Positions 1 through 64,000 of a stretch of DNA of 64,000 nucleotides are shown here, one piece after another. The notes beneath the pieces are model-generated. The model was given only the letters and a program-made list of their open reading frames with translations. It was not told the origin of the DNA and searched no databases. Position 1 is the stretch's first letter; each line of letters begins with the position of its first letter. This stretch comes from Chondrosia reniformis (Eukaryota; Porifera; Demospongiae; Chondrillida; Chondrillidae), in assembly GCA_947172415.1 (NCBI GenBank), contig OX359189.1, positions 10,058,501 to 10,122,500 on the forward strand. Reading direction: 5' to 3'. A program made the translations under genes and the position numbers.

Positions 1-82
1 TTTGAATATTCACATGTAACTGATACATTTTATTAGTTTTGAATTGACAACCCTGCATGTAGCTATATTTGTATATTCAGTA
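1..82. other. Left flank of the foldback element
   Basis: Non-coding flank ending in the TA dinucleotide at 81-82, which is repeated at 2576-2577 on the other side of the inserted element. The sequence ending ...tatattcag matches the paralogous, uninterrupted site near 50421-50440. Confidence 0.6.
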
Positions 83-2575
83 GAGTAATCAATCAGAATT
101 GGGACACATCAGAATTGGAACACCTGGTTCTCGGCGAATACAAGGGCTATGAGCTTCAAACTTGGACTGACTTGTAGCTCTCATCAAACGTAATTCACAT
201 GCTTACAACAAGACAGATGCATCTGGATTTCGCTGAGAATGAGCGGTTTATCTAGCTGTCCCAAAACAATCAAAATTAGGACAGTTTAATCAGAAATGGG
301 ACACTCCCATCTGGTGCCTTCAGTTTTAGATGGATATAGCTCTAACTTGCACAGAAGGTAGCCCTATGCCTCCTCTATGAAGTGTCCTACTTTCATCAGA
401 AACCAACTGAAACCCACTGAATGTGGCCACGACGATCCTAACACATTCTCCCAATCGGAAATGGGACAGCTCCCCTATCAGAAATGGGAACAATGTTGGA
501 AGCTGGTTCTCTGCGAATACCGGAGTTATCAGCTTCAAATAAGGATTGAAATGTAGCTCTCCTCGCAGATGATTGGCATCCTTACAACCAGACAGTTAGG
601 TCCTGATTTTGCAGAGAACGAGCAGTTCATCTTGATGCCCCGAAACAATCAAAATTGGGACACTTTCATTATGAACAGAAGAAGTACATCTGACTCCTTC
701 AGTTTTAGATGGACATGCATCTAAGTTGCACAGAAGGAAGCTCTATGTCTCCTCTAAGAAATAGTCCACTTTCAGTGAAAACCGTTTGAATTCCACTGAA
801 TGCGGCCATGCACGACTATCACAACATAATACTCATGCACCCAATCAGAAATTGGGGTCTTGTTTGCAGCTGGTTCTCTGTGAATACTGGAGCTATCGGC
901 TTCAAACAAGGATTGAAGTGTAGCTCTGTTTGCAGCTGATTGGCAGCAGAGAATGAGCAATTTATCTGGATGCTCAAAAACATTCAGAATTGGGACACCG
1001 TAAAAAGCACCTGAAGAAAAAAGGTTGCTGCTGGTGCAGTCACTTCAATTGTGATGGTACCTCTGGCAGTTCATCACGAGGCAGAAAGGGCAATGCGCAG
1101 TGATAGAGAGAGATGTTTAGTTGTTTCAATGTCTAAACATGCCAGGTTCAAGGTGTGGTGTCACCACCACTACACAGTGGTAAATCTGTGCCTCTTCTCC
1201 AGAAGACTTCAATCAGTGATTTCCTAATTGAACCACCATGCCTCCGCACACATGAGTGTCAAAGGGTAGAAATGCTTTTGGCCAAGTCTTGTGAATCACT
1301 CTATAAAGCTCAGAAATGAAAGCTTTTTAAACAGAACCTCAGTTAATTTTCAAAGTTACATTTTTAAAGTATTTAATAAACCCTACACACAAATTTGCAT
1401 GAAAGTAACTAAATTAACTAAATTAAGTTATTATATATTCCTTATGTACTGTATAGATCTGTGATTATCATGTAACATCTGTTCATGTGTATTTCCCGTT
1501 TTTAACCTGACCATGGACTGTATTCTCCATATGCTCTGTACATATTCATGTCCTAATGTCTGTTCATGTATGCATCTCCCTTTTGTATCCTAGTGTGCTT
1601 TGTGTAAATATTCATAAGATTATAAGTGTCTGTTCAAGCATATGCACTCATGACCAGGCATACGATGTCCCAATTCTGAATGTTTTTGAGCATCCAGATA
1701 AATTGCTCATTCTCTGCTGCCAATCAGCTGCAAACAGAGCTACACTTCAATCCTTGTTTGAAGCCGATAGCCCCAGTATTCACAGAGAACCAGCTGCAAA
1801 CAAGACCCCAATTTCTGATTGGGTGAGTATTATGTTGTGATAGTCGTGCATGGCCGCATTCAGTGGAATTCAAACGGTTTTCATTGAAAGTGGACTATTT
1901 CTTAGAGGAGACATAGAGCTTCCTTCTGTGCAACTTAGATGCATGTCCATCTAAAACTGAAGGAGTCAGATGTACTTCTTCTGTTCATAATGAAAGTGTC
2001 CCAATTTTGATTGTTTCGGGGCATCAAGATGAACTGCTCGTTCTCTGCAAAATCAGGACCTAACTGTCTGGTTGTAAGGATGCCAATCATCTGCGAGGAG
2101 AGCTACATTTCAATCCTTATTTGAAGCTGATAACTCCGGTATTCGCAGAGAACCAGCTTCCAACATTGTTCCCATTTCTGATAGGGGAGCTGTCCCATTT
2201 CCGATTGGGAGAATGTGTTAGGATCGTCGTGGCCACATTCAGTGGGTTTCAGATGGTTTCCGATGAAAGTAGGACACTTCTTAGAGGAGGCTAGGGCTAC
2301 CTTCTGTGCAAGTTAGAGCCATATCCATCTAAAACTGAAGGCACCAGATGGGAGTGTCCCATTTCTGATTAAACTGTCCTAATTTTGATTGTTTTGGGAC
2401 AGCTAGATAAACCGCTCGTTCTCAGCGAAATCCAGATGCATCAGTCTTGTTGTAAGCATGTGAATTACGTTTGATGAGAGCTACAAGTCAGTCCAAGTTT
2501 GAAGTTCATAGCCCTTGTATTCGCCGAGAACCAGGTGTTCCAATTCTGATGTGTCCCAATTCTGATTGATTACTC
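83..2575. mobile_element. Foldback / long-TIR non-autonomous DNA transposon
   Basis: Two arms of about 915 bp (83-997 and 1665-2575) are near-perfect inverted complements, with outer ends GAGTAATCAATCAGAATTGG and its reverse complement. A unique centre of about 670 bp (998-1664) separates them. The element is flanked by TA on both sides, the target preference of the Tc1/mariner and related superfamilies. Each arm also contains degenerate subrepeats around 'cagaattgggaca'. No transposase reading frame is visible; the short open frames in the arms are mirror images of one another and are not genes. The uninterrupted paralogous site at 50431-50440 reads ttcag-TA-tattgcc, which fits a clean insertion with TA duplication. 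Confidence 0.85.
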
Positions 2576-2815
2576 TATATTGCCGTAATTTAATGAGAGC
2601 TGTGATTACAAAATTTGTGAAGGTTTCTAACTTGTCCTTGACACCAGTTTATACACATCAGAGTAACATATTTAAGAGAGAGAAAACACTCTGATTGTAT
2701 GTATTAAATATGCTTTACATACAATTCTCTCTATACATTATATACTCTACATAAGTCGGGTGTATACACATAAATTATATGTATATATTTGTATTGTACT
2801 TCTTACTGTATGAAA

Positions 2816-3340
2816 TCAGAGTAAAAGTAATAGCACAAACATGACCAATGGAAGTAATACACTGAGATAAGCACTATTGGATGCCAGCTGAACCTGCGGG
2901 TGAGAAGTATATTTAAATATCTGACAATTACACAGCTAGTGATTATATTCCTAATTCTTCCTAATTTAGTGAATCCCAATAAAATGGCTTTTGAACTGAT
3001 CATTGCAAATATAACTGTCCATAGCATATTTGTGGTCAACAAATGGTAACAATGGTTTTATTGTTTACTTAAGTGTATTTCGAGGTAATGCTTCCTCCAA
3101 GTAATTCAAATCTACATCTCAGTTTACTGCCATCGTGATCCATCTTTACCGGCCCAAAAGTGTATGAAGCACCGTTTACTATCCGAGTTGCACAAATAAG
3201 GTTGGTATCAGTAATGTCTTCATTATTCAGCTGAGGAAATATGTCTTCCAGTATCGAACCATTTCTAGTACAGTTAAATACAAGCTCGCTTCCCACTGGA
3301 GTATTGACTCTTCCACTTGGAGATATCTCTTGTGCCAAGA
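2816..3340 (-). pseudogene. Broken GPI-like single-Ig gene (copy next to receptor A)
   Basis: Read on the minus strand. The first exon starts after an AG near 3341 and encodes an Ig-like domain with QEISPSG, ELVFNCT, NGASYTFGP and SKLRCRF, the same family as the N-terminal Ig of receptors D, E and F. Compared with the paralogue at 51070-51350, its 3' end and splice donor are missing, through a deletion of about 75 bp near 3085. A second exon (high end 2893) corresponds to the hydrophobic C-terminal exon of the paralogue, but in the expected phase it reads into TAG after GSAGIQ. No signal-peptide exon was found. I infer a dead copy of a gene that once lay head-to-head with receptor A. Confidence 0.6.
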
Positions 3341-3699
3341 CTTTATATTATGAAATATTTATGCAGTGTTATATAAATTATCATCTCAGTATTAACCACA
3401 TTTTAAAAATATCTGATTCTTTATTCTAATGAATATAATATATTCTAATAAACTTAATACGCATCCGAATAATTAGGTATCTCAACATACTAATGTAGAA
3501 CCTCTCTCCACCATAAGTCGCACAACGTTTCTGGTTAGGGGATATGAATATCATTGGAATTCACACTCTCATTCAAATTGGCAACGGAAAAATTGCGAGT
3601 CAGATGTAACGTTTTTACCTAGCAGCTATATATTATACTGCACGTGAACTTATATTATTTAACGTTTCTCTACACTATCAAGGAAGAAGATTAAAAGTT

Positions 3700-5586
3700 A
3701 TGATTTGTCTGTACGTCGTAATCTTTCTTTTTGGATCATTTCGCAATAATCTGTGTGAAAGTAAGTCATATCGCAACGTTTGGACATACACCACCACCTT
3801 CTAGACATGCGATGATACACGCGCTAGGGCCTTTCAGCTAATACAAGTTAAATTTCTCTGTTATAAAGGTCAGGCCAGTTTTCTTTACTATCCGAGTGAC
3901 AATGTAGCCACATTGGAAGGAGGCAGTCTCACGTTTACTTGTGTAGCAGTAAATATAACATCCAATGGAACTAGACTGCATGTAAAGTGGTACTTGAACA
4001 TTAGCAGTACAGAGACAAGCATTACCACTACCTCTAACAAGACCCTATCAGATGGTACCATGACAACATTTGGAGGTGAATACCGTTCTCCTCTCACTTT
4101 GTCTAACATAACTAGAGTTTGGAATGGAGCTACTGTACATTGTGCTGCTAATGCAGGCTCAGAATCAGTGGATCAGGATCAGCCAGAACCCTTTCCTGTA
4201 ATATCTGTGTTGTGTGAGTTACTGCAGAATATTGTGTATAAGTTATGCTACAATTATAGTTGAAGTAATATATCAACTTGAATATAGGTTAATATATATA
4301 ACATTTGTATAGACTCACTTGCAGTATAAAGTTATATAGATCATGTGTGTTTGTTTGTTATAACATCCGAAATGCTCTAATGTTAGTAGTTTTATTGTGC
4401 ATGGCAGTGATAATTGGTGCCTAATTAAACTTTTTGGTGGCTAAAAGTATGTAATTATATATAAGCTGTATAATTAATATTGATGTGTGTTCATATATAG
4501 TTCCTCCATCCATCACTCCACCCATCACAAACGAGACTGCTATAGAAGGAACATCCTTCACTACTTCTCTAACTATAACTGGTAATCCATTTCCAGTGAG
4601 TAGTGATATTGTTATAACTAAAGATGGAGTTACTGTACAAGATGGCAGGATTACTGTTAATATTGGATCTGGTAATGGAACATCTAACTTTACAATAGAT
4701 AATGTTAATCGTACTGACAGTGGATCTTACACAATAAATGTGACTACTACAGTAAATGTGACTACTACAGCAGGAAGTGATTCAGCTGTTGTCAACTTGG
4801 ATGTGTACTGTGAGTTAGTATTCTTTGTATTCTATATTAAAAGTATACAATACATTTTCTTATATTTTGCTAGATGTCCCAGAATTTGCTGTACACTCTA
4901 AAGTGCAGAATGTTGTTTTTACAGAAGTATTCACATTCAACTGTACTCCATCAGCTGCCAACCCTCCACCTAGTAGTTATGTGTTTGAGAGAGATGGAGT
5001 GAACATCACAGAAGGAGTGATTGGATCCATCTTAACTGTCTCTTCTCTGAAGAGAAGTGAAGATAGTGGAAACTACACTTGTATGGTGACTAATAAAGCA
5101 GGGAGTGTTACCATAGCAACATACTTGAATGTGTTAGGTGAGTTTACTGAGGTGATGCAGAAATAACAATGTTAATCGATTAATATAATTCCATCTCATT
5201 TACCATGTAAGTTTATTAATGTGTTAATTTGGTAGATCGTTCTTCTCAATTAAATATTAATGACTTTATTTTATAGATGGTCATTATACATGTATATGTA
5301 TACAGCTAATTCCAATCATGTGTCTGAAGATACAACACTAACTATCATTGGAGCTATTGTAGGAGTGATTGTAGTAATTCTCCTCCTCATCTTAATGATA
5401 CTGATTATTGTACTTTGTTACCTCCGGAGGAGGAAGAATGGTTAGTGCAACTTCCATTGCAATCTGATATTGTTATATAATTAGAATATTGAGTATATGA
5501 CATCTTTACACATGCAACATCTTTTCATACACAGAATTGAAAAAGGAGTAAGTAGAATAAAGCTAATGAAGAAATGAGAAAAGAAT

Positions 5587-5629
<43 letters not shown>

Positions 5630-6690
5630 TGATTAAATAAGCTTGCCTTTAAACCTTTATAGGAATTTGGTTTACTTTCCCAACTCTTTAAAAGTGCATC
5701 ATCAGCAGTGGCAGTGAACATTCATACATACAGATTCACACAAACAAGCTTCTCTCAATATTCACTCTCACAGAACTACTCTCTTTTAACCCTTCAGTAA
5801 TGATGATTTCACAACTGAAAGCAAGCAGCAGCCGATAGAGTCAATGTATGCAGTATCAATGTACGCTGATGTGATACGTGATAGAAAGTCACTCATTATA
5901 CTCTTACAGAACTATTCTCTTTTAACCCTTCAGTAATGATGATGTTCATTTCACAACTGAAAGCAAGCAGCAGCCGATAGAGTCAATGTATGCAGTATCA
6001 ATGTACGCTGATGTGATACGTGACAGAAAGTCCGACACAACCAGAGAGGTGAACAGTTGCATTACGAGTAGTCATAGCAACTGAATGTGTTCTTCATACA
6101 TACGTACACTTCAAATTCATACAGTATTTTCAAAATATATAATACTTGTGAATGATGTCTTTATAATTATTATTATGTATATAACAAAAAACTATTTATT
6201 TTTATTGTTATTACTTATCTTATATTATTATACAAATTATGGAAATGGAATACACAATTATGTTTCTAAGTTTACAAATAATCACGGTGTCTCATAAGTA
6301 TAGTATATAGCCTTAGTATTGTAGTTCAGTGAATGTGTGCATATATATACGTAACCACATGTTCATTAGTAGATACCTATATACTGCATGTAGGTGGAGG
6401 TACTGTACATCTCATATTCACCATGATATTATATATAATGAAATTGCCTGAAGTGGATTTCTCCCATTCTTTGTACTTTCCTTTATTGTGTCCTCAGTTA
6501 TCTAATTATATGTTATCTAAGTAGCAGCTTACACACTTTCACACTAGTACTGTATACATATATATATTTGTACATTTAGGAAATATTGAGTGCAGATTTG
6601 AAATTTCCAGAAGAAGATCAAAGAAGAAGAAAGCCTCCGGTAGAGATTCAACCAGTTATATACACTAAAGTACAAAAGGTCAAAAAATAA
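3700..6690 (+). CDS. Receptor A: signal peptide-Ig-Ig-Ig-TM-ITIM tail
   Basis: Predicted exons: 3700-3760 (signal peptide MICLYVVIFLFGSF), 3869-4213 (V-like Ig with LTFTCVAV, VKWYLN, VHCAAN), 4501-4809 (cysteine-less Ig), 4874-5137 (I-set Ig, FTFNCTPSAANPP and DSGNYTC), 5306-5440 (TM IIGAIVGVIVVILLLILMIL then RRRK), 5535-5547 (13-nt micro-exon), and tail 5934-6084 (stop TGA). This gives about 425 aa. All internal Ig and TM exons are phase 1-1 with GTGAGT or GTTAGT donors. No FN3 exons remain, although a short relic of an FN3 3' border is visible near 5195-5215. An alternative tail may splice from 6048 to exon 6580-6690 (stop TAA). The tail has one intact ITIM (SMYADV); the other motifs are damaged. 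Likely a plasma-membrane receptor with inhibitory-type signalling; ligand unknown. Confidence 0.72.
5590..5628. repeat. (GA)n microsatellite in the receptor A tail intron
   Basis: A pure GA run in the intron between the 13-nt micro-exon and the tail exon. The same run, at different lengths, sits in the equivalent intron of genes B (about 44446-44476), L (about 47650-47683) and C (about 53402-53426). Confidence 0.9.
5798..5933 (+). pseudogene. Duplicated first copy of the receptor A tail exon
   Basis: A near-identical copy of the following tail exon, with its own acceptor (ccttcag at 5791-5797). If used, it encodes ESMYAVSMYADVIRDRKS and then runs through the former intron border to a stop TAA at 5934-5936, where the second exon begins. 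It is therefore either an alternative short tail of 45 codons or a non-functional duplicate. Confidence 0.6.
6580..6690 (+). CDS. Alternative 3' tail exon of receptor A (second ITIM exon)
   Basis: Phase-0 exon after acceptor tacatttag, 37 codons ending in TAA. It encodes ILSADLKFPEEDQ then VEIQPVIYTKV. The homologous exons of genes B and C read ILYADL, so here the first ITIM tyrosine has become serine while VIYTKV (VxYxxV) remains. It would be reached from a GT inside the main tail exon (after 6048, GAG|GTGAAC), the same position used as a regular donor in gene E (after 21923). Confidence 0.6.
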   Translation, partial: EILSADLKFPEEDQRRRKPPVEIQPVIYTKVQKVKK

Positions 6691-7450
6691 ACTTGATCAT
6701 TTCATCCCTTTCAACTGATTTACTTTAGTAAACTCATTTATGAGTATTGTATATTCATGTACATTCATGTACATTTACATGTCATGTAAATTTAACACTT
6801 ATTGATGCAGTATATATAACTGGTAAAAGATATATTGAGATATGTATATATGCACTGAAAACATTATTCAAATTCAGATGTTCTAGTTTTATATATAATT
6901 AAAATTACTATAAATATATATTATGCATTCCTTTGATAGTATAATACAATACATATCTCCACAGCACTTCCATATAAAGTCTGTACATTTTGGTCGGCAC
7001 GTGTACACACAAACTGTGTCCTCCTATAGCTAATGAACTGCAGACAGTGAAACTGTAACATGTTGACAGGAAATAGCTTCCTATATACCATTTCCTAACA
7101 CATGCTGTGGGAAAGGAGTGCATTAAATAGAATCTCATTACCTGTTGGGAATTCAATTTATTTAACATGACAAGACTTTCATCAATATGATTAATATATT
7201 GTAAACAGTCAATGCATTTCATAGACTACGTACTATATATACGTTATTCAGTTTGTGTGCATGTTCTGAAATACATTAAGTTGAAAATTGACCATGACTG
7301 ATTTATGAATACTTTAATGGTTATACATAATAGAATTTCTCAAATTATAATTACAGTTCATAAATGAATTAAATCATTAAATTATTAATTAAAATTGCCT
7401 CTCTCTCTAACCATGTTTTGTTACAAAATTGTAAAATTATTTTAGCATAC
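6691..7450. other. Intergenic, no gene seen
   Basis: AT-rich sequence after the receptor A 3' exon. The first part (to about 6900) is shared with the flanks of genes B and C. No domain-bearing frame or splice-bounded exon was recognised. Confidence 0.5.
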
Positions 7451-8005
7451 ATACACAGTGTCCACATACACAGTGTCCACATACACAGTGTCCACATACA
7501 CAGTGTCCACATACACAGTGTCCACATACACAGTGTCCACATACACAGTGTCCACATACACAGTGTCCACATACACAGTGTCCACATACACAGTGTCCAC
7601 ATACACAGTGTCCACATACACAGTGTCCACATACACAGTGTCCACATACACAGTGTCCACATACACAGTGTCCACATACACAGTGTCCACATACACAGTG
7701 TCCACATACACAGTGTCCACATACACAGTGTCCACATACACAGTGTCTACACACACAGTGTCCACACACACAGTGTCCACATACACAGTGTCTACATACA
7801 CAGTGTCCACATACACAGTGTCCACACACACAGTGTCCACATACACAGTGTCTACATACACAGTGTCCACATACACAGTGTCCACACACACAGTGTCCAC
7901 ATACACAGTGTCCACACACACAGTGTCCACATACACAGTGTCCACACACACAGTGTCCACATACACAGTGTCCACACACACAGTGTCCACATACACAGTG
8001 TCTAC
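7451..8005. repeat. 15-bp minisatellite, 37 units
   Basis: The unit atacacagtgtccac is repeated exactly 37 times (555 bp). The first 19-20 units are identical; later units alternate 'cacata' with 'cacaca' and contain a few 'tctac' variants. Because 15 is a multiple of 3 and the unit lacks stops, several frames stay open on both strands. Those long open frames are artefacts of the repeat. Confidence 0.97.
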
Positions 8006-8883
8006 ATGAATGGTGTTGTAACATATTATCTCTACATCTGGCAACATCAGCATAGGAACTGGTCAGATGAAGCTGCAGTCAAACAAGTGTTTAGTCAGTC
8101 TGTTACCAACTGATCGAAGCGTATTATATAAGAGTATTAGGCATATTTCTGTAGGTATACCCAAGAAAGCTTGCTTGTACGTATATATGAAATATGCAGA
8201 ATTTACTGTACATATAAATACAAATTCTAGTTGTTCATTTGTTGAAGATCATGAATATCAACTGAAACTTAAAGTAACAATTCAACTTTATAGAATGTGT
8301 TTGTGATATACTAAATACGTACATACATAAATGCATAGGATTTGTGAATGATGTCCATTATTCCTGACCTTTCATTTTTTTATCAATTCAGTTCCATATA
8401 CACACCACATCTCATTATAATATTAACAATATATGCAGTAGAACACTAGCAAAGTATTTCTGATTGTATATATACGTAGATGACCTCAGTTAATGTAATA
8501 TTTAAGTAGCCACTTTTACTAGTTATTTACCATCATAGTGGAGTGACTGTAGGAATATATAGATGAACGATATTCATAACTTTATCCCTTCTCAGACAGA
8601 TATCTTAACATGTTTCTTTTGCAAGTCAGGGAAGTTTTGTTAGTTACGAAGTCAGCTCTAATCTACTTAGTATCTTTGTTGGCATTCAATATTTGAACCC
8701 TATATACTAACAAAATGACATCCTCATGCAGCATGTTTTATGTAGGGTAGTAGCAGTAGTACTATATACATATGACTGTGTGCTGATCATCAAATCAGCA
8801 GCTCCATTGGGTATACTCATGGACATCAGTAAGTTTTGAGCTTCATGAACGTCGCAACATCATTTAACAAGAGTAAAATACTT
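8006..8883. other. Intergenic, no gene seen
   Basis: AT-rich. The part from about 8460 to 8760 is repeated with changes at about 12525-12830 and again in part near 15420-15620. No coding evidence. Confidence 0.5.
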
Positions 8884-8970
8884 GATTGACTTGATCCTTC
8901 TCTAGTACAGTTAAAAGATAGCCTTTTTCCTCTAAGTACATTTACCTCACCACTTGGAGATATCAACTGA
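8884..8970 (-). pseudogene. Relic of an N-terminal Ig exon
   Basis: On the minus strand this short stretch reads ISPSGEVNVLRGKRLSFNCT, the start of the same Ig type seen at 3069-3340 and in receptors D, E and F. The remainder of the domain is absent and no splice-bounded exon can be drawn. Confidence 0.5.
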
Positions 8971-9128
8971 CATAGGGTATCTATATAGAAGATCATTTAA
9001 GCTTCAGCTACTGTGAACAATGTCAGAATAGCTATGCAATACCTTCTGCCAGTAGAATGGGCAAGAGACAATACTGCATCATCTGTTGGTATCCTTTTAC
9101 TTATGGAATCTTATGGATTTAGGATACG

Positions 9129-9203
9129 AGATCTGATAATATGAACCTTTTTCTGATCAGTGCCGTATGTACTGATCAGAAAAAGGTTCATATTATCAGA
9201 TCT
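9129..9203. repeat. Perfect hairpin: 33-bp arms, 9-bp loop
   Basis: Arm 9129-9161 and arm 9171-9203 are exact reverse complements, separated by gccgtatgt. Each arm begins or ends with AGATCT. No homologue elsewhere in the window was noticed. Confidence 0.9.
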
Positions 9204-9836
9204 TAAGGGCATATACGTATACGTATGTACGTATGTATGTATGTATATAGAATTTGCTCACTTATCCAAATTAATACATGTTCAAAACCACTATATATTA
9301 ATTAAAACTACAAAACAAGATATTAAGTGTATATAATCAATTACACTTTAAGAACTATGTATAGCACTGACTGTACTGAGCCTGTGTCTTCTTGCATATT
9401 GTAAATAACTTACTAAAATATGGCAGTAATTGGTTGTCACTTTTGTAGACCAATCAAGATTCTTGTCTAATTTAGGAGAGAGTCGGTAAGCAGCTCTCCT
9501 AGCGACCTTTAGAAGAAAACTAAACTAGTCACGAGTTCTATTTAAGCTTGCATTCAATTTAGGTTTCAATTAAGGTGCTTCTATTTTGAATATGTATTTA
9601 CTGAGATTACATGCTAATAATTTGTTTTGTATTATACATGTACTGTACATTGATAGCACAGATCTGTATCTCTTATATACATATACTGTAATTGTATGCA
9701 TATATGTGTGAATTGCATGAATTTCATTAATATAACTAAGACTAATAATGCAATATTATTCAATTGACACAATATATTTTCTATTACATACAACACTGAA
9801 GATTAGCAATTGAAAAAATATGCGATCCCACAACTG
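9204..9836. other. Intergenic, no gene seen
   Basis: AT-rich, with a short ATGT/ACGT simple repeat near 9210-9250. Nothing coding recognised. Confidence 0.4.
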
Positions 9837-10373
9837 TTACAGGAGTAAAAATAAAAGAATTGTAGATATAACGACAGAGATATACAGGATAGGAGTCATA
9901 GAAGTTGCATTATCTGGATCAGGATCTGTAATAAAATTAATGCAAATCAATAAAAAAATTATGAATTATGTCACCAGTTCAAAAAATTAAATCATGCAAT
10001 TTAGTTTATACTCAAACCAACAAACACAGCAATCACACTTAAAACATCATGAAGTGAGTAGCAATAACTGTAGAGAACATGGAAATCAAACCAAGGATAG
10101 CTGGTTATGACCATCAGTGCTGTAAGGCTATATGCTACCATTGCCACAGTAGTGTCCCATTCATATCTCATCCTCTTATTTATTTACAGGTTCAATAATG
10201 AAGTATTTCATGTAAACTAACTCAAATGACAAGTACTGTATACTAAAGTCTGCTTTTGCGATTATCTGCATAGAAATGTTCATGCCACTCACCAACCACA
10301 GTAATAACAGGATATGGCATTGGTTGAGGAATCACGGCTACTTTGTTGTTGGCAATTAACATTTCAATTCCAC
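9837..10373 (-). CDS. C-terminal exons of a GPI-like Ig protein (M, 3' end)
   Basis: Two minus-strand pieces. The first (about 10373-10293) ends with PQPMPYPVITVVG and a GTGAGT donor. It matches the end of the Ig exons at 13837-14154 and 16588-16905 (NQPQPFPMLIVN), but the front of that Ig exon is missing. The second exon (9925-9837, phase 1) reads DPDPDNATSMTPILY followed by ISVVISTILLFLLL and a stop, with no cytoplasmic residues. A hydrophobic end without a basic tail is typical of a GPI-attachment signal; a tail-less TM is the alternative. It may be the 3' end of a gene whose 5' exons lie at 13837-17100, or a remnant. Confidence 0.45.
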
Positions 10374-10439
10374 TAAAGCAGTATAACATATACAACTAAA
10401 TTGTCACTCAACTCAGTTTTGTCCTACTTTGCATGTGCT

Positions 10440-11420
10440 ATCTAAATGAGATACTTTAATTTTGCATTTTCTGTTGCATACAAAGGTTTTCATATTCTGT
10501 GCATTTGACAGTTACATTGAGGACAGGCCATCCATTACTGGAATAGCATACATTCATTACTACCAATACTCCCTTGGGAACTGACCCACAAACAAGTGAC
10601 CCTCAGACTTTAGGTACCTCCTCCTAACTAAAAGGGGACATTATTCATTAGTATAATACCAACTATGAATACATTATGCATAATATATATAACAAGCGAC
10701 CCTCAGACTGGAGCCCCTAGCTCCTTAGTTACGGGACACATGCACCTCTTAAGAGACATTAATTCATTAGTATAATATCAACTATGAATATAATATATAT
10801 ATCCATATATATATCCATATATGGGGTTCAGTTCCCAAGGAGTAGGTAGTAATAACTGTTATTTGATTGCAGCTGATCCAGTTGTATTTACAAAGTCACA
10901 GAATATTGAGACTTTTGTATGTAGAAAATGCAAGTTAAAGTATATATTAAAGTACATATATACTAAATACGTACATACGTACCTGGAGAAACTGCCTAAT
11001 CTTAATTATCAATACACTTGGAAATGCTGCACACAATTTGTTGAGCTCATGTACTATACACACAATAGCATTTTCTGTTGCATACAAAAGTTTTCATATT
11101 CTGTGCATTTGACAGTTACATTGAAAACAGGCCATTTATTACTGGAATAGCACACAGTCAATATTCCCTTGGGAACTGACCACACAAACAAGTGACCCTC
11201 ACTGGAGGTACTCCCCCTAACCAAAAGAGGACATTTATTCATTAGTATAATACCAACTATGAATACATTATGCATAATAATATATAACAAGTGACCCTCA
11301 GACTGGAGTCCCTCCTTATATATATAGTTACGGGACACACCTCTTAAGGGACATTTATTCATTAATTCATTAGTATAATACCAACTATGAATATAATATA
11401 TATATCCATAAATGGGGTTA
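10440..11420. repeat. Local tandem repeats without genes
   Basis: A stretch beginning 'gcattttctgttgcatac' occurs at about 10465 and 11068. A second motif ('attagtataataccaac' followed by 'gaccctcagactggag') recurs at about 10560-10700, 10755-10800, 11180-11300 and 11370-11400. This looks like nested tandem duplication. The open frames across it have no recognisable domain. Confidence 0.6.
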
Positions 11421-13836
11421 CAGTTAAAGTATCTATTAAAGTATTAAAGCCTATAGTAGTCACAGATATGTAGGTCCTGTTACATAAGTACATACTCACA
11501 TTACACCTTTACATACAACAAATTAATGTTTGTTTCTTCCTGGAGAAACTGCCTGATCTTAATTATCAATACACTTGGAAATGCTGTACACAATTTGTTG
11601 ATGTATACTACACTAGAGCTGTATGTGAATAACTCTCCCCTAGCAACTAAATTTACAAGCTTAAGTTCATCCTGAGGTAGTAGCGGTAGTTCAGTACGAA
11701 TCGCCATCAGAGATCAAAGGAAGCCATCTTCTCAACTGACCGACAGTCGGGTTTAATTGCGAAACGACGCCATCTTGGAAAAGGTCAGTTTGCTCTGCAC
11801 AGGAAGTACGAGGAGTTAGACATGTACTATTAGATATGCAGTACACATTCATTATCTTCTAATGGTCTAGTCCCCCAAATCCAAAGAAAATCAATAGCTA
11901 TTCATCTTCCAATACCTTCCACCTGTTCATTGTCCTCACTGTAGGAATGGTGGAAGCATTGTCAGCTCTTAAAGTATACCTTTGAGATTAAGAAAAGTTT
12001 GATAAAAATTAAAATTGCTCTATTTCTCACCATGTCTTGTTACAAAATAAGTTTGTGTCCAAAAATGAACAGCTGTCAATATTTCTGCATTTCATAACTT
12101 TAAAGATAAATGTAAAAATTTTCTTTCTATAAGAATATATAGTGAAGATGTAGGGATGGCGCAAACATACAGAAACAATTACAAGAAAGGATGTTACACA
12201 ATGAAGCATTAGTTGTGTAAGGGAACAAGGACATGATTCATTTACTGGACGAAGATCTCTAGTGCTTAGTCAAGCACAATGAGTTGTGATCAGCAACTTC
12301 TGATAATACCCACGGAATACAATTTGTGCGCATGTTTAGATAGCAATTCAAAATATGCATACTAATGTAGAATCATTTAATGTAATATTTATTCTACGTA
12401 TGGCCAGGTATGTGTACATATGAGAATTATATGAACATTTAGATTATGGTAATACTTTCATTATGCAGAGATATTTACCAGCATAGTGGACCAGAGTGAC
12501 TGTAGGAATGTACGTATATATAGATGACCTCAGTTAATATTTAAGTAGCCACTTTTACTAGTTATTTACCAGCATAGTGGAGTGACTGTAGGAATAGGTG
12601 AACGATATTCATAACTTTATCCTTTATCAGGAAGATATTTTTTTGCAAGTCATGGAAGTTTTGTTAGTTATGAAGTCAGCTCTAATCTACTTAGTATCTT
12701 TGTTGGCATTCAATATTTGAACCCTATATACTAACAAAATGACATCCTCATGCAGCATATATGATGTTTTATGTATTATAGTAGTAGCAGTAGTACTGTA
12801 TACATATTGTGCTGATCATGAGTATACAAGAATGATAAAAAAATCTAATTATATAGTCCACAACATTTGCCTCATATTTCAGAGTAGATGGATTATTTAA
12901 TGCTAAAATTTGTCAATTATCCAAGCAGGTGTCACAATACAAGTATTTGGTATATGATGATGTTATTTTCTATGTATCAACAAAGTTTTCTATAAAGTCT
13001 TACCTCAGGTACTCGTACAAAAATAAAATTAAACACTATTCATGTCAAGACAATCAAATTGCACAACACTTTGGGAATTCCCCCAACAAGATTAATGCAC
13101 ATAGATAAAAAAGGTGTTAGGTAATAAGTTTGCATAGAAATCTGTGTGGCAACCAAAACATTACAACAGGCGACATTACTGTAAATAAACAATGAATCTA
13201 ATTTTCTGGTTTCCAGCCTTCAGGGTTTATTTATTTTTAACTTTATAATTGAATAGTTAAACTGAGGTATAATTGAATAAGCCTTCTCTAGCTCTGAACG
13301 TGTTGCTTAACCACATAGAAAAGGGCAGTAGAACAGTCTTATGAAAGTTAATTGTACTGAGCAGTGCAATTAGTAACTCCCTTATATATATGCAAATTCT
13401 TGATGACATTACATGACATTGTAATCTATTCAGCTAAAATATGTATATGTGGAAGTTCAGTTTCAGAAAAATAAAAAAAATGGAAAATAAATTCTTTTGG
13501 CTAACTGTTACCACAGTTAGACTACATGATCTAATGTATAAAGTTGATCACTGAAAGCAACAGTGGCACACACCAAGCTGCATGCACAGTAGAAGCACTG
13601 TTCATCTGCTTTTCTAAAGATTTATACAGAGACAATAGTAGTAAGGAATTATATGCGTATTATTGATAAACTATATACAATTTATCATGAAGTGGCATTC
13701 TAGGTTGGCTATGTCAAAACATTAGTAATGATCTATTGTGAATCATTAGGTTGGAATCGAGCGAATCATCTCTACAATTTATCACTTTTTTTACTTAGTT
13801 TATATCTTATACTAGTAATCATGTATATTATCTGAC
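11421..13836. repeat. Left copy of a tandem duplication of about 2-2.5 kb
   Basis: From about 11600 to the Ig exon at 13837-14154, this segment is repeated with small indels at about 14405-16587. An identical 60-aa open frame appears in both copies (12027-12209 and 14973-15155, minus strand). It has no domain, and its preservation is explained by the recent duplication. I see no gene in the non-exonic part. Confidence 0.7.
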
Positions 13837-14154
13837 CATTCACAATCAACATAGGAAAAGGTTGTGGCTGATTCGCTATCTCTCCATTGTTCACAACACA
13901 TCTAATTATAGTCCCATTCCAAAATGTTGTAATGTTTGACAGAGTGAGAGGAGAACGATAATCACTTCCTACTGTAGCCACCATTCCATCTGGAAATGTT
14001 CTGTTACTACCAAGGGCATATTCTCCACCATTTTCCAGGAACCAAAGCAGTTGGACTCTAGCTTGATCAAGCAAAGCAACACAAGAGAATAGGTATTCCC
14101 CTCCTTCTGATACAGTTACATTCCCTTTAGGATATTCAGTAAACTGGACATTAC
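13837..14154 (-). CDS. Single V-like Ig exon (M, copy 1)
   Basis: A phase 1-1 exon of 106 codons, with acceptor cattcattag at its high end and donor GTCAGA at its low end. It encodes one V-like Ig domain: EYLFSCVAL (first Cys), LLWFLE (core Trp), YRSPLTLSNIT, IIRCVVN (second Cys), ending PQPFPMLIVN. It is the same domain type as the first Ig of receptors A, B and C. No signal-peptide exon lies immediately upstream, unlike the copy at 16588-17100. It could be an internal exon of a longer M gene running from 17100 downwards, or a stranded duplicate. Confidence 0.6.
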
Positions 14155-16587
14155 CTAATGAATGTATACAGAAATAACACTCCAATATATAGCTACAGCC
14201 TAACCCTATATTATTTTGGACCAACCTATGCTTGTAACCATTCGTTGTACAACAAAAATCTTTCAAAAGCCATTGAACACTTTTTAATTAAAAGCTGGTT
14301 TCAAATTGGTTATTAACTTCTTGCTTTGATTCTTTTTCAATATTTTTACTGTCTACAGTCCAATTAATGTTTAATGAAAGTTTCATCTGGTAATTCTTTC
14401 ATGCGCTATATACTACACTAGAGCTGTATGTGAATAACTCTCCCCTATTTATTCCAGCCATAAAATTACCATCTGCTGCCATTATCATTCAGCAATGGGC
14501 AAAGGAATGAGTTGTTGTTCCAGTAATTTTCAGGAGTGATTGACTTAACAGTCCCAGTGCGTTAACAGGCTATATGCCATGCATACTAACCTTTGTAATA
14601 ACATCTCTATTGTCAGCAACTAAATTTACGTCATCCTGAGGTAGTAGCGGTAGGTCAGTACGAATCCTGACCGGTAGTCGGGTTTAATTGCGAAACGACG
14701 CCATCTTGGAAAAGGTCAGTTTGCTCTGCACAGGAAGTACGAGGAGTTAGACATGTACTATTAGATATGCAGTACACATTCATTATCTTCTGATGGTCTA
14801 ACCCCCCAAATCCAAAGAAAATCTATAGCTATTCATCTTCCAATACCTTCCACCTGTTCATTGTCCTCACTGTAGGAAGTTGCTAGTCCATCAGCAGACA
14901 ATGGTGGAAGTGCTCTTAAAGTATACCTTTGAGATTAGGAAAGTTTGATAGAAATTAAAATTGCTCTATTTCTCACCATGTCTTGTTACAAAATAAGTTT
15001 GTGTCCAAAAATGAACAGCTGTCAATATTTCTGCATTTCATAACTTTAAAGATAAATGTAAAAATTTTCTTTCTATAAGAATATATAGTGAAGATGTAGG
15101 GATGGCGCAAACATACAGAAACAATTACAAGAAAGGATGTTACACAATGAAGCATTAGTTGTGTAAGGGAACAAGGACATGATTCATTTACTGGACGAAG
15201 ATCTCTAGTGCTTAGTCAAGCACAATGAGTTGTGATCAGCAACTTCTGATAGTACCCACGGGAATAAAATTTGTGCGCATGTTTAGATAGCAATTCATAA
15301 TATGCATACTAATGTAGAATCATTTAATGTAATATTTATTCTATGTATGGCCAGGTATGCATACATATGAGAATTATATGAACATTTAACACTTTCATTA
15401 TGCATAGTTATTTACCAGCATAGTGGAGTGACTGTAGGAATAGGTGAACAATATTCATAACTTTATCCTTTCTCAGGCAGATATCAAAACTGTTTTTGCA
15501 AGTCATGGAAGTTTTGTTAGTTATCATAATTGGTGACAAGCCAGCTCTAATCTATTTTGTATCTTAGCCAGCATTCAAAATTTGAACCCTATATACTAAC
15601 AAAATGACATTCTCATGCAGCATATATATAATGATGTTATTTTCTATGTATTAACAAAGTTTTCTATAAAGTCTTACCTCAGGTACTGGTACAAAAATAA
15701 AATTAAACACTATTCATGTCAGGACAATCAAATTGCACAGCACTTTGGGAATTCCCCCAACAAGATTAATGCACATAGATAAAAAGGTGTTAGGTAATAA
15801 GTTTGCATAGAAAGCTGTGTGGCAACCAAAACATTACAACAGGCGACATTACTGTAAATAAACAAATAAACAATGAATCTAATTTTCTGGTTTCCAGCCT
15901 TCAGGGTTTATTTCTTAACTTTAATTTTGAATAGTTAAACTGAGGTATAATTGAATAAGCCTTCCCTAGCTCTGAAAGTGTTGCTTGACCAGTAGAACCC
16001 TAATTGTTGATTCTAGAGAGGCATTCTTGCATATTCTTCTTATTTTGCACACACAGGGACACTGACTGAGTTAGATATTTGGTTCATCTGTCCTTCAGTC
16101 TTATGAAAGTTAATTGTACTGAGCAGTGCAATTAGTAACTCCCTTATATATATGCAAATTCTTGATGACATTACATGACATTGTAATCTATTCAGCTAAA
16201 ATATGTATACGTAGAAGTTTAGTTTCAAAAAAATGGAGAATAAACTCATATGGCTAACTGTTATCACCTACTAGACTACAAGATCTGATGTATAAAGTTG
16301 ATCACTGAAAGCAACAGTGGCACACACCAAGCTGCATGCACAGTAGAAGCACTGTTCATCTGCTTTTCTAAAGATTTATACAGAGACAATAGTAGTAATG
16401 AATTATATGCGTATTATTGATAAACTATATACAATTTATCACAAAGTGGCATTCTAGGTTGGCTATGTCAAAACATTAGTAATGATCTATTGTGAATCAT
16501 TAGGTTGGAATCGAGCAAATCATCTCTACAATTTATCACTTTTTTACTTAGTTTATATCTTATACTAGTAATCATGTATATACTGAC
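14155..16587. repeat. Right copy of the 2-2.5 kb tandem duplication
   Basis: Repeats 11600-13836 with scattered substitutions and indels, including the stretch at 14690-15330 (copy of 11750-12370). An insertion of about 100 bp near 15995-16095 is specific to this copy. No independent gene seen. Confidence 0.7.
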
Positions 16588-17100
16588 CATTCACAATCAA
16601 CATAGGAAAAGGTTGTGGTTGATTCACTATCTCTCCATTGTTCACAACACATCTAATTACAGTCCCATTCCAAAATGTTGTAATGTTTGACAGAGTGAGA
16701 GGAGAACGATAATCACTTCCTACTGTAGCCACCATTCCATCTGGAAATGTTCTGTTACTACCAAGGGCATATTCTCCACCATTTTCCAGGAACCAAAGCA
16801 GTTGGACTCTAGCTTGATCAAGCAAAGCAACACAAGAGAATAGGTATTCCTCTCCTTCTGATACAGTTACATTCCCTTTAGGATATTCAGTAAACTGGAC
16901 ATTACCTAATGAATGTATACAGAAATAACACTCCAATATATAGCTACAGCTGAATATTATATTATATGGTGGATTGGTTTATAAATTCTCGATCCTTTTA
17001 CTGTCTACAGCTGTCATTCCTAATCTTACATTTTACAATACTCACCTGTGGAAGCATGGCATAACATAATTAGAAATAATTCTGCAAAAATGGTATACAT
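16588..17100 (-). CDS. Signal peptide plus V-like Ig (M, copy 2, 5' end)
   Basis: Exon 1 (17100-17046) starts at an ATG and encodes MYTIFAELFLIMLCHAST, a signal peptide ending in phase 1 with donor GTGAGT. Exon 2 (16905-16588, 106 codons) encodes the same V-like Ig as copy 1, differing at a few residues (EGEEYL, TVIRCVVN, EIVNQ). No TM or tail exon follows before the next Ig copy at 14154. The simplest model joins 17100, 16588, 14154, 13837 and possibly the hydrophobic end at 9837; phases agree at every junction. Likely secreted or GPI-anchored; ligand unknown. Confidence 0.6.
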
Positions 17101-18310
17101 CTTGCACAGAGGATTTGCTAAACAGCTGTCTCTATCCTTTATATATGGAACAGCTGAGTGTATTCATAGACAATTATGCAATACTAACTAAAACATAAGC
17201 ATTATATATACATTGTACAATTATAGCATTATATATACATTATACAAGCATTATATATACATTGTACCATATATAAATAGAACAGCTTTCAGTAAACAGG
17301 AACTATTTAAGTGTATTCATAGACAATTATGCAATACAGTCACTAACACATAAGCATTATACAAATCAACTGACATTGTACCATATATATAGAACAGCTT
17401 ACAGTAAACAGGAACTATTTAAGTGTATTCATAGACAGTTATGCAAACATTAATGCCTGGCAAACAATGTTTTTAGCTATATACACTGAAATGCTAAAAT
17501 ACATGCATGTAAAGCTGTTCACTCCACTATCTCTTTCATTATCACACTTTCAACAATAAATACATGCTAGGGAAGAGTTGTATGTAAACAATTTCTAGGA
17601 GTGATTGACCTAATGAAAATTACAGTCCAACTCCCAGTGCGTAGACAGGAAATATATCATATGTATACTAACCTTTGTAATATCTCTATTCAGTGATACA
17701 TCCAGGAGTATTGGTTGTATTCGAACAAACTACCGAACTGCATATAACTTTATAGCTTTACTTTTTTGAAAATATCTTAGACCCGCATACTTTTAAACCG
17801 TTAGCGGTAGTTCAGCAACCTTTGGTATATAGATCGACGATTAGAGGGAAGCCATCTTCTGAACAGTCGTTTAATTGCGAAACTGCAACTCCACTATGCA
17901 TAGTTTATAAGTTTTGCTTTCTTTTTTCAGTATATTAAAATTAGGTTAATTATTAGCAACCATTGTACAAATGAGTTTTGCTAATGAATCAAGGGATGAG
18001 AATCTTTAAGCTAACTCTGTTCATATGGTATTATTTACCAGGTAGCAAAAACATTAGAACGTGTCCATAGTCTTGCCTTTATCGAGTTTACAAGAGCCAA
18101 GGACTCAATGAAAACCCACCAATGAAGACAAAGACTCCTAGGATCGTTGACGATTGGGTGGAATTCCCATTCATGCAGAAACAGCTGTCTGGCCCATTGG
18201 AGGAAAAAAAAGAGAAGCCTAGATAACAGTATCCTCATCCAGAGCTCTTAGGTAGTAATTAGTCGAAGAATATTGTGTTTTAAGTTTATATCTTCCTTAT
18301 AGTTCATGAA
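17101..18310. other. Intergenic with short tandem repeats
   Basis: About three diverged copies of a unit around 'gaacagct' plus 'gtgtattcatagacaattatg' lie at 17140-17450. Around 17570-17830 there is a decayed third copy of sequence also found near 11600-11760 and 14420-14700. No gene recognised. The region where gene E's signal-peptide exon would be expected (by comparison with inverted paralogue D) has no such exon. Confidence 0.5.
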
Positions 18311-18358
18311 AACCGATGTATGGCGTTATAGATTGCTTATATATGTTCAAATTAACAG

Positions 18359-21300
18359 GTCCTTACTGTCAAAAAATTCAGCCAAGCGGAATGCTGATTA
18401 TTCAAGAAGGAGATACGACATCGTTCAACTGCACTAACGAGGGATCGATGCAGCCTGATATTGTAGTCCAGTTAAATGGACAAGTTATTCCATCAACTCA
18501 AGAACTTTTAGAGTTCACTTCTCTTCCTAACGGAGCTAGCTACACGTTCGGACCAGTTACTAGGGATCACAACGGAGGTACATTAAGATGCTGGTTTATA
18601 CTCTTGCCAGTCGAGAGTCAATATTCTGCTGAAATACTTCTCAGTGTTGTTGGTGAGTTATCGCTGTTATATAGCCGGACGGTGCTACGTTCATACGCAT
18701 GGTGTATACACGTATAAGTTTACTGTCCTCTGCCGTACTCTTTATTTGTATATATAGTACCTCCTTGGCCGGTAGTCACTCCACCGATCACAAACGAGAC
18801 TGCTATAGAAGGAACATCCTTCACTACTCTTCTAACTATAACTGGTGATCCATTTCCAGTAAGTAGTAATATTGTTATAACTAGAGATGGAGTTACTGTA
18901 CAAGATGACAGGATTACTGTTAATATTGGATCTGGTAATGGAGCATCTAGCTTTACAATAGAAAATGTTAATCGTACTGACAGTGGATCTTACACAGTAA
19001 ATGTGACTACTACAGTAAATGTGACTACTACAGTAAATGTGACTACTGCAGTAAATGTGACTACTGCTGTTGTCAACTTGGATGTGTACTGTGAGTTGAG
19101 ACATAAATTTATATAAGTGTATGAAATACTATTTCTAAACGTACGTAGATCCTCCAGAATTTGCTGTTCAACCAGCTCAGATGCAGAATATTGTGTTTAC
19201 TGAAAATTTCACATTCAACTGTACTCCATCAGCTGCCAACCCTCCACCTAGTAGTTATGTGTTTGAGAGAGATGGAGTGAACATCACAGAAGGAGTGAGT
19301 GGATCCATCTTAACTGTCTCTTCTCTGAAGAGAAGGGATCATGAAGATAGTGGAAACTACACTTGTAATGTGACTAATGAAGCAGGAAGTGTTACCATAG
19401 CAACATGCCTGAATGTGTTGGGTGAGTTTTTTGTATGTATGTATAGTAATTCTTCCTTTTAGTTCTGACATGTCTCAATTTCAATAAGGTCCTCCAAGTG
19501 TTCCACAAGACATCAAATCTGATGATGTTGGTCCATTCAGTATCACTCTAAGTTGGGAGGTACCATCTGATGATGGAGGAACTAGTCAACCTCTCTCCTA
19601 CACTGTCAGAGTGATAAATGACACTGCCAACTTGTCCTTCAGTACAACTTCATCTCAATTGACCTTAACTATGGATGATGGAATATGGCACAGTTCAATG
19701 TATAGTGTAAGAGTAGTAGCTGAGAATGAATATGGAGTGAGTCCTCCAGCAGCCAGTACCTTTACTACACCTGACTCAGGTATGTGAGATGTAGTTCCAT
19801 GTAGTGTATAGTGAGGTATATGAGTATTTGTCTGTTATGTAGTTCCTATTATTGAGAGTGTATCAGTTGAAGCACTCTCACTGACTATTCTATCAGTGGA
19901 TGTTGTACTACTGACTGACGGAGGACAGGATGTGGATAATTATACAGTGAGTATGTTTATTCAAGAATTATAAATTTACATTTGAATTGGTTATAATTTG
20001 AGCATCAACAACACTTGTTAGTAATCAAAGTATTAGATGTTTCAACGTTTCATCAGCAATAAATGAAGAGGAGGGGGATACAACCAGTTTAAATAGAAGA
20101 AAGTTTAAGAAGAAGATTAAGAATCCAGAACACACACCACTGTCTTAACATGAACTGACTTACGGGTCAAAATATCCTAATACTTTGATTAATAACAAGT
20201 GTTGCTGATGCTCAAATTATAACCAAATTATTATAAACGCAACAAGTCCTGCTTATATTACTTCAAATATACATTTATCTGAATATATATAGTAATTATC
20301 AATATGGTTTTTAGATAGAAATTTTATCAAGGGATTACTTTAATGAAAGTGTGGTTCATCTAAAGAAATTGGCAAAATGCCACTTGACAGTAGGCCACTT
20401 AACTGAAGGAAAACATTTTAACATCAGTGTCACTGCCACAAACAGTATTGGAAGTTGTCAGTTTTACTCGAATTTCACTGTAAAATGTAAGTATCTGTAT
20501 AGCACTACATAGTCTATATATATATATATGCTAATTGTGCTGATGAAGACCTCCAGGTTGAAACTTTCTATTTTAAGAATTCATATTGCAGTTGCTCAAT
20601 ATTTCCTGTATCCTATACATTACGATCACAACATATACCCCTGATTCACTTTATACATATAATTTAGTTGCTGATCATGATTTTATATCTTTTTTACAGT
20701 AAATTCTAATTATTCCTTTGGAGAACCAAGTTAGTCTGTTAATACAGACTGCATACGTGTATATAATATGTATAGTACAGAAAATCTCTACATACGTATA
20801 TATACATAACATCCATAATATTATATATATATGTTACAATAATAATAATAAAATAAAGACAGTTAGATATACATAATATATATAAAATATAGATCTGACT
20901 TTTAAATATATATATACAAAAGGTTGCAATTGTAGACAAAAGGTCTATAGTGACCTAGAAATTTAAAAGTAAGCTGGCTGTGAAATATTAATTTAGAAAT
21001 TGTAAAATTGGTTTACAAATTAGCATTTTGGGATACGTACATGCAGAGAGATCCATATATATAATATATAGTTATACAGTTATATATTATATAACTGTAT
21101 AATTTTATTTACTATCAGAGTGTTCCGTGTCAACCATCATTGGAGGTGCTGTGGGAGGAGCTGTTTCACTAATTATTCTTGTAATCTCTGTCATGCTGGT
21201 TATTGTATTTTGCCTTATGAAAAGAAAGGAAACAGATTTAAGTGAGTTAAATTAGTAGCTTGTCTTGTTTGATTTAATCTATAGATAATATAGTTTTACA

Positions 21301-22339
21301 TAATCCCATACATTTTGTATACAGAGGATAAAACAGAGTGAGTCAATTCTAAAGACACAGTTACCAGTTAGCTTGTAGAAGGATGCAAAAGGATTGAAGT
21401 TGAAATAACTTATAATACCATATATATACATGTATCAGGATATAATGCGAGTGTAAAAGATTGCTAATTACCGGTTTAAGTAAACATCGTGATTAAAAGA
21501 ATGTGAGATAAAGCTTAGGTGTACAGGAAGTCTGACACCCGCATTCAATTCCTGATATATATATCTAATACCGTACATGCACATATGCATGGGTAGATAT
21601 ACAATATATTTGTACATACGTATATAAAAGGAAGTAGCATTGTTGTATATAAAAACTGTATCCTCACCCAATGCTATTATATAGATTTTCTATAAGTAAT
21701 GACTCGGGGAATACATTTTAAATGTTTTTCTTTAGCCTCACATATACATACATATATTGATTTCTAAAAACATGACATTGTACCTTTAATTGAAAGGAAT
21801 ATCTGTGTCACTAATGAAGTCAATAATACTGAAATAGTGGAATCAATGTATGCTGAAACTCTAATATATGAAGAAACATGTGAAGTGAGCCAAACATTGC
21901 AAAGCAACAACATTAATAGAAAGGTAATCTATATATATTGAGACTGATCAAGTGTATTATATTTAATTGAAACTATATAATTTTAATATTAAGTTTGTAT
22001 AGTTATAGTCATTTTCTATAGTAGGGTTATTGTAAATTAAAAAAATAATGTTTAGCTATAATTTAACCGAAAGCATACACATAATCATAAGGCACTGCAT
22101 ATGGCACTCTAATTATACAGTGAAATCAAAAATTATGAGAGCCTGAATGTACATGTATATAGCAAATATAACACACAATGCCACATATAATATATATATA
22201 TCATTTTTAGGGAGTTTTATATGCAAACTTAGTCTTTCCGAAAGATAAAGATGAAGAACTAAAAAGATTGAGAATACCGGGGATACAAACTGTTGAATAC
22301 TATGAAGTAAAACTGGCTGATCATGGCACACCTCAGTAG
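18359..22339 (+). CDS. Receptor E: Ig-Ig-Ig-FN3-FN3-TM with multi-ITIM tail
   Basis: Exons: 18359-18652 (Ig, SFNCTNEG and LRCWF), 18758-19090 (cysteine-less Ig), 19149-19421 (I-set Ig), 19489-19779 (FN3), 19843-19946 plus 20315-20486 (second FN3, phase-0 intron), 20700-20729 (30-nt stalk exon), 21119-21241 (TM), 21325-21337 (13-nt micro-exon), 21797-21923 (ESMYAETLIYEET) and 22211-22339 (tail end, stop TAG). Phases agree throughout, about 629 codons. The last exon carries VLYANL and VEYYEV, both ITIM-type; YAN is also a Grb2-like YxN. The signal peptide is missing: an open frame from an ATG at 18316 reads into the first Ig exon, but it has no convincing signal sequence. The front is an inverted duplicate of receptor D, while the tail is the type 1 kind. 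Confidence 0.7.
19988..20225. mobile_element. MITE-like insertion in the receptor E FN3 intron
   Basis: Terminal inverted repeats of about 48 bp (outer end TGGTTATAATTTGAGCATCA) enclose about 140 bp with no coding capacity. AAT occurs on both sides as a possible 3-bp target duplication. It lies in the phase-0 intron between the two halves of the second FN3 domain. Confidence 0.65.
20730..21118. other. Intron between stalk and TM exons of E
   Basis: AT-rich, with ATAT simple runs. No additional exon was found. Confidence 0.4.
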
Positions 22340-22588
22340 ATTATATACTGCAACTCATGATCAGTATATGTATAATTCCATATCTCAATTTGTCACTTTC
22401 ACATGTACATATGTATGACTAACATCTCATCCAATTTATTATTCTGTTTCTTCAATTGCAATGGTCACAAGAATTAACACAGAGCAATTATTGATAATTA
22501 GTAGAGTTTACAACCATGCAGTCACTGCATAGGTAAATCATTGTACGTATATGCATACAAATATAAATATAATCCTTCAATATTATAA

Positions 22589-25500
22589 TTATGAAGATGG
22601 TTCATCAATTGTTCCTCCTTCTCTGTCAGTCACTTTGCTCTCTCCTTGTTCTTTCTTCAAATTATCTATGAATCCAGTCAGTTGACTAGTTACAATGTAG
22701 GAAAGATTCTGTTGCATTTCTACATCTTTGATTTTACATTCTTCATAAAGAACAGGAGGAACTTGAGGAGTAGACTTGGAATCTATCAAAGGTGATGCAT
22801 ATTCTTCTGTAAAATTATTATTCAATTCAATATAAGATGCACTCTATATACAAAGAATGCATAGTAATAGTTCGAAGGCAATGACTATATATAGCCAAAT
22901 TATATATACTATATATATACGAGACTGAGGCTAATTATGAGATACATGTATACGTATATATCAGTACTGGCCTCTGAGCTGTAACTGTTGTATACTTAAT
23001 GGTATGTAGAGAGAGCTCAGGATCTATGATCAATAATATAAGAGAGCTAGGAATGTGAGATGTGCATGCTTCACTTCCTGTGAATAAATATTACACATGG
23101 TACATATATATCTTCCTTAATCAGCATATAACACTGTATATGGCCATGGTATACAATTCCACCATTATCAATCTGATATATTCATGATAGACACATATAT
23201 AAGAGCATATACAATAAAGGCAAAAACTTACATTTTCCTCGAGCTCTGTACTTGTTATAGACTAAAGATATTACAGCAGAAATTAGGACACCAACTATCA
23301 CTGTAACTACTCCAGTGGCTGTACATGCTGCTATTAATGTGGAGGAAGAGGGAGCTTCAGGTGGTGTAGTACTTACTAATGCATTGATAGAATAAATAGC
23401 ATTATACAATTGTAATTATATGTATATTAACTAATGTGCTTACATGTACGTACGTATATGATGGTTATATACGCATCTGGAAAAAAGAATTATCAATCTA
23501 GAATTGCCAGTATACGTATATATTGAAATTTAAGTGACTTAACATTAAACTGGTACTTTTAGCTATAAGTGATATGATGAGACTAAATATTTTATGCAAT
23601 ATCAATAGGGTTATGTATACTTTGTAGATAGAAATATGTCAAAGAGAATGTCAGATGTGGTTACATATATATATATGTTTAAACTCACATGTATTTGGTA
23701 TTTTTACTTCTGTATATAATGGCTTACTCTGTCCAACACCGTTTGTAGCAATTACATTAACATTATATATATCTCCTCTTTTAAGGTTGTTTACAGCAAT
23801 ATTGTAAGACGTCAAATGAGCCACACTAATGGTCAACACAAAACTGTAGCGATTTCCATTAAGCTTTATCTACATACATACGTATGCATGCACAGCTAAT
23901 ATATATAGATTCATACCTACAGAATATGTAAAATATAATATTTTACATATATTATTCTATTAACCAACCGAATAATTATCAACATTCTGTCCTCCGTCAG
24001 TCAGTAGTACAACATCCACTGATAGAATAGTCAGTGAGAGTGCTTCAACTGATACACTCTCAATAATAGGAACTACATAACAGACAAATACTCATATACC
24101 TCACTATACACTACATGGAACTACATCTCACATACCTGAGTCAGGTGTAGTAAAGGTACTGGCTGCTGGAGGACTCACTCCATATTCATTCTCAGCTACT
24201 ACTCTTACACTATACATTGAACTATGCCATATTCCATCATCCATAGTTAAGTTCAATTGAGTTGAAATTGTTCTGAAGGACAAGTTGACAGTGTCATTTA
24301 TCACTCTGACAGTGTAGGAGAGAGGTCGACTAGTTCCTCCATCATCAGATGGTACCTCCCAACTTAGAGTGACACTGAATGGACCAACATCATCAGATGT
24401 GATGTCTTGTGGAACACTTGGAGGACCTTATTGAGATTGAGACATGTCAAAACTAAATGGAAGAATGTACATACAAAAATACATACCCAATACACTCACC
24501 CAACACATTCAAGCATGTTGCTATGGTAACACTTCCTGCTTCATTAGTCACCATACAAGTATAGTTTCCACTATCTTCACTTCTCTTCAGAGAAGAGACA
24601 GTTAAGATGGATCCACTCACTCCTTCTGTGATCTCAACTCCATCTCTCTCAAACACATAACTACTAGGTGGAGGGTTGGCAGCTGATGGAGTACAGTTAA
24701 ATGTGAAATTTTCAGTAAACACAATATTCTGCATCTGAGCTGGTTGAACAGCAAATTCTGGAGGATCTACGTACGTTTAGAAACAGTAATTCATACACTT
24801 ATATAAATTTATGTCTCAACTCACAGTACACATCCAAGTTGACAACAGCTGTATCACTTCCTGCTGTAGTAGTCACATTTACTGTGTAAGATCCACTGTC
24901 AGTACGAACAACATTTTGTATTGTAAAGCTAGATGCTCCATTACCAGATCCAATATTAACAGTAATCCTGCCATCTTGTACAGTAACTCCATCTTCAGTT
25001 ATAACAATATTACTACTCACTGGAAATGGATTACCAGTTATAGTTAGAGGAGTAGTGAAGGATGTTCCTTCTATAACAGACTCGTTTGTGATAGGTGGAG
25101 CGATTACCGGCCAAGGAGGTACTATATGTACAAATAAAGAGTACGGCAGAGGACAGTAAACTTAATTGACCATATATATGTGTATACACCATGCGTATGA
25201 ACGTAGCACCGTCCAGCTATATAACAAACCGAGGCGATAACTCACCAACAACACTGAGAAGTATTTCAGGAGAATATTGACTCTCGACTGGCAACAGTAC
25301 AAACCAACATCTCAATGTACTTCCATTGTGATCCCTAGTAACTGGTCCGAACGTGTAGCTAGCTCCGTTAGGTATATCAGTGAAGTCTACAAGTTCTTGA
25401 GTTGATGGAATAACTTGTCCATTTAACTGGACTACAATATCAGGCTGCATTGATCCCTCGTTACTGCAGTTGAACGATGTCGTATCTCCTTCTTGAATAA

Positions 25501-25738
25501 TCAGCATTCCGCTTGGCTGAATTTTTTGGCAGTAAGGACCTGTTGATTTGAACATATACGTATAGACAATCTAGAAGTATATCAAAAACTATGATGTATA
25601 TGTGTTATGTTGGGTGAGTGTTCAGTATATGACAGGGTAACTTAACAATATCATATAAACATGTAATGTAAATTACATACATATACACTGACCTGATGCT
25701 ACTGCCAAGAATATAATAACTCTCTGAATACATGCCAT
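22589..25738 (-). CDS. Receptor D: signal peptide-Ig-Ig-Ig-FN3-FN3-TM-tail
   Basis: Exons in transcript order: 25738-25693 (signal peptide MACIQRVIIFLAVAS), 25539-25246 (Ig), 25121-24825 (cysteine-less Ig), 24766-24500 (I-set Ig), 24426-24136 (FN3), 24072-23969 plus 23869-23689 (second FN3; donor of the first half is the weak GTTGGT), 23375-23232 (TM, VVTVIVGVLISAVISLVY then NKYRARGK) and a tail frame 22806-22589 with VLYEEC and LSYIVT. Splicing TM directly to this tail makes a TAA at the junction (T|AA), so either a small exon was missed or the product ends right after the TM. The tail is related to that of receptor F. Membrane receptor, ligand unknown. Confidence 0.68.
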
Positions 25739-27166
25739 AGAAAAAAATCAGGTTTAGATCAGATTATTACTAAAAGGAATTACATATATAGATAGGTTGA
25801 ATAAAATGGCTGAATAAATTAATGAAAGCACTTTTACATTTTTCACCCAGAAGAATTAGTACTCACCTTTTTGAGTACTTTCATATTTTCTACAATTTGT
25901 CATTAAAATCATAACAAAATACTCATTGCTAAGGCAGAAGATCAATGATTTGGTATTTCCTGAAATCCATCTCTTCTAGCAATTAGATCAGCTCATTTAG
26001 TAGAGTTATAACTAACTAAGATGTCTGTGAATGCCGTCAGCAAGTATATATAACATATATATACATATATTATTATAGCTAAGTAGCCCTGCCGGAATGA
26101 ATTATTATTAGCTATAGTATAGGAAAAAGAAAACGATCATCATAAGGTATGACTACAGGATGTTCATAAAAGTTTTTCTTTTTAAAGTCAAGCATATATA
26201 AAACCTATGTATAGAAAATCTGAAATGATTTTCCTATATATGATCATTTACAAGCTATACATATACTTCAAATTCATACAGTATAGACTGTGCATACGTA
26301 TATATGTACATCATAGAATCATATATTTACTGTACATATATATCACATAATACAAAATGAGATGCTCTCTATTTATACATTCATTCTTTGCAAGATTGAG
26401 TAAGATTCACTTTCATAATATATAGGACTTGTGAATGATGTCTTTATATACAATTACAGTATGTTTCAATACAAAATTTGTTTCTATTGTTATTATTTAT
26501 CTCACATACAAAAAACTATTTGTTGTTCTTACATACTTATCTCACCAAGTTATTGATTATTATACAAATTGTGGTAACTGTAGAATTGTTTAAACTTTAA
26601 AAATCATGGTTGTGTTTAAGTGTCAACAAGTTACAAGACACAAAATGTACAAAGTTACATATTCCTACATAATATGTGTACAGTATACCCAAGCTGATAC
26701 TGTATGAAATTTACATACATATTTAAATTATTATATGATATAAATACAAATCTTTTCTCTATTTACACATGTTCATGTATGAAACATGAATTCAACTGAA
26801 ACTTAAGTACCTTCACATTTCAAATATAGAGAGTGTGTATATCTACATATACTAAATATGTACACACGTAAATATGTATTCATTCATTGCACTATTGAGT
26901 AGTAATGTAATTGTAATATTGAAGATTCACTTTTCATTTATAGGATTTGTGAATGATGTCCCAATATTATTTGTGACCTTTCATTTTATCAATTTAGTTC
27001 TACATATATGCATTATAATAATAACATCTTCTATTACACAACAGAACAGTCTTTCTTAAAATAGTTATATCTCAAAAAGGTATATTTGATTATTATACAA
27101 ATTATGGATTATTTATACTTTTAACCGAAAAATATACACAATTATGTTCAATTTAGTTTACAATAA
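25739..27166. other. Intergenic between D and G
   Basis: AT-rich flank. 25800-26230 is repeated with changes at 33290-33720, and 26400-27160 resembles 38600-39010 and the flanks of the other type 2 tails. No gene seen. Confidence 0.5.
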
Positions 27167-29520
27167 TTATGGTGTCTCATAAGTATTATGTACAGTGTCA
27201 GCCATCTTGTTGCCTTGGTAACCTTTGCTCTCAATTACTTCAGAAGGCACAGCATAAGCAGGATTACACAGCATATCAATTTGTTTCATTTCAATCTCTT
27301 TATATGAAACATGCTGTGAATTGCAATTGGTAGGAACATCTAAAGTATAAAATGTAGTTCATTTAGTTCTTCATAGGAAAACAGAGTACTATAATGTCAT
27401 AGAACTTCATTACTACATATAGTACCTATAGCAGGAAAACTAATAATAATAGCAATACACTTAAGTAAATTTCTCACTGATCACTTTATGTAGCAGTTCA
27501 CTCCAGTATATTATATGTACAGCTGATGAAGATTATTCTGTATAGCTATTGTTATTAATAATTTTCCTGCTGTTAATCCTCAAAAGTTCACAATCTAATG
27601 TATAGTTGATTATATATCATCATATCATATACGTACGTATGCATATATATAATACTAACCACTTTTCTTCTTGTGATAGTAATATACAATGATCAGTATG
27701 ATAGAGATGAGTAGGAAACTTATAACAACTACTCCAACAATTCCTCCAACAATGGCTTGTACCAGAGTATCTTCAGACACAGAATTAGCTGCACATGATA
27801 TATATATATGTATCCACTTAGATAATCTTAAACTCATAATCTTATATCATATACTATATACAAACACATAGAAATTATTTCACCATTTGACAAGCCATAT
27901 ATCAGTAATCAAAACATCAACCATTCAAAAGGTATATTTAAAGGTATTATAAAACAATAAACTTACATGGTAAATGAGTCACACTTAATTCCAACTGAAA
28001 TGGAGTACTCTCCCCAACACTGTTCATAGCACTCACATTAATGTTATAAGTCTCTCCAATAGTTAATATGTCTACTAACATGACACTGTAAGATCTCAGA
28101 TGAGCTGAAAGAAAGGTCATGTTGAAACTAAAGTTTCCTCCAGAAATCTCCACCTGTCAACATTTTAGGAACATTTACATAAACAAAATTAATTGTATAA
28201 TTATATATACCTCACTGAAATTCTCATTCATTGCCTACATACTGAACTCACAGTATAGTTAGTAACATTCTGTCCTCCGTCAGTCAGTAGTACAACATCC
28301 ACTGATAGAATAGTCAGTGAGAGTGCTTCAACTGATACACTCTCGATAATAGGAACTACATAACAGACAAATACTCATATACTTCACTATACACTACATG
28401 GAACTACATCTCACATACCTGAGTCAGGTGTAGTAAAGGTACTGGCTGCTGGAGGACTCACTCCATATTCATTCTCAGCTACTATTTCCACTTTGTATTG
28501 AGTGCTGTGTTGAAGGTTAGTCAGTGACAGAGTAGTCACATCTGATGTAGTGAAGGAGAGAGTGACAGTGTTGTTTGTTAGGTTGATGGAGTACTTGAGT
28601 GATTGATCAGTTCCTCCATTATCGGATGGTGGACTCCAAATAATAGTAGCTGTGAATGGACTGACATCCTCAAATGTGATCATTTGTGGATCAGTTGGAG
28701 AAGCTATGAAATTTGGAGGAGTTATATATGAAATATAATAGAAATACTAATTAAGTTACAATGAATTTCGATAAAAAAATAAATTTCTTACAAACTACAT
28801 AAGTATACATACAGTCAACTTGCTCATAACAAATTTTTGGTTATAATGAATGATTGCAATTGTCAAAAAACAATTCCTGTCCATTCAATTCCTTCTGTTT
28901 ATAACAAACAAAATTGCAAAGAATTATTACGAGACCTAAATGTAAACCTAATCCTAATTAACAGTCAATTAGAACTTTTGAATGTAACTTAGAGACACTA
29001 TAAACTTCCATTTCCTACAAACTGCTGTACAGTAAAAGTACTATATACAGAACTAAACCTAGTTTGGATGAGGATACAAGAGTCTTCTCTTTATTCTTCT
29101 GCTCCACTGGTTCTGGGAATGTAAATCTTCATCAGTGACCGAGGGAATCTTAGCAGTTGTTTTCTTGTTGATATTGGCTCTCTGTGCTGAATCATGTACA
29201 TTTGTGTCTATAATATGCATAAGATAGAGAGGAAAATGAAAATGCTTCTTACCTGTAACTAATAAAGGTTGCTATGGTAACACTTCTTACAACACCCATA
29301 GCAGTGCAAGTATAATTTCCAGTATTATCTCTTTTCAAAATTGTAACTGACAATATGGATTCACTCACTCCTTCTGTGATCTCCACTCCATCTCTCTCAA
29401 ACACATAACTACTAGGTGGAGGGTTGGCAGCTGATGGAGTACAGTTGAGTGTGAAGACAGAACCAGCTGCTAGCTTTAGCATTTGCACTTTTGGAAGTAA
29501 AGTTGCAAACTCAGGAGAAA
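27167..29520 (-). CDS. Receptor G: Ig-FN3-FN3-TM-ITIM tail, 5' end missing
   Basis: Exons in transcript order: 29520-29260 (I-set Ig, FTLNCTPSAANPP and NTGNYTC; donor GTTACA weak, with an alternative at 29253 that would break phase), 28703-28419 (FN3, TIIWSPPSDNGG), 28355-28252 plus 28153-27967 (second FN3), 27788-27660 (TM, IVGVVVISFLLISIILIIVY then HKKKS) and 27339-27167 (tail, stop TAA). The tail has VSYKEI (a clean ITIM), NPAYAVPSEV and NTYETP. No signal peptide or N-terminal Ig was found upstream; the space is taken by a duplicated piece of receptor F's tail and a dispersed repeat. Probably truncated at the 5' end, though the reading frame is intact. Confidence 0.6.
28960..29190. repeat. 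Dispersed repeat (copy 1)
   Basis: Shares, with divergence, the motif order 'aaacctagtttggatgagg...gagtctt...cttctgctccactgg' with 49395-49545, and in part with 50120-50190. It lies in the receptor G intron after the Ig exon and may be an old interspersed element. Ends not defined. Confidence 0.45.
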
Positions 29521-29599
29521 CTGAAGAATCAAAATATAATATCATAGATCAGTGATATGGAAAAGACATGATATAATATTAAACCTTCCAAAGAGTTAT

Positions 29600-30000
29600 A
29601 TTACATGCAGACGAATGATGAATTTCTCCTTTCCATTGTTGTTGTTGTTTATTTGAAAAGGAACTTGTTAATCAAAAGCAAACACAAATTGAAATTGAGA
29701 CTTTATAAAACACAGAATATATATATACGTACATATATAAACAATAAACAATGTCACATAAGTAAACAAGTTCATATAATTGGAGCTCAAGAAGGAGGTT
29801 CATAAACAACGGTATTTCCTTTCTTGTCAGCCATCTTGTTCCCAGGTCCTTCCTTCTCAGTCAGTTGAAATGGTACAGCATAAGAAATGCATTTCATAGT
29901 ACTTGAAAAATGAGTTTTATGATTATGATTGTCTGGTATGATCATGTGATGACTATATATGTGACTTACCATGCCACCAAACATAAATGCGTATATAGTA
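29600..30000 (-). pseudogene. Partial tandem copy of the receptor F tail exon
   Basis: A duplicate of 30030-30400 with indels. The minus-strand frame reads KCISYAVPFQLTEKE and ends VVYEPPS at a stop near 29802, matching the second half of the F tail (NPSYAVPSQLTEKE ... IVHEPPS). The front half with VTYEEC is lost, so it is a decayed or alternative 3' exon. Confidence 0.6.
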
Positions 30001-30202
30001 AATGCTTATTAATAAATAACTTATGCATAGAAATGTAGGAGAATTGAAAAAACTTCATTTTGACCAAATTTCTCCACTTAGTTGTTCATTTGAAAAGGAA
30101 CTGGTTATATCAAACAAAATTGAAATTGAAACTGAACATGTTCATAAAAAACACGGAACATGCATATATAAATGGAATGTCACACAAGGTAATAATTGGA
30201 GC

Positions 30203-32290
30203 TCAAGAAGGAGGTTCATGAACAATGGTGTTTCCTTTTTTGTCAGCCATCTTGTTTCCAGGTCCTTCCTTCTCAGTCAATTGAGATGGTACAGCATAAG
30301 AAGGATTCTGTTGCATTTCAACAACATTCTTCATCTCACACTCTTCATATGTAACATTAACAGGAGCAGAACTAGACTTGCTGGAAGGTACATCTGTGAA
30401 GAGTAAATATGCACGTATACCATCATCTCACACTTATCTTAGAGAGGTAGATTTGGAGGAAGCATCTGTAGAGTGTGTGTACAAAGTTGCATGCATATGG
30501 TAGGGGCCAATAGCAGCAGCACTGTACCAGTAGACACTGAGACTATAGAGATGTATCTACTATGTAATCTCTCTCTATATTCATATTAATACTACGTATA
30601 CTTCTTTAGTTTTGTGTCACATATTATTGTATATGAGCAATTGAGCAACTAAATGACACATATACCATATTATATTAACAAAATAAACCTCTTCATGTTA
30701 AAACTTGTCTTTAACGTATAAACAAGTTTCATTATTAACAACTCACGTTTAGTGCCACAAAGATGTCTGTGATGGCAGACAAATACGAAAACAGAAATAA
30801 GGATTCCCAGGATCACTCCAATTGTTAATCCACCAAATGATCCAGGCACTGTACCAGTTATTGAGGTGGTTGTCGGACAGGTACACAGAGGGGAAGTCCC
30901 TGCAGTATTTAAATGTTCACATTGTCAATATATTATAAATTAAACTTACGTAACTTACTAGACTATAACTTAAACAGAGGATGACTATATGGTATATATA
31001 CTTACTAGTGAAACTTGTTTTAAATGGTGCACTAACACCAACACTGTTTGTAGCAGTTACAATAGTGCTATAATTCACTCCTTCAAGTAAGTTGTGTACA
31101 TTCAAAATATATGGTGTTAACTTTGTTGAAGGAACAGACATCTGGAAAGTGTAATTGCATCCAGTGATTATAATCTATTTTTTGAATGCAAAAGAAAAAA
31201 CAGTGAAATATTTAATTAATAAAATAATGTTTAAACACTCACAGTATAATTATCCACATTCTGTCCTCCATCAGTCAGTAGTACAACATCCACTGATAGA
31301 ATAGTCAGTGAGAGTGCTTCAACTGATACACTCTCAATAATAGGAACTACATAACAGATAATACTCATATACCTCACTATACACTACATGGAACTACATC
31401 TCACATACCTGAGTCAGGTGTAGTAAAGGTACTGGCTGCTGGAGGACTCACTCCATATTCATTCTCAGCTACTACTCTCATACTATACATTGAACTGTGC
31501 CATATTCCATCATCCTTAGTTAAGGTCAATTGAGTTGAAGTTGTACTGAAGGACAAGTTGACAGTGCCATTTATCACTCTGACAGTGTAGGAGAGAGGTT
31601 GACTAGTTCCTCCATCATCAGATGGTACCTCCCAACTTAGAGTGACACTGAATGGACCAACATCATCAGATGTGATGTCTTGTGGAACACTTGGAGGACC
31701 TAATTGAGATTGAGATTGAGACATGCTAGAACTTAAAGGAAGAATGTACATACAAAGAGAACATACCCAACACATTCAGGCATGTCACTATGGTAACACT
31801 CCCTACTTTATTAGTCACCATACAAGCACGTTGTATTCCAGTTCAGATACATAGCAAACTTATTCGATAACTCACAAACAACATTTAGAAGTATGTCAGG
31901 AGAATATTGAATCTTAACTGGCAACAGTACAAACCAACATCTTAATGTACTTCCGTTGTGATCCCTAGTAACTGGTCCGAACGTGTAGCTAGCTCCGTTA
32001 GGAAGAGAAGTGAACTCTACAAGTTCTTGAGTTGATGGAATAACTTGTCCATTTAACTGGACTACAATATCAGGTTGCATCGATCCCTCGTTAGTGCAGT
32101 TGAATGATATCGTATCACCTTCTTGAATAAGAATTGTTCCACTTGGATTAATCTCTTGACTGACAGTGTTAGCTATCATCAGCATTATAGCAATGACAAT
32201 ATAATCGTATAGTTTGCACATACATATGCACTGACCAGACGCTACTGCCAAGAATAAAATAACTGTCTGAATCATCTTCATATATGCCAT
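30203..32290 (-). CDS. Receptor F: signal peptide-Ig-FN3-FN3-TM-tail (complete)
   Basis: Exons in transcript order: 32290-32236 (MAYMKMIQTVILFLAVAS), 32172-31876 (Ig, ISFNCTNEG and LRCWF), 31699-31409 (FN3, VTLSWEVPSDDGG), 31346-31243 plus 31141-31006 (second FN3, shortened), 30899-30747 (TM, FGGLTIGVILGILISVFVFV) and 30393-30203 (tail, stop TGA). All phases fit, about 408 aa. The reading frame also stays open across the first intron, so intron retention would not disrupt it. The tail has VTYEEC, NPSYAVPSQL and IVHEPPS; VTYEEC is ITIM-like but has Cys at +3. Two Ig exons present in D are gone; the last 60 or so bases of one survive at about 31770-31830. Confidence 0.75.
31765..31830 (-). pseudogene. 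Relic of the third Ig exon inside receptor F
   Basis: The minus strand reads VTNKVGSVTIVTCLNVLG with its 3' border, the end of the I-set Ig exon seen in D, E, A and C. The front of the exon is deleted and the relic abuts intron sequence after F's first Ig. It marks the deletion that shortened F. Confidence 0.7.
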
Positions 32291-32585
32291 AGAAAAATGA
32301 GGTTTAGATCAGATTATTACTAAAGGGAATCACACACAAATATATATATATATGATGTTTAATTAATTAGGTATAATATATTAAAAACTGAATGCTAGAA
32401 TGACTGAATAAATTAATGAAAGCACTTTCTTGTGTCAGATTCAATTAGATCAGCTCATTAAGTAGAGTTACAACTAAGATGTCTGTGAATGCTGTCAGCA
32501 AGTATATACGTATAACATATACATACGTATAGTAGCCCCTGCCTGAACTTATATATATTAAAATAAGGAGAACATCATCTATCTT
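32291..32585. other. Upstream flank of receptor F
   Basis: AT-rich flank, similar to 25739-26080 upstream of receptor D. Presumably contains the F promoter; no motif can be assigned. Confidence 0.4.
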
Positions 32586-33250
32586 TATGTGACTTGAGAG
32601 ATATAACTATATTGGTGAGGGGTCATGTGACTTGAGAGATATAACTAGGTGAGGGGTCATGTGACTTGTGAGATATAACTGGGTGAGGGGTCATGTGACC
32701 TGAGAGATATAACTAGGTGAGGGGTCATGTGACTTGAGAGATATAACAAGGTGAGGGGTCATGTGACTTGAGAGATATAACAAGGTGAGGGGTCATGTGA
32801 CTTGAGAGATATAACTAGGTGAGTGGTCATGTGACTTGAGAGATATAACTAGGTGAGGGGTCATGTGACTTGAGAGATATAACTATATTGGTGAGGGGTC
32901 ATGTGACTTGAGAGATATAACTATATTGGTGAGGGGTCATGTGACTTGAGAGATATAACTACGTGAGGGGTCATGTGACTTGAGAGATATAACTAGGTGA
33001 GGAGTCATGTGACTTGAGAGATATAACTAGGTGAGGGGTCATGTGACTTGAGAGATATAACTAGGTGAGGGGTCATGTGACCTGAGAGATATAACTGGGT
33101 GAGGTGTCATGTGACCTGAGAGATATAACTAGGTGAGGGGTCATGTGACTTGAGAGATATAACTACGTGACGGGTCATGTGACCTGAGAGATATAACTAG
33201 GTGAGGGGTCATGTGACTTGAGAGATATAACTGGGTGAGGGGTCATGTGA
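32586..33250. repeat. 34-bp minisatellite, about 19 units
   Basis: The unit is close to 'catgtgacttgagagata' followed by 'taactaggtgaggggt'. Three units carry an extra 'tatt' (taactatattggtgagg). It lies upstream of receptor F, between flanks otherwise shared with receptor D. Confidence 0.92.
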
Positions 33251-33723
33251 CATACGAAGGTCAAATAAAATGTTTATAATTAATTATAATATTTAAAAAC
33301 TAGAGGCATAGAATAGCTGAATAAATTAATGAAAGCACTTTTACAATTTTCAGCCCGAAGAACTAGTACTCACTTTTTGAGTACTTTCACATTTTCTACA
33401 AAAATCATGACAAAATATTCATTGTCAGAAGATCAATGATTTGGTATTTCCTGAAATCCATCTCTTCCAGCAATTAGATCAGCTCATTTAGTAGAGTTAC
33501 AACAAACATGTGTATCCTGTCAGCAAGTATGTACATATATATATAAAACATATACATATAATAATTATAGCTAAGTAGCCACTGCCTGAATGTATAGAGG
33601 TTATGAGAATAAGGAGAACATGTTAGGAAAACAATTCATCTATAATCATGAGGTATGATTACATGATGTTCATATCTATTAAGTAAATGTTTTTCTTTTT
33701 GAAGTCAAACATACTGTGTATAT
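33251..33723. other. Intergenic flank duplicated from 25800-26230
   Basis: Carries the same landmarks as the region upstream of receptor D ('ttttgagtactttcacattt', 'atttggtatttcctgaaatc'). No gene. Confidence 0.5.
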
Positions 33724-33869
33724 CTTTGTAACTGAAGAAGACCCCCAGGGTCGAAACGTTTGGCAGAAAGAACAATCGAAAAAACTGCGTCTCTAGACGC
33801 TCCCAAAGTCGAAAGATGAACCGTTACAAAGATAAGTTCGACGCAGTTAGAAGAAATCCTTATTCCATT
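33724..33869. mobile_element. 146-bp retroposed element with hammerhead-like core
   Basis: Flanked by identical 13-bp copies of atactgtgtatat (33711-33723 and 33870-33882), a target-site duplication typical of retroposition. Inside are CTGAAGA (33732-33738), a 5-bp stem GACCC/GGGTC with loop CCA, and GAAA (33753-33756): the conserved core order of a hammerhead ribozyme. A 12-bp complement (33721-33732 with 33823-33834) encloses it. A cleavage triplet in the standard place is not evident. Hammerhead motifs are known in Penelope-like elements and retrozymes; which family this is cannot be told here. Confidence 0.6.
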
Positions 33870-34337
33870 ATACTGTGTATATAAGCATTTAAGTTCTATA
33901 TAAACCACCTACATATAAATAATTTTCCAATATGTGATCATAGCAACTGGTCGTACTTATTTACAAGTTCTACATATTCCTATACATAAATATACGTATG
34001 TACGTACACTCACTTTAAATTCATACAGTATATATAGGCTATACTTATGTATATTTACTGTACATATCATGATATAAATACAAATCTAGATGTACACTTC
34101 CATTCATTGCAAGATTGAGTAAGATTCAGTTTTCAAAATATTATATAGGACTTGTGAATGATGTCTTTATATGTGTATACACAATTTCAGTTCAAATACA
34201 AAAAACTATTTGTTATTACTTATCTCACCAAGTTATTGATTATTATACAAATTATGGAAATGGAATACACAATTATGTTTCATTTAGTTTACAAATAATG
34301 TGCTCAGTGTTGGTAACTTGTTCTTGTTTACAAATAA

Positions 34338-34504
34338 TCATGGTGTCTCATAAGTAATGTGCTCAGTGTCAGCCATTTTGTTGCCTTGGTAACCTTTGTT
34401 TACTTCAGAAGGCACAGCATAAGCAGGATTACACAACATATCAATTTGTTTCATCTCAATCTCTTCATATGAAACATGCTGTGAATTGCAATCAGTAGGA
34501 ACAT
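34338..34504 (-). CDS. Orphan type 2 ITIM tail exon (H)
   Basis: An open phase-1 exon of 55 codons after acceptor (ct at 34505-34506), ending TGA. It encodes DVPTDCNSQHVSYEEI (ITIM), NPAYAVPSEV and HITYETP. No TM exon lies between it and the 3' end of receptor I at 39017. It may be a distal alternative 3' exon of receptor I or a stranded duplicate. Its paralogue at 57225-57370 is broken, which argues for loss of constraint. Confidence 0.5.
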
Positions 34505-36290
34505 CTAAAATATAAAATTTAGATATTTATAGGAAGACAATTATAGCTATAATGTCATTGAGTCTCATTGCTACGTATAGTATCTATTAGATTTCAAAGT
34601 TTCGAGCATTAACAGGAGAATTATTTATAACAATAACAGAATGTATATTTATACTTTCTCACAGATCACTATATTTAAACATTCTGCATTGTTATTGTTA
34701 TTGTTATTACTAATAATATAATTATACTGAACACTCACCCAACACTTTCAAGTGTTGCAAGAGAGAAAGTATCAAAACAAGACAGTGACCTTGAGAGACT
34801 CTCTCCTGATCCTAGTTATAAATAAAGGTGATCATTGCAGCAAGTTAAGGCTGCTATACCTATCTTCACATGTATTATAGAGTATTGTAATTCTTATAAC
34901 TTAAAGGAATATTATAAAATTAACTTTTTAACAAGAATACATTGTAACTCCCAAAGAAGTTGCTATTCAATTAGTGCATGCTCAGACACAAATCTTTCCA
35001 AAACATGTCATTGCATCAACCACTGTCATGTGCTGTTACAATGAAGCAGTTGGACAGAAAAGTTTCAATGATAATTATAATCTACAAAGCTTATACTAGT
35101 ACAGTAGTTACAGATAGGTCCTGTTAAAAGGACATGAAGTACTGTACACATATTACATCACCTTTACATACTGCACAACAATGTTCGTTTCTTCATGTCC
35201 ATCCATTAATAATGACTTTGGAGAAACTGCCTGGTCTCAATTGGAATCAGCTGACTAGGTGAAGATACCACTTTGACTTACATGTGTGAAGTTTGTTCTA
35301 CAAGTGAGAGCCAAATGAACAATTGATTGCTTAATTTCCATTTGATGGTTGCCAGGGAACTACACCTGGTTGCTAAGGAGACTTTTCTATATTAGAAATA
35401 ATATATTCTTAGGTAGAGAAGTAAACAAGATGTACAATGTAAGCACATTAAGACAATTGTTTATTAACACCTCTGATGGCCAGCACTGTAACCACTCCCC
35501 CAAATGAGTCTAGCCATAGCTACTAGGTACTGGAAAGGCCATAAACCAGTTGGACAAATTTAGTGTTCTTTGAACTGTCTAGTTACAATGGATACTCAAG
35601 AATATTAAAAACAAGTAGATTATCTAAGTAGCTACAGAAACAATTAAGAAAGATTTTGAATAGTTTCACAATTTACCTAATAACTAAGCCAATAAACTTT
35701 AATAATCTTGTGCAAAGTTTCAAAATACAAGGTAAACTGATCTATAGGATACAGAGAACCTGATAAGCATGTACTACACACCTCCCCCAACTGAACTATG
35801 GTAGCTAGGAGTTACTAGGGACTTGTAGAGATGCTAAATCTAGTAGTCCCATTGGACAAATGTAAACCAGGTCCTTTACAATTGTTATACTCACTGCTGA
35901 TTCCATGCAAATTTCCCCTTGATCCAATACCTTCTTTCACTATCTTTCCAACCTGGATATTGGTTTAGTCAATAACTTTAATAATCTCCCACCGTTCAGT
36001 CCTTCTGCTTGCTTAATTGGACATGTTGTTAGGTAACTGACATGTGATTTCCATGACAATTCTTCTGCAGATAAAGCAAATAAAGTATAGGCTGCACAAT
36101 AAGCCATATACGTGTGTAATGAAATAAATTACATTTTGAGCAGTCTCACAAGTTAATATTATTACATGAGGTAAAGATGCTGATTAATATGCTAATCGTG
36201 TAACTTAAAAGAAAAACAAACATCATTTAAAGAGACTATAATTTGTCTGATTCCCTAAACAAGATGACCTACCAATCAGTGAAGTTTAGG
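34505..36290. other. Intergenic, duplicated at 57370-59215
   Basis: About 1.8 kb without recognisable exons, repeated nearly base for base in the second copy. Includes 'ttgttattgttattg' simple runs near 34690. Confidence 0.6.
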
Positions 36291-37740
36291 GCATGTACAA
36301 CGCCAAAGTTCCTCAAAAATAGGCAATTAGCCTTCAGCTGCAGTCTACGTTGCAACGGCCATTTTGGATTCACAAATTGATTGAGCAATAAAACATATGC
36401 ACGAAGCAATCGCTCACAAACTTTGATTCATTCAATAATACCTATGGATATCATAATTAAGAACCTGTTCTGTTTAACATATGATTCTTAATGTCCCGTG
36501 TTGTGCATGAAACATGCCGCATGACTAATGTATGTCAATTCACGCGATCGCAGGAGCTTGTATGTTTAATTAACGTTTTTGTATATGTTTAATGATTTTT
36601 GCTGAACAACTGAGGTTCATTGAAACATTAATAGTTTGTGTAAACACTTCCATTCATGGGGTCAATGCAATTGTTATATGATTCAATTATGGCTTCGCTG
36701 GATAGCCATGCATACATGTTTTCCAGTTTGAACTCAATAGAAATAACAACTTGCTGAATAGGTCGGGGCATGTACTACAAATTGTCTATTGTTCTCGAAC
36801 ATGACATCGAAAACAATTTGGTTCGACGATATTCCGCCAAGTTCACGATGTTTCCCGCCGACAATTTCTAATAAATAGGCAAGGAAATTTTCAGTCTTTG
36901 GCCTCCGGGCTATCAACTCTGGAGGTCTACTTTGGTGTGGATCGATGCGAAAACCATTCTTGGAGTACGAGCAATGGTACATGCCTATCCGAAGGGTCAT
37001 CGGTGTTCGTATAGTGGGGTGGTCTCTCTATCATGGGTTAGTGCCTGGAGATGTATCTCACTATTAATCCTGCTTGTGTGTTAAATTGGCACTTGCGGGA
37101 TTCTTGCTATACGACCCGTACCTGGAGGTTGGTGTGGTCCAGTGCCACTACGTAGTCGGTCAGGAACCCCTGTTGTAGGCTGCAGCTTCAGGTTGGTTTG
37201 GAAGGATTTTGCATTTTGCATTCAAAGCAGTGTTTCTTTGTATTTTATATTATGTATTTTCAATTCTTTTCTTGCAGTTCAGTGAACTGATGGGTCCCTA
37301 CTCTAAAGCGCCTGGCCGATCCCAATGAGCTAAAGTCTGTGTACAGTACTCTCAAGCTGCGTTGTGTGCACATGATGATTCTCATTGGTGGGAGTTTGTG
37401 GTCCGCCAGGGTCGGGCTTGTTCTGTCCGTAGCGTGAGGCAGAGCAAGACTAGTAACTGGTCACAGGTCGGTCAGGTACGCCGGACCGTTCCCGAGCAGC
37501 TTCTCTTACGACGCAAGTAGTGGAAGTGTCAAACAGAGTTGAGAAACCGGAGGCCTTTTGGGGCACGAAGTACTTCTACCTCCACGTGGTGTGTCCTGGG
37601 GTCACCTTTACAGTCAGTAAAGTGATGCGAAAAGAAGTACTACAGCAAACCATTCCAAGCCACTCAAAAGGAGGAAGAAACAGCATGTTTTTAAGAACTA
37701 CATTGTTTGAACATTTTTCTCTTTTTATAATTTAAGTATA
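36291..37740. other. Unexplained GC-richer segment, duplicated at 59210-60660
   Basis: Base composition is clearly less AT-rich and CpG is more frequent than in the rest of the window, especially 36770-37640. An 88-codon minus-strand frame (37000-36734; MTLRIGMYHCSYSKNGFR, ending SASCYFY) and a 71-codon plus-strand frame (37520-37735) are both open in each copy, but the 88-codon frames differ by several amino-acid changes over few substitutions. No domain recognised. It could be a promoter plus first exon of an unknown gene, or a mobile element. Confidence 0.4.
36734..37000 (-). CDS. Hypothetical 88-aa frame in the duplicated GC-richer segment
   Basis: Starts at ATG, stops at TGA, with mixed charged and aromatic residues. 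The second copy is at 59653-59919. Differences between copies include R/C and I-S/K-W changes, so purifying selection is not obvious. I do not recognise it; it may not be a gene. Confidence 0.25.
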   Translation of the reverse strand: MTLRIGMYHCSYSKNGFRIDPHQSRPPELIARRPKTENFLAYLLEIVGGKHRELGGISSNQIVFDVMFENNRQFVVHAPTYSASCYFY

Positions 37741-39016
37741 AATGTATATTGCACAAATGATCATTGATTGTATATACAATCCAAATTGGTGATATTAATA
37801 AATCTATATCGTATACTATAGCTTCCATCTATAAGCATTCAGTATACTCTTGTAAACTCTTGCATAACAAGCAAAGTTATAAAATTGTATTATACACACA
37901 AAGAGCATTGAATCAATATTAAGTGAATGCTGTCAGTGTATATATATTATGCTGAGTAGCCCGACACATATGACACATATTATGTAAGGTAGGAGAACAT
38001 GTTAGGAAAAGAGGAAAAAAAGGAAAAAATGATAATGAGGTATGACTACAATGTTCATCTATATAAGACTTTTTCATTTTTTTTTCATTTTCCATTAAGC
38101 ATGTAAAGCATTGCATAAAAGTAACAATTGCAAGCATATGACAGGTCTATAAGAACCAGCTATTACCAGAATCACTATATAGATTATATATGACATATTT
38201 TACTTTTGAAAATATTTTTGTATATTTATTGTACTACTTCATAAATGATTTTCATACTAATCCTATATACCACAAGTTATATGGTATCTAATAGTTACAA
38301 GTTGTGACACAAAATGTACATCAAATGCCCAATCACTAATATAAGATTTACACTTGTACTATGTGGCGACTGTAGAATTTGTTATACTTTAAAAATCCTC
38401 CGATATGTGATCATTGGTTGTGTGTTTAAGTGTCAGTCATAGTGACACAAAGTGTACATAACTACATAATATGCGTATACCCAAGCTTGTATGAAATTTA
38501 CACATATTATATACACATCTTATATATGATAACACAAATCCTATTCTCTATTTACACATGTTCATGTATGAAATCTCATGAATATCAACTGAAACTTAAG
38601 AGTACCTTCACATTTCAACTATATATATATATATGGAGTGTGTATATCAACATATATATGTACACACATAAACATGTATTCATTCATTGCACTATTGAGT
38701 ACTAATGTATTTGTAATATTAAAGATTCATTTTTCATTCATATAGAATCTGTGAATAATGTCTCAATATTATTCGTGACCATTCATTTTTATCAATTTAG
38801 TTATATACATACATTATAATAATATCTTCTTTTGAATTATTTAGTTCATTCAACAACATATACATAATATGCAGCAGAACATTAGTTTTTCTGATTGATT
38901 TTATTGGTATCTCAAAAAGGTTTATTTATATATTATTGATTATTATACAAATTGTGGAATGTTTATACTTTTAACTGTAAAATATACACAATTATGTTCA
39001 ATTCAGTTTGCAAAAA
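37741..39016. other. Intergenic; part deleted from the second copy
   Basis: AT-rich. About 785 bp (roughly 37988-38771) is absent from the second copy, where 60898 joins directly to sequence matching 38772. The 38600-39010 part resembles 26830-27160 downstream of receptor G. No gene. Confidence 0.6.
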
Positions 39017-41368
39017 TCATGGCGTCTCATAAGTAATGTGCTCAGTGTCAGCCATTTTGTTGCCTTGGTAACCTTTGTTCTCAATTACTTCAGAAGGCAC
39101 AGCATAGGCAGGATTACACAGCATATCAATTTGTTTCATCTCAATCTCTTCATATGAAACATGCTGTGAATTGCAATCAGTAGGAACATCTAAAAATATA
39201 AAATGTACTTCTGTATAGGAAGACAGTTATAGCTATAATGTCATTGAGTCTCATTGCTACGTATAGTAACTATTAGATTTCAAATTTTCAATTATGAACA
39301 GGAAAATTAATAACAATACAGAATATTTATTTATTCACTTAAGTAAGTAAATTTCTCATGATCACTAATCATGTGCACTCACTCACTCACTCACTCACTC
39401 ACTCATTCACTATCATTAGTATTACATGTACAGCTGATGAAGAACATTCTGTATTATTATTACTAATTTTCCTGCTGTTTATCCTCAAAGGTTCACAATC
39501 AAATGTATAGTTGATTATCATCATATCATATACGTACGTATATACTAACCACTTTTCTTCTTGTGATAGTAATATACAATGATCAGTATAATAGAGATGA
39601 GTAGGATGAGTATGAGAATCACTCCTACAATAGCTCCAATGATAGCTAGTGTTGTGTCTTCAGACACACGATCGGAATTAGCTGTATGCATAATATGGCC
39701 ATTTGTAAAATAAAGTCATTAATTTTTAATTATTGTGAAAAATGTTCTACTAAATTAACACATAAATATAATAAACTTACATGGTAAATGAGTCACATTT
39801 AATTCCAACTGAAATGGAGTACTCTCCCCAACACTGTTCATAGCACTCACATTAATGTTATAAATCTCTCTAATAGTCAATGTATCTACTAACATGACAC
39901 TGTGAGATCTCAGATGAGCCGAAAGAAAGGTCATGTTGAAACTGTAGTTTCCTCCAGCAATCTCCACCTGTCAACATGTTAGGAAAATTTACATAAACAA
40001 AATTTTTTCTTTGTAAAATTAATATTCATATTTTTATATATTTTATATATTACATACCTAATTGAAATTCACATTCATTGCCTACATACACTGTAGTCAC
40101 AGTATAGTTAGTAACATTCTGTCCTCCGTCAGTCAGTAGTACAACATCCACTGATAGAATAGTCAGTGAGAGTGCTTCAACTGATACACTCTCAATAATA
40201 GGAACTACATAACAGACAAATACTCATATACCTCACTATACACTACATGGAACTACATCTCACATACCTGAGTCAGGTGTAGTAAGGGTACTGGCTGCTG
40301 GAGGACTCACTCCATATTCATTCTCAGCTACTATTTCCACTCCATATAGAGTGCTGTGTTGAAGGTTAGTCAGTGACAGAGTAGTCACATCTGATGTAGT
40401 GAAGGAGAGAATGACAGTGTTGTTTGTGATGATGATGGAGTACTTGAGTGGTTGATCAGTTCCTCCATTATCAGATGGAGGGCTCCAACTGACAGTAGCT
40501 GAGAATGGACTTACATCTTCAAATGTGATATTATGTGGAGCAGAAGGTGGAGCTATGGAATTATATTAATCGATTTACATTGTTATTTCTATATACATCA
40601 CTTCAATCAACTCACCCACAATGTTTAAATATGTTGCTATGGTAACACTTCCTGCTTCATTAGTTACATTACAAGTGTATTTTCCACTATCTTCACTTCT
40701 CTTCAGAGAAGAGACAGTTAAGATGGATCCACTCACTCCTTCTGTGATCTTCACTCCATCTCTCTCAAACACATAACTAATAGGTGGAGGGTTGACAGCT
40801 GATGGAGTACAGTTGAATGTAAATACTTCTGTAAAAACAACATTCTGCACTTTAGAGTGTACAACAAATTCTGGGACATCTATCAATATAGGAAAATATA
40901 TTGTATACTTTAAATATAGAATACAAAGAATAGTCACTCACAGTACACATCCAAGTTGACAACAGCTGTATCACTCCCTGCTGTAGTAGTCACATTTACT
41001 GTGTAAGATCCACTGTCAGTACGATTAACATTTTGTGTTTTAAAGCTAGATGCTCCATTACCAGATCCAATATTAACAGTAATCCTGCCATCTTGTACAG
41101 TAACTGCATCATTAGTTATAATAATATTACTACTTACTGGAAATGGATCATCAGTTATAGTTAGAGGAGTAGTAAAGGATGTTCCTTCTATAGCAGTCCT
41201 ATTTGTGATGCTTGGAGTGATGGATGGAGGAACTATATAATAAAAACACAGAAGTGTATATAGAAGGGGTATGTCCAAATGACTCACTGATAGTTGTAAC
41301 GTACTTTGACAAAGATTATTGCGAAATAATCCAAAAAGAAAGATCACGACGTACAACAGACAAATCAT
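39017..41368 (-). CDS. Receptor I: signal peptide-Ig-Ig-FN3-FN3-TM-ITIM tail (complete)
   Basis: Exons in transcript order: 41368-41305 (MICLLYVVIFLFGLF), 41232-40942 (cysteine-less Ig), 40879-40616 (I-set Ig, FTFNCTPSAVNPP, DSGKYTC), 40552-40268 (FN3), 40204-40101 plus 39967-39781 (second FN3; donor GTGACT), 39681-39550 (TM, GVILILILLISIILIIVYYY then HKKKS) and 39189-39017 (tail, stop TGA). All phases fit, about 499 aa. The tail has VSYEEI (ITIM), NPAYAVPSEV and HITYETP. The V-like first Ig of receptors A to C is absent, although the signal peptide is clearly the same. Its upstream region faces receptor B head-to-head. Receptor J is its recent duplicate. Confidence 0.8.
39376..39412. repeat. 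(TCAC)n microsatellite in the receptor I tail intron
   Basis: A pure tetranucleotide run. The same tract is at about 46565-46601 and 61512-61545 in the paralogous introns. Confidence 0.9.
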
Positions 41369-43334
41369 TCCACCTCTCCTTGATAGTGTTCTAATCTTCT
41401 TCCTTGATGTATATATCTTGCGTTAATGCACGTGCAGTATACAGCTGCTAGGTGAAAATGTAATATACTAATTGTGGAGACAATCTATAGCTAAGTACAG
41501 TATACTAATATAGGCTCTATATAGGCTTAAGTGAGGTATCCGAATTGAATCGAAATTGACATGATATTCAGTCAAAATTCGGACGTACACACGCGCATCC
41601 GAAGTATTCAGTTTTAACTTTATGTCAATACCACTTCCATTAAAAATCTTATATAACATGCATAAGGTGTTGTCGATTTATATTTATTATACCTCACTAT
41701 ACACTACATAGAACTACATCTCACATACCTGAGTCAGTTGTAATAACAATGAATAACATCTGGATAATGTACTACCAAACAAGACAGTGATTATGAGAGA
41801 TAACCACACAGAAGTACATATGCATGGCATACTGAAATTTAAATTATATACTTATCCATACACATCACTTCTGTGTGGGTCCACCATGGATAGCTGATGT
41901 AGGGATGGTGCCATTAAGAATATATAATCTGTAGAATTGTGCTATGAATGAAGTGTGCTATCACTATAGCTCTCTCTCATTAGCTTAGGATTTTGTTTCC
42001 AACTGGATCAAAATTTGAATATTCACATATACTGTACATATTCACTGATACATTTTAATTAGTTTTACGTATATTGCCATAATTTAATGAGAGTGGTGAT
42101 TACAAAATTTGTGAAGGTTTCTAATAAAATAATAAGTTTTGATAATTCTTGCTCTTGACACCAGTTTATACACATCAGAGTAACATATTTGAGAAAAAGA
42201 AAACACTCTAATTACATGTATTAAATATGCTTTACATACAATTCTGTCTACATTACTCTACATAAACAATAATTGAATACAAATGTACACATGTACATAT
42301 ATATACACCCAATCCATTGTGCTTCGCATATCTTCTCATTACATGAGTTTGCCCAATCAGTTGTGTGTATACATTAATTATATGTATATATTTGTATTGT
42401 ACTTCTTACTGTATGAAATCAGAGTAAAAGTAATAGCACAAACATGACCAATGGAAGTAATACACTGAGAGATAAGCACTACTGGAATTCCAGCTGAACC
42501 TGCAGGTGAGAAGTATATTTAAATATCTGACAATTACACAGCTAGTGATTATAATCCTTTCTTCCTAATTTAGTGAATCCCAATAAACTGATCATTGCAC
42601 ATACAACTATAGCATATTGAAATGGTTAACAAAAATGGTGTATGAGGTTAGCCTTATATAGGCCTTAGCAAAATTAATGTTTCAGGCTTCCTTACAATCT
42701 CTGTTTGTCCCAATAACACCAGCTCAGTGCAGCAACAGTAATTGATCTCTGCACCTATCTTATGTATAATTAGATTGGTGGAACTGTACATGTACCATTG
42801 AGATCTAGAATGGAAACTGAGAAGATACTCCAATGAACCCCAATTGGTACAGAGTATATAACAATCCAAATGAGATTGAGGATGCTAATCAGTTCATGTG
42901 TCCCAAACTCAATGACAGGAGACAAGAGACTTATTAACTGGGATGCGGGCGGGGACGATAAACTGGGATTGGAATTTGCCTGGCCTTATGAAATATTTAT
43001 GCAGTGTTATATAAATTATCATCTCAGTATAAACCACATTTTAAATATATGTCTATATATCTGATTCTGTATTCTAATATACTTATTATGCTAATACGGA
43101 TCCGAATATTAAATATCTCAACATACTAATGTAGAACCTCTCTCCACCATAAGTCGCACAGCGTCTCTGGTTAGGGATATGAATATCATTGGAATTCACA
43201 CTCTCATTCAAATTGGCAACGGAAAAATTGCGAGTCGGATGTAACGTTTTTACCTAGCAGCTATATAATATACTGCACGTGAACTTATATTATTTAACGT
43301 TTCTCTACGCTATCAAGGAAGAAGATTAAAAGTT
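41369..43334. other. Intergenic between head-to-head receptors I and B
   Basis: Includes at 41690-41740 a stray copy of the FN3-FN3 intron sequence ('acctcactatacactacat'), at 42420-42499 a relic of the hydrophobic C-terminal exon of the GPI-like gene (out of frame, +2 bases against the copy at 2816-2893), and at 43080-43334 the conserved region upstream of receptor B, shared with A and C. The Ig exon present at the equivalent place in copies A and C is missing. Confidence 0.55.
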
Positions 43335-44439
43335 ATGATTTGTCTGTACGTCGTGATCTTTCTTTTTGGATCATTTTGCAATATTCGTTGTGAAAGTAAG
43401 TCATATCGCAACGTTTGGACACACACCACCACCTTCTAGACATGCGATGATACACGCGCTAGGGCCTTTCAGCTAATATAAGTTAAATTTCTCTGTTACT
43501 AAGGTCAGGCCAATTTTACTGACTATCCGAGTGACAATGTAACCACATTGGAAGGAGGCAATCTCACGTTTACTTGTGCAGCAAATAGAACATCATCCGA
43601 TAGAGAGAGACTGTCTGTAATTTGGTACTTGAACACTAGCAGTACAGAGACAAGCATTGCCAGTGACGAGACCCTATCAGGTGGTACCATGGCAACAGTT
43701 AGTAGTGACTACCGTTCTCCTCTCATTTTGTCTAACATAAACAGAGTTTGGAATGGAGCTACTGTACATTGTGCTGTTAAAATAGAATCAGTGGATCATG
43801 ATCAGCCAGAACCCTTTCCTGTAATATCAGTGTTGTGTGAGTTACGGCAGAATATTGTGAATAAGTTATGCTATAATTAAGGTATTATAAGTGAAGTAAT
43901 ATATAAACTTGAATACAGGTTAATATATATAACATTTGTATAGACTCACTTGCAGTATAAAGTCATATAGATCATGTGTGTTTGTTTGTTATAACATCCG
44001 AAATGCTCTAATGTTAGTAGCTGTATTGTGCATGGCAGTGATAATTGGTGCCTGAACTTTTTGGTAGCTAAAAGTATGTACTTACAAGCATGTTTAATTA
44101 ATATATAATTCCATAGCTTCACCGTCGTTTGCGTTAAGTTGGTCATTATACATGTATATGTATACAGCTAATTCCGATCATGTGTCTAAACTAACTATCA
44201 TTGGAGCTATTGTAGGAGTGATTGTAATAGTTCTCCTCTTCATCTCAATGATACTGATTATTGTACTTTGTTACCTCAGGAGGAGGAAGAATGGTTAGTG
44301 CAACTTCCATTGCAATCTTATATTGTTATACAATTAGAATATTGATTCTATGACATCTTTACACATGCAACATCTTTTCATACACAGAAATGAAAAAGGA
44401 GTAAGTAGAATAAAGCTAATGAAGAAATGAGAAAAGAAT

Positions 44440-44477
<38 letters not shown>

Positions 44478-46158
44478 GAGTGATTAAATAAGCTTGCCTT
44501 AAAACCTATATAGGAATATCGTTTACTTTCCCAACTCTTTAAAAGTGCATCATCAGCAGTGGTAGTGAACATTCATACATACAGATTCACACAAACAAGC
44601 TTCTCTCAATATTCACTCTTACTGAACTACTCTCTTCTAACCCTTCAGTAATGATGATGTTCATTTCACAACTGAAAGCAAGCAGCAGCCGATAGAGTCA
44701 ATGTATGCAGTAGTTATTCATGATCGGCCAGCTAAATCAAATGGAAACTCAAGCAGTGACAACCAACTCAATGAGGTGAAGAGAACTAAACCAGTTGAGT
44801 CAATGTACGCTGATGTGACACGTGACAGAAAGTCTAACACAACCAGAGAGGTGAACAGTTACATAACGAGTAGTCATAGTAACTGAATGTGTTCTATATG
44901 AGGTGATCTGTACCAGTTTCGGTCTATCAAATAGACTGTACGTATATACTAATGTACTCACTCCTAATTGTGCTAATGTTCGTACATATTAGTATGTATA
45001 ATGTAGCTAATACTGTATGTTAATGGATGTCATAAATTTCATTATACTGTATCCATACCAAATAACTAACTCTATTACTAGTACATTCTACTCACTTAAG
45101 TGGTATGTCAGTCAATCTCTGTAGTTATAGGTGGTACAGGTATATCCTGTATGTCCATATATGGTCTCTTGTTATTATCTCTGCTATATCCTTGAGACTC
45201 TCAAATAGCAGTACTTGTAGTAGATAGTCACTACTTGTGCATGTCTCAGTTTATCATCCTCTCCAACAGTCTTTCTTCGATCTTTGAATACTTGTCTTCC
45301 ATATAAGGCATACAGAGACAAAGTATACACTATATATGTGAGCTCTTCAGTCTCCTCTTTATATATCAAGTGTAGAGGGTATCCCTTTATATATCAAGTG
45401 TAGAGGGTATCCCTTTATATATCAAGTGTAGAGGGTACCCCTTTATATATCAAGTGTAGAGGGTATCCCTTTATATATCAAGTGTAGAGGGTATCCCTTT
45501 ATATATCAAGTGTAGAGGGTATCCCTTTATATATCGAGTGTAGAGGGTATCCCTTTATATATCGAGTGTAGAGGGTATCCCTTTATATATCAAGTGTAGA
45601 GGGTATCCCTTTATATATCGAGTGTAGAGGGTATCCCTTTATATATCGAGTGTAGAGGGTATCCCTTTATATATCAAGTGTAGAGGGTATTAGACTATGT
45701 TCACTTCGTAACTAAGCTAATTTAATAGTCAGATCCCTGTTGTACTGGATAGAGTGGAATGTATACAAACACACCCACAGTCCCACCCCTCCTCCTGACA
45801 CAAGTGCATATAATACAGTCAGATATTCCCTAGTAAAGTAGTTCAGTGAATATGTGTATATACGTATACATGTATATATATGGACCATTCTCTGTATCCT
45901 TTATTGTGCAATATCACTTGTTACGTATCTCTCCTCACTTATCTATGTATGTTATCTAATTAGATGTTCACTTATCTCATATTATCTAAGTGGTAGGGTG
46001 GTTTGCACACTTTCACACTAGTACTGTATATGTATTTGTATATTTAGGGGATATTATATGCAGATTTGAAATTTCCAGAAGAAGATCAAAGAAGAAGAAA
46101 GTCTCCGGTAGAGATTCAACCAGTTATATACACTAAAGTACAAAAGGTCAAAAAATAA
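43335..46158 (+). CDS. Receptor B: minimal signal peptide-Ig-TM-ITIM tail
   Basis: Exons: 43335-43395 (MICLYVVIFLFGSFCN), 43504-43836 (V-like Ig, LTFTCAAN, VIWYLN, VHCAVK), 44168-44293 (TM), 44388-44400 (13-nt micro-exon) and 44649-44886 (tail, stop TGA), about 256 aa. An alternative 3' end splices from 44850 (GAG|GTGAAC) to 46048-46158 (stop TAA), about 281 aa. Tail motifs are SMYAVV, SMYADV and, with the alternative exon, ILYADL and VIYTKV: up to four ITIM-type sites. The second and third Ig and both FN3 domains of its relatives are absent without frame damage. The (GA)n tract and a 28-bp minisatellite sit in its tail introns. Confidence 0.72.
45357..45690. repeat. 28-bp minisatellite, about 12 units
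   Basis: The unit is 'ctttatatatcaagtgtaga' plus 'gggtatcc', with 'tcaag'/'tcgag' variants. It lies in the intron before the alternative ITIM exon of receptor B. The same array in receptor C is split by a LINE. Confidence 0.95.
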
Positions 46159-46159
46159 A

Positions 46160-46771
46160 TTTCATCATTTTTAACTGATTTACTTTAGTAAACTCATTTA
46201 TGAGTATTGTATATTAATTTGTTCATACATTCACATGTCATGTAAATTTAACACTTATTGATGGTGTAGATATAGAATCTAAATGGATATATAATGCACT
46301 GAAAACGTTATTCAAATAGCAGTACTTGTAGAAGATAGCCACTACTTGTGCAGTGTTTGGTCAGTCTGTTAGCCAACTGAAGAATATTAGGCTTCCTCTT
46401 TATAGGAAAACAATTATATCTATACTGTCATTGAGCCTCATTGGTACGTATAGTAACTATTCTATTTCAAATTTTCAAGTATTAATATATAATATAACAA
46501 TACAGAATATTTATTTATTCACTTAAGTAAGTAAATTTCTCATGATCACTAATCACTATAATATACTCACTCACTCACTCACTCACTCACTCACTCACTC
46601 TCATTAGTGTTACATGTACAGCTGATGAAGAACATTCTGTATTGTTATTATTATTACTAATTTTCCTGCTGTTAATCCTCAAAGGTTCACAATCAAATGA
46701 GATTATATATTATCATATCATATACGTACGTGTATAAATATAATACTAACCACTTTTCTTACATATGTATA
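46160..46771. other. Inverted relic of a type 2 tail intron
   Basis: From about 46430 to 46760 the sequence matches the receptor I/J intron between tail and TM exons (39240-39560), including the (TCAC)n tract and the 3' edge of the minus-strand TM exon ('aatactaaccacttttctt'). It then abuts, in opposite orientation, the end of a plus-strand FN3 exon at 46772. This is a rearrangement junction; no gene. Confidence 0.6.
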
Positions 46772-47644
46772 TACCTTTACTACACCTGACTCAGGTATGT
46801 GAGATGTAGTTCCATGTAGTGTATAGTGAGGTATATGAGTATTTGTCTGTTATGTAGTTCCTATTATTGAGAGTGTATCAGTTGAAGCACTCTCACTGAC
46901 TATTCTATCAGTGGATGTTGTACTACTGACTGACGGAGGACAGAATGTTACTAACTATACTGTGAGTACAGTATGTAGGAAATGAATGTGCATGAATTTC
47001 AGTGAGGTATATAATATATAAAATTATACAATTGATTTTGTTTATGTAAATGTTGACAGGTGGAGATTTCTGGAGGAAACTACAGTTTCAACATGACCTT
47101 TCTTTCGGCTCATCTGAGATCTCACAGTGTCATGTTAGTAGATACATTGACTATTAGAGAGATTTATAACATTAATGTGAGTGCTATGAACAGTGTTGGG
47201 GAGAGTACTCCATTTCAGTTGGAATTCAGTGTGACTCATTTACCATGTTAGTTCCTACATATAATATTAATTAATTTAGTAGAACATTCTTTTCAATTAA
47301 AAATTAATGACTTTATTTTATATATAATTTAGTTAAATTGGTCATTATACATGTATATGTATACAGCTAATTCCGATCATGTGTCTGAAGATACAACACT
47401 AGCTATCATTGGAGCTATTGTAGGAGTGATTGTAATAGTTCTCCTCTTCTTAACGATAGTGATTATTGTACTTTGTTACCTCAGGAGGAGGAAGAATGGT
47501 TAGTGCAACTTCAATTGCAATCTGATATTGTTATATAATTAGAATATTGATTCTATAACATCTTTACACTTGCAACATCTTTTCATACACAGAATTGAAA
47601 AAGGAGTAAGTAGAATAAAGATAATGAAGAAATGAGAAAAGAAT

Positions 47645-47685
<41 letters not shown>

Positions 47686-48083
47686 TGATTAAATAAGCCT
47701 TCAAACCTATATAGGAATTTGTTTTACTTTCCCAACTCCTTAAAAGTGCATCATCAGCAGTGGCAGTGAACATACATACAGAATCACACAAACAAGCTTC
47801 TCTCAATATTCACTCTTAAAGAACTATTTTCTCTTAACCCTTCAGTAATGATGATGTTCATTTCACAACTGAAAGCGAGCTAAAGCCGATAGAGTCAATG
47901 TATGCAGTAGTTATTCGTGATCGGCCAACTGAACCAAATGGAAACTCAAAAAGTGACAACCAACTCAATGAGGTGAAAAAAACTAAACCAGTTGAGTCAA
48001 TGTACGCTAATGTGATACGTGACAGAAAGTCCAACACAACCAGAGAGATGAACAGTTGCATTACGAGTAGTCATGGCAACTGA
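46772..48083 (+). CDS. Receptor L: 5'-truncated FN3-TM-ITIM tail
   Basis: Begins with the last 23 bases of an FN3 exon (46772-46794, donor GTATGT). It continues with 46858-46961 plus 47060-47246 (second FN3, VEISGGNYSFNMTF ... VTHLP), 47367-47498 (TM, IVGVIVIVLLFLTIVIIV), 47593-47605 (13-nt micro-exon) and 47846-48083 (tail, stop TGA). Exon phases and frames are intact, but signal peptide, Ig domains and most of the first FN3 are missing. The tail has SMYAVV and SMYANV (YxN also fits a Grb2-type site). The internal donor used for an alternative tail in A, B and C is changed here from GTGAAC to ATGAAC. Probably a gene fragment. Confidence 0.55.
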
Positions 48084-49330
48084 ATGTGTTCTATATGAGG
48101 TGATCTGTACCAGTTTTGGTCTATCAAATAGACTGTACCTATATACTAATGTACTCACTCCTAATAGTGCTAATGTTAGTACATATGTATAATGTAGCTA
48201 ATACTGAATGTTAATGGATGTCATAAATTTCATTATACTGTATCCATACCAAATAACTAACTCTATTACTAGTACATTCTATTCACTTAAGTGGTATGTC
48301 AGTCGATCTCTGGTAGTTATAGTATATATGGTCACATTCCCTCTTATTATTATCTCTATATCCTTGAGACAAATAGCTTGTAGTAGATAGCCACTACTTG
48401 TGCAGTGTTTGGTCAGTCTGTTAGCTAGGTTACCAACTGAAGAATATTAGGCTTAGTCATTTACATATTACATAAATATACGTACGTACACTTCAAATTC
48501 ATACAGTATTTTCAAAATATATAATACTTGTGAACGATGTCTTTATAATTATCATTATTATGTATATAACAAAAAAACTATTTATTTTTATTGTTATTAC
48601 TTATCTCATATTATTATACAAATTATGGAAATGGAATACACAATTATGTTTCATTTCCTCTTCTTCTTTACAAATAATTATGATGTCTCATAAGTAATGT
48701 GCTCAGTGTTGGACATAATTGTTGCCTTGATAACCTTTCCTCTCAATTACTTCAGAAGGCACAGCATAAGCAGGATTACACAACATATCAATTTGTTTCA
48801 TCTCAATCTCTTCATATGAAACATGCTGTGAAGTGCAATCAGTAGAAACATCTAAAAATATAAAATGTACTTCTGTATAGGAAGACAGTTATAGCTATAA
48901 TGTCATTGAGTCTCATTGCTACGTATAGTAACTATTAGATTTCAAATTTAAATTTGATGAAGAACATTCTGTATTGTTATTATTACTAATTTTCCTGCTG
49001 TTAATCCTCAAAAGTTCACAATCAAGAATGTATGAATAGTTGATTATATATCATCATATCATATACGTATACGTACGTATATATAATACTAACCACTTTT
49101 CTTCTTGTGATAGTAAAACACAATGATCAGTATGATAGAGATGAGTAGGAAACTTATAACAACTACTCCAACAATTCCTCCAACAATGGCTTGTATCAGT
49201 GAATCTTCAGACACAGAATTAGCTGCACATGTATGTATCTACTTATATTTACATTTCATCTTAGACAATCTTATATATCATATATACACACATGTACATA
49301 GAAATTATTTCACCAGGAATTTGACAAGCC

Positions 49331-49560
49331 ATGAAAAATCTAAGATACCATTTTCCTACATGCTATATGCCTATTCTGTAAAAAGCCTATAGGTGAATTA
49401 AACCTGAAGAGAGCTTTTAGATGAGGTTACAGGAGTCTTTTCTTCCTTCTTTTCCCTTCTTTCATCTTCTTCTCCACTGGGTCAGACAGCCGTCATCAGT
49501 GATCCTGGGAGTCTTTGTCTTTTCTTTATCTTGATCTTCTGTGAATCCTTGGCAATCAAA
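49331..49560. repeat. Dispersed repeat (copy 2)
   Basis: Shares 'gaaaaatctaagataccatt' and 'cctgaagagagctt' blocks with 50053-50190, and the 'cttctccactggg' block with 28960-29190. It lies in a receptor K intron. Possibly an old interspersed element. Confidence 0.55.
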
Positions 49561-50052
49561 ACATCAACAGATAATCCATTCGATATTTAAAGGTATTTTA
49601 CTTAAACAAACTTACATGGTAAATGAGTCACACTTAATTCCAACTGAAATGGAGTACTCTCCCCAACACTGTTCATATATAGCACTCACATTAATGTTAT
49701 AAGTCTCTCCAATAGTTAATATATCTACTAACATGACACTGTAAGATCTCAGATGAGCTGAAAGATAGGTCATGTTGAAACTATAGTTTCCTCCAGAAAT
49801 CTCCACCTGTCAACATTTTAGGAACATTTACATCAACAAAATTAATTATAATTTTTATTATTAATTTTTTCCTTAACTGAAATTTCTGCTAACAAATTGT
49901 TATACTAACTTGCAGTAAAATTATCCACATTCTGTCCTCCATCAGTCAGTAGTACAACATCTAGCTACTGATAGAATAATCAGTAAAGTGCTTCAACTGA
50001 TACACTCTCAATAATAGGAACTACATAACAGACAAATACTCTTATACCTCAC

Positions 50053-50190
50053 TATGAAAAATCTAAGATACCATTTTCCTACATGCATGCTATATGCCTA
50101 TTCTGTAAAAAGAGCCTATAGGGGAACTAAACCTAAAGAGAGCTTTAGATGAAGATACAGTAGTCTTTTCTTCCTTCTTTCCCCTTCTAT
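50053..50190. repeat. Dispersed repeat (copy 3)
   Basis: A close copy of 49331-49465, inserted in what was receptor K's FN3-FN3 intron; intron sequence resumes at 50190 ('tacactacatggaactacat'). Confidence 0.6.
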
Positions 50191-50237
50191 ACACTACATG
50201 GAACTACATCTCACATATCTGAGTCAGGTGTAGTAAA

Positions 50238-50790
50238 GTTGATAATTCAATAAGTTGATTGTAACAATGAATAACACATTTGGATAATGCATTACCAAAC
50301 AAGACAGTGATTATGAGAGATAACCATACAGAAATACATATGCATGGCATACTGAAATTTAAATTATATACTTATCCATACACATCACTTCTGAAGTAGG
50401 GATGGTACCATTTAGTTTGTATTTGTATATTCAGTATATTGCCATAATTTAATGAGAGTTGTGATTACAAAATTTGTGAAGGTTTCTAAAAAAAAGTGAT
50501 GAGTTTTGATAATTCTTGCTCTTGACACCAGTTTATACACATCAGAGTAACATATTTGAGAAAAAGAAAACACTCTAATTGTATGTAATTAATTATGCTC
50601 TACATACAATTCTGTCTACATTACTCTACATATACAATAATTGAATACAAATGTACACATGTACATGTATATACACCCAATCCATTGAGCTTCGCATATC
50701 TTCTCATTATATATGAGTTTGCCCAATCAGTTGTGTGTATACACATAAATTATATGTATATATTTGTATTGTACTTCTTACTGTATGAAA
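50238..50790. other. Intergenic; carries the empty site of the foldback element
   Basis: Homologous to the regions around 42000-42420 and 2576-2815. At 50431-50440 the uninterrupted target (tcag-TA-tatt) of the foldback element is seen. No gene. Confidence 0.6.
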
Positions 50791-51350
50791 TCAGAGTAAA
50801 AGTAATTGCACAAACATGACCAATGGAAGTAATACACTATAAGATAAGCACCACTGGATGCCAGCTGAACCTGCAGGTGAGAAGTATATTTAAATATCTG
50901 ACAATTACACAGCTAGTGATTATAATCCTTTCTTTCTTAATTTAGTGAATCCCAATAAACTGATCATTGCACTAGATGTCCATAGCATATTTGTGGTTTT
51001 AGTGTTTACCTAAGTGTATTTCGAGGTAATGCTATATGTTTCTAGCCGCTATATATATATATAGCTTACCGCTATTGAGAATTATGTCGACCGTAAATAC
51101 ATCTCCTCCATGTAAATCAAATCTACATCTCAATTTACTGCCATCGTGATCCATCTTTACTGGCCCAAAAGTGTATGAAACTCCGTTTACTATCCGAGTT
51201 GCACTAATAAGCTTGGTATCAGTAATGTCTTCATTATTTAGCTGAGGAAATATGTCTTCCTGTATCGAACCATTTCTAGTACAGTTAAATACAAGCTCGC
51301 TTCCACTGGAGTATTGACTCTTCCACTTGGAGATATCTCTTGTGCCAAGA
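50791..51350 (-). pseudogene. GPI-like single-Ig gene N (one-base frameshift)
   Basis: Two minus-strand exons. 51350-51070 is an Ig domain ending DIILNS with donor GTAAGC; 50870-50791 (phase 1) reads GSAGIQWCLSYSV then LLPLVMFVQLLLL and stops, a hydrophobic C-terminus without a basic tail, as in GPI-anchored proteins. The Ig exon is one base short of a multiple of three (281 nt) because a C is missing near 51302 compared with 3294, so the frame is broken near its start. No signal-peptide exon found. Head-to-head with receptor C. Confidence 0.55.
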
Positions 51351-51703
51351 CTTTATATTATGAAATATTTATGCAGTGTTATATAAATTATCATCTCAGT
51401 ATAAACCACATTTTGAATATATATGTCTATATATCTGATTCTGTATTCTAATAATACTTATTATGCTAATACGGATCCGAATAATTAAGTATCTCTACAT
51501 ACTAATGTAGAACCTCTCTTCACCACAAGTCGCACAACGTCCTGGTAAAGGGATATGAATATCATTGGAATTCACACTCTCATTCAAATTGGCAACGGAA
51601 AAAATTGCGAGTCAGATGTAACGTTTTTACCTAGCAGCTATATATTATACTGCACGTGAACTTATATTATTTAACGTTTCTTCACACTATCAAGGAAGAA
51701 GTT

Positions 51704-54700
51704 ATGATTTGGCTGTACGTCGTGATCTTTCTTTTTGGATCATTTTGCAATAATCTTTGTGAAAGTAAGTCATATCGCAACGTTTGGAAATACACCACCA
51801 CCTTCTAGACATACGATGATACACGCGCTAGGGCCTTTCAGCTAATACAAGTTAATTTCTCTGTTACTAAGGTCAGGCCAATTTTACTGACTATCCAAGT
51901 GGCAATGTAACTACATTGGAAGGAGGCAATCTCATGTTTACTTGTGCAGTAACATCAGAAGAGAGCCTGAATGTAAAGTGGTACTTGAACACTAGCAGTA
52001 CAGAAATACTTATTAACATTAACAAGACCCTATCAGATGGTACCATGGCAACATTTGGTAGTGACTACCGTTCTCCTCTCACTTTGTCTAACATAAACAG
52101 AGTTTGGAATGGAGCTACTGTACATTGTGCTGTTAAAACACACATAGTAATAGATCAGCCAGAACCCTTTCCTGTAATATCAGTATGGTGTGAGTTACTG
52201 CAGACTATTGTGAATAAGTTATGCTACAATTATATTATAAGTGAAGTAATATATTAACTTGAATACAGGGTAAAAGTATGTACTTATAGGCATGGCTTTA
52301 TATTGATGTGTGTTCATATATAGTTCCTCCATCCATCACTCCACCCATCACAAACGAGACTGCTATAGAAGGAACATCCTTCACTACTCCTCTAACTACA
52401 ACTGGTAATCCATTTCCAGTGAGTAGTAATATTGTTATAACTAAAGATGGAGTTACTGTACAAGATGGCAGGATTACTGTTAATATTGGATCTGGTAATG
52501 GAACATCTAGCTTTACAATAGAAAATGTTAATCGTACTGACAGTGGATCTTACACAGTAAATGTGACTACTACAGTAAATGTGACTACTTCATCAAGAAG
52601 TGATACAGCCGTTGTCAACTTGGCTGTGTACTGTGAGTTAGTATTCTTTGTATTCTATATTAAAAGTATACAATACATTTTCTTATATTTTGATAGATGT
52701 TCCAGAATTTGCTGTACACTCTAAAGTGCAGAATGTTGTTTTTACAGAAGTATTCACATTCAACTGTACTCCATCAGCTGCCAACCCTCCTCCTAGTAGT
52801 TATGTGTTTGAGAGAGATGGAGTGAACATCACAGAAGGAGTGAGTGGATCCATCTTAACTGTCTCTTCTCTTAATAGAAGTGAAGATAGTGGAAACTACA
52901 CTTGTACAGTGACTAATAAAGCAGGAAGTGTTACCATAGCAACATACTTAAACATTTTGGGTGAGTTGATTGAGGTGATGCAGAAATAACAATGTTAATC
53001 AATTAATATAATTCCATCTCATACAATACATCTTGTAAATTTATTAATGTGTTAATTTAGTAGAATATTCTTCTCAATTAAAAATTAATGGTCATTATAC
53101 ATGTATATGTATACAGCTAATTCCGATCATGTGTCTGAAGATACAACACTAACTATCATTGGAGCTATTGTAGGAGTGATTGTAATAGTTCTCCTCTTCA
53201 TCTTAATGATACTGATTATTGTACTTTGTTACCTCAGGAGGAGGAAGAATGGTTAGTGCAACTTCCATTGCAATCTTATATTGTTATACAATTAGAATAT
53301 TGATTCTATGACATCTTTACACTTGCAACATCTTTTCATACACAGAATTGAAAAAGGAGTAAGTAGAATAAAGTTAATGAAGAAATGAGAAAAGAATTAT
53401 CAGAGAGAGAGAGAGAGAGAGAGAGGAGTGATTAAATAAGCTTGCCTTCAAACCTATATAGGAATTTGTTTTACTTTCCCAAATCCTTAAAAGTGCATCA
53501 TCAGCAGTGGCAGTGAACATTCTTACATACAGTATCACACAAACAAGCTTCTCTCAATATTCACTCTTAAAGAACTACTCTCTCTTAACCCTTCAGTAAT
53601 GATGATGTTCATTTCACAACTGAAAGCGAGCAGCAGCCAATAGAGTCAATGTATGCAGTAGTTATTCGTGATCGGCCAACTGAACCAAATGGAAACTCAA
53701 ACAGTGACAACCAGCTCAATGAGGCGAAGAGAACTAAACCAGTTGAGTCAATGTACACTGATGTGATACGTGACAGAAAGTCCAACACAACCAGAGAGGT
53801 GAACAGTTGCATTACGAGTAGTCATAGCAACTGAATGTGTTCTATATGAGGTGATCTGTACCAGTTTCGGTCTATCAAATAAACTGTACGTATATACTAA
53901 TGTACTCACTCCTAATTGTGCTAATGTTCGTACATATTAGTATGTATAATGTAGCTAATACTGTATGTTAATGGATGTCATAAATTTCATTATACTGTAT
54001 CCATACCAAATAACTAACTCTATTACTAGTACATTCTACTCACTTAAGTGGTATGTCAGTCGATCTCTGTAGTTATAGGTGGTATAGGTATATCCTGTAT
54101 GTCCATATATGGTCACATTCCCTCTTGTTTATTATCTCTGCTATATCCTTGAGACTCTCAAATAGCAGAACTTGTAGTAGATAGCCACTACTTGTGCATG
54201 TCTCAGTTTATCATCCTCTCCAACAGTCCTTCTTCTTTGAATACTTGTCTTCCATATAAGGCATACAGAGACAAAGTATACACTACACATGTGAGCTCTT
54301 CAGTCTCCTCTTTATATATCAAGTGTAGAGGGTATCCCTTTATATATCAAGTGTAGAGGGTATCCCTTTATATATCAAGTGTAGAGTGTATCCCTTTATA
54401 TATCAAGTGTAGAGGGTATCCCTTTATATATCAAGTGTAGAGGGTATCCCTTTATAGATCAAGTGTAGAGGGTATCCCTTTATATATCAAGTGTAGAGGG
54501 TATCCCTTTATATATCGAGTGTAGAGGGTATCCCTTTATAATAATAATAATAATGATTTTTATTAATGTGACATGCTATTCTGAAAAAAAGATCAGTCAG
54601 AAATAGCCCAACCCATGGTGGGTTTACAAGTCACTAGCAGGGGGTATACATTTCCAGGGCCATGCAGGGAGGGTGTATGTATTACAAAACCTTTATGGAA

Positions 54701-56773
54701 CAAAAATTAGTGAGAATGAGTGAGAGATTTACGATGAATGTACATACTGTAAATATAATTTGAGATCTTTTGATTTGGGTATGTTAGGATGAAGTGGTTT
54801 TTTTGGATACTTGGGTAAGAGTAGAAGTTAGGGGATAAAAGTGAGCATTCAGCAAAAAGATTACATCTTATATGATTGAAAGCTGGACAGGTTGTAATAA
54901 AATGAGTGGAGTCCTCTATTGCACCACAGTTACACAGCTGGCAAATCCTGCTCTCCAGATCAACCTTAGGGTGTCTCAATCTGCCCTTCTCAATTTCGAG
55001 AGGGAGGCACCCACACCTCAGGGCTGCCAGGACTCTCCTTTTATCAAAATTACCAGTCCTTATATAGTCATCAGTTGAGGGCGTTCTCTTAATGAGCCTG
55101 TAGTCAGCTAACCTGCCCCCAGATCTACTATTTTTGTCTATAGTGTCTAGTCTTAAGGTCCAATCTTGTAAGGCTAATTTATTTATAAGTTGCATTGTAT
55201 AACTGAGGAAGTGTGATCTATCATACATGATGGTGTTCATGAAATTACTGGGGTTAGAAATAGCAGGATAAGGAGCATCATTGGGGGTAATTAATTTAGA
55301 GATTACATCCATAACATTGCTATACCATGTATCTTTGAGGTTAAGTTTGGCTAAAAACAATAATACCTTCTTGGGCATGCATTTAATAGGGAGATCACAA
55401 ACGTGATGCCAGAATTTAATGGTGGTAAATTTAGTATGCCAGTGTAATGGCTTCCAGTTTAGTTCACCCATGAGTCCGACAAGAGGAGCAGTCTTACCAA
55501 GGCCTATAAATGATCTCATGACATTGTTTTGTACCAATTCAAGGGCCTGATATTCTTTTGCACCCCAGACATGTGAGCTATAACTAATTATACTTAGGAC
55601 TAGTGTTCGGTATAGATGACTAAAGACATTATAATGGAAGTTACCATACGCTCTAGATTTAGCTGTTAAGAGGTTGGCAGCTTTGGAGGCTTTCTTGGAA
55701 ATTAATGCAATGGAATTGCTCCAGGTTAAATGTTCATTTAGTGATAAACCTAAGTAATTATAATCTTTGGTGTATTCTATGTGAGAGGAGCCTATATGAA
55801 ATTTGAACTGTGATAGTTTGTGTTGAGTCGGGCGGAAATGAATCACCTTAGTCTTATTGGTGTTAATTTGGAGTTGCCATTTAGCACACCAAACATGAAG
55901 TATATCTAGTAGACGTTGTAAATCATTTACTGATTCGGCACAGGTTGCAATATCATCTGCATAGAGAAGGCAACTTAATTTATCATTATATATATTGAGG
56001 CCAAGCTGGCACTTTTTGAGGTCTATGGCTAAGTCATTAATGTAAATATTGAAAAGTGTAGGGGAGAGGGGGCATCCTTGTTTTACACCCCGATCTACCT
56101 TAAAGTATTCTGTAAAGGTATCGTTAAGCTTTATTGTGTAGTGGACATTAGAGTACATACTTTGAATAACCTTAAGTAATTTGCCTCAAGTGTAGAGGGT
56201 ATCCCTTTATATATCAAGTGTAGAGGGTATCCCTTTATATATCGAGTGTAGAGGGTATCCCTTTATATATCAAGTGTAGAGGGTATCCCTTTATATATCG
56301 AGTGTAGAGGGTATCCCTTTATATATCGAGTGTAGAGGGTATCCCTATATATATCAAGTGTAGAGGGTGGTGGTGGCGCTAGCTTACTTCTTGTTTAATA
56401 TATTTCACTTCATAATGGGGTAAACCCTGTCAGCTAGTTTAATAATTAACACCTGCTTGGTGTGAACACAAATTTATATACATATACGTACATGTATATA
56501 TGGACCATTCTCTGTATCCTTTATTGTGCAATATCACTTGTTATCTCTCCTCACTTATCTATGTATGTTATCTAATTAGATGTTCACTTATCTCATATTA
56601 TCTAAGTGGTAGGGTGGTTAACACACTTTCACACTAGTAGTACTGTATATGTATTTTACATATATTTGTACATTTAGGGGATATTGTATGCAGATTTGAA
56701 ATTTCCAGAAGAAGATCAAAGAAGAAGAAAGCCTCCGGTAGAGATTCAACCAGTTATATACACTGAAATATAA
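51704..56773 (+). CDS. Receptor C: signal peptide-Ig-Ig-Ig-TM-ITIM tail (complete)
   Basis: Exons: 51704-51764 (MIWLYVVIFLFGSFCN), 51872-52189 (V-like Ig, LMFTCAVT, VKWYLN, VHCAVK), 52324-52632 (cysteine-less Ig), 52697-52960 (I-set Ig), 53117-53251 (TM, GVIVIVLLFILMILIIVL then RRRK), 53346-53358 (13-nt micro-exon) and 53597-53834 (tail, stop TGA), about 445 aa. Alternative end: from 53798 (GAG|GTGAAC) to 56678-56773 (stop TAA), about 465 aa. Motifs are SMYAVV, SMYTDV and, in the alternative exon, ILYADL and VIYTEI, all ITIM-type. Both FN3 domains are absent. The alternative exon lies beyond a 28-bp minisatellite with an inserted LINE. Best-preserved type 1 receptor in the window. Confidence 0.78.
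54310..54541. repeat. 28-bp minisatellite, left part
   Basis: About eight units of the same repeat as at 45357-45690, broken off within a unit after 'ctttata'. The array continues at 56186 beyond the LINE. Confidence 0.93.
54542..56185 (-). mobile_element. 5'-truncated non-LTR retrotransposon (LINE)
   Basis: On the minus strand an open frame (from the truncated edge to 54707) encodes the C-terminal part of a reverse transcriptase: GVKQGCPLSPTLFN, then LLYADDIA (the catalytic YADD), the thumb region, and a terminal CxxC...HF...C cluster (CQLCNCGAIEDSTHF) common in Jockey/I-type LINEs. Endonuclease and the N-terminal RT motifs are absent, so the element is truncated at its 5' end near 56185. 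The 3' end at 54542 finishes in a short (ATT)n-type tail. No long target duplication is visible, but insertion into a tandem repeat makes it hard to judge. It lies in the receptor C alternative-tail intron. Confidence 0.85.
56186..56368. repeat. 28-bp minisatellite, right part
   Basis: About six and a half units in register with the left part at 54310-54541, confirming that the LINE inserted into an existing array. Confidence 0.93.
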
Positions 56774-57224
56774 AAGGTCAAAAAATAGACTTGATCATTT
56801 CATCCCTTTTAACTGATTTACTTTAGTAAACTCATTTATGAGTATTGTATATTTATTTGTTCATACATTCACATGTCATGTAAATTAGATATAGAATCTA
56901 AATGGATATGTAATGCACTGAAAACATTCAAATAGCAGTACTTGTAGTAGATAGCCACTACTTGTGCAAGTGTTTGGTCAGTCTGTTAGCTAGGTTACCA
57001 ACTGAAGAATATTAGGCTTAGTCATTTACATATTACATAAATATATGTAAGTACACTTCAAATTCATACAGTATTTTCAAAATATATAATACTTGTGAAT
57101 GATGTCTTTATAATTATTATTATGTATATAACAAAAAACTATTTTTATTGTTATTACTTATCTTATATTATTATACAAATTATGGAAATGGAATACACAA
57201 TTATATATGTTTCATTTAGTTTAC
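56774..57224. other. Intergenic, no gene seen
   Basis: A flank shared with 6691-6900, 46160-46330 and 48360-48660, then sequence homologous to 34100-34330. Confidence 0.45.
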
Positions 57225-57370
57225 AAATGTCTATGTGCTCAGTGTCAGCCATTTTGTTCTCAATTACTTCAGAAGGCACAGCATAGGCAGGATTACACAA
57301 CATATCAATTTGTTTCATCTCAATCTCTATTTATATGAAACATGCTGTGAAGTGCAATCAGTAGGAACAT
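57225..57370 (-). pseudogene. Broken orphan type 2 tail exon (copy of H)
   Basis: Reads DVPTDCTSQHVSYK and then TAG, owing to a small insertion replacing the codons of the ITIM (VSYEEI in H). The C-terminal part is also deleted and shifted near 57235. The paralogue at 34338-34504 is open. Confidence 0.7.
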
Positions 57371-59210
57371 CTAAAAATATAAAATGTACTTCTGTATAGG
57401 AAGACAGTTATAGCTATAATGTCATTGAGTCTCATTGCTACGTATAGTAACTATTAGATTCCCAATGTTTGAGTATTAACAGGAAAATTAATAATAACAA
57501 TAGCAGAATGTTTATTTATACACTTTCTTCTGGTAAGTTTCTCACTGATCACTATATTTAAACATTCTGCATTGTTATTGTTATTGTTATTACTAATAAT
57601 ATAATTATACTAAACACTCACCCAACACATTCAAGTGTTGCAAGAGAGAAAGTATCAAAACAAGACAGTGACCTTGAGAGACTCTTTCCTGATCCTAGTT
57701 ATAAATAAAGGTGATCATTGCAGCAAGTTAAGGTTGCTATACCTATCTTCACATGTAGTATAGAGCACTGTAATTCTTATAACTTATAAGGGATGATAAA
57801 ATTAACATTTTAACAAGAATACATTGTAACCCACAAAGAAGTTGCTATTCAATTAGTGTATGCTCAGACACAAATCTTTCCAAAACATGTTATTGCATCA
57901 ACCACTGTCATGTGCTGTTACAATGAAGCAGTTGGACAGAAAGTTTCAATGATAATTATAATCTACAAAGCCTATACTAGTACAGTAGTTACAGATAGGT
58001 CCTGTTAAAAGGACATGAAGTACTGTACACATATTACATCACCTTTACATACTGCACAACAATGTTTGTTTCTTCATGTACATCCATTAATATTGACTTT
58101 GGAGAAACTGCCTGATCTCGATCAGGATCAGCTGACTAGGTGAAGATACCACTTTGACTTACATGTGTAAAGTTTGTTCTACAAGTGAGAGCCACATGAA
58201 CAACTGATTGCTTTATTTCCATTTGATGGTTGCCAGGGAACTGCACCTGGTTGCTATGGAGACTTTCTATTATTAGAAATAATAATAATATATTTTTAGG
58301 TAGAGAAGTAAACAAGATGTACAATGTAAGCACATTTAGACAATTGCTTATTTACACCTCTGATGGTCAGCACTGTAACCACTCCCCCAAATGAGTATAG
58401 CCATAGCTACTAGGAGCTGGAAGGGGACCTAAACCAGTTGGACAAATTTAGTGTTCTTTGAACTGTCTAGTTACCATGGATACTCAAGAAGATTAAAAAC
58501 AAGTAGATTATCTAAGTAGCTACAGAAACAAGAAAGATTTTGAATAGTTTCACAATTTACCTACTAACTATAACTAAGCCAATAAACTTTAATAATCTTG
58601 TGCAAAGGAATTGTACAGTTTCATAGCCAAATGCAAGGTAAACTGATCTACAGGATACAGAGAACCTGATAAGCATGTACTACACACCTCCTCCAACTGA
58701 ACTATGGTAGCTTGGAGTTACTAGTTACTAGGGACTGGTAGAGATGCTAATCTAGTAGTCCCATTGGACAAATGTAACCCAGGTCCTTTACAATTGTTAT
58801 ACTCACTGCTGATTCCATGTAAATTTCCCCTTGATCCAATACCTTCTTTCACTATCTTTCCAACCTGGATATTGGTGTAGTCAATAACTTTAATAATCTC
58901 CCACCACTCAGTCCTTCTGCTTGCTTAATTGGACATGTTGCTAGGTAACTGACATGTGATTTCCATGACAATTCTTCTGCAGATAAAGCAAATAAAGTAT
59001 AGGCTGCACAATAAGCCATATACGTGTGTAATCAAATAAATTACATTTTGAGCAGTCTCACAAGTTAATATTATTACTGACGTAAAGATGCTGATTAATA
59101 TGCTAATCGTGTAACTTAAAAGAAAAACAAACATCATTTAAAGAGACTATAATTTGTCTGATTCCCTAAACAAGATGACCTACCAATCAGTGAAGTTTAG
59201 GGCATGTACA
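57371..59210. other. Intergenic, duplicate of 34505-36290
   Basis: Near-identical to the first copy with scattered substitutions and small indels. No gene. Confidence 0.6.
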
Positions 59211-60660
59211 ACGCCAAAGTTCCTCAAAAATAGGCAATTAGCCTTCAGCTGCAGTCTACGTTGCAACGGCCATTTTGGATTCACAAATTGATTGAGCAAT
59301 AAAACGTATGCACGAAGCAATCGCTCACAAAATTAAACTTTGATTCATTCAATAATACCGGCAGTATATCATAATTAAGAACCCTGTTCTGTTTAACATA
59401 TGATTCTCAATGTCCCGTGTTGTGCATGAAACATGCCGCATGACATATGTATGTCAATTCACGCGATCGCAGGAGCTTGTATGTTTAATTAACGTTTTTG
59501 TATATGTTTAATGATTTTTGCTGAACAACTGAGGTTCATTGAAACATTAATAGTTTGTGTAAACACTTCCATTCATGGGGTCAATGCAATTGTTATATGA
59601 TTCAATTATGGCTTCGCTGGATAGCCATGTATACATGTTTTCCAGTTTGAACTCAATAGAAATAACAACTTGCTGAATAGGTCGGGGCATGTACTACAAA
59701 TTGTCTATTGTTCTCGAACATGACATCGAAAACAATTTGGTTCCACGATTTTCCGCCAAGTTCACAATGTTTCCCGCCGACAATTTCTAATAAATAGGCA
59801 AGGAAATTTTCAGTCTTTGGCCTCCGGGCTATCAACTCTGGAGGTCTACTTTGGTGTGGATCGATGCGAAAACCATTTTTGGAGTACGAGCAATGGTACA
59901 TGCCTATCCGAAGGGTCATCGGTGTTCGTATAGTGGGGTGGTCTCTCTATCATGGGTTAGTGCCTGGAGATGTATCTCACTATTAATCCTGCTTGTGTGT
60001 TAAATTGGCACTTGCGGGATTCTTGCTATACGACCCGTACCTGGAGGTTGGTGTGGTCCAGTGCCACTACGTAGTCGGTCAGGAACCCCTGTTGTAGGCT
60101 GCAGCTTCAGGTTGGTTTGGAAGGAATTTGCATTTAATTTGCATTCAAAGTAGTGTTTCTTTGTATTTTATATTATGTATTTTCAATTCTTTTCTTGCAG
60201 TTCAGTGAACTGATGGGTCCCTACTCTAAAGCGCCTGGCCGATCCCAATGAGCTAAAGTCTGTGTACAGTACTCTCAAGCTGCGTTGTGTGCACATGATG
60301 ATTCTCATTGGTGGGAGTTTGTGGTCCGCCAGGGTCGGGCTTGTTCTGTCCGTAGCGTGAGGCAGTGCAAGACTAGTAACTGGTCACAGGTCGGTCAGGT
60401 ACGCCGGACCGTTCCCGAGCAACTTCTCTTACGACGCAAGTAGTGGAAGTGTCAAACAGAGTTGAGAAACCGGAGGCCTTTTGGGGCACGAAGTACTTCT
60501 ACCTCCACGTGGTGTGCCCTGGGGTCACCTTTACAGTCAGTAAAGTGATGCGAAAAGAAGTACTACAACAAACCAATCCAAACCACTCAAAAGGAGGAAG
60601 AAACAGCATGTTTTTAAGAACTACATTGTTTGAACATTTTTCTCATTTTATAATTTAAGT
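59211..60660. other. Second copy of the GC-richer segment
   Basis: Matches 36291-37740 closely. Its 88-codon minus-strand frame is at 59919-59653 and its 71-codon plus-strand frame at 60443-60658; both are open. Function unknown. Confidence 0.4.
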
Positions 60661-61149
60661 ATAAATGTATATTGCACAAATGATCATTGATTGTATATAT
60701 AATCCAAGTTGGTGATATTAATAAATCTATATCGTATACTATAGATTCCATCTATAAGCATTCAGTATACTCTTGTAAACTCTTGCATAACAAGCAAAGT
60801 TATAAAATTGTATATACACACAAAGAGCATTGAATCAATATTAAGTGAATGCTGTCAGTGTATATATATTATGCTGAGTAGCCCGACACATATGACACAT
60901 ATTATTCGTGACCATTCATTATTATCAATTTAGTTATATACATACATTATAATAATATCTTCTTTTGAATTATTTAGTTCTTTCAACAACATATACATAA
61001 TACGCAGCAGAACATTACTTTTTCTGATTGATTTTATTGTTATCTCAAAAAGGTTTATTTATATATTATTGATTATTATACAAATTGTGGAATGTTTATA
61101 CTTTTAACTGTAAAATATACACAATTATGTTCAATTCAGTTTGCAAAAA
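60661..61149. other. Intergenic with a deletion relative to 37741-39016
   Basis: The junction at about 60898 joins sequences that lie about 785 bp apart in the first copy. Confidence 0.65.
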
Positions 61150-63518
61150 TCATGGCGTCTTATAAGTAATGTGCTCAGTGTCAGCCATTTTGTTGCCTTG
61201 GTAACCTTTGTTCTCAATTACTTCAGAAGGCACAGCATAGGCAGGATTACACAGCATATCAATTTGTTTCATCTCAATCTCTTCATATGAAATATGCTGT
61301 GAATTACAATCAGTAGGAACATCTAAAAATATAAAATTAGCTCTTTATAGGAATACAATTATACGTAGCTATAAGGTCATTGAGTCTCATTGCTATGTAT
61401 AGTAACTATTAGATTCCAAATTTTCAATTATGAACAGGAAAATTAATAACAATACAGAATATTTATTTATTCACTTAAGTAAGTAAATTTCTCATGATCA
61501 CTAATCATGTGCACTCACTCACTCACTCACTCACTCACTCATTCACATTACATGTACAGCTGATGAAGAACATTCTGTATTATTATTACTAATTTTCCTG
61601 CTGTTAATTCTCCAAAGTTCACAATCTAATGTATAACTGATTATATATCATCATATCATATACGTACGTACATACTAACCACTTTTCTTCTTGTAATAAT
61701 AAAATACAATGATCAGTATAATAGAGATGAGTAGGATGAGTATGAGAATCACTCCTACAATAGCTCCAATGATAGCTAGTGTTGTATCTTCAGACACATG
61801 AATGGAATTAGCTGTATACATATACATGTATAATATGGCCATTTGTAAAATAAAGTCATTAATTTTTAATTGTGAAAAATGTTCTACTAAATTAACACAT
61901 AAATATAATAAACTTACATGATGGTAAATGAGTCACACTTAATTCCAACTGAAATGGAGTACTCTCCCCAACACTGTTCATAGCACTCACATTAATGTTA
62001 TAAATCTCTCTAATAGTCAATGTATCTACTAACATGACACTGTGAGATCTCAGATGAGCCGAAAGAAAGGTCATGTTGAAACTGTAGTTTCCTCCAGCAA
62101 TCTCCACCTGTCAACATGTTAGGAAAATTTACATAAACAAAATTTATTCTTTGTAAAATTAATATTCATATTTTTATATATTTTTATATATTATATATAT
62201 TACATACCTAATTGAAATTCACATTCATTGCCTACATACACTGTACTCACAGTATAGTTAGTAACATTCTGTCCTCCGTCAGTCAGTAGTGCAACATCCA
62301 CTGATAGAATAGTCAGTGAGAGTGCTTCAACTGATACACTCTCAATAATAGGAACTACATAACAGACAAATACTCATATACCTCACTATACACTACATGG
62401 AACTACATCTCACATACCTGAGTCAGGTGTAGTAAAGGTACTGGCTGCTGGAAGACTCACTCCATATTCATTCTCAGCTACTATTTCCACTCCATATAGA
62501 GTGCTGTGTTGAAGGTTAGTCAGTGACAGAGTAGTCACATCTGATGTAGTGAAGGAGAGAATGACAGTGTTGTTTGTTATGTTGATGGAATACTTGAGTG
62601 GTTGATCAGTTCCTCCATTATCAGATGGAGGGCTCCAACTGATAGTAGCTGAGAATGGACTTACATCTTCAAATGTGATATTATGTGGAGCAGAAGGTGG
62701 AGCTATGGAATTATATTAATCGATTTACATTGTTATTTCTATATACATCACTTCAATCAACTCACGCACAATGTTTAAATATGTTGCTATGGTAACACTT
62801 CCTGCTTCATTAGTTACATTACAAGTGTAGTTTCCACTATCTTCACTTCTCTTCAGAGAAGAGACAGTTAAGATGGATCCACTCACTCCTTCTGTTATCT
62901 CCACTCCATCTCTCTCAAACACATAACTAATAGGTGGAGGGTTGGCAGCTGATGGAGTACAGTTGAATGTAAATACTTCTGTAAAAACAACATTCTGCAC
63001 TTTAGAGTGTACAACAAATTCTGGGACATCTATCAATATAGGAAAATATATTGTATACTTTAAATATAGAATACAAAGAATAGTCACTCACAGTACACAT
63101 CCAAGTTGACAACAGCTGTATCACTCCCTGCTGTAGTAGTCACATTTACTGTGTAAGATCCACTGTCAGTACGATTAACATTTTGTGTTTTAAAGCTAGA
63201 TGCTCCATTACCAGATCCAATATTAACAGTAATCCTGCCATCTTGTACAGTAACTGCATCATTAGTTATAATAATATTACTACTTACTGGAAATGGATCA
63301 CCAGTTATAGTTAGAGGAGTAGTAAAGGATGTTCCTTCTATAGCAGTCCTATTTGTGATGCTTGGAGTGATGGATGGAGGAACTATATAATAAAAACACA
63401 GAAGTGTATATAGAAGGGGTATGTCCAAATGACTCACTGATGGTTGTAACGTACTTTGACAAAGATTATTGCGAAATAATCCAAAAAGAAAGATCACGAC
63501 GTACAACAGACAAATCAT
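61150..63518 (-). CDS. Receptor J: signal peptide-Ig-Ig-FN3-FN3-TM-ITIM tail (complete)
   Basis: Exons in transcript order: 63518-63455, 63382-63092, 63029-62766, 62702-62418, 62354-62251 plus 62107-61918, 61811-61680 and 61322-61150 (stop TGA). About 500 aa. It is a recent duplicate of receptor I and every frame is intact. Differences include an extra serine at the end of the second FN3, a regular GTGAGT donor where I has GTGACT, canonical DSGNYTC in the I-set Ig (DSGKYTC in I), and the tail motif ISYEEI in place of VSYEEI; both are ITIMs. NPAYAVPSEV and HITYKTP follow. TM is GVILILILLISIILIIVFYY. Confidence 0.8.
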
Positions 63519-64000
63519 TCCACCTCTCCTTGATAGTGTTCTAATCTTCTTCCTTGATGTATATATCTTGCGTTAATGCACGTGCAGTATACAGCTGCTA
63601 GGTGAAAATGTAATACACTAATTGTGGAGACAATCTATAGCTAAGTACAGTATACTAATATAGGCTCTATATAGGCTTAAGTCAGGTATCCGAATTGAAT
63701 CGAAATTGACATGATATTCAGTCGAAATTCGGACGTACACACGCGCATCCGAAGTATTCAGTTTTAACTTTATGTCAATACCACTTCCATTGAAAATCTT
63801 ATATAACATGCATAAGGTGTTGTCGATTTATATTTATTATACCTCACTATACACTACATAGAACTACATCTCACATACCTGAGTCAGTTGTAATAACAAT
63901 GAATAACATCTGGATAATGTACTACCAAACAAGACAGTGATTATGAGAGATAACCATACAGAAGTACGTAAGCATGGCATACTGAAATTTAAATTATATA
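63519..64000. other. Upstream flank of receptor J
   Basis: Matches 41369-41850 at an offset of 22150, including the stray FN3-FN3 intron copy at 63838-63890. By analogy with receptor B, a plus-strand receptor may begin about 1.5 kb beyond the window. Confidence 0.6.

Follow-up and report, generated by a model that had tools for sequence, protein, structure and literature searches.

The 64,000-nucleotide stretch of Chondrosia reniformis DNA analysed here (the window), which lies near the end of chromosome 1, harbours nine related type I receptor units built from Ig, FN3, transmembrane (TM) and tail exons, plus fragments. Two unrelated kinds of tyrosine-bearing tail occur, class I (ITIM form) and class N (YE(E/D)xEMK plus NPxYAVPS), and some inverted neighbours of opposite class have nearly identical head exons. 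Judging from sequence, we consider it probable (roughly 0.6) that the locus is an independently evolved sponge paired-receptor system, partly paired, within a large, fast-evolving demosponge type I IgSF/FN3 family.

Organisation of the receptor cluster

Ig, FN3, TM and tail exons were found from 3.1 to 63.6 kb of the window, on both strands. Units with head, TM and tail are G1, G2, G3 and G5 on the plus strand and M1 to M5 on the minus strand; besides these there are the fragments G4 and M6, five head exons and two tail exons standing alone, and what is left of a tail exon at 29.8 kb. An earlier note on this DNA had counted at least eight related genes or large fragments on both strands plus pseudogenes, which agrees with the features found (SP, signal peptide):

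3072..3347, minus: lone IgV-type exon
3700..6690, plus: G1, class I, SP-IgN-Ig2-Ig3-TM-tail; SMYAVS/SMYADV in a partly duplicated tail exon, last exon ILSADL...VIYTKV
8829..8996, minus: IgV-type fragment
13775..14287, minus: lone IgN-type exon
16568..16978, minus: lone IgN-type exon, in an 882-bp copy (95.5%) of the 13.3-14.2 kb stretch
18310..22339, plus: G2, class I, IgV-Ig2-Ig3-FN3-FN3-TM-tail; SMYAET, last exon GVLYANL...VEYYEV; convergent neighbour of M1
22589..25738, minus: M1, class N, SP-IgV-Ig2-Ig3-FN3-FN3-TM-tail; VLYEEC, NLSY; convergent neighbour of G2
27167..29548, minus: M2, class N, Ig3-FN3-FN3-TM-tail, without N-terminal exons; VSYKEI, NPAY
29790..30005, minus: remnant of a class N tail exon
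30203..32281, minus: M3, class N, SP-IgV-FN3-FN3-TM-tail; VTYEEC, NPSY; Ig2 missing, Ig3 reduced to a remnant, TM read by eye
34341..34526, minus: lone class N tail exon
39017..41368, minus: M4, class N, SP-Ig2-Ig3-FN3-FN3-TM-tail; open from Met to stop, 506-aa model; VSYEEI, NPAYAVP, ITYETP
43335..46158, plus: G3, class I, SP-IgN-TM-tail, single Ig; SMYAVV, SMYADV, ILYADL, VIYTKV
47057..48083, plus: G4, class I fragment, FN3 (second half)-TM-tail exon; SMYAVV, SMYANV; tail-exon donor lost
48703..49800, minus: M6, class N fragment, FN3 (second half, broken)-TM-tail
51035..51352, minus: lone IgV-type exon
51704..56773, plus: G5, class I, SP-IgN-Ig2-Ig3-TM-tail; SMYAVV, SMYTDV, ILYADL, VIYTEI
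57166..57407, minus: broken class N tail exon, two reading frames
61150..63518, minus: M5, class N, SP-Ig2-Ig3-FN3-FN3-TM-tail; open from Met to stop; ISYEEI, NPAYAVP, ITYKTP

Head composition varied from one Ig domain in G3 and three in G1 and G5 to two Ig plus two FN3 in M4 and M5 and three Ig plus two FN3 in M1 and G2. This range (1-3 Ig, 0 or 2 FN3) bears out the varying heads described earlier. Mosaic duplications run across the cluster: the M4 and M5 blocks (3.1 kb) are 96.8% identical, one 16.9-kb block is present in duplicate at 99.86% identity, and the G1 tail exon carries a 142-bp tandem duplication. They uphold the earlier picture of an IgSF cluster that varies and duplicates in an early animal. 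The last intron of G5 holds a reverse-transcriptase frame. The analysis covered one assembled haplotype and was extended to a map of 170 kb, in which 13 class I and 14 class N units were placed.

Exon chaining gave models with GT-AG introns, in phase 1 at almost every junction between domains and in phase 0 at the splice from the class I tail exon (tail A) to the last exon. The chaining program produced a few spurious signal-peptide pieces and some junction stops; the tail A join was checked separately from it, and some other joins were read by eye. Of the tail A exons in the 170-kb map, 8/9 retain the donor GAGAG|GTGAAC, the exception being G4, downstream of which no last exon was found, and the acceptor TTTAG|G precedes all nine plus-strand last exons. 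The tail A donor is weak; an unspliced tail A would run to its own stop and retain two motifs. The transcripts are predicted to be spliced as modelled. The type I layout of signal peptide, Ig and one TM is complete in the models of M4 and M5, and a signal-peptide-like exon is present in G1, G3, G5, M1 and M3; none was identified for G2. In the 170-kb map, cM, dM and cP are chains of open exons over their modelled extent. A profile search of the predicted proteins, which the earlier note had proposed, returned Pfam Ig families above the gathering cut-off in all three spliced models scanned (M4, G5, M1) and fn3 in two of them, G5 having no FN3.

Two classes of cytoplasmic tail

In the window, class I comprises the complete units G1, G2, G3 and G5 and the fragment G4. 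Every one of the seven class I tails examined contains two to four motifs of ITIM form (S/I/V/L-x-Y-x-x-I/V/L), which takes in 20 of their 29 tyrosines. In vertebrates, tails of this form turn immune cells off. Shuffling each tail gave 1.4 ITIM-form tyrosines on average, and none of 2000 shuffles reached 20. A single motif of this form is cheap in the AT-rich window, since 461 of 5162 tyrosines (9%) fit it among all six-frame open reading frames of at least 20 aa. Class I tails end in two motifs spaced 24-26 residues apart, and in the last exon of three subfamilies both are kept, position -2 being I or V and position +3 being L, V or I. Between subfamilies, pN/pS was 0.45 in the motif codons vs. 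0.90 in the rest of this exon (few sites, no significance test). Erosion also occurs: the first ITIM tyrosine of the G1 last exon is lost (ILSADL) and cP, outside the window, has no first SMYA.

Class N is represented in the window by the units M1 to M5 and the fragment M6. Eight class N tails, taken from the 14 units, contain 27 tyrosines, only 5 of them in the ITIM form, which is confined to close copies. Two tyrosines, one lysine and one asparagine are invariant in 25/25 aligned class N tails from three chromosomes; the NPxY asparagine is among the residues found in all 25 and its proline in 24. The +3 residue varies, being C in 13 of the 25. Hence the earlier statement that tails nearly always keep the ITIM form fails for class N, and we rejected an all-ITIM cluster on these counts. 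The tails are of inhibitory type in form for class I but not in general, class N having YE(E/D) plus NPxY, although all six motifs quoted in the note do sit in open frames.

The TM segments do not follow the classical activating paired receptors, which have Arg or Lys in the TM and an ITAM adaptor: 19 of 20 aligned TMs are without a charged residue, the exception being n1, whose hydrophobic stretch contains a Lys. With only this one TM charged, an activating role for class N is conjecture.

Shared head exons in inverted pairs

Class I and class N units occur as inverted neighbours in the 170-kb map. In four such pairs (G2/M1, b, g and d) the heads are 91.6-100% alike per shared exon, leaving out the second FN3 half of G2/M1 (49.3%), while the tails are unrelated. 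G2 and M1 are 91.6-96.9% identical over IgV, Ig2, Ig3 and FN3, up to that next FN3 exon, and 40.5% identical in the TM. Head-exon identity was 96.9-100% in bP/bM, 95.7-96.6% in gP/gM and 95.6-97.9% in dM/dP (TM 80.3%); in cM/cP it was 93.5-97.5%, with IgN at 77.8%. The b and g pairs are related copies of each other. The identity spans introns, as one block of 1630 bp in G2/M1 (92.0%), 2008 bp in bP/bM (96.6%), 2100 bp in gP/gM (89.8%) and 2542 bp in dM/dP (91.3%), and no further matching block of at least 80 bp was found downstream of the head block in those four pairs. G2/M1, b, g and d thus have the features of paired receptors: clustering, near-identical ectodomains and different tails. This head pairing (near-identical head exons, inverted, with two different tails) was absent from the earlier note.

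The pattern does not extend to the family as a whole. The nearest head relative belongs to the opposite tail class in 14 of 21 units with comparable heads, a value that label shuffling reaches in 15% of cases, so a general rule of opposite-tailed nearest relatives was not upheld; heads of units beyond the inverted pairs move freely within the family. Strand and tail class are linked (Fisher p 0.007; copies not independent). C4 carries both tail classes, mostly on opposite strands, and was dropped as a further shared-head pair, its IgV heads being 71% and 95% identical to that of G2.

Head-exon pN/pS was 1.09 for IgN, 1.31 for Ig2 and 0.63 for Ig3. Constraint on whole tail exons (0.68-0.73) does not exceed that on TM (0.68) or Ig3; only the motif positions stand out.

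Relatives and putative signalling partners

Searches with heads and whole proteins gave generic Ig/FN3 matches only, and a close relative outside the Chondrosia reniformis genome was not found. The best PDB matches were too weak (IgV to LILRB1, E 0.004, and to PD-1, 0.05; IgN to an antibody light chain, 0.01), SIT (PF15330) in G5 stayed below its cut-off (E 0.0024), PDB and protein-database searches with the class I tail and last exon gave no relative, and nor did a viral-contig search with an Ig exon. These searches gave no support for orthology to a vertebrate paired-receptor family, the homology not going beyond the generic Ig/FN3 fold. Ig-domain receptor tyrosine kinases exist in sponges (Geodia). 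Unlike these, the models of this cluster have no kinase domain and stop soon after the TM; a kinase receptor was discarded because the modelled tails reach stop codons and the Pfam scan of three models gave no kinase.

The same genome contains two tandem genes for SHP2-type phosphatases (SH2-SH2-PTP) on C3, one of which, with its SH2 exons joined, has PTPN11/SHP2 as best match (E 6e-78), and seven PTB-domain exon matches. We propose that head exons are copied between the classes by gene conversion or exon-block exchange among inverted neighbours, the tails staying distinct, and with heads copied in this way both members of a pair should bind the same or related ligands. Ligand binding would lead a tyrosine kinase to phosphorylate the tail; a phosphorylated class I tail would then engage the tandem SH2 domains of the sponge SHP2-type phosphatases and signalling would be damped, and a class N tail would bring in different SH2 or PTB proteins and so favour signalling or uptake. 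Src-type SH2 domains prefer YEEI and PTB domains prefer NPxY; YxxV/L and NPxY double as endocytic sorting signals. A recognition function of the cluster, perhaps in distinguishing self from non-self, may follow. The full form of this proposal, a true sponge paired-receptor system in which shared, gene-converted ectodomains are attached either to ITIM tails that SHP2 reads or to self-contained YEEI/NPxY tails with the opposite sign, serving as a recognition (perhaps allorecognition) locus of Chondrosia, is put forward tentatively, as a possibility somewhat short of even odds.

Comparison with known systems

The primate SIGLEC11/SIGLEC16 pair, in which ectodomain gene conversion goes with relaxed constraint on the converted exons, is the closest precedent (PMC5701461): two nearby IgSF genes with very similar ectodomain exons, one inhibitory and one activating. 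The sponge differs in having several pairs and a second member with its own YE(E/D)/NPxY tail, and no sequence relationship was detected. SIRP, LILR, PILR and KIR (PMC3533184) are likewise clustered type I IgSF receptors with similar ectodomains, one ITIM-form class and an SHP2-type phosphatase; the sponge has FN3 domains, almost uniformly uncharged TMs and no orthology to them that we found. In a 2025 review (PMC12065747), Botryllus fuhc FcoR is a large invertebrate IgSF family with paired genes and long tails carrying ITIM or other tyrosine motifs, but a sushi domain is part of FcoRs, whose partners are fester proteins, whereas the sponge pair belongs to one family with common head exons. 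Hydractinia Alr, cited in the same review, comprises IgSF genes of an early-animal locus with ITIM/ITAM-type motifs; these are candidate allorecognition genes with supporting studies, and at the sponge locus such a role is putative.

According to the review, the proteins put forward for allorecognition in sponges, cnidarians and ascidians show no conservation, while signalling of the ITIM/ITAM type is what allorecognition systems converge on, from cnidarians up to mammals (PMC12065747). A sponge locus combining ITIM-form tails, a second conserved tail class, shared ectodomains and SHP2-type phosphatases, of which we found no earlier report in searches of an open-licence library, would extend ITIM/ITAM logic to Porifera and name candidate self/non-self genes. 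Its pairing design differs in that the second member supplies a tyrosine tail itself and does without a charged TM and adaptor. If class I works as an inhibitory receptor, the on/off receptor logic of vertebrate immune cells is matched in a lineage that branched off among the first in animal evolution; if the system is truly paired, the ITIM-SHP brake would be as old as animals or would have been reinvented on an ancestral SHP2.

Alternative explanations

The units could be ordinary adhesion or sorting receptors with endocytic tyrosine motifs (YxxV/L for AP2, NPxY for clathrin adaptors), whose tails differ in trafficking and carry no inhibitory signal. YAVV, YADL and YEEI do fit YxxPhi, NPxY is the other classical endocytic signal, and class N keeps the tyrosine and NPxY, not the ITIM +3 residue. 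We nevertheless consider this unlikely, as two motifs at a spacing of 24-26 residues persist in the last exon of class I, with -2 and +3 retained in three subfamilies, and we know of no need for such a spacing in AP2 binding; the two SHP2-type genes also argue against it. It is likewise rather doubtful that the pairing is chance adjacency, with heads exchanged among all members, orientation resulting from tandem-block copying and function not necessarily paired. The shuffling result, the C4 head identities and the non-independence of the copies behind the strand-class link all favour it, but in G2/M1, b, g and d (b and g being related copies) the match between head blocks continues across introns as far as a border.

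A decaying, mostly silent duplication cluster near the chromosome end, made of mosaic pseudogenes whose pairs are functionless by-products of inverted duplication, would account for the many fragments and broken exons, for pN/pS near or above 1 in IgN and Ig2 and for the nearly identical 16.9-kb duplicate. Our preferred reading of a partly paired receptor system fits better with what remains intact, and decay appears improbable: M4 and M5 have uninterrupted frames from Met to stop, cM, dM and cP are open as far as modelled, the four class N positions stay invariant across three chromosomes, and pN is lower than pS in the tails.

Gene models and the receptor cluster

Exons were mapped using window ORFs as seeds, which were searched against all window ORFs of at least 20 aa. 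Four types of Ig exon (IgN, IgV, Ig2 and Ig3), FN3 exons, transmembrane (TM) exons and tail exons were mapped on both strands, and Pfam confirmed Ig and FN3 domains in the three models scanned. The receptor cluster described in the earlier note is real; we infer the receptor function. Class I genes have ITIM-form tails (G1, G2, G3, G5 and the fragment G4) and class N genes have YE(E/D) and NPxY tails (M1 to M5 and the fragment M6).

Exon order of the receptor models in the window (SP, signal-peptide-like exon)
G1, G5: SP-IgN-Ig2-Ig3-TM
G3: SP-IgN-TM
G2, M1: IgV-Ig2-Ig3-FN3-FN3-TM
M4, M5: SP-Ig2-Ig3-FN3-FN3-TM
M2, M3: shorter models

M4 and M5 each have a reading frame that runs uninterrupted from Met to stop. 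Splice solving placed nearly all domain junctions in phase 1 and the junction inside the second FN3 in phase 0; the join between the two class I tail exons (tail A and the last exon), read by eye and then checked, is in phase 0. The window is a duplication mosaic (the 3.1-kb copies with M4 and M5 are 96.8% alike), and the chromosome 1 contig (C1) ends approximately 287 kb beyond it.

The map was extended to C1:10,050,001-10,220,000 (170 kb), and manual grouping of the matches gave 13 class I and 14 class N units, 27 in all. The units a1d, n1d and G1d are part of a block of at least 16.9 kb, of which there are two copies at 99.86% identity. This direct repeat (C1:10050001-10066898 and 10122943-10139835, 72.9 kb apart; window 1-8398 lies within the first copy) either reflects very recent duplication or is a haplotype retained in the assembly. 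In the 170-kb map, eight of nine tail A exons carry the donor GAGAG/GTGAAC; the exception is G4, whose donor GT is lost and downstream of which the map shows no last exon. The acceptor TTTAG/G precedes all nine plus-strand last exons.

Shared heads with two tail classes

The main result is that shared head exons are paired with two tail classes. Several neighbouring units lie in inverted orientation to each other, sharing their heads but differing in their tails.

Identity per exon and in matching blocks between inverted neighbours (blocks include introns)
G2/M1: head exons 91.6-96.9%, next FN3 exon 49.3%, TM 40.5%; one block, 1630 bp, 92.0%
bP/bM: head exons 96.9-100%; 2008 bp, 96.6% (plus an 83-bp overlapping upstream match)
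gP/gM: head exons 95.7-96.6%; 2100 bp, 89.8%
dM/dP: head exons 95.6-97.9%, TM 80.3%; 2542 bp, 91.3%
cM/cP: head exons 93.5-97.5%, yet IgN 77.8% and TM 79.5%; 1791 bp at 88.6% and 267 bp at 78.3%
n1/a1: IgN 87.1%, FN3 93.9%

No further blocks of at least 80 bp were found in the G2/M1, b, g, d and c pairs. Because the introns are also alike, the pair heads were copied as blocks of DNA, whether through conversion, exchange or inverted duplication. In G2/M1, identity drops between one exon and the next (97% to 49%), which speaks against a simple whole-gene duplication. The closest precedent for ectodomain exon conversion under relaxed constraint is SIGLEC11/16 (PMC5701461).

Across units, a rule pairing each head's closest match with the opposite tail was not supported (14/21, permutation share 0.15). 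Class I units were mostly on the plus strand (10 of 13) and class N units on the minus strand (11 of 14), an association with Fisher p 0.007 in which tandem copies are not independent. On C4, class I tails are on the minus strand and class N tails on the plus strand, with one exception; a shared-head pair there was unsupported, with identities to the G2 IgV exon of 71% and 95% in the two IgV exons that lie closest to these tails.

Class I and class N tails

The class I tails of G1, G2, G3 and G5 contain SMYA or SMYT, and their last exon has the form (I/V)LYA(D/N)LxFP...V(I/E)Y(T/Y)xV; relatives outside the window have ITYAEL...VEYYEV. The two last-exon tyrosines are 24 (G3), 25 (dP) or 26 (G2, bM) residues apart. 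Seven of the 13 class I units were counted, leaving out copies and fragments (a1, G4, a1d, G1d, fM and gM), and 20 of their 29 tail tyrosines were in ITIM form; shuffled tails had a mean of 1.4 and reached 20 in 0/2000 trials. Since the background in six-frame window ORFs is 461/5162 tyrosines, the motif alone is little informative, and it is its density in class I tails that is informative. Class I thus has genuine ITIM-form tails, with the motif above chance density, but the earlier statement that tails nearly always keep the ITIM form did not hold in general: in class N, 5/27 tyrosines were in this form (eight tails of 14 units; shuffled mean 1.1, at least 5 in 7/2000).

Twenty-five of 40 class N tail rows, from C1, C4 and C10, were aligned; the other 15 were broken, truncated or close copies. 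Two Tyr, one Lys and one Asn are invariant (25/25 each), and the NPxY Pro and the following Val, Pro and Ser are each present in 24/25 (M1 has NLSY), giving the consensus YE(E/D)x(E)MK...NPxYAVPS. Beyond these 25, the bP, fP and gP tails have VDYELK...NPSYD. In 13/25 tails a Cys stands at +3 from the first Tyr, so this motif is generally not an ITIM; VSYEEI, listed as such in the earlier note, is its close-copy form in the window. YEEI fits Src-type SH2 domains, and NPxY fits PTB domains or endocytosis.

Pooled pN/pS was calculated on the 170-kb copies, excluding the three near-identical duplicates and pairs with pS > 0.6. IgN (1.09) and Ig2 (1.31) are under relaxed or diversifying evolution. 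Values were 0.47 for IgV, 0.63 for Ig3, 0.74 and 0.85 for FN3 and 0.68 for TM; whole tail exons (tail A 0.70, last exon 0.73, class N tail 0.68) were not more constrained than TM or Ig3. Between three class I subfamilies (9 last exons, 20 pairs), pN/pS was 0.45 in the 12 motif columns versus 0.90 in the rest, a comparison of few sites and without significance test; constraint thus appears at the tyrosine motifs. Counting against motif conservation, the first Tyr is lost in the G1 last exon, the first SMYA is lost in cP and the gM last exon is split across two frames. The G1 tail exon is tandemly duplicated at window 5764-6032, giving two copies of shortened SMYA exons, and C1:9.689-9.702 Mb holds many more short matches to it.

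SHP2-type phosphatases and PTB exons

Family searches of the genome (82 SH2 exon matches; 150 of 531 PTP candidates scored) revealed the exon order SH2, SH2, PTP twice in tandem at C3:9.106-9.117 Mb. The exons of one gene (L046) carry FLVR, WPDHGVP and SAGIGRTG, and those of the other (L045) at least FLVR and SAGIGRTG; the joined SH2 region of L046 matched chains of PTPN11 (SHP2; E 6e-78) and PTPN6 (E 1e-65). This single sponge genome has two tandem SHP2-type genes (C3:9105501-9117500). A long acidic open stretch, coding or not, lies beside the L046 PTP exons. Seven PTB exon matches were present in the genome. Dense arrays of PTP-domain exons at C6:0.6-2.1 Mb (also with FN3 exons) and C13:1.65-1.96 Mb suggest receptor-phosphatase expansions.

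Relatives and known systems

Among the best 7999 candidates from 5.8 billion proteins, the M4 model (506 aa) had five weak matches, to Ig/FN3 only, and the bM tail region had no match in the protein search. In the same genome, tail A and last exons occur on C1 and C4; class N tails on C1, C4 and C10, and more weakly elsewhere; IgN on C1, C3, C4, C6, C7 and C9; and IgV on C1, C4, C5, C9 and C10.

In vertebrate paired receptors, members whose ligand-binding regions are alike signal in opposite directions, and classical activating members rely on an ITAM adaptor together with a charged residue in the TM (PMC3533184). By contrast, the hydrophobic stretch is uncharged in 19 of the 20 aligned sponge TMs (the exception, n1, has a Lys), and the second class brings its own tyrosine tail; the sponge family therefore looks paired-receptor-like in design, outside the known families. 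Botryllus has IgSF families of the ITIM type (PMC12065747) and so, according to a citation there, does Hydractinia; searches of an open-licence library showed no report of such a locus in sponges.

Repeats and mobile elements

The last intron of G5 contains a 492-aa reverse-transcriptase frame (window 54707-56185, minus strand; RVT_1, E 7.5e-22) flanked on both sides by a 28-bp satellite (54310-54540 and 56186-56368), and the corresponding G3 intron (45357-45690) carries the 28-bp satellite. A 922-bp inverted repeat (81-1002 and 1661-2577, 98.4%) had no receptor exon found within. A 15-bp minisatellite at 7449-8007 (37 copies, 96% match) is open in several frames and gives spurious ORFs, and a 34-bp tandem repeat (32587-33251, 19 copies) lies between M3 and a lone tail exon at 34.3 kb.
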